DNA of 60,623 nucleotides, taken from NCBI GenBank assembly GCA_013115135.1, contig JABANP010000311.1, positions 1 to 60,623 of the forward strand, in the 5' to 3' direction. Origin of the DNA: Perkinsus olseni (Eukaryota > Perkinsozoa > Perkinsida > Perkinsidae). A program made the translations under genes and the position numbers. Within the stretch, counting starts at the first letter, position 1, and every line of letters starts with the position of its first letter. Below are positions 1 to 60,623 of this stretch, in pieces. The notes below the pieces were generated by a model. That model had not been told where the DNA came from. It saw only the letters and a list, made by a program, of their open reading frames with translations, and searched no databases.

Positions 1-25
1 GTCCATCTTCAATGGCTTTGTCTGA
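1..25 (+). pseudogene. 3' tail of a further member of the secreted array family
   Basis: The first bases read as the last codons of the family found at 1063, 7168, 10000 and 11623: the ending Ile-Phe-Asn-Gly-Phe-Val-stop parallels Ile-Phe-Asp-Gly-Trp-Val-stop of the intact copies. The bases that follow match the 3' flank of the truncated copy at 10000 closely. Only the tail lies in the window, so I cannot say whether the copy is intact upstream. Confidence 0.6.
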
Positions 26-148
26 TACCTATCTGCGCTCGTTGTAGAGATGTGGTATGTTCGAGCCTCTCCCAGTCGACTCAACCATGACTCATGACCA
101 TCAAGGTTTGTGCTACCAAATCCAATTGCTGATCTCCATCTTTACTTA

Positions 149-170
149 AGAAGAAATTCTTCTGAAGAAT
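149..170. repeat. 14-bp inverted-duplication event, W = AGAAGAAT (exact)
   Basis: aX at 149-155, reverse complement of W at 156-163, Xb at 164-170. The paralogous flank near 10749-10777 lacks the structure and is 14 bp shorter over the same interval. Confidence 0.9.
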
Positions 171-703
171 CTTTCATCGTATCATTCTCGGACTGGTAAC
201 ATAGTTATCAGTTATGACCTCGTCGGCTCCATTCGAAAGAACTTTACCGGCCAGGAGCATGTATCGTGTCTCTTCTGGTTCATAGGCATATCAGTGTACC
301 GATTGTATTCTGGTACCATTCAGAGATTTTCCATGAGATGAGCAGTTAACCTTTTATCGTTAGTATAATCATTCGGAACCCTTGTGGAGAACATATGAGT
401 ATGACCGAAGAAGGATGCGATCATCGGTAGGGTCGTTGGGAAGTTCGGAACGTCAAGTTTCAGCAAGGGTAACGTCATTATACCTCGTAGTGCTTACCCT
501 ACTTTACTACGGCGAGTGTGTTTAGTTGCTAGTTGGCAAATCAGCAGTAGCTGCTTCTGCCAATTCCATCGGTCCGATAGTATCGGACGAGGCATCGCGC
601 CGTGAAAACACGCCCTTGACCCTTCGGGAAGGAGGACACAAGAAATCCCAACGGATGGAGAGGCGATCCCAAAACACTTGCGGCGTCCCAGAGTTTGCAA
701 GTC

Positions 704-725
704 GATCAGACTCTGATCATCAGAG
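704..725. repeat. 14-bp inverted-duplication event, W = GATCAGAG (exact)
   Basis: aX 704-710, reverse complement 711-718, Xb 719-725. The related copy near 9208-9226 is 14 bp shorter and has a single site. Confidence 0.9.
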
Positions 726-1062
726 GAGGACCATTGCCCTCTCCGTGTGTACATGTTATTACAGAAGTGTGGAAGGAAAGGGCACCACTGATATGCTCTG
801 AGTCAGAGCTGTCATAGTTTCCCCAGGCGTCTGAGTATATGTCACGGGGTTCGAGAAGGGAAGATACTAAAACACTGAACTAACCCCCTGTCCGCTGACA
901 GCCGTCTCACACAATCACACTTCACACATATTCAAGGTGACACCGTTGTGCGGACTTTGCCCTCACAGCCCCTTGGACGCCTTGCCTGACGGGGACTCCA
1001 TCGATATAGGAAACACGTCAAAATCGTTTTATCACCCGAGCTTACATCCTTCTCTTGCGTGA

Positions 1063-1884
1063 ATGCCTCTCACTCACAGAATGAGGATGAGCTGCGAAGC
1101 CGGCACGAAGTCGAAGAGTTGGATGTCGTTTATCGCTGTCAACATCGTCCTGATACAAATGATCATTCCGGTCTGCGTTGATGCCCTTGACATGCATGGT
1201 ACCGTGACCAACCCCCTCCAGGACCCCGAGCTACGTTCCTTACGCCTGCCAGCTGTGGTTCAAAGCCCTCCAGACTGTTTGCCTCCGGGTAAGGGTTTTC
1301 AGGGAGAGAATCATTGCTGGTACGTTCTGAAGGGCCCTCACCAATTCAACGGTGGTGCACTCTTTGCCTCTAATAATTCTGGGTACACTGGGTTCGCCAC
1401 TCTGGAAATGGCGGTCATGCTGGCGTCTAACTCAAGTCCAGTCGATGTTGGTGTTTGGGCGGATGGCAAAACTATATGGCTCTTCAATCTACCAGCAGGG
1501 ATCTCGGTCGTGGTAGAACTCTCTATTCCTACATTCTCGAATACCGGTGGGTATAACTATCTCACTGGGAAAAGGCTCGATTTCCCGGTATTCCTGGAGG
1601 CTAACGCGACGGTTCCTGATGCCGGCGCGGTACGAGCGGGGGGCAATGGTACTGCCGTTGCTTTCGTCGATATGAGAGATGGAATGAGTGAGCTCCTGGC
1701 AACAGTCCGAGCGGAAGGCAAAGCTGGTCGCCTGAGCTCGAGGGTAATCCTCTACGCAGCCCTCGGGCCCTACGATGCGACTTTCGAACGTTGGGCATAC
1801 AGCGCCTACATTTCTTGCAACATATCCGCTGGGGGTAACCGAAGTTACTTCGAGGTATTACGCATCTTCGATGGCTGGGTGTGA
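1063..1884 (+). CDS. Secreted N-glycosylatable array-family protein, copy A (intact)
   Basis: I do not recognise a domain. The 273-residue product has a basic N-terminus followed by a hydrophobic stretch at about residues 20-40 (core FIAVNIVLIQMIIPVC) that ends in Val-Asp-Ala, as expected of a signal peptide, so it is probably exported. The mature part has a conserved Cys pair (CLPPG and HCW), a central block with NNSGYTG and VGVWADGKTIW, and at least six N-x-S/T sequons. The start is chosen because the same Met follows the same conserved flank (ending GCGTGA) in the copies at 10000 and 11623. It is single-exon, unlike most genes in this window. It is about 90 percent identical by eye to the copy at 11623. 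Function is unknown; a surface or secreted parasite protein is an inference from the signal and glycosylation sites only. Confidence 0.8.
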   Translation: MPLTHRMRMSCEAGTKSKSWMSFIAVNIVLIQMIIPVCVDALDMHGTVTNPLQDPELRSLRLPAVVQSPPDCLPPGKGFQGENHCWYVLKGPHQFNGGALFASNNSGYTGFATLEMAVMLASNSSPVDVGVWADGKTIWLFNLPAGISVVVELSIPTFSNTGGYNYLTGKRLDFPVFLEANATVPDAGAVRAGGNGTAVAFVDMRDGMSELLATVRAEGKAGRLSSRVILYAALGPYDATFERWAYSAYISCNISAGGNRSYFEVLRIFDGWV

Positions 1885-2640
1885 TGCCTAACTGCGGCCG
1901 TTATAGATATGGGATATGTTCGAGCCTTTCTCCGTCGACTCAATTATGCCGCTTGACCCTCAAGCTTCGCGCGACTCAATCAAATAGTCTCCAACTTGAA
2001 TCCCGTAAAAATTCCATCGTGTCATCGTCAAGCGGGAGACATCGTTCATCACTTATCACATATTCGTCTACATTCCAAAGTAAGCAACAGCTACGAGCAT
2101 GTAACGTGTCTCTCCAGATTCATGGGCATATCGTTGGACCGTTCTATCATCCCGTCCGTGATATTCTATCAGACGAGTGGTTTATCATTTATCGTCAGTA
2201 TACCATTCGCATACTACTTACATAAACTCTGTCGATAAAATGCGAGTATGACCGAAGGAGAGTGCGATGATCGCCCTGCGATCATCGGTGATGTTACTGT
2301 GGAGTTTGGAACGTCCAGTTCCAGCGAGAGTAATTTCATTATACCACGTAGTGCTCACACTACTTCACCAGGGCGAGAGTGCGTTTGGTTGCCAGTTGGG
2401 AATCAGCAGTAGCTGTTTCTGCGGAAACTATCCCTCCGACAGCATCGAAAGAGGCATAGTTCCGTAGAAAGCTCGCCTTGACCGTTTGTGGATAAGCTTA
2501 AAGGGGCAGGCTGAAGTGGAGGAGAGAAGGCAGTGATTATTCCGCCCGGGAGGTTCACCTGTTCCACTATCGGTTTGAGCTTCGAGCTCATCAATTGAAA
2601 CCATGCTCCCTGTGGCATTCATGAGTCCGAGAGGCGAAGA
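1885..2640 (+). repeat. Array 3'-flank repeat, copy 2
   Basis: Second copy of the shared 3' flank. It is collinear with 26-820 and 12445-13110 but carries two 14-bp events of its own (2262-2283 and, just beyond, 2661-2682). Short open frames in it are not conserved between copies, so I treat it as non-coding. Confidence 0.7.
2262..2283. repeat. 14-bp inverted-duplication event, W = GTGCGATC (one mismatch)
   Basis: aX 2262-2268, inverted copy 2269-2276, Xb 2277-2283. The paralogous flanks near 410-425 and 11060-11075 have a single site and are 14 bp shorter. Confidence 0.85.
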
Positions 2641-2660
2641 TAGTCGGCGCTATTAACTTG

Positions 2661-2682
2661 ACGTCAGGCTGACCTCGTCAGC
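2661..2682. repeat. 14-bp inverted-duplication event, W = ACGTCAGC (one mismatch)
   Basis: aX 2661-2667, inverted copy 2668-2675, Xb 2676-2682. The paralogue near 13248-13270 has one site and is 14 bp shorter. Confidence 0.85.
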
Positions 2683-2731
2683 TAAGAGTCGCTGCCAGAG
2701 ACGTTCAATCGGCCCCAAGTCCGATAGAAAA

Positions 2732-2762
2732 AGGTGAAGTTCACCTGGTTCACCTGGTGAAC
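2732..2762. repeat. Inverted-duplication event with an extra inverted unit, W = AGGTGAAC
   Basis: aX 2732-2738 and the reverse complement 2739-2746 are exact; a second near-copy of the inverted unit (9 bp, 2747-2755) precedes Xb at 2756-2762. Confidence 0.75.
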
Positions 2763-2985
2763 GCAGAACTCTGGGACGTTCATCGATTGTCCGCGTGAGA
2801 CGGAGCTAACGCTGGTTCGATGAAAAGTGGGGTACGCCCCACAAATAAGAAGCTATGCCTCATTGGCTTTCAGGATCCCACCTGTGAACGAACTCTCGAT
2901 GAGAGTCAAAAGCGCCGTTGATTTCGTCCATCTCGAGAGGGCATTCAGTAGTTGACCTGAACCAGAATATCGCAGAGCGGAACAG

Positions 2986-3007
2986 CTCACACGGTGTGAG
3001 TCACGCT
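2986..3007. repeat. 14-bp inverted-duplication event, W = CTCACACT (imperfect)
   Basis: aX 2986-2992, inverted copy 2993-3000, Xb 3001-3007 with two mismatches overall. The paralogue at about 13545-13567 is 14 bp shorter. Confidence 0.8.
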
Positions 3008-3023
3008 CCATCACATCCCCGTG

Positions 3024-3045
3024 GTCCCCACTGGGGACTCCCCAG
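3024..3045. repeat. 14-bp inverted-duplication event, W = GTCCCCAG (exact)
   Basis: aX 3024-3030, reverse complement 3031-3038, Xb 3039-3045. The paralogue near 13570-13583 is 14 bp shorter. It lies only 17 bp from the preceding event. Confidence 0.9.
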
Positions 3046-3099
3046 CGGACGCAGCCTCACCGACTTCCGAAAGAAGCGGTAATTAACGATCGTCAGCTG

Positions 3100-3600
3100 G
3101 CGGTTGCGGCAGCATGGAGTCAAGACCGGTTGCTCCTCTCAATATCGGGGCAATCTTCCGCTTCAGAGGGCGTTGTTACATTGACCTTAGTCTCAAAATC
3201 ATCCCAGACGGCGAGGCAGGGCCACGGTCTGAGAATGTTATCCCCAGTGTTGTCGTCATTGTGTTCTCAGCTTCTGCCTTATGTCAATGCAAACGACGAA
3301 TGCTTGACGACGATTGGCTCGAGAGCAGTTGGTTGCGTCCTCGAGCCAATGTGTACCTTCGGTGCATTACTATGCTACAGTCTTTGCCGGTGCCTCAAGA
3401 GGGTGTCGAATGGCATGTAGCTTGCTTCGAGCCATAAATGCAGTGTATTCCTCCCAGACCCATGAATTTTTATGTCATTCTCCTGATCTCACGGGCTACG
3501 ACCACTGTGCCGCACTATTTGCGCGGTCCTGTTGCTGCAGCCGAGACAGCCACCTCGGCGGGAATTCGTGCGTTCCGCACCACCAGGAGTGAACATACTG
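3100..3600. repeat. Array spacer repeat overlapping the helicase 3' end
   Basis: This block recurs at about 9240-9720 and in part at 11217-11350, each time a few hundred bases upstream of a family gene. Shared landmarks are the sequences around 3220-3245, 3497-3515 and 3540-3580. Here no family gene follows; instead the helicase gene begins, whose last codons lie inside the repeat. Confidence 0.7.
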
Positions 3601-6146
3601 GCAGACGATAGACGAGTAGATCTGACAGGACTGCGCGGCTGTACTGTGGGGTCGTTCTCGTCAGAAACAAACGGTGTACTTAGCACAACAGGAGGAGCTT
3701 CCGGTATGGGCCGGTGGGAGACCGTGACTTGAACCTCCCTAGCCTCTCTCAGCTTTTGCTTGCGCTGCTCTTTGGCTGTGAGGGCAGCGTCCTTGATGAG
3801 CCTCTCAAGAGCGTCTTCCGGTACATCAGGAATCTGTCGCGGCAGAACACGCCGCAGGACCGACTGTAGCTCTTGAGGAGTAGCACCAGCAACCATCTTC
3901 GGACTCACAAAGCCTGCATCATACAACTGCCGTGCCCAGGCCGGCGACAGCTTGGGTCTCTCAGACAGAGCGAGCAGCTCAGGCCGGCGATGGCACATGC
4001 CGGACAGGCGGCCAGCAAAGGTGTCGAAGACCGACTCCAGGACTCTCCAGTGGAGTTTGCCGCAGAGAACCGCAATGCACGAAGTAAAAGCACTGGCAGA
4101 GGATATGAGGGACTGCAGCAAGCCTCGGCCTATCTTCGATCCAAAGCGATGGATAACCTGTTCTATCGGTATCTCACACATTAGGGCCCAAATTAAGAGA
4201 GTACTGTAGAACTTCACGACACGGCGGCAACCTTCAGGATCGCGCTCTTTTGCAGCTTGACTGAGTCTCCCTTGTATCGAGGCTTGTTGAATCTTCGCCA
4301 TACTGATGCCAATAACATCCAGAGACGCTTGCTGCTGCTTATTAAGGTCGCCCTCGACAACGGCAGCATAGACATTCCAGTCGATCAACGACTCGGAAAC
4401 TGACGCTTCCCATGGCGTCGCCAGGTAGATTAAGTGGAGCTCTCCCTCCAGGCATAGACCGGTCTGATTGCGAAGGCGCTTCAGCTCCTCCCAAAGGACG
4501 ATACCTGCCTCACAGCTGAGGCCGCTAGCACACACAGCTCGTCCGAGAGGAGTGGCCATGTACAGCTGGTTGTCACGGTTGAAGTGGACCATCTCCGTCG
4601 ACAACAGGTACTTCATTCCGGCATGGACCGCAGGGAAATCCTCGGCTACGCTGTTGCGCCTTTTCTTCTGGTCGCTTGGTGGGTCGAGCTGGCGATCCAG
4701 GAAGGTGGCCCTTGCCAAACGCATGATCTGATCGTCCTTCATCTGGCCGGCCGTCGCCATAACCTCTAATAAGAGACGCTGTAAGCCTACACAGTTCTGG
4801 CCAAGAGCGCTTCTTAGAGGCGGCAACGCAGCCACGGCCATCGACGTTACACGTTTCTTCTCAACTTCGCTGGAGCAAATGACGTAGCTTTCACCCGAGG
4901 CACTAGAATGGCCCGACCGACCGGCTCTACCAGACATCTGTCGGTACCTTGTCGTGTCGAGGAACTCCGTGGCGATGAATGGAGTTCTAAAGACGACTCG
5001 CTGGGCAGGAAGGTTCACACCAGCTGCGAGAGTACTGGTACAAGTAAGGCACGTAATAGCTCCGCTTCTATATCCCCGCTCCACAATATCCCGCTCCTCA
5101 GTAGTGAGGCCGCTGTGGTGGAAGGCCACCCCGACCAAGATGCCATCAGCCAAGTTCTTGTCCAGCCCGGCGTCAGTGTTGCAGCTGCATAGCTCGAGCT
5201 CGGCACGCAGTTGAAGACGATGGTTATGGATATCCTGGGGCGCAGGAGGGGCGGACGCCCAGGGCAACGATTTGGTCAGAAGACCGCATGCTACCTCACA
5301 CTTCATTTTTGACGGGCAAAACACAAGTACTGAATTGCCGACTGATACGGCCTCCCACACGGCGAGCATGAACCCGTCGGTATCGGTCGCGGGCATGAGA
5401 CGGTTGGGATCCTCAAGTGCACGAACTGGTCTACGATCTCCATCACAAGTGAAGACAGTTCGCTTGCACACTACGTACTCGTGCAGGGGGACGGGCCGGA
5501 AGTCCGTGACGTAAAGGCTGGCGTCAAGCCAGGCTGCTACTTCAGAGACATTCGGAAGCGTCGCAGACATGCCGACTATTTGGCATGTCGGGGCAAAGTA
5601 CCGTACCTTAGCTACTAGGACTTCCAGGAGGTACCCCCGCTGACTATCGCCGAGGAGATGGAGTTCGTCCAATATCAGGCAACCTAGCAGCCGTGAGAGT
5701 TCTGACCCAGGATCAACCCCCGGCTGTTCCAGAAGGGCATTGACCAAGCTGTTAGCCTTCTCGATGGTGCATACTGCTATGTCGTACCGCTCCATCGCAA
5801 GGAAGTTGCCAGAAGAGCCTCCGTAGAAAGCCTGTACCTTGTACTGAGCAGGTCGGCAAAGACTCTGGAGGTAGGCCTCTTTCTCCGAGACCACACTGAT
5901 ATACGGTAACACGAATAAAGCACGACGGCCATCACCAGCAAGTCGGCGGAGCATGACGATCTCGGACACCAGTGTTTTACCGCCACTGGTTGGGGCACAG
6001 TAGATGAGGTTTCGGTTACCCTCGAGAGCACCAGGAAGGGAGAGGCATTCACTCTGCCACTCATAGAGCTGGTTCACACCTCTCGTCCGGTAAACCGATA
6101 CTAACGACTCCTTCAGTCCGAAGGAACCGATATCCATGAAAGCCAC
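3489..6146 (-). CDS. POLQ/HELQ-type superfamily 2 DNA helicase, no polymerase domain
   Basis: The 885-residue product is a Ski2-like helicase of the DNA polymerase theta/HELQ group, which unwinds DNA and strips RPA in break repair and fork restart. In order: Q-motif-like YEWQSEC near residue 30, Walker A APTSGGKT near 52, DELH box (ILDELHLLGD) near 160, SATLPN motif III, the group-specific DFRPVPL, FHHSGLT, CTSTLAAGVNLPA and motif VI QMSGRAGRSG, then winged-helix/ratchet and helix-hairpin-helix-like regions (ARQLYDAGF) up to about 770. The last 100 residues are low-complexity. Similarity in the N-terminal third is closest to the POLQ helicase half (LYEWQSECL, DIAVCTIEKAN), but there is no A-family polymerase domain, so HELQ-like architecture is possible too. 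It is intronless, in contrast to its neighbours beyond 13.9 kb, and its final 35 or so codons lie in an array repeat. Confidence 0.9.
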   Translation of the reverse strand: MAFMDIGSFGLKESLVSVYRTRGVNQLYEWQSECLSLPGALEGNRNLIYCAPTSGGKTLVSEIVMLRRLAGDGRRALFVLPYISVVSEKEAYLQSLCRPAQYKVQAFYGGSSGNFLAMERYDIAVCTIEKANSLVNALLEQPGVDPGSELSRLLGCLILDELHLLGDSQRGYLLEVLVAKVRYFAPTCQIVGMSATLPNVSEVAAWLDASLYVTDFRPVPLHEYVVCKRTVFTCDGDRRPVRALEDPNRLMPATDTDGFMLAVWEAVSVGNSVLVFCPSKMKCEVACGLLTKSLPWASAPPAPQDIHNHRLQLRAELELCSCNTDAGLDKNLADGILVGVAFHHSGLTTEERDIVERGYRSGAITCLTCTSTLAAGVNLPAQRVVFRTPFIATEFLDTTRYRQMSGRAGRSGHSSASGESYVICSSEVEKKRVTSMAVAALPPLRSALGQNCVGLQRLLLEVMATAGQMKDDQIMRLARATFLDRQLDPPSDQKKRRNSVAEDFPAVHAGMKYLLSTEMVHFNRDNQLYMATPLGRAVCASGLSCEAGIVLWEELKRLRNQTGLCLEGELHLIYLATPWEASVSESLIDWNVYAAVVEGDLNKQQQASLDVIGISMAKIQQASIQGRLSQAAKERDPEGCRRVVKFYSTLLIWALMCEIPIEQVIHRFGSKIGRGLLQSLISSASAFTSCIAVLCGKLHWRVLESVFDTFAGRLSGMCHRRPELLALSERPKLSPAWARQLYDAGFVSPKMVAGATPQELQSVLRRVLPRQIPDVPEDALERLIKDAALTAKEQRKQKLREAREVQVTVSHRPIPEAPPVVLSTPFVSDENDPTVQPRSPVRSTRLSSASMFTPGGAERTNSRRGGCLGCSNRTAQIVRHSGRSP

Positions 6147-7167
6147 AAATTTTCAACGAAAATGAACTAGCAGTCAAAAAACTAGCGGTATGCGCCGAAT
6201 ATTTGCCAACAGGATCAGGCCATCACCGCTCCGCGGTAAGATCCGGGGGTGCTCAGCTCAACACTACCAGCTCTCGGAAAAATGATCCACAATGGTGTTG
6301 AACAGATGCCGAAAAAGTCGAGTACGCACTTCCGAATCACGTGAGACCCCGATCGACAATGGATGTTCGAGAACTGGGACTTTAAACCGTTAGAATATCA
6401 CTTGTGGACTTCTCCTGCACAGTATTCGCTGCGAGAATCTGCCGCCCGTGACTTTCATAAACCAGCCTTTACTGTAGGAAGTAGCACAAAGGGAGATAGC
6501 AAAATGCAGTTATTCTATTCAGATGATTGAGGCCACCGTAAGAGAATCCTCTACCCCGCTCCTTACAGACGTTGCAGAACATCTTTTTTTGAAGCGCCAA
6601 TCGCAGCAAGCGCTACTCTAGGGCCTGGAGTTTAGGTGAAGTTCAATTGAGGTTAACACTCCCGATGCTGCCGGAGAGTGACTTTGAAAGTGCAACGCAT
6701 CAACCATCTAGAGATGGTAACCTTGCTTTCCTAAGCCTCCTCTCATTCCCAACGCGCTCTGGTCAAAAACCCGTTAGTAACCAAGCCCTCGAGCCGTGCA
6801 TTTCCGAGTAATGATTTCCGATTACGCAGCACAACCAGCTGCCCGCATACGCCGGTCATAATCTACCGTTCTATAATCCAAACTGGTTGTACCTCTGTCC
6901 CAGTCTGCACCGGCATTCTTCAAAGAATGGATTTGCAAGGCGGTATTCTTGCACTCATGAGCAAGCGAATCAGAGCGATCATCGCAGGGTCGCATTTTCC
7001 GGGCCCTTGGACCCTGGTACGACCGGATTGTGAACGTGCTGGAGCTAACGGTTTGGTTGGTCCCACTCGACGCGTGTGATCTTTACTGACTTGCGTATAA
7101 GCTTTCCTCCATATGAGATTAGTATACACACAGTATTTGTTTATACAGTTGTCATACTTATCTCACA
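6147..7167. other. Intergenic, nothing convincing
   Basis: About 1 kb between the helicase start and the next array gene. No long conserved frame, RNA gene or clear repeat is seen except the last 100 bp, which resemble the 5' flank of the array genes only weakly. Confidence 0.5.
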
Positions 7168-7984
7168 TTGATGTGTACTGCTTATGCAACCAGGGTCAAT
7201 AGTGAGGACGCCTTGAAGACAAAGCGTTGGAAAGGTATAATCGTTACCAACATCATCTTCATCCAAATGGCTATGTCGGTCAGCGCTGATGCCCTCAAGA
7301 TGGATGACACCGTTGCCAACCCTATGCAAGACCCTGAACTTCGTTCTCTGCGTCTGCCCGTTGTGAATGAAAAGCCACCGGGTTGTTTGCCGCCGGGTGC
7401 GGGTTTCCAGGGTTTATTGCGGGTACGTTTTGAAGGGCCCCAGCCAAGTTAACGGAGGTGTGCTTATGGACCCGAATAATTCTGGGTACACTGGCTTCGC
7501 TACTCTGGAAATGGCGGTCATCCTGGCGTTTAACTCAAGCCCAGTCGATGTTGGTGTTTGGGCGGATGGTAAAACTATCTGGCTCTTCAATCTACCAGCT
7601 GGGATATCGGTCGGCGTAGACCTCTCTATTCCAACCTTCTCGAAGACCGGCGGATATGATTATTTCCGGGGGAAGCAGCTCGCTTTCCCAATATTTTTAA
7701 AAACCAGGGCGACCGTTCCTCGGCACCGTAAGGGCGGAGGCAAATGACACTGCCTATGCTTGTGTGGATACGACGGGTGGATCTCATTCGCTCTCGGCCG
7801 TGCGGAAGTAACAAATGACATCCTGAGATGTAGTATAGGGCTCCACGGAGAAGTCATGCGTAGTAACAAAGCACTCCAACCTTGGGTATTCACCGGCTAC
7901 GTTGATATAGCGATTCATGGTACAATTGGCGCTTCGCACCTCACTTTCGTGGAGGTCATCCCCGTTTTCAATGTCACAGTCTGA
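7168..7984 (+). pseudogene. Array-family copy B, frame-broken
   Basis: The reading continues the family in three frames. 7168-7420 encodes the signal peptide (IIFIQMAMSVSADA) and the first Cys block. A short deletion near 7410-7425, where intact copies read GENHCWYV, moves the frame. 7400-7725 then encodes the central block with NNSGYTG and VGVWADGKTIW. A second shift near 7725-7760 leads to a diverged C-terminal block ending FVEVIPVFNVTV. With at least two lesions it is most likely a pseudogene; sequencing indels could explain the shifts but not the loss of HCW residues. Confidence 0.75.
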
Positions 7985-9239
7985 AACGTTATTGGTAATT
8001 GTCAGAGTTCACACTGTATGTAACTCGATTATGTCTTTTGATGAAGCATTGTTTAGTCCCGGTCAACGAGCGAGATAGTACGGGGCATACGCCCCTCGAT
8101 CCCGTTTTGCTGTCGGAGACAGCATCATGTCGGAGCCGTTATGAAATGCTTAAGATAATTATCTTGGTGCTGCCCCGGTTCGTCCCGGTTGTGACCAGCT
8201 CGGTCAATCCTTTCCCATTCGTTTGAGCATCATCATGCCTGCTGTGATCGGCTATGTCGCTACGAGGATTGGAACTTAGAGTTCCAGTACCGCTTATCCT
8301 ATAGTGCATTGCGATGCTCACTAACGTGGTGGAATTCTGTTCTTCGGTATACATTATCACCTCAGCGCTAGGACCAATAGAATCTATTGGTCTATTAAAT
8401 AGATGCAGAAGGGTGTTGAGTTGCAAGTTTGCGCAACGCTTCAGGCACTTGCGGTAGCATTGGCAGGCGATGAGTCCTCATGCGGAAAGGACCCGATCGG
8501 AAATTGTGAAGTGGGTTTGTAGGAGGGATGACAATTTTCTCGAAAAATCCGCCGGCGTCAGTGGATAGGCTCAAGCCTCTAAACTCCATACGGCTTCAAT
8601 TGTGGTCTTCCGCTTGTCCCAATCACGCACCCGGGCGGCGCGAAATCGTAGAGAAGCATTGAAAAGGAGTCCTTTTCAATGCTTTTCAACTTTCATGCTT
8701 TTGCGAACCCTTTTCCTCCTTTTAAAGGACAGCGCGACGTTGTGCGCAGAACATGAAATAGACTTATCAACTATATTAGTGAGCGGCCCGCATTCGCGCC
8801 AAGTCAGCGCGCGGCCTCTATTTACTTGGCCTCCCGACACCCCAGGTTGCGTTCCGAAGTTACAACTGAGAAGAGACGACTACAGCATAGAGTAAAAAGA
8901 GCGGCTCTCGACTTTTTCGGTGCGATAGATTCCTCAGAGCTATCTCAATGGAGACATTCCGCTGCGGAATGTCTCGCGACGGGATGTCGCGCGGAATTTC
9001 TGCGAGACGGAGGCCACCACCAGTGGTGATTCACCACAGCCTGGCGATCAGACTACCCAGCCATCCCTGAGGTAACGCATGGAGTCATTCACGAACGCAG
9101 TAAACCGATGACACAAGTACAGTAGTCCGCAACTGATGCGACGCATCATCATCATTGGTGACAAGCCACCGGATACCATCTCAAACTACTTGCGGGTTCC
9201 CAGAATTTGCAAGTCTATCAGAGGAGACCCACTTCTCTC
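7985..9239. other. Intergenic with several odd-length palindromes
   Basis: No supported gene. Contains perfect inverted repeats with a single central base at 8656-8682 (13+1+13) and 8951-8975 (12+1+12), and the double inverted-duplication event at 8376-8405. Confidence 0.55.
8376..8405. repeat. Inverted-duplication event with extra unit, W = CAATAGAT
   Basis: aX 8376-8382, exact reverse complement 8383-8390, an extra 8-bp near-copy of the inverted unit 8391-8398, then Xb 8399-8405. Confidence 0.75.
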
Positions 9240-9300
9240 TCAATGTGTAGATGCTACAGAAGAAGCGTCTGTGGGGGGGGGGTTGTCGGTTTGAATCATC

Positions 9301-9322
9301 AGCTGGTCACCAGCTGCTGGTG
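9301..9322. repeat. 14-bp inverted-duplication event, W = AGCTGGTG (exact)
   Basis: aX 9301-9307, reverse complement 9308-9315, Xb 9316-9322. Confidence 0.88.
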
Positions 9323-9574
9323 TGCCTGTCTGAACTTTACCTCGAAGGCGTGCCAGGGCCAAGGTCTGATAACAATATCCCCAAAGCGGTCATGGAGTTG
9401 CACTGCAGCATCTTCCGTTGTGCGCACGAGCCATCGGTTGCATTTACGACCCAATATGTACCTTCGGTCGTTCCTGTGTTACCTTTAGGATCGGCGCCTT
9501 ACATAGGAGAGTAACTTCTCTCGAGGCATACATGCGGTGCATTCCACTAAGATCAGCTAGTTTTCATGTACTGC

Positions 9575-9596
9575 CACTGATGGCCAGTGACTGGTC
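9575..9596. repeat. Probable 14-bp event, W = CACTGGTC (two mismatches)
   Basis: aX 9575-9581, inverted copy 9582-9589, Xb 9590-9596. It is degraded, so less certain than its neighbour at 9605. Confidence 0.6.
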
Positions 9597-9604
9597 CGCA
9601 GGCT

Positions 9605-9626
9605 ACGACCAGTGTTCGTCGACCAC
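9605..9626. repeat. 14-bp inverted-duplication event, W = ACGACCAC (one mismatch)
   Basis: aX 9605-9611, inverted copy 9612-9619, Xb 9620-9626. The paralogue at 3494-3512 has a single site and is 14 bp shorter. Confidence 0.88.
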
Positions 9627-9868
9627 TGTGCCGCACAATTTGCGCGGTCACGCTGATGCGACCGAGACAGGCAGCTCCGGGGAGATTTCTGCGGTCCGCA
9701 CGTTTTGCGATGTGGACCTGACAGCGGTTGAATCGTCATTCGAGATTGATGGGAACAGTTCACAGTGAACTCCACTAAATGCCGGCCGGACCTGATCTCG
9801 GAAGATCCCGGATCTGCCATTCGGCGTTACTCGGGTTAAGCCGTTTGGCTCCGAAGTCACGGTGACAC

Positions 9869-9890
9869 CGTTGTGGCACAACGGTTGTGC
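9869..9890. repeat. 14-bp inverted-duplication event, W = CGTTGTGC (exact)
   Basis: aX 9869-9875, reverse complement 9876-9883, Xb 9884-9890. The 5' flanks of the copies at 1063 (943-951) and 11623 lack it and are 14 bp shorter. It lies about 110 bp upstream of an array gene start. Confidence 0.92.
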
Positions 9891-9999
9891 GGGCTCCACC
9901 CACCACAACTTCTTGGACACCTTGCCCGGCAGGGACTCTATCGTCATGAGAAACAAGTCAAAATTGTTTTCTCGTCGAGCTTCCACCTTTCCTGCGTGA

Positions 10000-10740
10000 A
10001 TGCCTGCAACTCACGGAATAGAGATGGGCTGCGCGACTGACTCAAAGTCGAAGAGCTGGAAATGGGCAATCGCTGTCAACGTTCTCCTGATCGAAATGGT
10101 CAACCCGTTCTGGGCTGATGCTCTCGTGGTGGATGGCGCCGTTGACAATCCTATCCAGGACCCTGAAGTTCGTTCTCTAGGCCTGCCGGTTGTTACTGAA
10201 AGCCCCCCAGGCTGTTTGCCTCCAGAAAAAGGTTTCCAGGGAGAGAATCATTGCTGGTACGTTCTGAAGGTCCCTCACCAATATAACGGTGGTGCGCTCT
10301 TCGCGTCGAATAACTCTGGGTACACTGGGTTCGCTACTCTGGAATTGGCGGTCATCCTGGCGTCGAACTCGAGCCCAGTCGATGTTGGTGTTTGGGCGGA
10401 TGGTAGAACTATCTGGCTCTTCAATCTACCAGCTGGAATCTCGGTTGGCGTAGATCTCTCTATTCCTACTTTTTTGAAGGTAGGCGGATATGATTGGCTA
10501 GGTACGAAAAGGCTCGATTTCCCCATATTCCTGAAAACCAGAGCGACCGTTCCCGGTGCCGGCACGGTGCGAGCGGAAGGCAATGGTACCAAAGTCACTT
10601 CGCGATCTTCTCCATCTTCAATGGCTGGGTCTGACACCCATCTGCGCTCGTTTCAGATATGTGGTATGTTTGAGCCTCTTCTTTCGACTCAACCACGGCT
10701 CATGGCCATCAAGGTTTGTGCTACTAAATCCAATAGCTGA
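10000..10740 (+). pseudogene. Array-family copy C, C-terminal truncation
   Basis: The first 200 codons match the intact copies (signal peptide, ENHCWYV, NNSGYTG, VGVWADGRTIW). After the sequon NGT the gene jumps to a sequence matching the extreme 3' end of the intact genes (FDGWV-stop region at 10612-10635), an internal deletion of roughly 190 bp that also changes frame. The resulting tail of about 45 residues reads through 3'-flank DNA and is not conserved. The tail at window position 1-25 and its flank resemble this copy more than the intact ones. Confidence 0.75.
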
Positions 10741-10786
10741 TCTCCATCTTTAATCTTGAAGAATCTTCTATCGTGTCATCCTCGGA

Positions 10787-10815
10787 CTGGTGAGTCACCA
10801 GTCACCAGTGCTGAC
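10787..10815. repeat. Inverted-duplication event with extra unit, W = CTGGTGAC
   Basis: aX 10787-10793, exact reverse complement 10794-10801, a 7-bp repeat of the inverted unit 10802-10808, Xb 10809-10815 with one mismatch. Flank copies at about 190-200 and 12619-12630 have one site. Confidence 0.8.
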
Positions 10816-10997
10816 ATACTCATCGGTTATCACCTCGTCGGCTCTATGCGAGAGAAATCAGCCGGCTACGAGCACGTATCGTGTCTCTCCCTGGTTCATG
10901 GGCACATCAGTGTACCGATTTTATTCTAGTGCCATTCAGAGATTCTCCATGAGATGAGTAGTTAACCTTTTATCGTTAGTATACTCACTCGGGTCCC

Positions 10998-11019
10998 TTG
11001 TGGACTCCACAATGTGGAG
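10998..11019. repeat. 14-bp inverted-duplication event, W = TTGTGGAG (exact)
   Basis: aX 10998-11004, reverse complement 11005-11012, Xb 11013-11019. The paralogue at 381-390 is 14 bp shorter. Confidence 0.93.
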
Positions 11020-11021
11020 AA

Positions 11022-11043
11022 CATACGACTCATATGATATGAG
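11022..11043. repeat. 14-bp inverted-duplication event, W = CATATGAG (one mismatch)
   Basis: aX 11022-11028, exact reverse complement 11029-11036, Xb 11037-11043. The paralogue at 391-402 is 14 bp shorter. Only 2 bp separate it from the previous event. Confidence 0.9.
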
Positions 11044-11231
11044 TATGACCGCAGAAGAATGCGATCATTGGTAGGATCGTTGGGAAGTTCGGAACGTCAA
11101 GTTCCAGCGAGGGTAACTTCATTATACCTCGTTGTGCTTACACTACTTTACTACGACGAGAGTGCGTTTGGTTGCCAAGTTACATGCCATTCCATATCGA
11201 TTTTCCAATGTTCTCTCGGGCTACGGTCACT

Positions 11232-11267
11232 GTGCCGCTGCGCCGCAGCGGCTGCGGCACTGCCGCA
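11232..11267. repeat. Two nested 14-bp events, W = GTGCCGCA and CGCTGCGG (both exact)
   Basis: The inner event is aX 11236-11242, inverted 11243-11250, Xb 11251-11257. Removing its 14 inserted bases leaves a second exact event spanning 11232-11267. The paralogues at 3506-3514 and 9629-9636 lack both; the interval is 28 bp longer here. Confidence 0.9.
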
Positions 11268-11622
11268 CAACTCCCGCGATCTTGCTGGTGTGGCCGAGAC
11301 AGCTCAGATAAGCGGAGATTTGTGCGGCCCGCAGGCTTTGAGATGTGGACCCCACAGGAGTTATCAAATTGCCTTTCTTAACTCCTGTGGACTCTAGAGC
11401 ATGCCTGCCTGCAATGCCTGTTCTGCCTGCGTTGTTTAATAATCCCCTTCTGCCACCCGAGGGACTCTGGCGGAATCGCTTGACCTTGCGGTTACGGTGA
11501 CACCATTGTGCGCGCCTTACTCCTCACAACCGTTTATACGCCTTGTCTAACAGGGACTCTATCGCCATGGGAGACCCGACAGAACTGTTTTATCACCAAG
11601 TTCACATCCTTTTCCTGCGTGA

Positions 11623-12444
11623 ATGTCTGGCACTCACGGAATGAGGATGAGCTGCGAAACTGGCTCGAAGTGGAGCAGTTGGAAGTGGTTGATCATGGTT
11701 AACATTGTCCTGATCCAGATGGCCATTCAGGTCTGCGTTGATGCCCTTGACATGGATGGTATCGTGGCCTACCCCATCCTGGCCCCTGAGCTACGTTCCT
11801 TACGCCTGCCAGCTGTGGTTCAAAGCCCTCCAGACTGTTTGCCTCCGGGTAAGGGTTTCCAGGGAGAGAATCATTGCTGGTACGTTCTGAAGGGCCCTCA
11901 CCAATTTAACGGTGGTACGCTTCTTGCCTCGAATGATTCTGGGTACACTGGGTACGCTACTCTGGAGATGGCAGTCATACTGGCGTCTAACTCAAGCCCA
12001 ATTGATGTTGGTGTTTGGGCGGATGGCAAAACTATCTGGTTCTTCAATCTACCAGCAGGGATCTCGGTCGTGGTAGAGCTCTCTATCCCTACTTTCTCGA
12101 AGACCGGTGGGTATAACTACCTCACTGGGAAAAGGCTCGATTTCCCAGTATTTCTGGAGGCTAACGCGACGGTTCCTGATGCCGGCGCGGTACGAGCGGA
12201 AGGCAATGGTACTGCCGTTGCTTTCGTCGATATGAGAGACGGAATGAGCGAGCTCCTGGCAACAGTCCGAGCGGAAGGCAAAGCTGGTCCTCTGAACTCG
12301 AGGGTGATTCTCTACGTAGCCATCAGGCCTTACGATGCGACGTTCGAACGTTGGGCATACAGCGCCTACATTTCTTGCAACATATCCACTGGGGGTAATC
12401 GAAGTTATTTCGAGGTATTACGCATCTTCGATGGCTGGGTTTGA
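11623..12444 (+). CDS. Secreted N-glycosylatable array-family protein, copy D (intact)
   Basis: A 273-residue protein collinear over its whole length with copy A at 1063. Signal peptide core IMVNIVLIQMAIQVC ends in Val-Asp-Ala; the Cys pair (CLPPG, HCW), the central VGVWADGKTIW block and the C-terminal block (RWAYSAYISCNIS, FEVLRIFDGWV) are all present, with sequons at NDS, NSS, NAT, NGT and NIS. The start follows the same GCGTGA-ATG context as copies A and C. Single exon. Function unknown; differences from copy A are scattered substitutions, consistent with a maintained reading frame. Confidence 0.8.
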   Translation: MSGTHGMRMSCETGSKWSSWKWLIMVNIVLIQMAIQVCVDALDMDGIVAYPILAPELRSLRLPAVVQSPPDCLPPGKGFQGENHCWYVLKGPHQFNGGTLLASNDSGYTGYATLEMAVILASNSSPIDVGVWADGKTIWFFNLPAGISVVVELSIPTFSKTGGYNYLTGKRLDFPVFLEANATVPDAGAVRAEGNGTAVAFVDMRDGMSELLATVRAEGKAGPLNSRVILYVAIRPYDATFERWAYSAYISCNISTGGNRSYFEVLRIFDGWV

Positions 12445-13927
12445 TGCGTAACTGTGATCGCTAGAGGTCCGGGATATGTTCGGGTTCTCTCTATCGATTT
12501 GATCATGGCTCATGACCATCAAGCTCCGTATTAATCAATCACATAGTCTTCAACTTGAATCCTAAAAAACAAGGGTTATCATCTGTGTCAAAATGAGTGT
12601 CTTTCGCCTTGTCAACATCGGACTGGTGACCTCGGTTATCACCTTGTCGGATCCAAGCAGAAGAAATCAACCGGCTACGAGCGTGTAACGTGTCTCTTCT
12701 GGATCAGAAGTTCTGGTTCATAGACACATCAGCGGAGCAATTTTATTCTGATACGATTCAGAGATTTTCCATGAGATGAGTTGTTATTACTGTGGTATCC
12801 ATTTACCGTTTGTATACCCATTCGCAGCCCTCGTCGAGAATGTGAGTATGACTTGAGAAGAATGCCACTATCGGTAGTGTCATTGTGAAGTTCGGAACGT
12901 CAAGTTCCAGCGAGGGTAACTTCATTATATCTCGTAGTTCTTACATAACTTTACTACGACGAGAGTGCGTTGGGTTGCCAGTGGGCGGATCAGCGGTAGC
13001 TGCTTCCGTCAATAGCACCCGTCATCCGACAGTAACGGGCGAGGCATCGTGCCGTAAAAAGCTTCCCTTGGCCCTTAGTGAAAAAGCCCAAGGAGCAGGC
13101 TGAAGTTGAGAATAGACGGCAGTGATAACCCTCCCAGGAGGTTCACCTGCTCCACTATCGGTCTGAAGTTCGGGCTCATCACTTGGAATCCTACTCCCCG
13201 TGGTACTCATGAATCCAAGAGGCGGGGAATCGTCGGCGCCATTGATTTTACGTCAGCGGAAAGTCTCTGCCGGAGACGTTCAATCGGCCTCAGGCCCCAT
13301 GCAATGAGCTGAGCCCACAGTTCTGAGAAGGTCATCTACACTTCTCATGGAATGCCTCTACAACTTGTTTGTTTGAGAGCGGAATGAGTCCCGCAAAGAA
13401 GAAGCTATGCCCTGTCGGCTCTCAAGATCTCACCAGGGGACGATCAGAAGTGTCGTTGTTTTCGTCCATCTCGGGTGACCAGGGGATACGCCGTAGCCAG
13501 AGAATATTCAATCAGATGACCTGAACCAGGGTATATCAGAATGGAACAGCTCACACTTCATCACATCCCCGTGTTCATCAGCGGACGTAGCCTCACCGAC
13601 TTCCGCAACAAGCGGCAATTAACAGTCACTCGCGGAGGTTTGCGCGATATCCGAGCTCCTCGTGTATACGCCGGTACCAACATCGGCGGTATCCCCATCA
13701 TCGATATCTCAGACATGCTGCACCCTCATCCACGGTGCAGATCTTGCTTGTTCCATGAACGCCATATTGTTTATCAAAAATCAACGACATCCTCCAGCAC
13801 TCGCAGGAAGCTCTGCAAATGAGATTTGCCGAACGATAGTACAGCGGACCTTCCCGGGATTGACCCAACTCAAGATTTATTGGAAGCAGCATCAACTTAT
13901 TGGTGAAACACTAAATATGACAGAGAA
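12445..13927. other. Array 3'-flank repeat, copy 4, then spacer
   Basis: 12445-13110 repeats the 3' flank seen at 26-820 and 1885-2640, and 13200-13660 resembles 2640-3100. One 14-bp event lies at 12696. No gene is supported before the CCA-adding enzyme ends at 13928. Confidence 0.6.
12696..12717. repeat. 14-bp inverted-duplication event, W = CTTCTGGT (one mismatch)
   Basis: aX 12696-12702, inverted copy 12703-12710, Xb 12711-12717. The paralogue at about 272-285 is 14 bp shorter. Confidence 0.88.
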
Positions 13928-15982
13928 TCATTTTTTGGCCTTTTTCGCCTTGCCGCCCTTATTTGCCCGGGCCACAGCCTCCGGGTTGGCAGCAACCCAC
14001 TCATCAACCTCTGTCTGGAGCCATGACCGGAACTCCTGCTCATCCTTCACAACCATGCTGCAATTGCTCAGCAGCCTGTCGACTTGCTTCTCGAGAAGGA
14101 CGCTCAGACCCTCTCCTCGGGGCATGCCAAAATCTTCCGCTAGTGACGCGCCGTTCACTGGGGCCCGCCAATTCCAACACCCAACAAGTCCGCTCTGCAT
14201 CGCTTTCTGTCGGCAATCAACAAATCGCTGCCGCTCGGAAAGGGGTGCAAGGCACTCAGCAAGACAGAGGGCAACCACCCAATCATCCTTGAGATAACGC
14301 ATGAAGTGCCCCACGAAGACCGGGCTGTTCAGCTCATCCTGTGAGGCCTTCGACAGTCTAGATGCGACCTCGCTGATAGCCGACGCTCTCTCTGCTTCAG
14401 CGTTGGGGAGTTTGAGCCCGTGTCTCAGAACGCCGTAGCAAGCACAGCGAGGGGGCTTGCTCGGCTTCTCCCTCACATGAAGACCGTAGACACCCGACGT
14501 GAGAATAGCAAGAGTGAGGGCGAAATGCTGATCGTCGGTGAGGGGGTGGTCCGACTCGACCTCGCGGAGCCGATGGACCAGGGCCTGCACTATCGGGCCT
14601 TGTTCCTTCGGAACTGCGTCCGTTTCCTCGAACTTAGCCGAGTCTCCCACCGTCGTGAGGACGTTGATGATTCCAAGAGAGGCAAGCATCTCCAAGGAGC
14701 TGAGAAAAACACATTCATGAAGAGGCCAGAGGAGTGACGAGACGCTAGAGACGTACTCCAGGCTAGTGGGTCGGCGGACGAGCATCTTGTGCACCTCCAC
14801 ACCCCAGCGCTCTCGAGACACTTTAGTGAGAAGAAGACCGTATATGTTGGGGTCTGACGCTGCCTGGAAAAATATGTTGTTATAGAGCGACGTGACGAGC
14901 TGCCGGGGTCGTCCGTACTTTCACTATTCCATCGTCCAACCGGAACCCCAATCTTGTGGAGAATCTCACAGCTCGGAGAATCCGCAAGGGATCATCCTGG
15001 AAGGTGATGGTAGGCTCCAAAGGCGTCCGAATGATACCGGCCTAAAAGGATGGACTCCCTGTTACCGAACTCCGACACAGACACCGCTACTCTCAGATCT
15101 TCGAGGCCCTTGCCAGTAAAGTCCTCGACGCTCGCTGTCCGCAAGTTGTAGAATAAAGCGTTGATAGTGAAGTCCCGTCGACTGGCATCTTCCTGGGGAG
15201 TGCCAAGTGCGACCACTGGTATACGCGAATCCTAAGGGCATGGACCATCTCACGGCGATCAGAGGAGCCCAAAGCCATGGACTTTGATATCACTCCCCGA
15301 GCGGCAGTTGGCCTTCCATAGACAGTAGTACAAGAGAGAACCTCCCGACTCACTTGCGTGTATGTTTCGGTACGCAAGTTATTGACATCAAGGCTGATAT
15401 CTAACACCCTCAATGTCGCGGTTTCGAGGTGCTTGCTCTGGTCGGGGTTGGCACGTACCACTCCAACCGAACTACAGGAGGCATTAGGAGAGGTGGTGGC
15501 GAGGAAGTCCTTCACCTTGTAAGCGAAGGTCTCACCTGATAAAAGCAGGAGACCATCACACCTTAGTAGCGGAGCGAAGGGCAACTCACCGGACATGTCA
15601 TCGACGGCTATGTCTATGTCATCGCTCTCCTTGCCCAGGAGCTTGTCTCGAACCCAACCGCCCGCAGCTCGGGGAACCGTATCTGAGGCGAAACGAGTCA
15701 ACAGTGGTCTGGTTGAGGTATTGGCTCACTGAGCTGGAAGTGATGGATGGTGTCCATGATGACTTTGAACACAGCTGTCTCCTTCTCAGTAAGGACGATA
15801 GCGGGCTCCTTCACCATCAGTCTGCTGCCCTGCCCGAGGGCGTCGATAGGATTCACCATTTTACGTGCTGACTGTGCTGATGATGATAGAGACGACGAAG
15901 GACGTTGATAGGGACTTAGTCGAGCTGGAGAACGACTACCAATTACAAACCGAGGCGATGCTGCTGCTGATGCACCTCGCAT
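13928..15982 (-). CDS. CCA-adding tRNA nucleotidyltransferase
   Basis: A class II eukaryotic-type enzyme that adds the 3' CCA to tRNAs in nucleus/cytosol and mitochondria. The catalytic head shows [10 protein letters not shown] followed by DDIDIAVD (the two catalytic Asp), then [57 protein letters not shown] and [13 protein letters not shown], all hallmarks of the family and in the right order. Introns of about 45-140 nt separate these blocks (for example an intron ending just before the [11 protein letters not shown] exon, and one between EDLR and DDPLRI). The end is a Lys/Ala/Gly-rich tail. Two in-frame Mets, at 15982 and 15859, bracket a Ser/Arg/Ala-rich segment, so the longer form may be mitochondrial. 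The join near 15700 needs either an intron I cannot place or a one-base correction. Confidence 0.88.
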
Positions 15983-16114
15983 GCAACAAACCCTGCAACG
16001 GAACTCTCTAGCTCGGAGAGCTAGTGCCAAGCCAAGGTAGAGCCAGAGCGGCCCTTGAAGACACTCAACACAAGGCTTAGCTGGCAAAGCAGTGTGAAGG
16101 AACGTAATGGTCTA

Positions 16115-16864
16115 TTAACCCATGAGCTCGAAGTCATCAAGCTCCTCGTTGAACTCCATGACGTTACGCTTAACCTAAGATACGACAAGATGCCGGCATT
16201 GAAGCCGTTGGACCTGTGGAGGTGGTACCTTGGAGCCTTGGCTCCACTGGAGGCAGTCTTCCATCTCTCGAGTGACATGCATGGCAGGGTCGGTGACGAC
16301 ATCGGGTCCGATGGAAATGTGGCCCTGTTCGATATATCGGTTGGCCTGGGATACCTAACCAGCGAGCAGATGATGCCTCGGAGATCCCTACCTCACCCTA
16401 CTTGCTCAGTGAAGTGATTGCGTGTCACCACAACCGAGAGTCGCCTCCGAGCAAAGGACGAGGCCGAGAGCTCAACGCACTTGTCCAGTGACGAAGCAGT
16501 CGGGATGACTCCCATAGTGTACCTAACACGTACTCATAGACCTCTACGTCCACGGCCAGCGACACCTTACAATTTATCAAGGAGGACCTCAGTCATCTTG
16601 ATACGTTCCTCGTCACTCGCTGGCAGCTTCCTCAGCTGCGCTACAACCTTCGTCACCAAACCAGACAGTTTGTTGTACCTACGTCCAGACACCGTCCTCA
16701 CACGACAGCGGCACGGTCGAGGCTCACCTGGTGTAATCCTCTCTGTCCTGTATACCATATTTCCGGATTATCTTCGCCTCACGGACATTGTTATCATCTC
16801 TCTTCCACTGATAAAGGTTGACCTTCCGTAGGAGCTTCTGCTCATGGGGCTTCAATTGTCGCAT
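16115..16864 (-). CDS. IMP3: U3 snoRNP protein IMP3
   Basis: A small S4-domain protein of the U3 small nucleolar ribonucleoprotein, needed for early 18S rRNA processing. The exons read in order: MRQLKPHEQKLLRKVN at the start (compare the family signature of K-x-H-E-Q-K-L-L-K), KRDDNNVREAKIIRKYG, QDREDYTRYNKLSG, VTKVVAQLRKLPASDEER, LLDKLYTMGVIPT, SSFARRRLSVVV, YIEQGHISIGPDVVTDPAM, MEDCLQW and KRNVMEFNEELDDFELMG before the stop. Four short GT-AG introns join these without a frame problem, for example one closing at the RYNKLSG exon. Total length of about 180 residues fits the family. It lies in the same orientation as and just upstream of the CCA-adding enzyme. Confidence 0.92.
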
Positions 16865-17087
16865 GGTCGAGGAGGCTGAGGTGAAACCTGTGACGCCGAA
16901 GCTGCCATTCTCACCGACTTAACTCAACACGACTCAGCAGAGCGGTCACACGATGGCAGCGAAGGGACATGAGAAGTCGCCAGAAGACGAGAGCTCTCGG
17001 TGGCAAAAACATTAAGTGCCTCCGGCGGCGGGCCTCGAGAATGGTATAAAAATTGCAAGTGTACCAAAACTGAGATCTCTATCAAAA

Positions 17088-20000
17088 CTATGAGCCCTCT
17101 CGGAGCTCCGCAAAGATTCTCTTGCCAGCCTGCAAAACGGATAAAACAGGGCTAAAGTCTCCTGCCGGCACCGAGACGGCAGGGATGTGTACGTGGCGGC
17201 AGAGCCAATTCTTTCCGCTCTCGCACGTCATCACGAGATTCTTTTTACCACCTGAGCTCGCCTCGTCGATGACCAGGACGCCGCCTGCTCCCATGAGCTG
17301 AGCATTCAGGGCTTTATCGGCGAATGAGCAATTACCTCCTCTACGGGTAACCAGCATGACATTGTCAGCCTCGTCGTACTCTCTCTGATCGGGGTGACTA
17401 CAGGCTAAGTCGAAGCCATCGGCTGCCATTACTAGTCGGAAGCCTGAGGGCCTCAGCGGGGCCGGGGACTCGCGCCACTGGAGCCCGTAGGAGTAAGCAT
17501 GGCCAGCAGTCTCTGTAGCGTTGCGATAGATGTTGCCATCAAGGGCGCAGCTTCTTCGTTCTCTCAAGGCGGCTCGGAGAGAAGGCCCCGAATGTATCAT
17601 CGCAGCGAACCGTGTCCGCTTGACTCTGCCCAAATCCCACTTAGTTTGTTCCATACCACTCCTTTCACGGATCCTACCGCCGAATACAGCCGTCCCCACG
17701 CTCAGGTTGAATAGAGGACGATCGCCCATCATTCCCTCCCTTCGAATCACCAACCGTGCTTTTCCCTTAGGCATGGTGACTTCCGTCGGAATGGCCACTC
17801 TGAGGGCAGCAGGTAGGAGAGGCCAGACGCTCCAAGCACCGTGAGATGCGTGCCAATCGACCATATCCGCTAGTTTTAAGAGGGGGGAGGGACCCTTGGG
17901 GCAGATGAGAGGGGCCGCCGCACCTGATTGCCAGGCATAGCACTCACTAGGCTACGAAGAGTTCAGCTATTACTCCGCTCACGATGGTCACGATGGGGGC
18001 CTCGTTGAACGAGAGGAGTCAATTCATTCAGGGGCAGGACGTGGGCCTCCGTAGTGAGCACTCTGCCCATACTACCACTACCAAACCGGCTGGCTACGAC
18101 ATCAGAATGGCCGCTCACCCCCATGTACCTGGCGAGGAGACCAGCTGAGCGACGCATCTACAAGTAGGTTAGCAGTACAGGTAAGGCAGAGTCTCGCTGA
18201 GGAAGAAGCTGTCCATCCGATCATCGTTACGATGGCCTAGGACGTCCGCTATGGATGCGTAACCGCACACGACCTGAGGAAGTCAAACTTGGAAGCGGTA
18301 CACTCTTGAAATATTAGATCTCCGAATATGCTGCTCGAAGCAAGAGCCTCCTGCTATGCAAGATGCACGGACCAACTACACGGCGCCGACTTAAGAAGGC
18401 CCATCCCTCATAAATTTTTGGAGCGAACGAGTTAAGATTTGTACCGCACACCAATCGAAAGCTCTCGTCGAGCTACCCGGCTATGACCTTAGTTCTATTC
18501 TCTAAGTCATGAGCCATTGCCTCTAGCTTCCACTTGTACGACTCGTCCTCGACACCGCCACTCGTCGCTGCACCCAGCTGTGCCAGAGTCTCCGCCAACT
18601 CGGGCCTAGGAGAATACCCATCGTCATGAGTACCGCGCTTCCGACCAGTTTTACCGGAGATTGAAATCTCGTCCGTAGCCTATCAAGTTTACACCTCGAC
18701 CCTTTTATGTCCACGACTTCTGGGAGGCCCCGCATGGAATTCCACAGTCGAGACCACATTCGCGAGACCGCAGTAGCGTAGGCTGAGGGCCCTCGTATCG
18801 AGTTTATCACTAACAAGCCGGCACCAATACACAACGCCTGAGAACCACAAGAACCCACCTCCTCCCCAGAAGCTCTGAAGGGGTGACACTTGGCTATGTA
18901 CGGGTGAATCAAACGCTATATCAAACGTTAGCTGCCCACCGGCTTGATAAGAACCTGGACAGCTGAAGGTGTCAGAATAGAGAACCTGATTGTCGTACTG
19001 ATGCCCTCATAGTGCTCCATGAAGCGTTCAAAAAGCTCGATATCACCGAAGAGCACATAAGCTTTAAGTAAGTACCTGGGAAGACCTGTCAAGGTTTCTC
19101 TCTAGGAAAGGGAAGGGTCCTACTCATAGTAGGAGTCATGCCCAGGCCCGGCTCCCGACGAGAGACTGTCTTGCCACAACCCTGCCGAGACGGAGATGGT
19201 GGTTGGCAGCAAAGCCGCGGCACCCATCCTCATACCCCTAAGAAGAATGAGGCAAACGGCTACTATCGGAGAGGAATTATGGCGGGAAATTACCACAAAC
19301 GATCGAGTGCCTTCCTAGCCGCGTTATAATATTTCCAATCGCCTGTGAGCAAGCTGAGGGTTCCGAACTCTGAGCAGTGAACAATATTCGGAGTATCATC
19401 CGAGTCGACGCATAGCCTCACCCAAGATCCAACTACCAGCCTCCGCGACAGAAGTACTGTCAGGCACGTCATTATCATCATCAACTCCCCCAGCTAGATT
19501 AACCCGAGCCGCCGGAAGATCTGTAGGGGTATCGAAGGCTCTGTAGAGCCTGAGCGGGGTATCGAGATGGGAGGGCAGGACCGCAGTCCACAGCACTATC
19601 ACCTGTCTCCTAGATCGATCGCTTTCTGGAGGAGGCCGTCCTGGTAACCGGAGGGTATGCCCATTCGTTTGGCATGAAGGTGGCCCGACAGAAGTCCCCC
19701 AAGAACACGGATATTGAGTTCAAAGGCCGACACTTCCTACCATGGGCCGCGGGTTCTATCCCAGCATCATATATTTTTCCCGACTCACCACATCACGGTC
19801 GAAAGTCACATTATGTGATATATAATCGACCGCCTCGCCAAAGTCTTCCAGCCTGTCGAAAAGCACTAGCGAATCTAACGCGTCTATGTACCTGTCAATG
19901 GGACTCTGCCGCCACTCGACCTCACACTCCCAGCTACGTCATGGAGACATTGGCGATGTTGAAGTCGAGGTCCCCTCGTTCACGAAGGATACGTCCGTCG

Positions 20001-20555
20001 CAGGAAAGAGGCCGAAGCTCATCATACGGGAACGCGTACCTTACAACGAGGGATGCGGCAAAAGCTAGCCACCGGTACTATAGCCTAGGGCACCTCATGT
20101 AGCCTCCAAACGCGTGCTCATGCATCCGTTCGACGAGGTCCCTGAGAGAACATAGTATGTTCGGGACCCGAACTTCAGGTGGGTAAGACCTCTAATTGGA
20201 AGAGCTACGAGACCGACACGAGAGCGCTACTACGGCAACAGTAGCGCTTTCTGGAAGTTCTCTATGGCTAGTAGTACTACCCATAGAATACTCAAGCTGG
20301 ACTGTGGCGAAAGACGCCTTAGCCAACGCGGAGGTGCTGAACACGATCTGGTCAACAGAGTTAAGTCAGTGCTCCATCTCACCCCATAACAAAGAGACAG
20401 AAATCGGGAGCAGCCGACCAGACCACCCCATCTCTCCCCCTATTACATCCCTCCCGGACCACTGGAGCCTCCGTCCCACCTCACGCTCGACTCCCCTACC
20501 ACCAGGATAGTGCCGAGCAGAAAAACAACAAGCCATGGGGAAGAGGAAAACTCAT
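17088..20555 (-). CDS. EDEM-like GH47 alpha-mannosidase with PA domain
   Basis: An ER-degradation enhancer of the glycosyl hydrolase 47 family, which trims mannose from misfolded glycoproteins to mark them for ERAD. Start at 20555 gives a signal peptide (LPHGLLFFCSAL). The exons then give LVERMHEHAFGGYMR, YAFPYDELRPLSC, YIDALDSLVLFDRL, ELNIRVLGGLLSGH, AFDTPTDLPAARVNL, EFGTLSLLTGD, GAGPGHDSYYE-YLLKAYVLFGD, SPLQSFWGG, YSPRPELAETL and MDSFFLSETLPYLY, all in GH47/EDEM order. At least nine introns of about 45-65 nt are needed. The last exon carries a protease-associated domain (GGNCSFADKALNAQ, GAGGVLVID, residues about 170-250 of that exon), the arrangement known from EDEM3. The catalytic acidic residues lie in blocks I could read, but exact exon borders are provisional. 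Confidence 0.85.
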
Positions 20556-20671
20556 CCTGAGAACGCCCAATCCGAATGCCCCAACCCGACTCTTCAACGC
20601 AGCTTCTGAGTTCCGAAAATTACTCTATTCAATTGGTGCGACGGATGCTACAACTGTAAACCTGGAAGGAA

Positions 20672-22088
20672 CTATCGTATAATACCGAACAGCCACACAG
20701 CTACTCCTTTCCAGTCACGGACATCGATCCCGGGACGGTTCCTCGCGTACTTTGGCGAGGGCTCATCCGAGCTGGCGCCACTCTGCTGCTTGTACTCGGA
20801 CCCGCTACTAGTGTCGAGAGCCCCCAATTCGACATCACCCTCATCGGCACCCGGCTCACGTGTAGGAACAGGTTTCGCAGCGGGAGCGGGCGTCTCCGGA
20901 TATCGACTGTAGATCCAGACGCCTGCTGTGACCTAAGCACGTTGAAGAGTGATTCTCGACTTCGCACAGAATTCCTCAAGCGAAAGTCCCCAAGTTATTA
21001 CCAGTACGAGGGAAAGGAATACCCCTAGGTCGATGGGGTACCCGAAAACTATGGAAGAGGTTATTGCCACTGTCCACACTTGGATGGCTGCCGCGATGGA
21101 CTTGAGAATCGAGTTCAAGTGCTTTAAGAAGAAGCCTGAAGTACGATGTGTCGAAGTGGATCATTCTAGTAGTCGAGCTCCCAGAGTGTCCCACTGAGCC
21201 CCTCAATCCCGTATTAGTACCAGTCATCACTCCTGTGATGGCGGCATTGAATATTATCGCCAAAACGTTCCATGAGAGTATGGGTTTGAGGTTCTCGGGC
21301 GAAAATGCAGTGATGAGGCCCCAGCCAGAATCCCCGCACCATCAGGCCCAGAGCATTGCAGGCCATAGACACTATGTACCTGACAAGGTAGCCATACTCC
21401 TCCATCGCCGCTGTCCCTAGCGCTTACATAAACATATTTTGCACGTTGGGACTGGCCGTGTCTTGGCCCTTCAAAAGCTTCTCGTTGTACACACCAGCAA
21501 AACTAGAGAGTAACACAAGCAAGAGGACGAGAAGGTAATCCCAAATGGAATGCCCTCCTTCAAAACCATGGATAAACACTTTGTACCTGATGATGGTATC
21601 CAAGGTCGACCATGGGACAAGACGGGAAGGGCTTACTCTTTCATCATGGCGCCAATGGTGATGATGAAAAGGCCCAGCCACTGTACTTTACTCACTGGCT
21701 TGTGTAAGACGGTGACACAGAGGATGGCGGTGACGACGAGCTTAGCCTGCAGTAGGACATAGTAGGTGGCTGGGTCGAAGGTCGCCATCGATATGAACGT
21801 GAGGTTGTTGTAAATCGCATAGAGGCCAGCAGGGACCAGGTAAAGGACGGCCAACTTCTTATGGACCACCATCTGGCGCCAGAGGTCACCGAGACTACCC
21901 TCAGAACGAACAAATAGGAAGACAGTGATGAGCATCTTGCAGCAGTCCTGCAAGAAGACCACAGTCGTGTAGTTGTACTCGATGCCCCTCTTGGCCGCTA
22001 GATGGACCAGGATGCTCTGGGACGTCCACACGACGATGTACCCTATGAATAAGGCAAACTTGAAGGGAGTGTCCAAACCGAGCAGCAT
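20672..22088 (-). CDS. Nucleotide-sugar transporter (SLC35A-like)
   Basis: A Golgi/ER multi-pass antiporter exchanging a nucleotide sugar for the nucleotide monophosphate. The first exon (22088-21633) encodes about 150 residues with several membrane helices and the family blocks AGLYAIYNNLTFISM, DPATYYVLLQAKLVVTA and GLFIITIGAMMKE. Later exons give DYLLVLLLVLLSSFAGVYNEKLLKG, a YVSMACNALGLMV-type helix, and SILKSIAAAIQVWTVAI with FGYPIDLGVFLSLVLVI, matching the last helices of the family. A polar, Pro/Glu-rich cytosolic tail ends near 20672. Introns are short. Substrate (UDP-galactose, UDP-GlcNAc or CMP-sialate) cannot be told from the sequence. Confidence 0.85.
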
Positions 22089-22522
22089 TATGATAAAATA
22101 AGCAAAACGGCTGAGACCAACGACCCCTATTCAGTCTGTCACTCGAGCAGACTTTTGCTGCGTTGCTAGCGGAGAGATGTTGTGGTGGGCAGAGATGGAG
22201 CCTGATAGCGGTGCCCTGTTCTGTCACGAAAAATGAAACTTCGGACGTATTTTTTGAGCTGAAATCGGCGAGTATATCTGTGTTGAAATCAACGTTCCTC
22301 AGCGAGCTACCTGAACGTCGTTTGGGCACTATCACGCGGCCTCGATCACGTAAGGATGGAGAGTCTTGACAACGCAAGTCGGCGTGGTGATATCTCGCTA
22401 CGCCATTTTAATCGATTCGTCTTTCTCTTGATAGATCCATCGACCTCTCGTTGGGCTCTGATGGTGATCCCTCTCAGGATTGTATTTCTCCGCCTCCCCC
22501 AGCAGCTGCCTTCTGCAGTCCG
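22089..22522. promoter_or_regulatory. Divergent promoter region
   Basis: The 434 bp between the starts of the minus-strand transporter and the plus-strand importin-9 must hold both promoters. I see no TATA box or shared motif. Confidence 0.4.
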
Positions 22523-25489
22523 ATGTCTTCCGACTGCGGCACGACGCTACTCTCTCTTCTAGAGGGTTTGACCTCTCCCAACGCGGACATCAGAAGGTCC
22601 GCTGAGGGAGCCCTGGCGAAGCAGGAGGCTCTGCCAGGCTTCCAGACGACGCTCTGCCGCCTCGCCGTAGACCCGTCGCAATCCATATCCCCATGAGACA
22701 GTTGGCGCTCACCATTGTCAAGCGCAATGTGAAGAACCGTTGGGGCGACCTAGCAGCGGACGAACAGAATGGTATCAGGAGAGATTCTGGCGAAGGACAT
22801 CTTCGACCCCAACAGTACGGTACGGAAGCTTGTACACGCCTGTGCGGCTCAGTGTGCTGCCCAGACGGCGCTGCAGGGCTGGGAGCATGTGTTGGATAGT
22901 GTAGTGCAGACGATGCAGGACCCGGCGGCCCCGAGGGATCGTCGTGCCGTCTGCTTTGACTTGCTTCAAGTCTTTCAGGACGAGGCCGGCCCAGAGGTCG
23001 CTGGTCATCTGCTGAATCTTGAAGGCTCCCTGAGAAGCCTCGCAGTAGACACCAGCGTTGATCTCGTGGCAAGGTGGAAGGCCCTCGATCTCTTCAGTAG
23101 CTCAGCCGCCATTGTGGCCGAGCAGGCGGTCTCTAAATCCCAGCGCAGTGAACTGGCGGCGGGGGTTCTCAAGGGTTGGCTTCCCGTGGTGGAGCAAATG
23201 GCTCGTAGTGGAGATGTCCTGGCGGTCCTTGCTGCAGTCCGGGCGGTCAGCAGGCTCCTGCAGAGGCTTGGTTCCTCGATGAAGCCGATCCTCGACGCCG
23301 TCATGGACCCCGTATGTGAGTTCATCCGGAACGCCCAGGCCCAGTACGTGAATCTGGTGGTGAACTCTGAGGAGGGCGGCATTGACGAAGAGGAGGACGG
23401 TGGCCCGACTACTCTGCTGGTTCAGTTCTGTGAGTTGCTGTCCTCGGTGGTGTCGAAGTCGAAGCTCCGCTCGATCATGAAGGGAAAGACTGCCGTCGTC
23501 CTGGAGCTGCTGGCGCCCTACTGTCAGATAACGGAGAGCCAGATGGCCGAGTGGTCCGATGATCCGGCGACGTTCCTCGCTAATGAGGACGATGATTTTG
23601 CTGCCCTCACCGTTCGACTGTCCGCGGAGGGCATGGCTGCGGAAATGCTCGAGGCTTTCAGCAGCGAGGCCTTTAAGGCCATCATCGAGGTGGCCACTGC
23701 CCTGGTCAGGGATGGCACGGCCGCGAGCGCCAACCCTTATGCTTGGAAGAAGACGGAGGTGGGTCTGCTGATGACTGGCTGGGCGTGCGAGGCTATCAAC
23801 CACCATGGCGAGAAGAGGAAGCCCATTGCACAGGTTGACAACCTCGTGAAGGTCGCGGCGGGGATCGTTGGTCAGGAAGATTCCCCGCCATTCTTGCGGC
23901 TGCGCGGCCTCGCTTTGCTTGCTAAGATATCAGACTACATGAAGTCGTGTTTTACTGCTGATTGCTACAGCGTCCTTCAGCACAGCCTGCAGGCGATGCA
24001 GCCAAAGAACCACATTTGCCTCCGTCTTATCGCTACCCGGGCCTTCTGCCAGTATCTTCGTATATGCGCCGCTCAACGACCAGACGAGTGCAATCAGCTC
24101 CTCCTCAGTGGTGGCGGCTTCCAGTCCATTGGCAGTCTGATGAGTTGGTCCGGCGAAGGCCTTGCCGACGAGTCTATGCACCTCTGCATCGAGGCGCTGA
24201 CGTCGATTACTCGTTATTCGCCTAAAAGCATAGTGGCTGTCAGTGACGACTTCCTTGCCCTGACTATGAGTCTGTGGGACCGGGCGGCCATGGACCCGTT
24301 GGTCCACTTGCAAGTGTTGGACCTTCTGTCATGCGCCTGTGCTGTTGACCCGAGCCTCCTCGGTAAGGTGTCCTCTACGGTGACGCCGAAGATCCGCCAG
24401 TGTCTGTCTAATCCTGATGAGTACGAGAGCCACACCGTCGGAAGCTCCATCGAGTTGCTGTCTATCCTGCTGAAGCGGTCCACGGTGCCTTACCCTGAGG
24501 ACATGTGGTCCTGTGTGAAGCCCCTGTTGAGCCTATGCTTGCACACCACCGATGCCCCTCTCATTCAGAACGCTTGTGACACTCTGCTTTACGTGGTGCG
24601 TAGGGCCCCTATGGAGCAGCTGGAGCAGTCCAAGACGATGATACTCTCTACTTTGGAGAGGCTGCTCAATGCTGACGAGCTGGACGACTCAGCCGCTATG
24701 TTCGCCGGACCGCTCATCACCGCCGTAGTGGAGCGCATGGGATCTGCTCTAGGACCACAGTTCATGCAGGCCATGCTGCAGAGGCTGCTGGCGGCCAGGG
24801 CCCAGCACTTGGTCCAGTCTCTCTTGGTCGTCTTCGCTCGCCTTGTCCACGCTAATCCTGTCGGGGTTGTGGATGCTATGGCCAGCTTCACAATCCCTCT
24901 AGAAGGCAAGGCGGCTACGGGACTGGAGGCGTTGATGGCCATGTGGTGCGTCACTGCACCTAAAGTGGCGGCTAGGGATTCGAGGACGATACTCCTCACG
25001 GCTCTGATCAAGCTCATCGACAGCCGTGCGCCGGCCCTCCTCAATGTCAGGACCAGGACCCCGCTTCCTGTGAGGCTCATCGAAGTCCTCACCAGTGGCC
25101 TGGAGTATGAGGTCAAGCGTGACCGCCAGAGGTCGCACGTCAGGGGAGCTACACTGTTGAATGACTTAATTGACACCAGCGGTGATATCGATGGTAGCGA
25201 CGACGAGGAGGAGGAGCTCAGCGAGGAGGATGCTTATAATGAGATCCTTGGTCAGCTAGAGGAGTATGCTGAAGACAGCGACTCGGATGAGGACTCTGAG
25301 GAAGAGGAGGTTCATGATCCGTTGCTGGATGGTGTGGTATTGAAGATGACCATCTTGGACGCCTTTCGAAGATGGGAAGCTGAGAACCACCCGTGGTTGG
25401 CTGAGTGCCCGGCCGAGGTGAAGGAGAGGTTGGGAAACGCCATCCCGAAGGCGATGCAGCAGTTGAAGGAGGCCGATCAACCCGCATGA
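22523..25489 (+). CDS. Importin-9-like karyopherin
   Basis: A HEAT-repeat beta-karyopherin that imports histones, ribosomal proteins and actin. It begins LLSLLEGLTSPNADIRRSAE, a typical importin-beta N-terminal repeat. Importin-9 hallmarks follow: YCQITESQMAEWSDDP then FLANEDDD, LLVVFARLVHANP, and a C-terminal acidic region (residues about 800-870) followed by DPLLDGVVLKMTILDAF, the position of the DPLYQIDL block in animal importin-9. About 985 residues in all, close to family size. From 22769 on it is one uninterrupted frame. Between 22688 and about 22765 the conserved MRQLALTIVKRNV block is in another frame, so two compensating small indels (near 22690 and 22760) are present; no GT-AG intron restores it. 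Confidence 0.88.
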
Positions 25490-25598
25490 GAATTTCCTGT
25501 ACTTGATAAACACTGAACCCTAATACGCTATATTTACTAATCATCGCCTACCATTCCGTCGTCTACGTTTCTCGCTTTCTTCAGTACAGTGTTGTGGT

Positions 25599-25619
25599 GC
25601 ACCCTCCATTCGAGGGTGC
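25599..25619. repeat. Stem-loop downstream of importin-9
   Basis: GCACCCTC and GAGGGTGC form a perfect 8-bp stem around a 5-base loop about 110 bp after the stop codon. It could be a 3' UTR or 3'-end element; no U-rich tract follows. Confidence 0.4.
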
Positions 25620-25758
25620 CTTTAATGTGGCGCACTTATTATGTCGACTCGAGAGTGTAAACGTGTGTGACTTCAACAGGTGCCATTAACAGTGACAGTC
25701 CTTCTTTGATAGGATCTGAGTGTGGCCTTGCCGTGCTCAGTTGCTTGTTATTTTCATT

Positions 25759-27718
25759 ATGACTCGGAAAAGGACTATCGAGGACGTCATCGACCTCACG
25801 GGCGGCACTCCTGAGCGTGGTCTCAGCGGCCGTACCTCTTTCCAGGCTGAGGTGGGTTAACTACGACAACTCACTCGAGGACTGAGAGTTTGCCTGCGGT
25901 AGGCCGTGAAGCACGTACGGATCGACAAAGCAGCAGTTGCAGAGAGTACTTTCCACAAGTTGATGCAGGCTGCACAGGCCCTCCCCTCATCCACCGCTGC
26001 TAAGGGGAGGACCGTGCAGGCCGCTGCGGCACCTCCGCCAGAGCCAAAGTCGGTAGCATCTTTTGTGAGAAGTCGACAAGACGCTGATGGCAGATGCAAG
26101 TATTGCGGCTGCCTGCGGGTATCGGTCACCGATCAGTGTGTGCTTACCTTCACGCAGTGCAGTGCATGCGGCGATTCCGTCTGTAACATGTGCTCCAACT
26201 ACCTCAGTGAATTAGGGTCTAACCTCGGGTAGGCCAGCGTGGAGCCCTCATCTCATCCTCTACGCCTTACTCCCTTCAGGACCGTGTGTGCAGAATGCGC
26301 CAGTACAATACAGACGGCTCGATCGTCCACTACGACAAGTAGCAATAGCAGCAGCTCTGGAGGGACGTGCTATTGAGACCTCAGGACATGCCGTTTCCTC
26401 CATGGCCTCTGTGCAGCCGTTGCGTTCTCCAAAGGGAGACGGAGTAGTCGGTTCAGCGGTTCACTCCTCATTTTTTACAATGTCATTCTCGTCGGGGTCG
26501 ACGGTGACGCAATTGAACTCCCCCTCATTCGAGATGGCCAAAGCTCTCGCCTTCGGGTCGGCTCTGATGGACGGTCTTGAGCAGCATCAGCAAGAAGATC
26601 ATGCGCCGTGGCTCACGATGCTTGACCAGTTCATGGAGGACCAGCCCCAGCCACCGCAGCAGCCACAACCAGAGCAAGCGGCTGAGATCCCGACCATTGA
26701 TGACATGCCGCCGGAGCCGCCTGAAGAGCCAGAGTCCTTCGAGCTGTTGATATGCCGGGCGAAGAAGAAGCCGCCAGAGTTGACTTACGTCGAGAAGATC
26801 GTTCCCAAGTCGATACGACGATCGATCAGGCCGGACGAGGTGTCGGCTCGGTGGACCTTCGTTGACAACCGCCTGTGCGTGGAGCTGACGAACAAGCTGT
26901 TTGGTGACGATAGGATCCTCTACGTCTCTGCTGATGTGGAACCGCATCCCCAACCGATGGGACTGGTGGGGCCTCGGAGCGTCGAATGCCTACCGCTGTT
27001 TGCTGAGGCTGATGAGCTCCTTCTGCGTTCCAAGGAGCTGCGGCTCCTGCTCGCGATGGTGTGTCGGGAGAATCCGTGCCATCTTGGCGAGATAGTCATG
27101 ACACTGGGTGACGGATCTGATAAGAAGGCCAAGGCTCAGCAAGATGAGAAGGAAGCCGCCCCGGCCGCTGTGAAGTCGAGGAAGCGGCGACGATCACCGT
27201 CGAAGCGGACGGGGACCGACGAGGACGAATGGGATCCTGAGAGTGACACGTCAGATTACGTCGGTAAGCCAACAGGCACTGCCTCGGTCACCCCGAGAAA
27301 CTTGCCCAAGCGACGGTCGAGAAGACCTCCGAAGCGGCTTGGCATTGACGATGAGACGGTCAGCGATTACACGTCTGACCTGGACCAAGGCCCTACTAGA
27401 CGCTCTGTTAGGGCCTCCCGGAGAGGAACTCCAACGAGTAAAAATCGTAAATTAGTCGGGCGGAGCGGAGCAGGCCGTGATGGCTTAAAAACGTCGACGG
27501 TGAGGCGGCGTACTGTGGAGTCTGAAGTTAACGATTCTGAAGTGGATGATGATGATGGCAGCCCAGCCGTTTCCGATGAAGACGTCATTGCAGCGGCGCA
27601 GGAGAGGAGGATGCGGGCCTCGGCGAATATCTGGCCTCCTGGTCTTCGTCCTGTGGCCAACAGGCGACCACTCTGCATGATTCGAGGTCAGGTCGTGTAT
27701 GATCCTAATCGACGATGA
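25759..27718 (+). CDS. Cys-rich nuclear protein with a SUMO-interaction-like motif
   Basis: Not recognised. Starting at 25759, the N-terminus contains VIDLT, a canonical SUMO-interaction core. After a 51-nt intron (25855-25905) the next exon has a compact cysteine cluster: CKYC, then CSAC, CNMC and, across another intron, CAEC, a likely two-zinc module of unknown type. A third intron (about 26338-26385) leads to a 440-residue tail with a Gln/Pro-rich stretch, a region ELLICRAKKKPPELTYVEK, and many Lys/Arg-Ser blocks alternating with Asp/Glu runs (RKRRRSPSKR, ESEVNDSEVDDDDG). Nuclear location is inferred from these basic blocks. It may be a chromatin or transcription factor; that is a guess. 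Confidence 0.65.
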
Positions 27719-27903
27719 GGAGGCGATTGTGGTGATGGATATGTAAAATTGTGAAGACGGCAGCGGCGGTGGAGGCGGAGGCGTGTTGTTGTTGTCAACT
27801 ACCATTCCTCGTAGACTACTACTGATTACTTGTCTTGCTGTCGGCTTATGAGTTGGCCATTCAGGGGTGAGAAGGTCTCGTAATAGCTATCGATTCTCTT
27901 CAA

Positions 27904-28762
27904 ATGACCACACATCTCTTCGTTCTCTTCCTCATCTATCTTCCTCTGTCTGCTGGATATTTCTGGCTAAAGGTCCCAGGTAGGCCTGCCCACAACGATG
28001 TTAATGATCAGCAGCAGCAGCCCCGTGTGAATCTCAGATGACATGATGCTTCGGATGCTGCAGCACCGCAAGAGCAACAGGCAGCTGAGAGGAGAGCCTA
28101 TCCCACTGGACGTGCTCCAGCCCGAGCGTGAGTCGACCAGCACCCTCGTTGGCCAGGCAGCCCGCTGTTAGATGCTCCTCCCCAACCGATCGCCCCCGAG
28201 TCGTCAGATGGAATATTCGGCGATGATGACTTCTTCGAGCCAGTCCGACGTAATAGGATTTTCGACGACATGGCAAGAGAGTTCGGCGACATGGAAAGAG
28301 GGTTTGGGATGATCCATGAACCGGCCTTCGCCAGTAAGGCTAAAGTCCACCACCGAGGGGAGGGGCAGTTGATGTGCTTTAGGGGGCGGCCTCTTCGGCC
28401 TGGACCGCCTTGGAGCCGGGGGTGAGCCCTCGCAGATATCCGAGACTTCAAGCTCGGTTGAAAGTCATGAGACCTATGTCAATGACGGGCAACACAAGGT
28501 GAGGTTTCTACTGCCTTGTATCGCTTGAAGGATGCGCTGCTGTGTCCAGCCGCTCCACACGGCCACGATGGTTGGCAGCAGCGAGGAGCTCCACGGCGAT
28601 GACTCGAAGCATCTCTCGGGAGACGCTGCGGCTGTTAAGTGCAAGGATGGTGAGTCGTGTGGTTGCTGATGGTAACCGAGTCGATCGGTGGGATGTGTTT
28701 CAGGTAAGTGCGTCACTGTTCATGCCAAGCTGAAGCCGAAGAGGCATGAGGATCATGCCTAA
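27904..28762 (+). CDS. Small secreted or ER protein, function unknown
   Basis: The ATG at 27904 starts a clear signal peptide (FVLFLIYLPLSAGYF). A 58-nt GT-AG intron (to 28037) then joins in frame to an exon with RMLQHRKSNRQLRGEPIPLD; further introns of about 45-55 nt lead to an acidic stretch (SSDGIFGDDDFFEPV), an amphipathic FDDMAREFGDMERGFG, a Gly-rich GGLFGLDRLGAGG, and a final exon ending HAKLKPKRHEDHA-stop at 28762. The phases are consistent across the four introns I can place; one junction near 28500-28590 is uncertain. No known domain is seen. Confidence 0.6.
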
Positions 28763-29031
28763 CCCCATGGGACTAGACACTTTCGAGAGGCGTGCCATAT
28801 GCACCATGCTATTGTGGAAGCTCCAGTGTCAGTGTTGCGTTGGAGTACCTACTGGGAGACTGAAAGATTTTCTTCGTAGTGGTGGTCTTTCGTCATGCTT
28901 GGTCGTCGTAGAGGCCCCACAGGTACAGCTAGAAGGTCCCCGAGGAACAGCAGTGTAGGTTGACTAGTATTCAAAGCGAAGGGCCCCACGGTGTGACGCT
29001 TTAGAGTGCTCATAAGAGCTGGAAGGAGACC
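28763..29031. other. Intergenic
   Basis: No feature recognised between the secreted-protein stop and the next start. Confidence 0.4.
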
Positions 29032-31596
29032 ATGTCCGAGTCCGAGGACTCTGATATAGGAGACCTGGCCTCCGCGGTCGACGACGCCAGAAAGAGGGAA
29101 ACCACGGTCAAACGGGCGTCCCAGTATGACGACGACACAAGGTGAGTGATGAGCAAGAATCAAGGGGCGTCGAGATCGATGCTGGCAGCTCCGAGTCGAG
29201 CGACATGCGTATCATGAGCGATACCGAAGACATGGAGATCACGAGCGAGGCGCCGAAGTCTGCCCGGAAGGAGGAGCGGACTCCTAAAAAGGATGTAAGT
29301 CCGGTCCTAGTAATGGCGGGCCTGCCGCTATGGTGAGTTGAGAGAGGGACAGTTGTTCGTATCTAGAGCCGGGGAAAGGGGGGCTCGAGTAAGCAGAAAG
29401 ACGTTAAGCGAAAAGCTGCTAGCAGTTCGGCGCGTTCTAAGCCAAAGAGGCGCAAGAGGTGAGTAGCTAGGGGCGATCGGATACGTTGCGCGAGCGGAGC
29501 GGAGTTTTTTTGTGAGTGGGGGAACCTGGGAAGTGCTGAAGGTATGCGTGGATGGACTCTGATGAGAGTAGCGTCACAGAGAGTAGTAATTCCTCTGACG
29601 AGAGCTCGTCGTCCAGTGAGGACGACCAAAGAGGCGAGTACCATCGGTCGGCATCTTTATCTTCTACTACCGCTGAGGTAAGCTCAGGTATCATCGTAGC
29701 CCTACCATGTCCATCGCGACCTAGTTTTACGACTTCCCTTCGGCGGGATTCTCCGGGTCTCGAATCACTTTACATTCCCTCAGCTTCGGCCGGCAGCGGT
29801 TGCTAAGGCATTGGAGGAAGGCCGGAAGCTCGCCTCTCGAATCAACGTTGTTCGCAATCAAGATGAGTTCTGGCAGGTAGAAGGGGAGGACGAGGCTCTC
29901 TCCCTTCACAGCTCGCCTCAGTTCCTGGAGGAGTTGGACCCCAAGGTGCCCATGTACCAAGGCGGGCCGCTGCCCGGCTCAGCTATGGCGGCTGCTGTCC
30001 ATCGACTCACCGGTTTCGTGTATCAATACTATCACACTCCGCACGAGATGTTATCGCTTGCGAAAAGTCGGAGTCTGAAGAAGCTCACTGAGGCGGTCGA
30101 GACAGGCATCAAACGGTGATGCCTACTGTGTACCGTACTGTGTTTAACTTATTCTTGTCAGGTTCTCTCACATATCGACTCAGATATCGGACATGGACTT
30201 AACGACAATCGTCATATCAGTGGCCAAGCTGGGAGTTCACTGTGATAAGCTCAGCAACGCCAATAATGCCATGGCCATGAGTTCGCAGAAGCAAGGGCTG
30301 TGAGTGACGCACCGCCGGTTATTTGATCCACATGCGCTGGAGCAGGTCGGCAAATGCCTCGGGTACACCGGCAAACCCGAAGACACAGACGGAAGTCCCT
30401 GTCCTCTTCGGAGCGGACGTCGTTCTGGCTCTAGCGGCGGAAGCTCGACGCCGAGGCCCGGATGCATTCCTTCAGGCCGGGCTGGGTCAGCTTTGTGATC
30501 TCTGTTGGGGTGAGCGACGAGTGCACGATGGTCGATCGCGGATTATCTGTGGTTTAGGTATAGCCAAAGCGTTGCAGTGTTGTTGCAACTGCCCTCATGA
30601 ACGCCAGAACGCCCTAGAGTTCATACAGTGAGGCCCAAGGCATCCACTGTCGATGGAGGGATTACTGTCGTTGATCAGGCATAGTCGGAAGGACCTCGAC
30701 AACTTCTATTGTGCTATTGCTGATAAGCTGTATCAGTCGGACATGGACAGGTAGTATCGTGAGTGGTGGCATCAAGCTCTGGAGGCAACTCCGTCAGTCT
30801 TACCATTCCTGACATAACCAACATATGTATGGGCTTCTCCCTCGCCCGATCGATGGGTCTGGTATCGACTGAGAAGAGCACTCTGTCACGTCCTGGTACT
30901 ATGGAAACGGACGAGGCAAAGGACCCGCCAGCCTATGTTCTCATGGCCCGAGGCGTCCTGCCGCAGGTAAGCGATTCCGTGTATCGATGGAGCTGTAGCA
31001 CACTGCTTTCCAGTTGCGAGACCGGCTGAGCTACCGTCCTCACGCTGTGAACGCCCTAGGTGCAGCTCCTACTCTACCGGGCGAGACACCACCGCCTGCG
31101 TGGCAGCGGACGGGGCAGTAAGGCGCATGGCAATGGGGGTTCCGCTCACCCACGGCCTCTCAGGTATCGATTGAACCCTCAGCAGACGTGCGACATTACG
31201 TGCAACCTGGCGCAGATGGATATTTACGATGAGCAAGTTTATAATCTCATCGGTCAAGTGGCGATATTACCGCGACTGAGGTACTAGTGGAAGGCCCAGC
31301 CCTATGGCTAGTACTCGCGCCTTCTTTCAGGGAGTTCGGTGGTCAGCAGCTGCGAAGGCTGAGGGATGCGTTCGACCTCGTCCGACACGATGGCGATTAT
31401 GAGCTTCTAAGGGCTATGCGGCAGAGGATCGGAGGTATGAAGGGTCGGGCTCATGCTCGATCGTCTCATCTCTCCGCTAGGCACGAGTCAGCCCCATGGC
31501 GGGAGAAGGACGGGGGCAGTGATACACTCGGAGACTGTCCGCTACATCAATCAGAGGGAGTTCATGCGACGAGTGCAGCCTCAGCCCAACTCTTAG
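29032..31596 (+). CDS. Unrecognised intron-rich protein with acidic-Ser N-terminus and helical repeats
   Basis: From the ATG at 29032 the first exons encode acidic/serine-rich and lysine-rich tracts (SESEDSDIGD, SDTEDMEIT, KPKRRKR, SDESSVTESSNSS). After a longer intron ending at about 29782 a different, structured region follows (AVAKALEEGRKLASRINVVR, HRLTGFVYQYYHTPHEMLS, FSHISTQISDMDLTTIVISVAKLG, VVLALAAEARRRGPDAFLQ, MDIYDEQVYNLIGQVAIL, LLRAMRQRIGG), with short introns and a stop at 31594-31596. The repeating pattern of paired helices recalls the RAP/FASTK-type organelle RNA-binding proteins of alveolates, but I see no diagnostic RAP domain. The acidic N-terminal part might be a separate gene ending before 29780. 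Confidence 0.5.
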
Positions 31597-31792
31597 TTAC
31601 ACCATTAGACGCATCATTTCTACCATTGATAACAGTTTCCGTTGACTTGCAAGGCCTGTGTTCGCCAGTCCTGTGGGAAGGTAGGGTGAGCCCATGGCCG
31701 CCCTGGGGTACCCAGTGTCAGTCTGGAGGGCGATGAGTGGTCGAGGATGCCGACTGTGGCTGGGCAGCTGAATTTTATAATTTATGTACAGC

Positions 31793-33335
31793 ATGCCACG
31801 TCGTGACTGTCTAGCGATCCAGTTGGAGGAAGCAGATGCCCTCCGATCAGCCTATGACCCCGAGGTTGGCTTCATGTGGCTGCACCGACCAGCGAGCCCG
31901 GACGATGGGGATGTAGCGTAATAATAATACGGGGAGGTGGTCACAGCGGCACTTCTATGGCATTCCGCTCTTGTCAGCAGCTGTCTGGAGCGCTTTTCGG
32001 TGGAATGGACGTCCTCTTGACTTCGTCGCTCCAGTGTGTTATCGGTTTCAGTTACGCCATTACTATCCATGGCGAGACGGACGTCGAGGCAGACGCCACC
32101 TTCATGTTCACCCTCCCTAAAGGATATCCACTCGAGCTCGACGTGATACCCGAGGTTATAGCAGCCGAAGGGTCGGAGGCGGTGTGTAGTAAATTAAGTA
32201 CGACTGGGGGCCTACACCTCTCGTCAGTACCCCTGCCTTTACTTAGAGAAGTTGCAAGAGCTGATAGTGGGGAATATATGGACTCCAGCTGAAGGGCGGC
32301 TATGAATTCCCTATACTCGCTGCCCTCGCTCCTGTTAAGGGCCTACTCACCAAGGTGAGTCTCTTCGAAGTGCACAGGCGCGCCGGGGTTGTGAGTAGTA
32401 CACGGGGTCGTCATGTTGGTGCCCTTCAGTGCGGCGAAGCCTGGGAGGTGAAGGAAGAGGAGCGAGAAAAGCGAAAGGCAGAGGCCATCGAGCGACAGAA
32501 GGCCGAGGCTCACCGAGCTGAGCTGATGCGGAAGGAGGCAGAGAAAGAATACAATGCCTGGGCTGATCAGATGGCTGCCATACAGGTGGGGACTGCTGCA
32601 CGGACTGCCAGGGCCTGGCAGCCAGGCTGTCGGTGTGAGTCAGTTTCCAGGAGCGCAAGGACGAGCTCGACAAGGAGACCGCAAGGGCTAAGAGTGGTTC
32701 TAAGGGGAAGCGGGGAAATAAGGCGCCTAGGGCGGTGGACCCCACTGATTGGAAAGAGGGGGAGCCTATAACGCAGATGAAGGTGTGGCCGCTCTTTTGT
32801 GCCTAGACGTCTGCGCCGTTTTTTAGACAGCTGTTTGGTTCAGTCCAAATTCCAAGCCCACTTAGCATTCGTCGAGACCGAGGAGGACGTAGACATCGCG
32901 CTGAGCACTCTAAAACGGAGCCACAAGATCCTGCGGGCCTACAACATGTACGCCTATCGGTTCAAGACAAGAGAGAGCAACGGTAGAGACAAGTCTGCCG
33001 ACCTCGGTAGGGACGCCCGCATGAGTTTCGCTAGCGGTGGATTGCTCACTCCCTCAGGCTATCACCAGGACCATGACTCTGATGGGGAGGGCGGAGCGGG
33101 GACGAAGCTTCAAGAGCTCCTCACGCTCACTGGCGCTGAGGGAGTCTTGGTGGTCGTTTCTCGGTACGTGTATGTTCGGGCTCTCAACCGTGACTGGCTC
33201 GCCTGTAGGTGGTACGGTGGCATCCACATGGGTCCCCTGCGGTTCAAGCTTATTAACCGAGTAGCCCGGCAGATCCTCGAGGACGAGGGGGTCATCGTCC
33301 CTGGTGCCCATCACGGTGGCAAAAAGTCTAAATAG
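31793..33335 (+). CDS. IMPACT/YIH1 homologue, copy 1 (one frame break)
   Basis: IMPACT binds GCN1 and restrains the GCN2 kinase. The N-terminal RWD domain starts LAIQLEEADALRSAY and continues after a 65-nt intron with YAITIHGETDVEADATFMF-type strands and LPKGYPLELD. A charged helical linker follows (KEEEREKRKAEAIERQK). The C-terminal UPF0029 domain has QSKFQAHLAFVE, SGYHQDHDSDGEGGAGTKLQ after an intron, and VVVSR joined over a 45-nt intron to WYGGIHMGPLRFKLINRVAR. Relative to copy 2 there is one extra C near 32285 that breaks the RWD end, and ATHNMYAYR of copy 2 is AYNMYAYR here, losing a conserved Thr-His. One intron (32586-32646) holds a 14-bp inverted duplication. It may be a real gene with an assembly indel or a decaying copy. 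Confidence 0.85.
32606..32627. repeat. 14-bp inverted-duplication event in an intron, W = TGCCAGGC (exact)
   Basis: aX 32606-32612, reverse complement 32613-32620, Xb 32621-32627, inside an intron of IMPACT copy 1. The matching intron of copy 2 (about 34736-34787) has no such structure. Confidence 0.9.
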
Positions 33336-33838
33336 TATCGTTCCTGTGTCAACTTTCGAGCGTTTTTTACCCGTGTGATGTTGTTGATGATGAGCAGACT
33401 GTTGAGTCCTCCAGTCAATGAGCGGACTGGATGGTACGCCAATGGAACGTTCAGAGATTCTTTCGTCGGGCCTTCGTAGCAGGCATGGCACAACTGGAGA
33501 TGGTGAGGTCTCCCATCGCCCTTGGGAGGCGGTAATCGGGAGTGAGTACTTCTCATAGTGCCATGCATTCGAAAGAGGGTAGATCGAAACGGCGGCACTT
33601 GCACAAACAACCGCTCATGTGTAAGCTCGCCGGCTGCTCGACGAGGAGTCTCGTCGTGGATCACGTACCACTCGACACTTCAAGTGTCCGTTTCCAGTCA
33701 GTTCCTGTGTTGGATAGTACAGTGAGAGGGGAGGGGTTCAAGTTGTACGCCGGAGGGGTGCTAGGGAGAGGTGGGAGCGTCGTGAATGCTTCGTGGCCTG
33801 AAGTTTAGAAGTACCCTTTGTTATGTTAAACCGGCGGC
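33336..33838. other. Spacer between the two IMPACT copies
   Basis: About 500 bp without a supported gene; it differs from the spacer after copy 2, apart from the first 60 bp of 3' flank. Confidence 0.45.
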
Positions 33839-35464
33839 ATGCCACCCGAGATTGTCTAGCAATCCAGTTGGAGGAAGCAGATGCCCTCCGATCAGCCTAT
33901 GACCCCGAGGTTGGCTTCATGTGGCTGCACCGACCAGCGAGCCCGGACGATGGGGATGTAGCGTAATAATAATACGGGGAGGTGGTCACAGCGGCACTGC
34001 TATGGCATTCCGCTCTTGTCAGCAGCTGTCCGGAGCGCTCTTTGGTGGAATTGACGTCCTCTTGACTTCGTCGCTCCAGTGCGGTATTGGTTTCAGTTAC
34101 GCCATCACTATCCATGGTGAGACGGACGTCGAGGCAGACGCCACTTTCATGTTCACCCTCCCTAAAGGATATCCACTCGAGCTCGACGCCATACCCGAGG
34201 TTATAGCAGCCGAAGGGTCGGAGGCGGTGTGTAGTAAATTAAGTACGACTGGGGGTCTACACCTCTCGTTGGTACCCCTGCCTTTGCTTAGAGAAGTTGC
34301 AAGAGCTGATAGTGGGGAATATATGGACTCAGCTGAAGGGCGGCTATGAATTCCCTATACTCGCTGCCCTCGCTCCTGTCAAGGACCTACTCACCAAGGT
34401 GAGTCTCTATCGTTGTTGATAGAGTCGAGGTGAAGAATATTCTGTCCTCTTAGTAGTACTCTGTCGCCGCAAGTTTGATCGAGTTTGATCTGACTTTCTT
34501 GACGGGCCTGGGATACGACAATTGTCTCTTTCGCTTGATCAGTTCGGAATGGCTTGGGAGGCGAAGGAGGAAGAGAAGGCAAAGCAGGAAGCCGAAGCTC
34601 GGGAACAGAAGAAGGCCAGTGAGCGTGAAAAAGCCCTTGAGCGAGAGAAGGCCGAGGCTGAGCAAGCTGAGGTGATGCAGGAAGAGGCCGAGAAGGAATA
34701 CAACGACTGGGCTAGCCAGATGGCCGCCATGCAGGTGGGAGTCTTGGCAAATGAAGGAGGTTGTTGTAACGCATAGTCTTTAGGGTCGCAAGGAAGAATT
34801 CCGAAAAGGCCATTCCAAGAGCGCCTTCAAGGGGAAAGGGAGGGGGACTAAGGCACCCAAGACGGCGGATCCATCTGACTTGAAGGAAGGGGAGCCGATA
34901 ACGGAGAAGAAAGTAGCGGCAGTGGTGCTGTTATCGTGGGGAATGGGTTGCTCTCTCAGTCCAAGTTCCAGGCCCACCTAGCGTTTGTTGAGAGCGAGGA
35001 GGATGTAGATATCGCTCTGAATACCTTAAAGCAGAGCCACAAGATCCTGCGGGCCACGCACAACATGTACGCATATCGGTTCAAGATGAAGGAGGAAGGG
35101 AACGGGAAGGACTCGAAGTCGGCCGACCTTGGTAGGGCTGTTGCCTCTACTTGGTTTTGTGCTGACACCAGCTCACTCCTTCAGGCTACCATCAGGATCA
35201 TGACTCTGATGGGGAGGGCGGAGCGGGGACGAAGCTTCAAGAGCTCCTCACCCTCACTGGCGCTGAAGGGAGTCTTAGTAGTCGTTTCTCGGTACGTATT
35301 CTCATGGGACTGCCAAGGGTGACAGACTAGATTTCAGGTGGTACGGTGGCATCCACCTAGGGCCGTTACGGTTCAAGCTCATCAACCGAGTAGCCCGGCA
35401 GATCCTCGAGGACGAGGGGGCCATCGACCCTGGCGCCCATCACGGTGGCAAGAAGTCTAAATAG
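33839..35464 (+). pseudogene. IMPACT/YIH1 homologue, copy 2 (two frame breaks)
   Basis: Tandem duplicate of the gene at 31793, very similar in exons and some introns up to about 34400. A one-base deletion just after the start codon (33845-33860) puts a stop in the first exon, and an extra A near 35266 shifts the frame inside the UPF0029 domain, just before VVVSR. On the other hand its RWD end (WTQLKGGYEFPILAALAPVK) and the conserved ATHNMYAYRF are intact where copy 1 is damaged. The linker is longer and more repetitive (KASEREKALEREKAEAEQ). Either both copies are decaying in different places or each holds uncorrected sequencing indels. Confidence 0.75.
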
Positions 35465-35544
35465 TGTCGTTCCTCTGTCAACTGTCATTGAACACTTACT
35501 CTTCCTCGTGCTGTTGATCCCCATATTGTTGTGTCCTTCCCGTC

Positions 35545-35901
35545 AATGGTCGTTCGGTGTGTGCCGCAGTCGCGTTCTTGCATGGGGTTTCGGGCTGGCT
35601 ACCGAGCCTTCACGGCATGGTTGAGAGGGCAGTATCATGACCGACTCCCCGGCCCTGCTCGTAGTGCTGTCGCTATGCTTGGCTACATGTCGATGGGATA
35701 CATACTGACTCGTGAAGGAGTAAGTGTTCCGGCATAGACGAAGGTCCCGCAAGTAGCGCTCCTCAGATTCCGATGGTCACTGAGGCATACCGCCTGATGA
35801 CGCGGCCTGAGGAAACGCCGGAGTTCATCGACCCTTTGCCTACGGAGGCTACACTGGAGCGATGGGAGAAGGTGAGGCCTTCTACCAGTCCATACCCATA
35901 G
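35545..35901 (+). CDS. Small single-helix protein, possibly ATP synthase subunit f-like
   Basis: Start at 35545; a 47-nt intron (35715-35761) lies in phase 0. The product of about 100 residues has YRAFTAWLRGQYHDRLPGP followed by a single hydrophobic helix (SAVAMLGYMSMGYIL) and a polar tail ending SPYP-stop at 35901. The layout of an aromatic/basic G-Y-x-x-F segment directly before one membrane helix resembles mitochondrial ATP synthase subunit f, but similarity is too weak to name it. Confidence 0.45.
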
Positions 35902-35937
35902 AGCACTGCTCAGGATCGGCAGCTAAGGGGGCTCGAC

Positions 35938-36720
35938 ATGACAGTGGCTAGTCCGGACGACGTGGCCAAGATCATGTATGGCCGAGGTATCCTCCTGCTG
36001 CTGCGTAGTCCTTCGCTCTCTCTCAGCGACTCTACAGGTACCGCTACGGTCACGGCGGATGATGCAAGAGAGTTTTTCGAGCGGTACGGGCCGGTCAAGT
36101 GGACGGAGGAGGTGCGCACACGTTCCATCACAGCTCGTCATTGTCGGCCCTCTCAGGCGCTGGGGGAGTGTATTCGACTGTCCCCTCTACTGGCAGTTGC
36201 TGATCATCATCCGACATCGGCCACAGCCAAGTGGACTCGAGAGCTCCTCTCCCGAAAGTGCGATTTGACTTGCGTATCCTCTCTGGACGCTCTCAAGCAC
36301 GACGACGGGGGTCTGAGAGAGGACGTAACCCTCCTAATGGTGTACCCTAGGAATGACTCGGAGGCTTTCGAAGTACGTCGCTCCTACTTAAAGGTGGACG
36401 CATATCCAGATGGCGATACCACAGTTCAGGTTTTGAAGGCATTCACTGGGCGGCGGCTCATTTATGTTGGCGAGGGCCCGGGGGGTTTCTGTGCCGAACC
36501 GCGTTTCTTCGAGGAGCTCTTCCTCCACTGGAGAGTTGTTCAAACAATAGACCTCGGCCCTCAGCTCGGTGGGCAGGAAGCGTTCTCCAAGCTCTACGTA
36601 AGTCCGCATGGACTGAGCTTGAAGTTGGTTCAGCTCCGTGGGCTCAGGTCCTCCAACGGCGAGAATCTCCCAGAACGAAATGACACGGGCTGTGATAGGC
36701 TGTTTCAGCAGGGAAGTTGG
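35938..36720 (+). CDS. Unrecognised protein with LIYVGEGPGG motif
   Basis: From the ATG at 35938 a frame of about 250 residues includes DDVAKIMYGRGILLLLRSP, DAREFFERYGPVKWTEE, RRLIYVGEGPGGFCAEPRFF and a final FEELFLHWRVVQTIDLGPQL. The GEGxGG segment followed by a W-containing amphipathic helix recalls uncharacterised eukaryotic proteins of a similar layout; no function is inferred. A possible 36-nt intron lies at 36600-36635, and the true end before the next start (36805) is not resolved. Confidence 0.45.
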
Positions 36721-36804
36721 TCTTTCTTGTCGACAATAGTGAAGTCCCTTGTCATCGAACTCCGTCGTGTTCCCCCAGTTGTGTGCAAGTTGTGTGTCTC
36801 GACT

Positions 36805-39800
36805 ATGGCACCACCCCGATCAGCAGTGAGTAGAAGCAGTATGAACTCGAACGCCACAGGCTCGGCACAGCGCAGTGCAGCACCCATTGGACGAGGAGAC
36901 GAGAGAATGTGGGAAATCTGATACAGTATCCACAGTATAACCCTTGTTTTCTTGGCAGGCTCGCCAGTGCCATCGCCGAAACCCAAGAGCGGGTGCAGAC
37001 CCCGCCTCGAAAGCGGCCCAGGAGGTCTGGTAGAGGATCTACCAACTCCTCCACCTCCTCATCGAACTCCAATCGGAGCTGTAGGCAGGATAGCTAACTG
37101 TGTGGGAGCTAGACCTGTGCCGTATGTGTCAGCTGCGGGTCCTCTCCCGGCCAATGCCAAGCTCATCGAGCTTACCACCATACTGGGAAGCCGCGGGGAG
37201 TACCACATGAGGCAGCTAGTGTCCAAGCTAGTCGATAGGCGGAAAAATGACGGATCGAGCATCCTATCGACGGTACCGTCATGCCGCGGCGATTTTGCGA
37301 TCCCGTCTCCTCTTCTTCAGGTCATTAACGTCATCCTAGCAGGAGCTGGGAGCAAGGAACTAGTCCGGCCCGGAGATGTCGATGCTTCGGCTGGTACTCA
37401 GGGAGTCTCATCGGCCGCGGTAGAAGACCTTGCCCAGGTAGGAGAGGGTGGCTGGGATCTGAGATCATCGGCCATGTTTCACCCTGATGCAGATGGTGGT
37501 AGAGGGCTATGAAGCAGTCGAAGGAGACAGCCCCCTGCCTCGCCTGGTGACTCTCAAGCAGAAGCTTGCTCTCTCTTCCATCAGCAAAAGCAAGTCTCCT
37601 CGTCAACTACGTATCCGTCCCACTGTGGTGACTTCAGAGGGCGGGGAGAAGTCCTCGACGAGCCGACTGCGGCATCTTCGGAACTTTGAGTGTTTCTTCC
37701 GTACGCTGTACTCCACCCTGGCCGGTGACGGCATGGACGGCGTGCAGCTCCTAGCAAGGCTCAACTCGTTCCTTGCTCGGCGTACCCGGCAGCCAGCCTG
37801 GTGTAAGTGAGTTCGGGTTAGCGAGGTCTCTCTAGACTCGGCCTTGCAGGACCCGTCCCTGGCCTCCGTCGGGATACTTGATGTCCGAACGGTGGTCGCA
37901 GTGGCAGCTTGCGCCGGGTGTGCCGGGCTCCTCGAGGTCATTCACTCGCAAGAGGCAGATGTAAAGCACATGCAGATGACGAGTAGGGTCCTGAGGGGTG
38001 CCTAGGTGATTCAGCCGCTCTCTATCAGCCCCGCTCGGTGGTCGAGTCCCAAGCCGGTCCGCAGCTGAGCAAATGAAACAACGTCTCGAGGGAATGATGG
38101 ACGTCCTGAAAGGCATGACCAGCATCCTTGGCCTCGAGCGTTGCCGCGACTCATCAGAGGCCATCAGGGCGATGGTGCTTTCTAATGTGAGTTGCCGTCG
38201 TTACTGGCCGACGTCCAGGTCTGTCTGCCCCTCCTTCAGGCCGGCTTTGCCTCCTGGATGTGCTCCCTGGAGGATGAGGATTTCTCTGCGGCTGTCGTCG
38301 CTAAGTTAGTCCCCGGCTTGGCGGATCGCAGCACAGTCGTTCGAGGAATGGTAAGCCTCCTCTGAACGTCACTGCCTTGGCATGCACCCCACCCAGATTC
38401 TAGAGCAAACACACCGGACCTTGAGAGTGGATACGCGTACACTGTCACTCAAACGACCCCAACTCGTTACTCTGGCGCCGCATGTGCTGCGTCGATGCTT
38501 CGACCAGGATACCACTGTGAGGTGAGGTCCTCGTTGACAGCGGAAGACGGCCACTCCTGTGCTGTAGGCTGTGGGCTGTGAGGTGCCTCCACACAATCGT
38601 GGGAGCAGCGGATGCCCTGGATGATGATCGTAGCGATGATGATGAGGCCGAGGAGGGGACAGGTGGGCCACCCGATTCCTGCTTCACTTCGTATAAGCCA
38701 CACGCAGGTACTGAGTGACGAGGATTGCCAGCTGGTGTCGAATCTGGTCTGGCATCCAGACTTGGCCTTGCGGATGGAGGCCATGACCTTCGTAGACTCT
38801 CACGTCTTCGGCGATCCTGGTCAGCTCCGCTCCGCCTTTCTGGGGCTGCAGACTTTCCCTTGTAGGAGTCCTCCGCGGAGTGTCGGCCCGCGATGGTGGT
38901 GACGCCTCGTCAGCCGAGTCCACTACTGCCCTGCTGATGATTGTGGAGTTCATCATTCAGTGAGCCTATCAGAGAAGAATCCCCATCGGATGCGGCTAGC
39001 CAGATACGGCGACGACCAGGAGCTTCCTGAGCTGACCTTCAGGATTGCTGAGGCCGATCTACAAGCTCAGCCCCAGCCGCCGCTGTCACCTGTGCTGCTT
39101 TACGACTTACACGGATCTCCTGTTGGGAGGGTTGGACTCTCCTCAGCAGGTGGTGCGGCCGCATCTGCGAGGGTGCAGTGCTCCCTTCACTTCAGCCCTC
39201 CCAGCCAACGACATCATCTGCGGAGAAGAGCGTATTGTTAGCCCTACTGTCGGCGACCGTTCGTCTGAGTGGAGGCGAGTATTCGTCCAAGGCTATTCTG
39301 GAAGGCCTTAATAAGTCTATCGACGAGTCGTGGGTCAAATTGGTCCTCGAGCGATTCCGAGACAGCACCAAGGATCTGGTGGGCCTCCTCCTCTCACGAC
39401 CGCAGTTCCGCACTGGTATTGCCAACTGGGTAGGTGATGATTGTGGAGGTTATCCGTGGCCTCGTGCAGAAGGCAGGAGACTACGATGTTCTCGACGAGA
39501 ACTGCGCTGATGCTTTTGAATCTCTATTGACAGAGACTACTGACGAGACCCTTCTGTCACTCGTAGCGGACCTGCTGAGCGTCCGCTATGCGGGAGGGGA
39601 TGCCCCAGCTGTCGTCGCATCGCTGCGGCAGAGGTGCAGCGAACTCGTTCAGCTTCCCGGCAGCATGGGGTAAGCAGCCGGCATCGTCCCCATCGTTGCG
39701 AGAGCTGCGATCGCCTTTTCATCAGTCTCTTCCAGGCCTCTAACTGATGACCTAAAGCGCGTCTTCGCGCTCTCGAAGCACTGGGATGTGCTCCATGACG

Positions 39801-41419
39801 ACTACGGTCTCCTCGCCAACCTGCTCGAGCTAGCAGATCGCCGCGTCACTGCCCTGGAAGCGACTTCCTCTCTTGAGGATGCTCCCAGCCCGGAGCTGGT
39901 CTCTCTAGTCCTCCTCATTTTGACGCTCACTTCTTTGCGGAGGCTTCAGGGTGGGGGACCTATCGTAATCTCAGACTGCGATGGATTGTTCAGACGGGAC
40001 TGCTGCTGAGGAGCACAAGTTGTGTATGGCCGACCTCTCCATGCTGTGCCTGGGGACTGTCGAGCACGACGTTACGGAAGAGGCCGCGGGGCTGCGTTTT
40101 ATCGCCTTCATAATTCAGCTGTTCGTACTTGATCTGATAGGCGACTCGGAGCCGCTGAGAGGTGAGTCATTTCCTTGGCTCCTGACCTAACCGAGAAACC
40201 ATGGAGTAGGTGGGAGGAGCCCCACCCGTGTCGACCAGATCCTGGGCGATTATGTCCGAGAATTATTGCTTGACGCATCCCTTCCAGGTGAGAGAACACT
40301 GCTGTCAGTATCGATTGGCTCCCCCTCGAAATCATTCTAGGGCCAGTGAAGCTGCAGCAGCGTTGGGGCCCTGCCTTCAACGAGGCCGTCTCCCTGGTCA
40401 TGACCAAGAACAACAGCGATGCGTCCTTCGAAAGAAGGAAGGTCACACCACTACTCTCCTTGGGAATGATCTCTCATTGAACTCTCAGGCGGCTATCCTG
40501 GCGTGCTCTGTCGGGCTATACTGCTCCCGATCTAATCTGGTTCTCTGCGGCAGCGTGGGGTCCTGGTTAGTGCGGCAAGTGGAGGGCGGATCCTCGGAAC
40601 TGGCGAGCGAGGTCATGGCCGCTCTCAAATTCCGTCGACAGCATCTTCAAGGGTCGGAGCAATGGAAGACTCATTGGGACATGTTGTTGAAAGCGGTAGC
40701 GTCTCGATATGGCAGCGGAGGGAACCTCGAGTACGTTTAAGGTATGGCGACACGCTGTCTCCAAGAATAGGGGCCAAGGATGCCCTCAAGCTCAGCTCCA
40801 CTCTATGCAAAGGTGTCGGAGTTCAACTCAGAAGGGCGGCCATGAGGAACTCGCGGCCTCCATCAAGGTACGTAGAGCTTCAATTTTGATACACAGCCAG
40901 TCCTCCCGCAGGAAACGATTTCTGCTTCGGAGGGAGACGAACGATTCCTGAGTGCGCTGCAGCCGTGGTTATCACGAGGGTTGCTCTTGCGCGGAGAGAA
41001 AGTGTCTCTGGCCGAGTGGATGCTTCGTGCTGACGTCAGAGATCGTTTCCCGGATACACCCAAGTGGGTTCAGGGAGGCGCTGTTGTTCGATCAGTCTGT
41101 TGCCATTCTCAGAGAGGCCTGGGAGGCTGCTGCGAATGTCCTCACTCGCGGGTCCGCTAAGAGAAAGCCCGCTGCGCCCCCTCCCCGACCCAGTTGCCTT
41201 CCTCACAGTCCTCCTCTGCCGCCACGTCCAGGAGTGCTGCTTCTTCTGTGCGAAGCTGAGTCCCTTATTTTTATCGTTTTCAATAATTCTTCCATCTTGG
41301 TTGAATTCAACCGTGAACTTTCTCTCGTCTATTACTTTGTTTCACGTCATGTGGACCTCGTAGCCAAGTTCAACGATACTGTCGCGTTGCAGTCCCCATG
41401 GGGAGCCACTCTACTCTGA
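36805..41419 (+). CDS. Cohesin subunit SCC3/STAG-like
   Basis: A HEAT-repeat protein read over many exons with short GT-AG introns. It starts MAPPRSAVSRSS at 36805; the second exon (after an intron ending 36958) has a basic patch (TPPRKRPR). Then come LRHLRNFECFFRTLYSTLAG, VVAVAACAGCAGLLEVIHS, MMDVLKGMTSILGLERCRD, LPLLQAGFASWMCSLED, APHVLRRCFDQDTTVR, LSDEDCQLVSNLVWHPDLAL, DLVGLLLSRPQFRTGIANW and VRELLLDASLPG. The succession, with a mid-protein block ending in LSDEDCQLVSNLV (compare LTAEDCENVYHLV of animal STAG) fits the cohesin ring subunit that binds SCC1 and DNA. It is diverged, so identity is probable, not certain. A frame change near 41064-41073 is unexplained, and the 3' end overlaps the convergent neighbour. 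Confidence 0.6.
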
Positions 41420-43783
41420 AACTCAACATCGGCCTCGGATTGGATAACAAACTTGTGAAACTGTCGATAGGCGATCACTGAACCAAGTCTCGAAGGCGCG
41501 CCGCCTGCTCCCGTGTTCGATCGTCGGGCTCCACAAGGGACGTCCTGTTCACGTAACTCTTCAAGAAGCTCGAGTGCTCGTTGCTGAGCTCCGACGGATC
41601 TGACACATCTGATCAGGCTGGATAGTTGATCGCCCAACGTACCGATTAGAGGCAGCACGCAAGTGCACAGCATCATGCATGCTTTCCTCACGGTAGCGTC
41701 CTTGTGGGAACAGTTGTTCGCAACAACGTCGAGTACCTTGAACAAGCGGGATGCAGCTTCCTCTACTCGTAGGGCACTTTGACTCACCTCGTCGACCACT
41801 TGTGATCGCTGAGGGGCACTCCGGGCCGATACTCCGGCAGCCTGGAGGAGCTGACCACATGCCCTGAGGCACTCGGCCAACAGGACGGGTTGATCCCTGC
41901 ACCGCTTGGACTGCGTGTAGGCGAGGACAGGATGCAGGAAGAGAGGCATCCACTGGGCTACGAAGTGGTTCTCAGTCGCCGAGGCAGTATCGTGGCCCCC
42001 ACGGCCCTGGCTCCACCGGTTGGACTTGTGACCGGACTCCTCAAGCTCTCTAAGGCCCAGTCTCCGGCGGGTCCGTGTAGCCGGCCTAGCGATCCGCTGG
42101 GGACCTTGATCCACATCATCCTTCGCCTCTCGTCCAGCCAGGATCGCAGAGGCCTCCACCAATACTTTGAGAGCTTCAGCACGGGTACCTTCCGAGGGAC
42201 GCAGAGCGGCATCCCGTGCACTGAGTACGTAGAACATCTCAGCTTACCTACTGCCCAGTCGGCCTTCTCAATGCACTGCAGCACGTAGCGTAAACATCTA
42301 CTCTCGTCCGCATTCCTCAGACAGTCCTTGGCGACGATCTGACCGGCCAAATGCCTCGCGGTAGTAGCTTGCATGGTGTCGGCATCGTCTCCCCGAGAAT
42401 GCATGATCAGGTTGTAGATTGTCGTTGGCCCGACTCTAGATAGCTCGGCTGCACTGGCGTTCCTGATCGCCTCTGGGAGGCCGGCTATGGCTGATCTGAC
42501 GGATTACAATTCCACAGATTGACTCCCGCTACGATCGCGTGGCCTACTCGATTCGGAGACGCTCCTCGAGAGGTCCTTCATGATTCGAAGCTCGAGCTAT
42601 CACTAGGTTCCCCAGGGTCATGTTACTCGGTAAATCGCCGTCCACCGCAGCCGGGGGCTCGTCTGAACAGAGAAGCTATCGGACGCGACTTTTCGTTGTT
42701 CCTACTTGTCGGTGGGGCTGCCAGCTTGGCGTCACAGGATGCCAACCAAGCTCCTTGACCATCGCCTCTAGCCACGCTCGATCTAGTGGCGGACTCGAGA
42801 GCCGGTAGGGGCTGGAAAGTCGACAAGGCTTCAACCAGCCGGCTCTTCAGATGTGCTTTCCGGACTTCCGCATCCTCTCTTTGCATCGAAGGACCAGGTG
42901 GAGTTTTCACGGGCTGCTTCTCGCCCGAGACCGGCGCCGTTGTCGGCTCTTCACCCATCCCCGCTTTCCACACTAACCTCCAGGATTCGACCCCTTCGTC
43001 CGAGTCTGGGCCTTGGGGGAATACTCGGGCGTCAGCAGCCCAGACCTTGCGTGCTACCACCTCCATCGACGCCATGGCCATAGCCCTCTGGTCAGGATCG
43101 ACATTACCGAGACGGTTATGGACGCCGTCCAGCAGCGACTGTGAGATCTCATGATCCAACGACCCTGGGCGGTAGCGGAGCAACGTCACCACAGCAACAG
43201 CGATGGCCATAGTGTTCGTGACCGGGAGTAGAGGGCCCGCCCACAGCCTGCCGAGAGGGGCCAGAAAAACATCCGGACCGGCGCAGTCTACCAGGGCCAC
43301 GGCTTGCTCCTGGCGTCAACGGGTGCTGCTGCCAAACAGCCCCGAGGAAGTAATCGGCGGTAGAGGGCTGCGCCTTAGCTAGGTCCACAAAGGGTACTCC
43401 CACTAGGGACAGAAGAGGTTCGGAACCCGAAGAGCCCAGTAGGTAGTTCTCGATGCATTTTCGTGTATTGTGAGGAGACAAGCGCAGAATGGCGCCCGTA
43501 CCAGCGCAGGCTTCAGCTACCTCATTGACGCCGCCTCGAGTGCACAAGCGGTCTATGACGGTGTAATGGTGGTGGGATACCTGACCATACGATACAGCAA
43601 TGATTGACGGGCAGGTGGACCGGAGACCGCATCACCAGAGCATCCAACAGCCCCCTCGATTCACTAGGGTACTCTTCACAATATGCCAGTATCTTTCTGG
43701 TCAGGGCTGAGCTCAGTCGATCGGTCGCGGCCGTAACCTCGAGGATGAGACTATCGCTTGTCGCCTCCCGGCCGTCCGACATT
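41347..43783 (-). CDS. TELO2-like protein (TTT complex)
   Basis: An alpha-solenoid protein in several exons. Recognisable blocks are FLAPLGRLWAGPLLPVTNTMA, then HEISQSLLDGVHNRLGNVDP followed by QRAMAMASMEVVARKVW, which resembles the central TEL2/TELO2 signature of hydrolysable-length repeats (GVxNRL...P..R..GM), and a C-terminal helical part (RLFKVLDVVANNCSHKDATV, LIGTLGDQLSSLIRCV). TELO2 with TTI1/TTI2 stabilises PIKK kinases. The start is taken at 43783 (MSDGREATSD); total coding length is about 700 residues. It ends inside the 3' part of the convergent cohesin gene. Confidence 0.5.
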
Positions 43784-43868
43784 CTCACACAGGAGCTCAA
43801 TACCCACGTGGAGCTGTCGCGTAGAATTTCTGTCCTTTTCCCGAACTTAACGCAAGATACTCAAGCGC

Positions 43869-45303
43869 TCATCTAGACACATCATCAATTGGTCTACGTA
43901 ACACCGTCATGCACAACTCCACCGTTATTGACCTCCGGTGGAGGGTCCTCCAGCCCTCTGGGCGAAGGTACGCTGTCTCTGAACAGCTCACTAAGGTCGG
44001 GCAGTACGCCCCTGGGCTCATGGTCTTGAAGAAGATCGAGGTCCACGGGGGTGATGGCGCCCGACAGGAGGTCCGGAGTTCTCCCAGGGGTTTCGTTGAG
44101 CATCCCGTTGCGGTATAGGCCATGAATAACTCCATTGGGAGGGCCGAACAGCGGTTCGTATTCTTGGGGAGTGTCGGCAGCAGTGCCGGGAGTGGTCGCA
44201 GCTGTTGACTGTAACATGCTGCGGGTGCCGAGTCTGTTCAGTAAGTCTTCCTGCGTGACCTGCGGAGAGGTGTGAGCTAGATGGCTACTTGGGACGAGTG
44301 GCTCACATGTCTCTCCGCGAGAAGATCGCCGAGGTCAGCGTCGTCACCAACGGGGGAAGGCAACGGAGCGGCGGGGCTGGAAATAAAGAAAGTGATGGAA
44401 GGCCTCCGTCTTCCCTCTGCTTACTTGAGGATACTTTGGACGCCGTTGTCGACTCTGTTAGCCAAGGCAGCCTCACCCACGTCGAAGTTCTCTTCCGTGG
44501 GAGCGTTACGGCGGCGGCCATCAGTGGCCACCTCAGCACTGGTCGCAGTGGGCGTGACCGGTGGAGGGCACGAGCCGACCTACCCGACGCGGAACGTAGG
44601 AATGTGACACCGAGTCTCCTGCACTCTCACCTGTTCCATCAACTTCGACCTTAGCACAACCCCTCCAGTGGTCATCATCTGACCGTCCTCACCCTGGATG
44701 ATCTCCGGTGGGCCCCAGCTGATTGATCGGCAGCGAGCAGTAGCCCTAAAGGACATGGCAGCATGGCCCTGGAGAGGACCGAACCTGCTCCTCCTACCTT
44801 GTTGGTCGAGGCTGGGCACTCCGACGGAGATGAAGCTGCACCGAAGCTGACCTCACAGCCTCCAGCTGTTCTTCGATGGCCTTCAAGGTGGCTTCGTCTT
44901 CCTCATCACTGTCCGATTCGGGTTCGTCAGTTGGCACATCCTCAGCGCCCTCGGGGATGATGCCCCTCTCCTCACAAGTGCTGCCTCCATCTCCTTCCTC
45001 GTCGTCCTTATCGTCGGAGCCGACCTCTGACGCTGGTGGGGTATCGGGGGTCGGTGGCCCCTCCTCACCGTCCTGGTCCTCCGAGGGTATCGGTCCCTCT
45101 TCAATACCAGTCCAACGTACAAACAGATGATCCGGCATCACGTCCGTCTGAGCCGAGATGTGGTCAATGGCCACGTCACCAATAGCAACGAAGTGACGAT
45201 TCATGATCCGTGCGACCGTCCGACACGGCGCCTTGCGCGCGCGCCCAAAAATAATTTCCGCTCGAAAAATCCATCCGCGCGCATCACGGAACGTGCTACC
45301 CAT
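43869..45303 (-). CDS. Unrecognised acidic protein
   Basis: From 45303 the first exon reads MGSTFRDARGWIFRAEIIFG, HFVAIGDVAIDHISAQTDV and MPDHLFVRWTGIEEG, then a long Asp/Glu-rich tract (residues about 75-150). After introns near 44790 and 44580 come GPPEIIQGEDGQMMTTGG, FDVGEAALANRVDNGVQSIL and a C-terminal part with EYEPLFGPPNGVIHGLYRNG. No domain is recognised. Exon joins are provisional. Confidence 0.45.
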
Positions 45304-45466
45304 TCGAGCGGCTCCTTAGATCGGACCGAAGACCTGCCCTGCGGGAGCCAGATCCGCGTTGGGGCCATTGGTCGCGCTGGCCTCACTGGATTGCCCCTTA
45401 CCGGTCCCAGTCTGGGACCCGAGCTCGACGCAGGCACGCCCTGAGTTCACGCCCACATAGCGGTCC

Positions 45467-46832
45467 TTACAAGGCATAGAAGCTGCTCACCGAATCCATT
45501 TTTCGAGGGGGGTTCTGCTGCCGGAGAGGTTTCCGGCGCTCCGCCCGGCGTGAGCTGAGGAGCCTGGGAGCTCCTGTGGCCCGCTGCGTGCAACCTGAAG
45601 TTCGTCGAGAGACCTGCCGGTGCGGTACTGTGGGGCTACCTGGTAGCAGCTCGAGGCCTGGGATGGGACCAGTGACGGCCGCATCGAGCATGACCATCTC
45701 TCCCTCGCACTGCTGCACTACTTCGGGTTCGTCCACGACTGATGCGTAGATGAAGTGAAGCTTCTTGGTGAAGGAGTCGACTTTGAAGTGGGCTGCGATG
45801 TACCTCAGAGCGGGACGAAGGCGGGTGGTCCGGCAGTGGCCTACTGGTCGGGCCCCAAGAAGAGCATTTCACCAATCTGCTCCTCATCTATGAGACGCAA
45901 GAGCTTCTCCGCTGCAGCAAGGATCTCCGAGTTGATGCCGGGCACGTTATGATGGGAGTAGTGTGACTTGAGAGAGGAGAGTCCTGACCAAGGGTGATGA
46001 CGCAGGGCAGGCAGGAGCCGGGGTTACCCTCCCAACCCTCGAAGGTGGCGCATCGCTTGAAGAGCCCCGCCGAAGAAAACCGTGGGGCATGATGACCTTC
46101 GCCCTGGCATGGGATTGATCCTCGGCCAGAAGGGTGAGCACCGTGTGGTTGAGATTGGGATAGGACCGGGAGGAGGACGTACCTAACAGGAGGGCCAATC
46201 ACGTACCTGGCAGCGAGCCCGAGTTAGATGATACCTGTTGGTTCGGACGGCAAGGGCAGTACAGCCGGCATACTTCACCGCTCTTATGAGGAAGTTGGAG
46301 ACACCGAGGGGATACACGAACTGCTGCAACAGGCCGGAGGGGTTATCCAGCCCAGCCAGCCCGTCGCTGAGGAAGCGCCTGATGAGGGGAGGTGGGCAGC
46401 ATGGAGTGACGGCTACCGAGGCTACCGACTTCAGCTGGCCTGGTGTCATGAACTCTACTCGAGGCGCCTTGGCTCTGTCCTCGGGGAACTGACTCGCCAT
46501 CGGTATCCAAACTGCCGCCACCTGAGCACGCAGCTCCCAGAGGCAGCTTGACAGCAGCTTCGAAGAGAGGCTGTGAGCCCCTCAAACGAAACATCCGCGT
46601 ATCCGGGACGCTGCCTCCTTACCTCATTCGCCTCCTCCGACGACGTGCAGTCGCAAGGCATCCTTCTCTTGCAGAATTCTTTCTCAACTTCCTCGATCTG
46701 AAACAACGAGGTCTGACCCTGGTCTCGCCAGGACCTCGTCCCCACCCTCAGATTCTCGGCCCTCTTCCTCAGTAGGCTCCCCTCGACCGACATGAAGTAC
46801 CAGGCGTAGATCGCTCCCCTTCGGAACAGCAC
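45467..46832 (-). CDS. Conserved-looking protein of unknown function
   Basis: Exons read IYAWYFMSVEGSLLRKRAENL, then after an intron WIPMASQFPEDRAKAPRVEF, LDNPSGLLQQFVYPLGVSNF with LIRAVKYAG, a further exon with YPNLNHTVLTLLAEDQSHAR and KVIMPHGFL, TFEGWEGNPGSCLP, and NSEILAAAEKLLRLIDEEQ. The order GLLQQFVYP, N..IRA, FEG, ending with a repeat of hydrophobic strands is reminiscent of a widespread uncharacterised eukaryotic family; I cannot name it. At least four short introns are needed. Confidence 0.45.
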
Positions 46833-47345
46833 GGACCTGTCGTCAGAGGCCGCCTCCGGCCTCTGTACAGTCTAGCCCTGTTCGTCTACTGAGGCAGGAC
46901 GAAGCCGAACTCGTCAAAAAAAGGCCGCTTTCCTCGTTGAATGCGACCCCGTCGCCACAGCATCTCGTATCTGGGAGAAGCCGTCGAGCGTGCGGTAGGG
47001 CTCCTCCTGTTCACATCTCTGTGATGCACTCTACGTCGTGCTGTAGCTCATGACGACCCAGACTCCCTCCTTTCTCCGCCGCTCTCATCAGCTTTGCATC
47101 TTCTCGGGGAGTTATTACGCTGCCACGTACCATCAGGCATGTGCCCCTGCTCGGCCGTATCCTCCTGAACTGTGCAACGCAAGCCCGATTAGGTAACCCA
47201 TAAAGCACCCTTTGTTACGAACATAAGATAGCGATTCTTCAACTGTTATGGTATATAGCAATCAATCCTCTACGATGATAACAGTGTAGCGGTCACAACG
47301 GTAGCAGCAGCAGTAGCAGGAACGGTTACAACTTCTGACTACTTC
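46833..47345. other. Intergenic between convergent or tandem minus-strand genes
   Basis: No gene supported. A short CAG/GTA-rich stretch lies near 47300-47320. Confidence 0.4.
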
Positions 47346-50300
47346 TCAAGGCAACTTGCTCACAACGGTACGTGACATCAGCAACTCTGTTATACAGGTC
47401 GCTCTTGCTGCCCTCGCACGCCTGACAACATTCGGTGAGTTTCGTACCAAAACCGACGACCAAGTTACCAGGTCTTGCTTGGCTTCGTTCTTTTCACGGT
47501 CGGACAAGACACTGCGAGGTACCAACTCGAGAGCCTGAGGCAGCCACTCCTTCTGGTACTGTTCAGGATTGAAGCGGAAAACAGCCTCCAAGACCTCCGG
47601 AATGTACTCCCTCAAGTACCTACACGGAGGCGCGTGAGAACAGGCGATGGGTGGGGGACGCCTTACCGTGGTGGAACAGACAGCATCAGTGCAAACATCT
47701 GCTTGACCATGAGACCTGAACTCGCTTGGACTATTTTCCGGGATGTCTCCGCATCAGCCGGAGAGAAGCCCCAGGCGTTGGCCTTCTCAGATGAGGTGTA
47801 GCAAGCGTCTACGAAGGCGAAAACAGCATCAGCGGCGTCCTTCTGCTGGACGAACACAGCGGACTCGGCAGCGAAGTTGAGGGCGGCTGAGGTGACCTGT
47901 GGGGCAACAGTTGATGTGATACTAACGATGCTTTTAACGCTACCTCTGGGCAACGGGAGACCACGATGTGAGGACAGTGCCGTAAGTATCGCAGACACAT
48001 GCCGTAGAAATCCTCGATAAGCTCACAAGCTTCATCCAACTTTCCCGGGTGGCTCGCCCTGAACTGCACCAAAGCCTGCAACGCCGTACCAGAGAGGGAC
48101 ACGAAGAGTTGCCCTAGCAAGGGCTCCACCTCCGGGTCAGAGCCGTAGGTGCCCGCAAGGACCTCCGCCATATAAAGATAGCTACTGTGATGCTGCTTGT
48201 TAAAGTCTGTTACCAAGCGTTCCACCAGGCGCGGCACGAGCGGCTTGAACGCGTCAGGGACAGTACGGACGCTATGCTTGAGGACTCGGCAACACTTCTC
48301 TACTAGACGGGCGTCATTGACGCAGTGCTCCAGTATTTGGGATACTGTCGGCCAGAGGGACTGCTCGACGAACCGACCCAGGGCGACCTCTCGTGCCGAT
48401 TCTCGAGGGACCCTCGAGGACAGCAGGCAAGTGCTGAGGCGGTCTAGGATGTCGCACAGCATATTGTGGTCATTGGCATGCTGTCGGAGACCTAAGACGG
48501 AGCGAAGTCGAAAGAACAGTGAAGGTGCTCAGAGGCTCACCTGCTATTAACGGCTCGAGGACGACTTCAAGATTGGCCTTGGAGGACTCGTCATCAGTAC
48601 CGGCTGACACGACAGCGCTGGTGCCCTCCACTACCTTCATGTGGGTCTTGGCGGGCAGGCTCGCTGCGGTACACTTGTACACGTTGCAGAGAGCAGTAGA
48701 CATGCCCGATATCAACGCGAGCTCGTCACGGCACCTCAGGCAGATCAGTCGGAAGGCAGAAGCAGCCGCGTAGGTCACTGAAGGATGACGCGTTGCTGGA
48801 TCGGCTACCAACTGAGCGCTGAGGAACTCTGTCATAGCCCGGAGCTTGTCGGGTCGCTTCTCGAGGAAATGAGCGCAGGCACCGACGAGGGAGAGGGCCG
48901 AGCGCTGGCAGAGGACGTCCTTGGCGAGGGTAGCAGGAGTGTTGAAGAGGGCCGGTATGAAGTCTAGCAACTTCCATACGAGGGAGTTGTCAGCGAGGAG
49001 CGCTTCATTGGGGGTGACTCGTCGGACCACCCAAGCGAGTATATAATAGTAGGCTTCCTGGTGGTAGATAGCGTCGCGAGGCTGGGCCCCAAAGGCTTGC
49101 AGGAGGCACTCAAACCCTACTGTCGGGCCGACGGGGCCGAGGACCTGCAGTACCGTCTCTCCCAGATATCGCCGAAATCTGAGGTAGTCATCGTCGATGT
49201 CAAAGTAAGTCGTGCACAAGTCATACAGCTCCTCAGTACCCATCGTGGACACCTTCACAGGCGGTGGAATGTCCGCTGCCAGAGTCGCTTTGCTCTGGCC
49301 ATCGAAGGAGCACCTCTGGGTGAGAGCCACTAGAAGCTTGCACAGGACTGGTTTCATTGACTCGTGGAGCTGGGGACGAATGTTAACCTCATGGGCGAAC
49401 TGTTCCCAGAAGTTCAAGGGCAGCTCAGACACCTCGTACTCCCCCCGGTACTCCACTATCTCGATCAGTACTGCGAGCATCCGCTGCATCTCCACGCTAG
49501 CTGTGGCGTTGGTGACTAGGAAAGTGCACATAGCCTCCGCGCACTCGACGCAGACCCGAGACAACATCATAGCTACATCGCTGTCGTCCTCCCTTAGGGA
49601 TGCCTCGAGGGCTGGCAGTAGGCCGCCAACCTTGCTGAACATGCGCTCGTAAAGGCTGCCTGCTTCCGGGGAGTTCGACTCTCTCCCCAGAAGCCCTAGT
49701 ACCTCAACCACAATGTCAGTGCAAGCCGAGGAAATCCTGGCGTCGCCAAGGCCGCTGAAAACAGCGTCCATGAGGTCGGATTTGATGAGCACGCTAGCCG
49801 GTACGGTACCGAGTCGGAGCCACTCGACGAGGGCGTCAAGGCTCAGGTTTTTGTCACCCTTCATAGCCTCCGCCATGAGAAACTGTACCACATCTGGGGA
49901 GTACTTTGCCAGCCTTCGGAAGGCGTTGTTGCGCTTCGATGTATCGGTCATGAGTCGGTAGTTGCTAGCTTCCTCTGGCAGGAGCTTGAGTACTATCAGC
50001 AGTAGACCTGTGTAGGCTGGGCTGGAGCTGAACTGTTTAATAATATCCTCGATCGCCGTCTCCCACTTGTCATCCATTTGGATGGCTAAGTCCGCTAGAG
50101 CTATAGCCAGCTGCATCCGTACTGCGCTGGACTTGTTGGAGCCGCTGAAGTTAATCAACTTGCTGATGATAGACTCTCGAAGGCCCGCCCAATCGGTCTC
50201 CTGCAACTCATAGAAGTCGAACTGTATTTTAGTCCGCAAAGTCTGGGCCGCGAAGAATAGCATATTCTCATTGTTACTGTCATTGTCGAGGACCACGTTG

Positions 50301-50429
50301 GCGACCTGCCATGCTGTGGACGTCTGTTGCCACTTTGCGAAGCCACTCGTCGGCACGACTGCGCTCCTCTTGATTCTGTGATGAGAAGAGGGTCTGTAAG
50401 GCTGTCTGGAGTGTGGCCAGATCGCCCAT
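47346..50429 (-). CDS. Transportin-3/importin-13-like karyopherin
   Basis: A nuclear import receptor of the transportin-SR group, which carries SR-rich splicing factors. The N-terminus reads LQTALQTLFSSQNQEERSRA, DEWLRKWQQTSTAWQVANVV, ENMLFFAAQTLRTKIQFDFY, MQLAIALADLAIQM and LLPEEASNYRLM, matching the family's first HEAT repeats; later CVECAEAMCTFLV, LPLNFWEQF, ILEHCVNDARLVEKCCRVLK and HSSYLYMAEVLAGTYG, and at the end YIPEVLEAVFRFNPEQYQ. Introns lie near 48463-48515, 47905-47955 and 47620-47665. One extra A in an AAA run near 50334 breaks the frame at DEWLRK/WQQTS with no intron available. About 1000 residues, family-sized. It is the second karyopherin in this window. Confidence 0.88.
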
Positions 50430-50741
50430 GAGAGATCGATGATGGCTTGAACACAAACTACAAGACAACCGAAAGCAGCAGAGTGGCCATGCACTTCAAC
50501 TCGACTCTTAAAGAAGCGAAATCATGACACTGCAGGAGGAGAACGATTTTAGTGGTAAAAGATAGTTGAGAGAGTCATTCATTATTACGACGACTACTAC
50601 TACTACTATAACCACAGAGGCTATGTCGTAGTAGAGTCGTCTAGTGAGGGTCCGTGCACTGTAGCTTCACTTTACTGCTGGCTGCTTACGCTAGACGGGC
50701 TCGGCTGCGACCGCAGCCAAGTTACGAAGATCTTCGAAAAT
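50430..50741. other. Spacer upstream of transportin-3 start
   Basis: Short gap holding the promoter of transportin-3 and the end of the desaturase; contains a (CTA/TAC)n-like triplet stretch around 50588-50612. Confidence 0.4.
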
Positions 50742-52569
50742 CTACAACCAGAGGGAGGGTGGAGCCCAACAATCATAACCCAACCCATTCAGTACCAATG
50801 TCAGCGTTTTGATCTCGCCCTCACAACGATATGGTACTCCATGCTTCTGACACAACTCCATCACTAACGGCTGTACTGCAGGCAGGGAGTGCCGTGGGAG
50901 ACGAGGGAAGAGATGGTGCTCTATTTGGTACTCTAGGCCTGCCAAGAGCGAACCTCGGGGCCAAAGGAAGACATGCGCACTACCTCCCCAAAACCAGTGC
51001 GCCCGAGTGTCGACATTCCGACTGGTGTGGCACTGCAATCTGAACCATCTCGGCTCCTCGTTTGAGTGGAAACAGTTAACAGCCAGATGAGACACCAGCA
51101 GCTGGACCTGACACGACCAAGCTTGGCGACGTTGAAGTAGGGGGACGAAAGCCGCTACGTGTAGTATTCCAGCTGTGCAGTTCGATAGGAGAACAAAGAC
51201 TAATCGACTCTCGGGGGGTACCAGATGGTAGGTGAGCTGGGAGTACCTGAGCGGAAAAGGGCCGGCGATAGAAGCAGGGTCGGAGACGCTACTGTTATCA
51301 CTACCATATCCAAAAGAGACACATGCCAGAGAGGTCCGCTAGGGGAACGCAGTGCAGAGGGATCGGCCGCGCCTTGACGTAGTACTGTAAGGCACGCTTA
51401 CACGACTAATAGGAGAAGACAGAAACGTGCTTCTGGATTCAGCCACTGAAAGCGACTTACAAATATGACACTGATGAAATAAAAATTGAACCGTCCAATA
51501 GTCATAGCGAGAGGGGTGCCAGTACGAAGTGTTGTACTGGTACCATAACTCTCGCTATTATCATCTCCAACTTGCTGGAATACGGCAACTCCTTGCGACT
51601 TATCAAGAAAGTCGGCAAGTAGTTGAACTGGGGGTCCTCACGGGGACGACGAGGGAAAGCAATGATGCGCCTGTTGATGAATCATCATTGATGATGAAGA
51701 AGAGCATCAACGGTCCACTTGGGCGCGTGGCAGGAAAAATCGCATCTTACCGCGTGCTCCTCGCTCCACATACTAGACGATATACCAAATAGAACAGAGC
51801 CAATAAACCATCCGATCCACGAAGGGGATCTTCCATCACCATCGCCATAGCCTCTGTGGCATGCGTCGTGGGCGATGAATGCACCCTGAAGGGAAGTGCT
51901 CCTGTCAGGAGACCACCATCCCTACGACTATTACCTGCTGCCAAAATAAACCCAGGCTGATTGCTCCCAGCAAGATCCAGCCGCGATAGAGGCTTGCTAG
52001 TGCAAGAAAGAGAAAGGAAAGGACTATGGCGATGCGTCCAATATAATACGAGTTCCTGAATCACCGGAATATTTTTCCGAGCAAAGCCCTACTACCCACA
52101 CGGTCTACTTCTGTTGATAATATCCCAACTCCCTGACACGGCGTTCTAGTGCAATGAAATCAGCCTCAGCCTCATCTTCGACCGAAGACTGCTTCAGTCG
52201 GCCAATAGCCAGCGGAGGGAGGAAATGTTTGGCCACCCTGGGGTGGTGGATACCCCGGAAGAGAGACGTTACGTCACGACCGAGGCAGCTAAGGAGCACT
52301 TCGCCACCTACGGACGCGCTTGTGGACCACAGCGCTTGCACCTACCCAATACTACCTGGATGCCGTCCGTCCATCACCCACTCCTTCACGTTATATACTA
52401 TGTTATCAATTACAACAAAACCATGTCGGCGCACTTCCTCCATGGTGAACTCAGCGATGTCGTCGACGCGAATAATTTCCACTTTAAAGTCCTGCAGCGG
52501 ACTGCCTGTCCTCTCGGTGGACGCCGTCGAGGCGGGTGAAGGCGGGCTGACCAGTTGATGGCCGGGCAT
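50742..52569 (-). CDS. Front-end fatty acid desaturase with N-terminal cytochrome b5
   Basis: A membrane diiron desaturase introducing a double bond between an existing one and the carboxyl end of a polyunsaturated acyl chain. Near the N-terminus VVIDNIVYNVKEWVMDGRHPG joins over an intron to GEVLLSCLGRDVTS, a cytochrome b5 haem-binding HPGG. Helices follow (IAIVLSFLFLALASLYRGW). The first His box is in FIAHDACHRGYG, the exon ending MWSEEHA; the third is QIEHHLFPRLPRHSLPAVQP, with Gln replacing the first His, as in front-end desaturases. The middle His box lies in the intron-broken region 51100-51760, which I could not fully join. Perkinsids are known to make arachidonate with such enzymes; regiospecificity is not readable. 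A 55-bp stem-loop lies at 51504. Confidence 0.85.
51504..51558. repeat. Long imperfect stem-loop within the desaturase gene
   Basis: ATAGCGAGAG at 51504-51513 pairs with 51549-51558, and GCCAGTAC at 51518-51525 pairs imperfectly with GTACTGGTACC at 51534-51544. Probably intronic. Confidence 0.5.
51674..51695. repeat. Possible 14-bp event, W = ATGATGAT (one mismatch, low complexity)
   Basis: aX 51674-51680, inverted copy 51681-51688, Xb 51689-51695. Because the site is ATG-rich this may be chance. Confidence 0.4.
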
Positions 52570-52925
52570 GAAACGGCTTCGGAAAAAATCTAGCGTGAGC
52601 AGGGATGTAAGAAGATGTATAATATCTCATGGGACTGAACACAACACGCGGGAGGATGATAAGAGAAAACAACATAGTAAAACTGGGGAAGCTAATCACA
52701 GGTAAACTGCTGTCTTGCATCAGCCACGCTCAACGCGCAGTCTCTGGTACTGTTGGACCCTGAACGATAGACACCATTTGGCCGACTCCAACGCTGCATA
52801 CGTACTAGAACCACTATGCACTACGAGCCCAGCATACAACCTTGAATCCTGGAGACCGACGAGAATGATTCAACTTGGATGAGCCAATCAATCAGGTTCT
52901 AGCTGTCGAGAGTTGCACGACCCCG

Positions 52926-54050
52926 CTAGCTACAAATTACGGTCAACAAACGTGAGAGTACAGAGGCGCACCCCCACGGCCTGTGCGCCCCCTCCAGTCC
53001 AACGACATAGTACATGTAATGCTGACGGAAGGTATCCACAGCTTCCTTGGATAGCCCGATAGCGTCAATCTCAGCCATTTGAGCAGGGCTGAGCTCGAAC
53101 GAGAATATATCCATATTGGTTCTCATTCTCTCTGGGTTTTCACTCTTCGGGATGTGGACAATCGAATGCTGCACCAACCAGCGGCCGATGACCTGAAAGA
53201 CGCATTCATGGTGGCATCCACGAGGTCCCGGCTCCTTACCTGTGCTGTGGTGACCTTCCTATCGGCGGCGATTTTGGTGAGGACGGGGTGTTCAAGCAGC
53301 TCAGCTTTACCATTACCCAGGCCCCGCCATGACATGATGGTGATGTCTTTAGACTGGAAAAACTGGATTGTTTTCTTCCCTGAGAAGATATCGTAAAATT
53401 CGGATGGGATATGAGCATTGGAAAGGACTCACTGTAGAGTAGAGGGTTGACTTCTATTTCGTTGCATGCCGGGGGTATCGCTATCCCGGCTTTAACGAGC
53501 TCCTCGTAGTCCTCTATAGTGTAGTTACTCAGACCAATAGAATGACATAACCCCTCCTTATACCTACAAAAACCACCACCATGTTACTACGGCGTCCAAG
53601 TGCTGAGCGCCCCTACAGTTCCTCCAAAGCACGGTACGCTTCCACGTGCTTGCCCGGTACAGGCCAATGGATCAGGTACAGGTCGAGATAGGAAGTCCGA
53701 CTAAGACAGGAGGGCTCTATCAACAGCACTATGCAGGGACTACTCACAGGTCTTTCAATGACTGCTTGCACTGGTCGATGACAGCCTGACGGCCTTGGTA
53801 GATCTTATCGGGCCACACCTTGCTGACGATGAAAAACTCTTGTCGAGGGTATGCCGCTTTCCGCGATCGCATCACCAACAATGGCTTCATTTAAGTAGAA
53901 TTGGGCACAGTCGAACAGCCTGCAAAGAGCTGCTGAAAGTAGGAAGAAATGCTCACCCCTTTACCTGTATCCGGCTTGTATGGCGTCCTTGATGACAGCC
54001 TTACCGTCCCGACCAGCTGGGACCCCTTCGAAGGCCGACTTGGGCGTGAT
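52926..54050 (-). pseudogene. Aldo-keto reductase, disrupted by a transposon
   Basis: An NADPH-dependent TIM-barrel oxidoreductase of the AKR superfamily. Blocks in order: ITPKSAFEGVPAGRDG, AVIKDAIQAGYR joined by an intron to FDCAQFYLNEAIVGDAI (catalytic Asp and Tyr), FFIVSKVWPDKI (catalytic Lys), YLDLYLIHWPVPGKHVEAY (catalytic His), SIGLSNYTIEDYEELV, ACNEIEVNPLL, and the C-terminal VHIPKSENPERM and FELSPAQMAEIDAIG that bind the cofactor and close the barrel. Two defects: an extra base in a CCC run near 53847, just before FFIVSK, and the 5' end, where the reading upstream of ITPKS is the terminal repeat of the element at 54051. The true first exon is displaced at least 6.5 kb, to beyond the window end. 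Confidence 0.8.
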
Positions 54051-54164
54051 ACTGTACGACCCCAATACTGTACGACAGGTTGATCTCGCTCGCCCTAAAA
54101 TTCGCCCCCCAATACCGTACGACGTGAAGAGCAGACTTCTGGCGTGCTCCAATACTGTACGACG
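54051..54164. repeat. Left terminal inverted repeat with four iterons
   Basis: The motif AATAC(T/C)GTACGAC occurs ending at 54060, 54076, 54123 and 54163. The outer 75 bp match the right TIR almost exactly; the spacer between the third and fourth iteron is unrelated in sequence but of nearly equal length, which suggests the iterons are transposase-binding sites under selection. Confidence 0.85.
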
Positions 54165-54464
54165 AAAATGGCGCACAAGCCGTGGAACTTCCAGGGCTTT
54201 CGGGGTTGGAAGGTCAGTCGCTAAACACAACGCTTTCGTTCGCTCTATTAACACAGTAACAAGAGTAACAATAGCAATGTTAAGCGCCGTACAATTCCTG
54301 AAGTAGTAACCGCTGCCTGCCACTGATTGCATTGACCAACACAGCGCAATAGCGAAACTCAAACCAGACTGAAACTTGGTAGTTTACGTAGCGTGAGATC
54401 ATTGGCGCTGCAAGAGACGTATACTGCCTCTATTGCAGTTCCTACGAAAGACATGACAGAGGCT

Positions 54465-57149
54465 CTACGCGCTCTCATGCGTGAGCCGAAGTTGCGCACA
54501 CAAAGAATCACAATGTACAAGAAAATCGCTTCGACAAGAGAACATCAGTCGGAATCTTGCCCCGCAGTCTCGGGAAGACGAGGACCGTCTACTTTCATCT
54601 TCCAAGCAGTCGAAGATGTGCTGCCTCATGTCAGATTCCCGAAATAGGAACTTATCTGGTTGTTGATGAGGCGACGCAGCATAGGCTGTCAGGCGTGCCA
54701 GCACGAACGCCCCACAAAGATTACTGCCGACGGTTTGCTGTTGAATGGAGGGGCAAACCACCTTGGCACCGGTTCCGTAGAGCTCCCTCAGCCTTTTCTT
54801 CATGTAATCCGAGATCCTGCCCTGCTCCCCGTATGAACTATCGAAATAAAATATGTCACCATTTAGCCGTGTAGTGCAGGTAAAGTGACAACCACCATCA
54901 GATATGGGCTGCAACACAACCAGATCGTTATCAGGTACAGGTGAAAACCCGACAGGCGATAGCCACACTGCCTGAGCTTGATTGACCTTTCGTTTGAACT
55001 TGCGTTCAATACGAGTCATCCAAGCCTCTATCACCTGGTCGGAAATGCTCGAGCCCTCAGCAAGTAGATTATCTCGATCCTCAGTCGTCAACAGCAAGGT
55101 AGTACCCGATCCTCTCCCCGGGAGAACACGCCACGTTGGGAATAAGTTCCGTCCTTTGCCGCTCTTATGCCCGGTTCCATCTGAGGCTGACTTCTCCTGC
55201 GAAGCTGCTTCCGCTGTGATATCCTGAGATCCTGTCTTAGTTTGACTTGGCATCATAGGAGCCTCCACAAGAGAAGCTTCAGCTGGAGGGCTCCCCGCGA
55301 AAGCAGCTGCCGCCTCATTGAACATGTGGAGCAAACCATCGTCCAAGGTATACCCGTCAGGCGCCACGAGAAGTCCGGCGTCGTCGTTCGAAGGGTCCGA
55401 ATCCGGGGGAGAATCACCCGCATCGCAGGAGGTTACAGCTGCAACGCGCTTCCGCTGGTTCACTCCCGCGCCGTCGGTCTCGAAGTCAGCCTTGCGCTTC
55501 GCGTCAGCGGCAGGCTCAATGGTAGGAAACTCCAGAGACTCCGACTCGTCGACTTCGCGAGGCATATCTTTAACTATCCTCCTAATGGAAGCCCTCACTT
55601 TATCGAACCAGCTCCCAAGGCTTTCCGAATCTACCTTGAAGCGGCAAACCCTGCGCAATATCGCGTCATTCTCGAGGTATCGAGCCTCACGAGGCCAAAC
55701 TTCCCCCTCTCGAATCATAAGTAACTCAGCCCTTGTTTCCTTCATGAGGTCGTGGACCACGCTTATCCAAGCCCAAATCGTAGGATGGCTAGATCCAGGG
55801 AAATGGCCGTTCCAACGGTTGTGAAAGCCCTCCTGACCGTTATTGGTCCGGGGTAGTTCTTGCTCAACGCGCGAGCGCAGGTTCCACAACCTCGCTGGAT
55901 GAATACCCTTCACGCCGTAATAAGGACGGAGGTACTTCAAGAGAAAGCGGCGGTCCTCTCCCGACAGCTTATCGCAGATGAAGTCGATACCCAAATCTAC
56001 GAGAGAGAGGGGAAGAAAGGGAAGCGCTAGTATATCGTAGTATACCTCCTCCCTCAGCGCTTGCTGCTCCTTAGACGCAACCGGCTTTCGCACTAGACTC
56101 TCGAATTTCCGCCTTATGCTCTGGCAGAAGTGGAAGTAGCAAAGCACAACTTTCCCTTCCCCGAAAACACCTTCGAACGCTTTTCTCACAGCGTATTCGA
56201 CGTCCATCATGCAGCTCTCGACGTCCTGGGTTAGCGATCCCTCTATCGCTGCAAAGAACCTTTCGTAAGTATTTTGGTTCTTCCTCGGGAGAATGGCGTA
56301 AAATAGAGGGAACATGCGGCCACAGTCAAATCGGACCATCACCGTAAATTGCTGCGACCAATGCGTCGGGGAGGTTTTGAATGTTCCATCGACAGACATA
56401 TGGAACCCTCCTCCGTCGTTCTTCATCGCGTCCTTTACCCAAGGATCCATCCAGATGATAAGACGATCCTTATCCCCTTCGCCGCTATCGAATAACACGG
56501 TAGACCGACTCAAGCCTCCAGCATCCACGTGGGCAAATGCAGGTGGCAGAGCCGCTAGACCTTCTCGACTAGAAGGGGCCGTCGGTAGCCCGAGAGAGGC
56601 TTTTTTGGTTTTACGCAGAGTCTCATGTATCGCCTTGCGACTCGGCAGACCCCATCACTGCTGCGTTGTCCATTGTTGGAGTCACCTCGTGAAACGGCTC
56701 CATGACGCGTGCCCTCACCGGCAACTCTGCAGCCTTCTCCTTCATTTCAATGTAACCCTTCATAGAAGGCGCATCCGGATCCCCGCATGTGTGAGAACCT
56801 TTGACGGTTGCGGTGGCAAACCTCACGTCATCAGAATTACCCGTCACGAGTAGCCGAGCATGGCACTTGCGATATCCATTGCTCTTAAAGCCGCGATACC
56901 TCTTACAGCGACAAGAAAGGAGCCCCTTTCTCGAGCAGGTGAGCGATCGCTATTCCCAGCAGCATTCCGATGGTAGAGGTACCCTTCAAAAGCATAAAGA
57001 GTTGTCCCCTGACGCTCTCCACGAACTATTTCCAGCCGTGGGCCCGCGGTTTCGTCAGCAGGAGACACGGGGGCCACCATGCCAGGCTGGTCCGCATCTT
57101 CATGCAGCTGAGGTGTCCCAGAGGCGTGAGGAGGCGGGGTGGCGTCCAT
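54465..57149 (-). CDS. MULE transposase with FLYWCH-like N-terminus and Ulp1-like C-terminus (frame-broken)
   Basis: Read in minus orientation. 57149-56850 begins MDATPPPHASG and carries a FLYWCH-like start (LYAFEGYLYHRNA); after a one-base shift the zinc-finger part continues (YRGFKSNGYRKCHARLL, KGSHTC). A second shift near 56640 leads to RKAIHETLRKTKKASLGLP and the 687-residue frame 56528-54465. That frame has the DDE catalytic core: DGTFKTSP, MDVEYAVRKAF with CYFHFCQSIRRKF, and RTNNGQEGFHNRW, the MULE D-D-E plus C-x-H arrangement. After a 150-residue linker comes a C48-type cysteine protease fold: GGCHFT (His), YFDSSYGEQG (Asp), QQQTVGSNLCGAFVLARL (Gln and Cys). The element therefore looks autonomous in origin but mutated now. 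Confidence 0.85.
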
Positions 57150-57528
57150 ATTTCGTGGTTCGAAAGTGAAAAACTGAAGCGAGTCAATCAGTTTCGATCG
57201 GGCAAGCTAATCCGCCTGCCGAATTAGCAATACAATACAATCCACCATCCACTGCAGGACTGAATTTTGCTCAGCGAATCGAAACGATTCGCTAACGATT
57301 CAATCGTTAGTCACGATCAAGAAGCGCTCTCGTATCTCTACTACATTGGTGAACCCAAGATAATGAATAAAGCGATGGAGAATTGAAAGGCAGAGTGCAG
57401 TTCATCGTATACAACACACTCTGTTACGGCGTCGCCGCATGCCTGGCGCACCACGTTAAAATGCATCAGAACTAAATGCGGTCCCAATGCATGAGCCCGG
57501 CAACGGAGTTAGTGCGCTGTGTTGCTAA

Positions 57529-58527
57529 CTGGGTTTGCCCAAACTGGGAAAAACTCTGAGTATTTCCGGGAAAGGGAATTTCCCGGATATTTCCCCTTCC
57601 CAATTCCCGGAAAAACTCCGGCGAGTCTGAAACGGTGCCGGACGTGCCACATCTCCGGTCGGGACTTCCGAGCCGGAACTTTTGACTTCTATATAAACTC
57701 GGCAATCCCGTTAGCTACCTCGCTTAGCCACCGAGTCGGCCGGACGGCGAAGTTATCGAGAGTTTGTCTGCACGTCACTATCGCCAGGAACCACTGTATG
57801 CCCTGCTGGGGGTGTCGGAAGCGGATATGTACCCTACTGGGGTAACCCCAGCACCAGGGATCGAAGTCAGCAAACAACCGCGTTCTGGCAATGCCTCGGC
57901 AATGCCGTTCGGTACTTCGGTCAGCCTCCAAATCCGACGGGCTGCGAACTCAGCCAGAATCTTCCTATAGCTCTATAGAAGCTTTCATTATGCGTCGTGC
58001 TGTACTTGGTATAATTTTTAAGACCTCACTGCCACCAGGAAGCATTGTATGGATCGCTAGAGATGTCAGAAGTTATATGTACCACAGCTCAAGGGCTCGA
58101 AGTCAACGGACAACGACGTTGCGGCTCCCATTCGAGGAAGACAGCGCCATTCAGTACCTCGGTTAGCCACCGAGTCGGATGGAATGTGAACTCATCGAAA
58201 GTTAGCTCATACCTCATTATCATCAGGAAGCAGTGTTTTCGAAGCACTGTACAACCCGCTAAAGATGTCAGAAGCGGATATGTACCGCACTCATACACAC
58301 GTGGATGCACCTTATGAGTTCAAACCTAGCACAGCTGTCATATCGCCGTCGTTACCGCCTCACTCTCCACCCATTCTTCCACCGTGCGTATCTAGTGCAT
58401 CAACAAACTGCCTAGGAAGGTCAAGCGCATCATTTCCCAGGGAAAAATCCGGGATTTTTCCCAAGGGAAATATTTCCCGGAAATTCCCTGGGGAAAATTT
58501 TCCCATTTTCCCAGTGGGCAAACCCTG
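57529..58527. mobile_element. Nested non-autonomous hAT-like element, 999 bp
   Basis: Ends are C(T/A)GGGTTTGCCCA in inverted orientation (57529 onward; 58515-58527 reversed), followed on both sides by more inverted G/A-rich sequence (CTGGGAAAA). It is flanked by a perfect 8-bp duplication GTTGCTAA at 57521-57528 and 58528-58535. An 8-bp target duplication and CAGGG-type ends are hallmarks of the hAT superfamily. No transposase is encoded. Confidence 0.9.
57690..58300. repeat. Three imperfect internal repeats of about 200-230 bp
   Basis: Units begin near 57710, 57905 and 58145 with a TTAGCCACCGAGTCGG-like sequence and contain CAGGAA(C/G)CA(C/T)TGTATG and a later AAGATGTCAGAAG-like segment. 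They fill most of the nested element. Confidence 0.65.
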
Positions 58528-58694
58528 GTTGCTAAGGCCCGGTAGCATGCGTTGGTAAGACGTCTTTCTTTGAATGGTATTCGCTCCACCCGTTCTCCGA
58601 TTTGTGCACGCGTGTCAACGCTGCGTTGGCAGAACACTGGTTAAAGCTGTTACCGAAAACTTCTGCCATATCCCACTGATGATGAATCTGCGCC

Positions 58695-58716
58695 TGCTGA
58701 AGTTCAGCAGCTGAAC
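58695..58716. repeat. 14-bp inverted-duplication event, W = TGCTGAAC (exact)
   Basis: aX 58695-58701, reverse complement 58702-58709, Xb 58710-58716. It lies inside the Mutator-like element, outside the nested hAT element. Confidence 0.88.
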
Positions 58717-58739
58717 TGAGTTTAACCTCCTGCTGAAGG

Positions 58740-58761
58740 CTCAGAGCCTCTGTATCAGAGG
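58740..58761. repeat. 14-bp inverted-duplication event, W = CTCAGAGG (two mismatches)
   Basis: aX 58740-58746, inverted copy 58747-58754, Xb 58755-58761, 23 bp from the previous event. Confidence 0.7.
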
Positions 58762-60463
58762 TTTTACGTGATGACCCCGAACCTCTGGCATCACGCCGAT
58801 TGTCTTCATCGCTGTCTCCAACTGCTCTCAATGCCCCTATCGAACTTCAATTGATGTGATGTGAAATACGACGTGGCATCTCGCGGATATTGTATCGATG
58901 AAGATAGCATTTCCGAAGCGAATCAAAGAATGATGTCAGAATGTATGATGTCAGAATACCTAGTAGAAATCGTTCCTTTTCGTTTGTATATGCACAGTCC
59001 GATTATGCCGAATGAAATTCATGAATACAGTCGACGAGTACGACTCATCCGATGAATATGGCCCGGATCTATGCTCATGATCCACTGGATCATGAGCATA
59101 GATATCGGGATCAGAACCAGATATAATCCCGGATAATATGATATGCAACATTCATACTGACACCGCAGTACGACTTACCCTTGACCCAGATGTGAATGAA
59201 ATGCTATGAGTGCTCATTGAACATTGATCGGATCAATTTAATCCCGAAATCTCATCTTACAAGTCGAGTGTGTCCTTCACGTCCCCGGCGAACTTCGTTG
59301 CAAACTTCGTTGAACTTCCCCGCCCGGCGGATCATACTACAGACAGGGAAATCCTTCGGCGACGGACACTCGGCGATTCCTTACCGCTATTCGACCTGAG
59401 ACCCAGGAAATTAGAGTATCGATGAGGGCATCATCTTGAGGCTGGTCATCGCGCCAGGCTTCTTGACTCACCCCGTGAGATTTGCCGCTTCTATGTGGCG
59501 TGGCAAGAATTGCCCTGCAATCCATCAAACTGGTACTGCAAAAGTAAACCTGCGATGGCCAAAAGGCTTTCGGGCTTTCGCTTTCGGCGAAAGCGAATGA
59601 TGCTGGGTCTAAATACATCAGAAGGGAGCAGCACAATAGAGAAGAGACGAACATCACAGCGCGCAACTGCGGAGCTTATATGACATTAGGAAATCTCTAC
59701 ACGATTCTGCCGACTGAAGGGCCGTGGCACCAGCTGGCAAGCTCAGGGTCCCACATACTCTACATACTCTACGAGAGCGTCTTCGAGTACATGTACCTCA
59801 TCGTGGATTGCTTCCACTGAATGACATTCACATTCCTTAATTACAAGTTTTTCACGCTTTCAATGCATATATTGAGAGCTATAGCAACAGTTCTCCTTCC
59901 ACGCTTTACGTGTTAAATTCCCTTAGTGAACGCTGAATGGTGAATTCCCTCATTGGATTCCGATTGAAGTACCTGCATTGCAGGTTCGCACGTCTACTCA
60001 GAGTCACAATCTATAAGCCATTTCAGTGGGAGTGAGGGATAGAGGGCTCAACTGTTAAGTGTTAACGTGATCGGAGTCCATTCACTGGACAACACCGTGG
60101 ATAAGCTCAAAAAGCGGCCCCACTTCCAGCATTGTCCACACTTGAATAGTCGGCGCATTGTTGTGAATGTCAGTCGCAGTGCCCGGTCATTATACTGCTC
60201 AACAACGGCGGAGCGCGAATTTCTCCCTCCATAGATGGATATTACATGCACTTCCACAGTGGACTGTTGATTCGTCGGCATCCAATGAGTAACAGTGCCG
60301 CCTCTCATTGCTAGTAGGAGCGTCGTACGTCTCGCAGATACCGAGCTTCAAACTTCTCTTGTAGCAATAATAGATCATGCGTTGTCATTGTGAGGTGGGA
60401 CAGAAAAATGTAAATAACCGATTCAAAAAAGGAATTTCACAAAAGGAAAGTTCCAATCCTCCA
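58762..60463. other. Right half of the transposon, no gene supported
   Basis: AT-richer DNA with only short, unconserved frames. A perfect palindrome lies at 59067-59103; tandem 9-bp duplications occur near 59754-59775. Confidence 0.5.
59067..59103. repeat. Perfect 18+1+18 palindrome
   Basis: Arms ATCTATGCTCATGATCCA and its exact reverse complement flank a single C. No third copy follows, so it is not one of the 14-bp events. Confidence 0.9.
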
Positions 60464-60588
60464 GTCGTACAGTATTGGAGAGAACGTCTGAATATCTCAA
60501 TCCGTCGTACGGTATTGGGGGGCGATTTTAGGGCGAGCGAGATCAACCTGTCGTACAGTATTGGGGTCGTACAGAATTGGAAGTACCC
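60464..60588. repeat. Right terminal inverted repeat with four iterons
   Basis: Iterons in inverted orientation start at 60464, 60504, 60550 and 60566 (GTCGTAC(A/G)GTATT, the outermost with one change). Mirror image of the left TIR. Confidence 0.85.
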
Positions 60589-60623
60589 CAGCAGGGACCC
60601 CTCGAAGGCGGACTTGGGCGTGA
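60588..60623 (-). pseudogene. Aldo-keto reductase fragment, 5' side of the insertion
   Basis: Read on the minus strand this gives ITPKSAFEGSLLG, the counterpart of ITPKSAFEGVPAG at 54050-54013, differing at three positions including one indel. It runs on beyond the window, so the missing first exon probably lies there. Confidence 0.7.

What the first reader, a model, noticed from the sequence alone, without database searches (positions are those of the whole stretch)
149..58761. A fixed-geometry 14-bp mutation: aXb becomes aX + reverse complement of aXb + Xb, at 21 sites
At 149, 704, 2262, 2661, 2732, 2986, 3024, 8376, 9301, 9575, 9605, 9869, 10787, 10998, 11022, 11232 (two nested), 12696, 32606, 58695 and 58740 an 8-base site W is followed, after its 7th base, by the full reverse complement of W and then by its last 7 bases. 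Arms (6 bases) and offsets (1 base each) are constant; W sequences share no motif. An exact 6-1-6-1-6 pattern should occur by chance about 60,623 x 4^-12, or 0.004 times, yet ten or so events are exact even in the 8-mer, and the rest differ by 1-2 bases. Such constancy points to one enzymatic process, not random hairpin growth.
Basis: seen in the sequence. Interest (0 to 1): 0.96.

Follow-up and report, generated by a model that had tools for sequence, protein, structure and literature searches.

The report
Genome-wide transposon excision scars, one geometry
This genome, likely that of the clam parasite Perkinsus olseni, carries many short scars in which an 8-base site has become "site, its reverse complement, site" with one fixed geometry; they are likely left where hAT-type jumping genes cut themselves out, and would form a readable record of past excisions.

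Summary
The pattern is real and not confined to the window. Exact units (8-base site, offset 1): 9 in the window and 18 in 150 kb from 15 other contigs, against 0 in all 260 dinucleotide shuffles. Neighbouring lengths and offsets stay near chance. Where a related copy without the unit was found, it mostly carries a plain W, so the unit is a 14-bp gain at an 8-bp site. The genome holds hAT transposase domains and hAT-like elements with 8-bp target duplications, several with an empty copy elsewhere. The hAT reaction (cut one base into the flank, flank hairpins) predicts both unusual joints if the two opened hairpins pair over the 8-base duplication. The short, variable palindromic footprints usual for hAT elsewhere are not in excess. 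The link to excision is inferred: no site was found occupied by an element in one copy and scarred in another. Best reading: uniform hAT excision scars, a new variant of a known kind.

The parts
149..170 (.). unit, exact, W=AGAAGAAT
440..461 (.). unit, 2 mismatches, W=GAAGTTCC; same unit also at 11084, 12887 and on contig C744, so older than these duplications
566..587 (.). unit, 2 mismatches
704..725 (.). unit, exact, W=GATCAGAG
2262..2283 (.). unit, 1 mismatch, W=GTGCGATC; 14 bp absent in a C744 copy (site there differs at 2 bases)
2661..2682 (.). unit, 1 mismatch, W=ACGTCAGC; related copies lack 11-12 bp
2732..2753 (.). unit, 2 mismatches
2986..3007 (.). unit, 2 mismatches, W=CTCACACT; related copy near 13530 has W without the 14 bp
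3024..3045 (.). unit, exact, W=GTCCCCAG; related copy near 13575 lacks 14 bp (site diverged)
9016..9037 (.). unit, 2 mismatches
9301..9322 (.). unit, exact, W=AGCTGGTG
9605..9626 (.). unit, 1 mismatch
9750..9771 (.). unit, 2 mismatches
9869..9890 (.). unit, exact, W=CGTTGTGC
10998..11019 (.). unit, exact, W=TTGTGGAG; related copy near 360 has W without the 14 bp
11022..11043 (.). unit, 2 mismatches, W=CATACGAG; related copy has CATATGAG without the 14 bp
11084..11105 (.). unit, 1 mismatch, shared with 440, 12887 and C744
11236..11257 (.). unit, exact, W=CGCTGCGG
11243..11264 (.). nested unit, 2 mismatches
12696..12717 (.). unit, 1 mismatch, W=CTTCTGGT; related copy near 272 has W exactly, without the 14 bp
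12887..12908 (.). unit, 1 mismatch, shared with 440, 11084 and C744
20159..20180 (.). unit, 1 mismatch
32606..32627 (.). unit, exact, W=TGCCAGGC
51674..51695 (.). unit, 1 mismatch
57830..57851 (.). unit, 2 mismatches, inside the 999-bp element
58226..58247 (.). unit, 2 mismatches, inside the 999-bp element
58695..58716 (.). unit, exact, W=TGCTGAAC
58740..58761 (.). unit, 2 mismatches
59223..59244 (.). unit, 1 mismatch
59421..59442 (.). unit, 2 mismatches
57529..58527 (.). 999-bp element with CWGGGTTTGCCC terminal inverted repeats, hAT-like by ends and duplication; absent from a near-identical copy on contig C945
57521..57528 (+). left copy of the 8-bp target-site duplication GTTGCTAA
58528..58535 (+). 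right copy of GTTGCTAA; C945 has a single GTTGCTAA

Best explanation
The 22-base units are likely excision scars of hAT-type DNA transposons: W is predicted to be the element's 8-bp target-site duplication, the transposase would cut one base into each flank and seal each flank as a hairpin, and the two opened hairpins would then pair over the 8-base site to give aX + rc(aXb) + Xb. Step 1 (element inserted, 8-bp duplication aXb...aXb): shown for several elements of this genome. Step 2 (nick between X and b on the left, and at the matching place on the right, and hairpin formation): known for Hermes and Ac/Ds, inferred here. It gives the left end aX joined to b'X'a' and the right end b'X' joined to aXb on the other strand, which are the two joints of the unit. 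Step 3 (hairpins opened away from their tips; b'X'a' of the left end pairs with aXb of the right end over 8 bases; tails trimmed, gaps filled): inferred from the single product in excess. The 8-base pairing is longer than the 6-base pairing (X with X') that would restore the site. Net effect: 8 bases become 22, a gain of 14.
For: Geometry: site length 8 with offset 1 has 51 exact units in about 250 kb; lengths 7 and 9 with offset 1 have 1 and 0, length 8 with offsets 0, 2 and 3 has none. Ancestral state: 10 of 120 distinct units matched another stretch of the fetched DNA after removal of 14 bp, 8 of them with W exact; most units had no second copy in the fetched DNA. Clean 14-bp differences with W intact in copies of 86-98% identity by the tools: C268/C288 and C901/C351, C206/C204, L018/C523. 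With well-matched flanks, 5 of 5 insertions of 14 bp between copies were units. Agent: 21 matches to the hAT dimerisation domain, all over its cut-off; DUF4371 and that domain in open frames. hAT-like elements with 8-bp duplications: 5 of 6 further distinct loci of the 999-bp family and 4 of 5 copies of the CAGTGTGGCTGAC family; the 2960-bp element of L031 that holds a hAT transposase has GCGGTCGG on both sides, and C288 has a single GCGGTCGG. Passages of papers: Hermes makes hairpins on flanking DNA and 8-bp duplications (PMC4763223, PMC10368747); Ds footprints have inverted repeats centred on the complement of the base bordering the element (PMC5873905). Weak: after symmetrising, T at site position 2 is 53 of 152 in W (p 0.066) and 12 of 26 in element duplications, in the direction of the Hermes preference nTnnnnAn.
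Against: No site was found with an element in one copy and a scar in the other: the five element sites with a related unoccupied copy (C945, C288, C901, C20, C211) have a plain site there, in C211 with 2 substitutions. Ordinary short P-nucleotide footprints, usual for hAT in plants and yeast, are not in excess, so the repair must be unusual. 49 of 192 one-base-loop palindromes with arms of 7 or more lie outside units, against 17 in a shuffle, so other hairpin products or decayed units may exist. One palindromic 14-bp insertion at window 2892, seen with looser flanks, is not a unit (6 mismatches). One CAGTGTGGCTGAC copy (L029) and one 999-bp copy (C592) have no duplication. Why hairpins would be opened far from the tip is not shown. 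A weak partial Ku match (28 bits) gives no support to the idea that Ku-dependent joining is missing. In the sampled DNA, units outnumber recognised elements.
Confidence: 0.73

Rival explanations
1. Another nuclease with the same geometry makes the scars: a different transposon superfamily with 8-bp duplications, or a domesticated hAT-like enzyme (as Kat1) that makes hairpin-capped breaks without an inserted element.
For: Units are more frequent than recognised elements in the sampled DNA; no occupied-versus-scarred pair was found. Kat1 shows that a hAT-like enzyme can make hairpin-capped breaks in a host role (PMC4763223, passages). A MULE transposase domain lies in the window, and a mosquito MULE makes 8- or 9-bp duplications (PMC5225508, passages).
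Against: A MULE with mixed 8/9-bp duplications should also give site-9 units: 0 exact. A break without a duplicated site offers no second copy of X to account for both arms (inference). Kat1 acts at one locus; W shows almost no motif.
Confidence: 0.16
2. Replication template switching: the polymerase jumps to the other strand, copies 8 bases back and returns.
For: The product can be written as a four-point template switch (model recalled); short templated inverted insertions by foldback are known in yeast (PMC11724301, start of abstract in the listing).
Against: Such products vary in length and offset (recalled; the yeast abstract gives about 5-34 bp); here length 8 and offset 1 are fixed. The joints X to b' and a' to X need no microhomology, and W sequences share no palindrome or motif.
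Confidence: 0.08
3. Chance or an artefact of sequencing or assembly.
For: None found.
Against: Zero exact units in 260 shuffles; partly decayed units shared by duplicated genes (440, 11084, 12887, C744) and by C460 and C543; 0 of 30 units lie in the ten large ORFs scanned, which make up 25% of the window.
Confidence: 0.01

Closest known systems
hAT excision footprints with P nucleotides (Ac/Ds; Tam3, Hermes, Tol2 recalled)
   Same: 8-bp duplication; flank hairpins; inverted repeats centred on the complement of the base next to the element (PMC5873905, passages; PMC1978519, passages).
   Different: Known sets are mixed: 28 different footprints among 128 Ds excisions in Candida. Here the one form in excess keeps both hairpin joints and one whole inverted site; the short forms are not in excess.
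Kat1 of Kluyveromyces lactis
   Same: A hAT-type enzyme that makes hairpin-capped breaks on flanking DNA (PMC4763223, passages).
   Different: Acts at the mating-type locus and leads to gene conversion; no 22-base unit is described in the passages seen.
Inverted triplications (ODIRA) and quasi-palindrome template switches
   Same: Direct-inverted-direct arrangement (PMC10766183, start of abstract in the listing).
   Different: Those are long or of varying length (recalled); here length and offset are fixed at 8 and 1.
Introner elements of Amoebophrya
   Same: Alveolate genome with transposon-like repeats flanked by direct repeats (PMC7789003, passages).
   Different: Those are introns with inserted sequence; the units hold no foreign sequence and depend only on W.

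Membership tests
hAT transposon elements (the proposed agent) | transposase with hAT dimerisation domain in the genome | tested here: met
   21 matches, all over the cut-off; DUF4371 and hAT dimer domain in open frames
hAT transposon elements (the proposed agent) | 8-bp target-site duplication | tested here: met
   9 of 11 loci of two families (5 of 6 and 4 of 5; misses C592 and L029); four more elements (window, L007, two in L031) were found by searching for one
hAT transposon elements (the proposed agent) | empty site with a single copy of the 8 bases | tested here: met
   C945, C288, C901, C20 exact; C211 with 2 substitutions
hAT excision footprint | palindromes centred on the complement of the base bordering the element | tested here: inconclusive
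   palindromes centred on b' and a' are part of each exact unit; one-base-loop palindromes of arm 7 are 118 against 16 in a shuffle, 95 of them in units, and palindromes without a centre base are not in excess. That an element bordered these bases is inferred
hAT excision footprint | variable P-nucleotide additions at the joint | tested here: not met
   only additions that sum to one whole inverted site are in excess: 61 against 1 control; the short 1+1 form 10 against 34 control. 49 palindromes outside units against 17 by chance leave room for some others
hAT excision footprint | deletions at the joint | not testable with these tools
   without the occupied state a deletion scar cannot be recognised
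hAT excision footprint | element present at the same site in another copy | tested here: inconclusive
   five element sites with a related unoccupied copy show a plain site, none a scar; the search scored 40 of 150 candidates only
template-switch mutation | variable length and offsets | tested here: not met
   grid of lengths and offsets

The most novel reading that the evidence does not exclude
This lineage repairs transposon hairpins by a near single-product route: both flank hairpins are kept whole, opened far from their tips and joined by pairing over the 8-base target duplication, so that each such excision writes a self-describing 22-base barcode (aX, rc(aXb), Xb). The genome then holds of the order of 7,000 exact and 15,000 near-exact scars (18 and 37 in a 150-kb sample, scaled to 61.5 Mb), a fossil record of excisions in which the lost target site can be read back from each scar.
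Probability: 0.45. Interest if true: 0.82.

Novelty: new variant of a known kind. Interest (0 to 1): 0.7.

Why it matters
Excision of cut-and-paste elements is mostly invisible in genomes because scars are short and mixed. A scar with one fixed geometry can be counted and dated, so excision rate, site choice and selection against frameshifts (+14) would become measurable from sequence alone. It also points to an unusual way of repairing hairpin-capped DNA ends, a problem shared with V(D)J recombination, and gives a simple signature to look for in other genomes.

Tried and rejected
Tried without gain: TRF on the window (two unrelated arrays); tRNA scan (none). A motif in W or its flanks: only a weak T2/A7 lean. 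Short variable P-nucleotide footprints: no excess. The long C460/C543 pair: the three unit sites checked by alignment (L023:2412, 4405, 8835) are shared, so not informative. Looking for split matches that would show an element at a scar site: empty sites and differences inside elements, no occupied-versus-scarred pair; the tool scored at most 40 candidates per search. A roughly 450-bp element in L030, absent from C206, has a 5-bp duplication and is not hAT-like. Missing Ku as the reason for the single product: one weak partial Ku match, so not supported. Rejected: MULE as the agent (no site-9 units); an array-specific process (exact units per kb similar in other contigs).

Corrections to my notebook, which cannot be changed: entry 2 says that all 14-bp differences are units (window 2892 is not) and entry 3 says 4 of 4 for the CAGTGTGGCTGAC family (4 of 5 with the L029 copy); entry 4 says at least 35 copies of the 157-bp repeat (32 further places).

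Not in print as far as searched: (open-licence PubMed Central only). Papers were seen as passages (PMC7789003, PMC5225508, PMC5873905, PMC4763223, PMC10368747, PMC1978519) or as starts of abstracts in listings (PMC10766183, PMC11724301, PMC12070250). PMC321453 was not held. The one-base offset of the cut rests on a passage about Ds and, for Hermes, on recall.
Full report
What was checked. The strict unit is aX + rc(aXb) + Xb with W = aXb of 8 bases, 22 bases in all, 14 of them determined by W. The window has 30 units with at most 2 mismatches: 9 exact, 9 with one and 12 with two. In 200 dinucleotide shuffles the means are 0, 0.005 and 0.21.

Controls on geometry. With 6-base arms the window has 10 exact 6-1-6-1-6 patterns and at most one at any other pair of offsets from 0 to 8; arms of 7 and 8 give none. 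In 190 kb of other contigs the same scan, offsets 0 to 6, gives 49 and at most 1. Over about 250 kb, site length 8 with offset 1 has 51 exact units; lengths 7 and 9 with offset 1 have 1 and 0; length 8 with offsets 0, 2 and 3 has none; the mirror (not complemented) control has 1. Length 6 with offset 2 has 5 and length 7 with offset 3 has 9, where about 4 are expected by chance. Length 10 with offset 3 has 6, which by algebra are the same units with one more matching base on either side.

Where it is. The window is a contig of a 61.5-Mb genome of 968 contigs, so in all likelihood a eukaryote. A transportin-3 gene in the window is 100% identical, over 89% of the query, to a Perkinsus olseni protein, an alveolate and a parasite of clams (start of abstract of PMC12070250); the species is therefore likely P. 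olseni. In 15 stretches of 10 kb (14 contig starts and one inner stretch) there are 18 exact units and 37 with at most 2 mismatches, unevenly spread: 7 of the 15 have no exact or one-mismatch unit. Scaled to the genome this is about 7,000 and 15,000; the sample is small and the figure rough. In the window 0 of 30 units lie in the ten large ORFs scanned, which make up 25% of it, as expected if a 14-base gain is removed by selection in genes.

Direction of change. Where a related copy without the unit was found, it mostly has plain W. In the first comparisons the window units at 2986, 10998, 11022 (site one base different) and 12696 and the units at L029:4861 and 5416 have such copies. With well-matched flanks, five of five 14-bp insertions between copies were units; with looser flanks one palindromic 14-bp insertion, at window 2892, is not a unit. 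In the systematic test, 10 of 120 distinct units matched another stretch after removal of 14 bases, 8 of these with W exact; most of the 120 had no second copy in the DNA at hand. Removal of other numbers of bases gave a few loose matches (5 at 20, 3 at 18, 2 at 17, 1 at 16, 1 at 13). Added by small fetches: C268/C288 and C901/C351, C206/C204, L018/C523. Other units are old and shared: one by three window genes and contig C744, and the three sites checked by alignment in C460/C543. At L030:8590 the C206 copy has lost 13 bases of the unit.

Agent. The genome has 21 matches to the hAT dimerisation domain, with DUF4371 and that domain in open frames; two copies on C941 and C816 are 99.8% identical over 1.9 kb, which suggests recent movement. 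Elements with hAT-like ends (CAGGGTTTGCCC, CAGTGTGGCTGAC, CAGGGTGGCC, TAGAGATGGGCA; likeness judged from recall) carry 8-bp duplications: 5 of 6 further distinct loci of the first family (C592 has none; C192 repeats the locus of C12 and is not counted) and 4 of 5 of the second (the L029 copy, which lacks its two outermost bases at each end, has none). The window's own 999-bp element (57529-58527) lies between two copies of GTTGCTAA, and contig C945 has the same flanks with a single GTTGCTAA. The 2960-bp element that holds a hAT transposase in L031 has GCGGTCGG on both sides and a single GCGGTCGG in C288.

Mechanism. hAT enzymes cut one base into the flank on one strand and join that end to the other strand, which leaves hairpins on the flanks (passages; Hermes detail recalled). 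For a duplication aXb this gives, on the left, aX joined to b'X'a' and, on the right, b'X' joined to aXb. These are the two joints of the unit. If both hairpins are opened away from the tip, b'X'a' of one end is complementary to aXb of the other over 8 bases; pairing there and repair give aX b'X'a' Xb. Hairpins opened at random and joined end to end would give many products. Of all splits of such additions, only those that sum to one whole inverted site are in excess: 61 against 1 in the control; the short classical form (one base from each side) has 10 against 34. Of 192 one-base-loop palindromes with arms of 7 or more, 143 lie in units (95 of 118 at arm 7); a shuffle has 17 in all. The 49 outside units exceed chance somewhat and may hold decayed units, single-hairpin products or unrelated repeats. 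Palindromes without a centre base are not in excess. What is shown: geometry, direction of change, elements with 8-bp duplications. What is inferred: that the units come from excision, and the pairing step.

Against. No copy pair was found with an element at W in one and the unit in the other; the five element sites with a related unoccupied copy show a plain site (in C211 with 2 substitutions). The search that could have found more scored only 40 of 150 candidates, many of one repeat. Absence of Ku was tested as a possible reason for the single product and not supported (one weak partial match). A POLQ-type helicase gene is present in the window, which fits pairing-based repair but proves nothing.

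Verdict. A real, genome-wide, fixed-geometry change, best read as the uniform excision scar of hAT-type transposons. It works like hAT footprints but does not show one usual feature of them, the variety of products, and is therefore filed as a new variant of a known kind.

Noticed in passing
window 3489-6146 (-): Open frame with DEAD, Helicase_C and POLQ helical domains, 91% to an unnamed protein and 41% to the best named one (a Symbiodinium-type label); a candidate helper of pairing-based end joining.
   Followed up: partly
window 54013-60623: MULE-type transposon copy: MULE domain in ORF 54465-56528 (-) and inverted end repeats near 54013-54163 and 60464-60623, with six related copies that match both ends (C224, C191, C159, C424, C657, C769).
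   Followed up: partly
window 2886-2910: A palindromic 14-bp insertion (ACTCTCGATGAGAG) against the related copy near 13450 that does not fit the unit.
   Followed up: partly
L029:6795-7815 against C19 (L046) and C211 (L047): One copy of the CAGTGTGGCTGAC family lacks the two outermost bases at each end and sits beside an inverted copy of its target region (GGCAAGA against TCTTGCC of the empty site), as if an excision had been started or an older scar re-entered.
   Followed up: partly
C367 copy, L054 and L055: An element with duplication AGACTGCT lies at the edge of an exact unit (CTGCTACAGTAGCAGTGCTACT), with a second exact unit in the left flank.
   Followed up: partly
C460/C543, C204/C206, C268/C288, C98/C110, C259/C410: Several loci exist as similar pairs on other contigs (89-100% by matched stretch), which looks like divergent haplotypes or a polyploid genome kept apart in the assembly.
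   Followed up: no
window 8728-8884: A repeat of about 157 bp with 32 further matching places, some partial.
   Followed up: no
window 1063-1884, 7367-7747, 10000-10740, 11623-12444: Tandem family of related, secreted-looking proteins (three of the four ORFs scanned, no Pfam match), also on C744 and C286; the region 1-13,700 around it holds 21 of the window's 30 units.
   Followed up: partly
L030 near 7260-7704: Element of about 450 bp with a 5-bp duplication, absent from C206, with some fifteen matching places, several partial.
   Followed up: no
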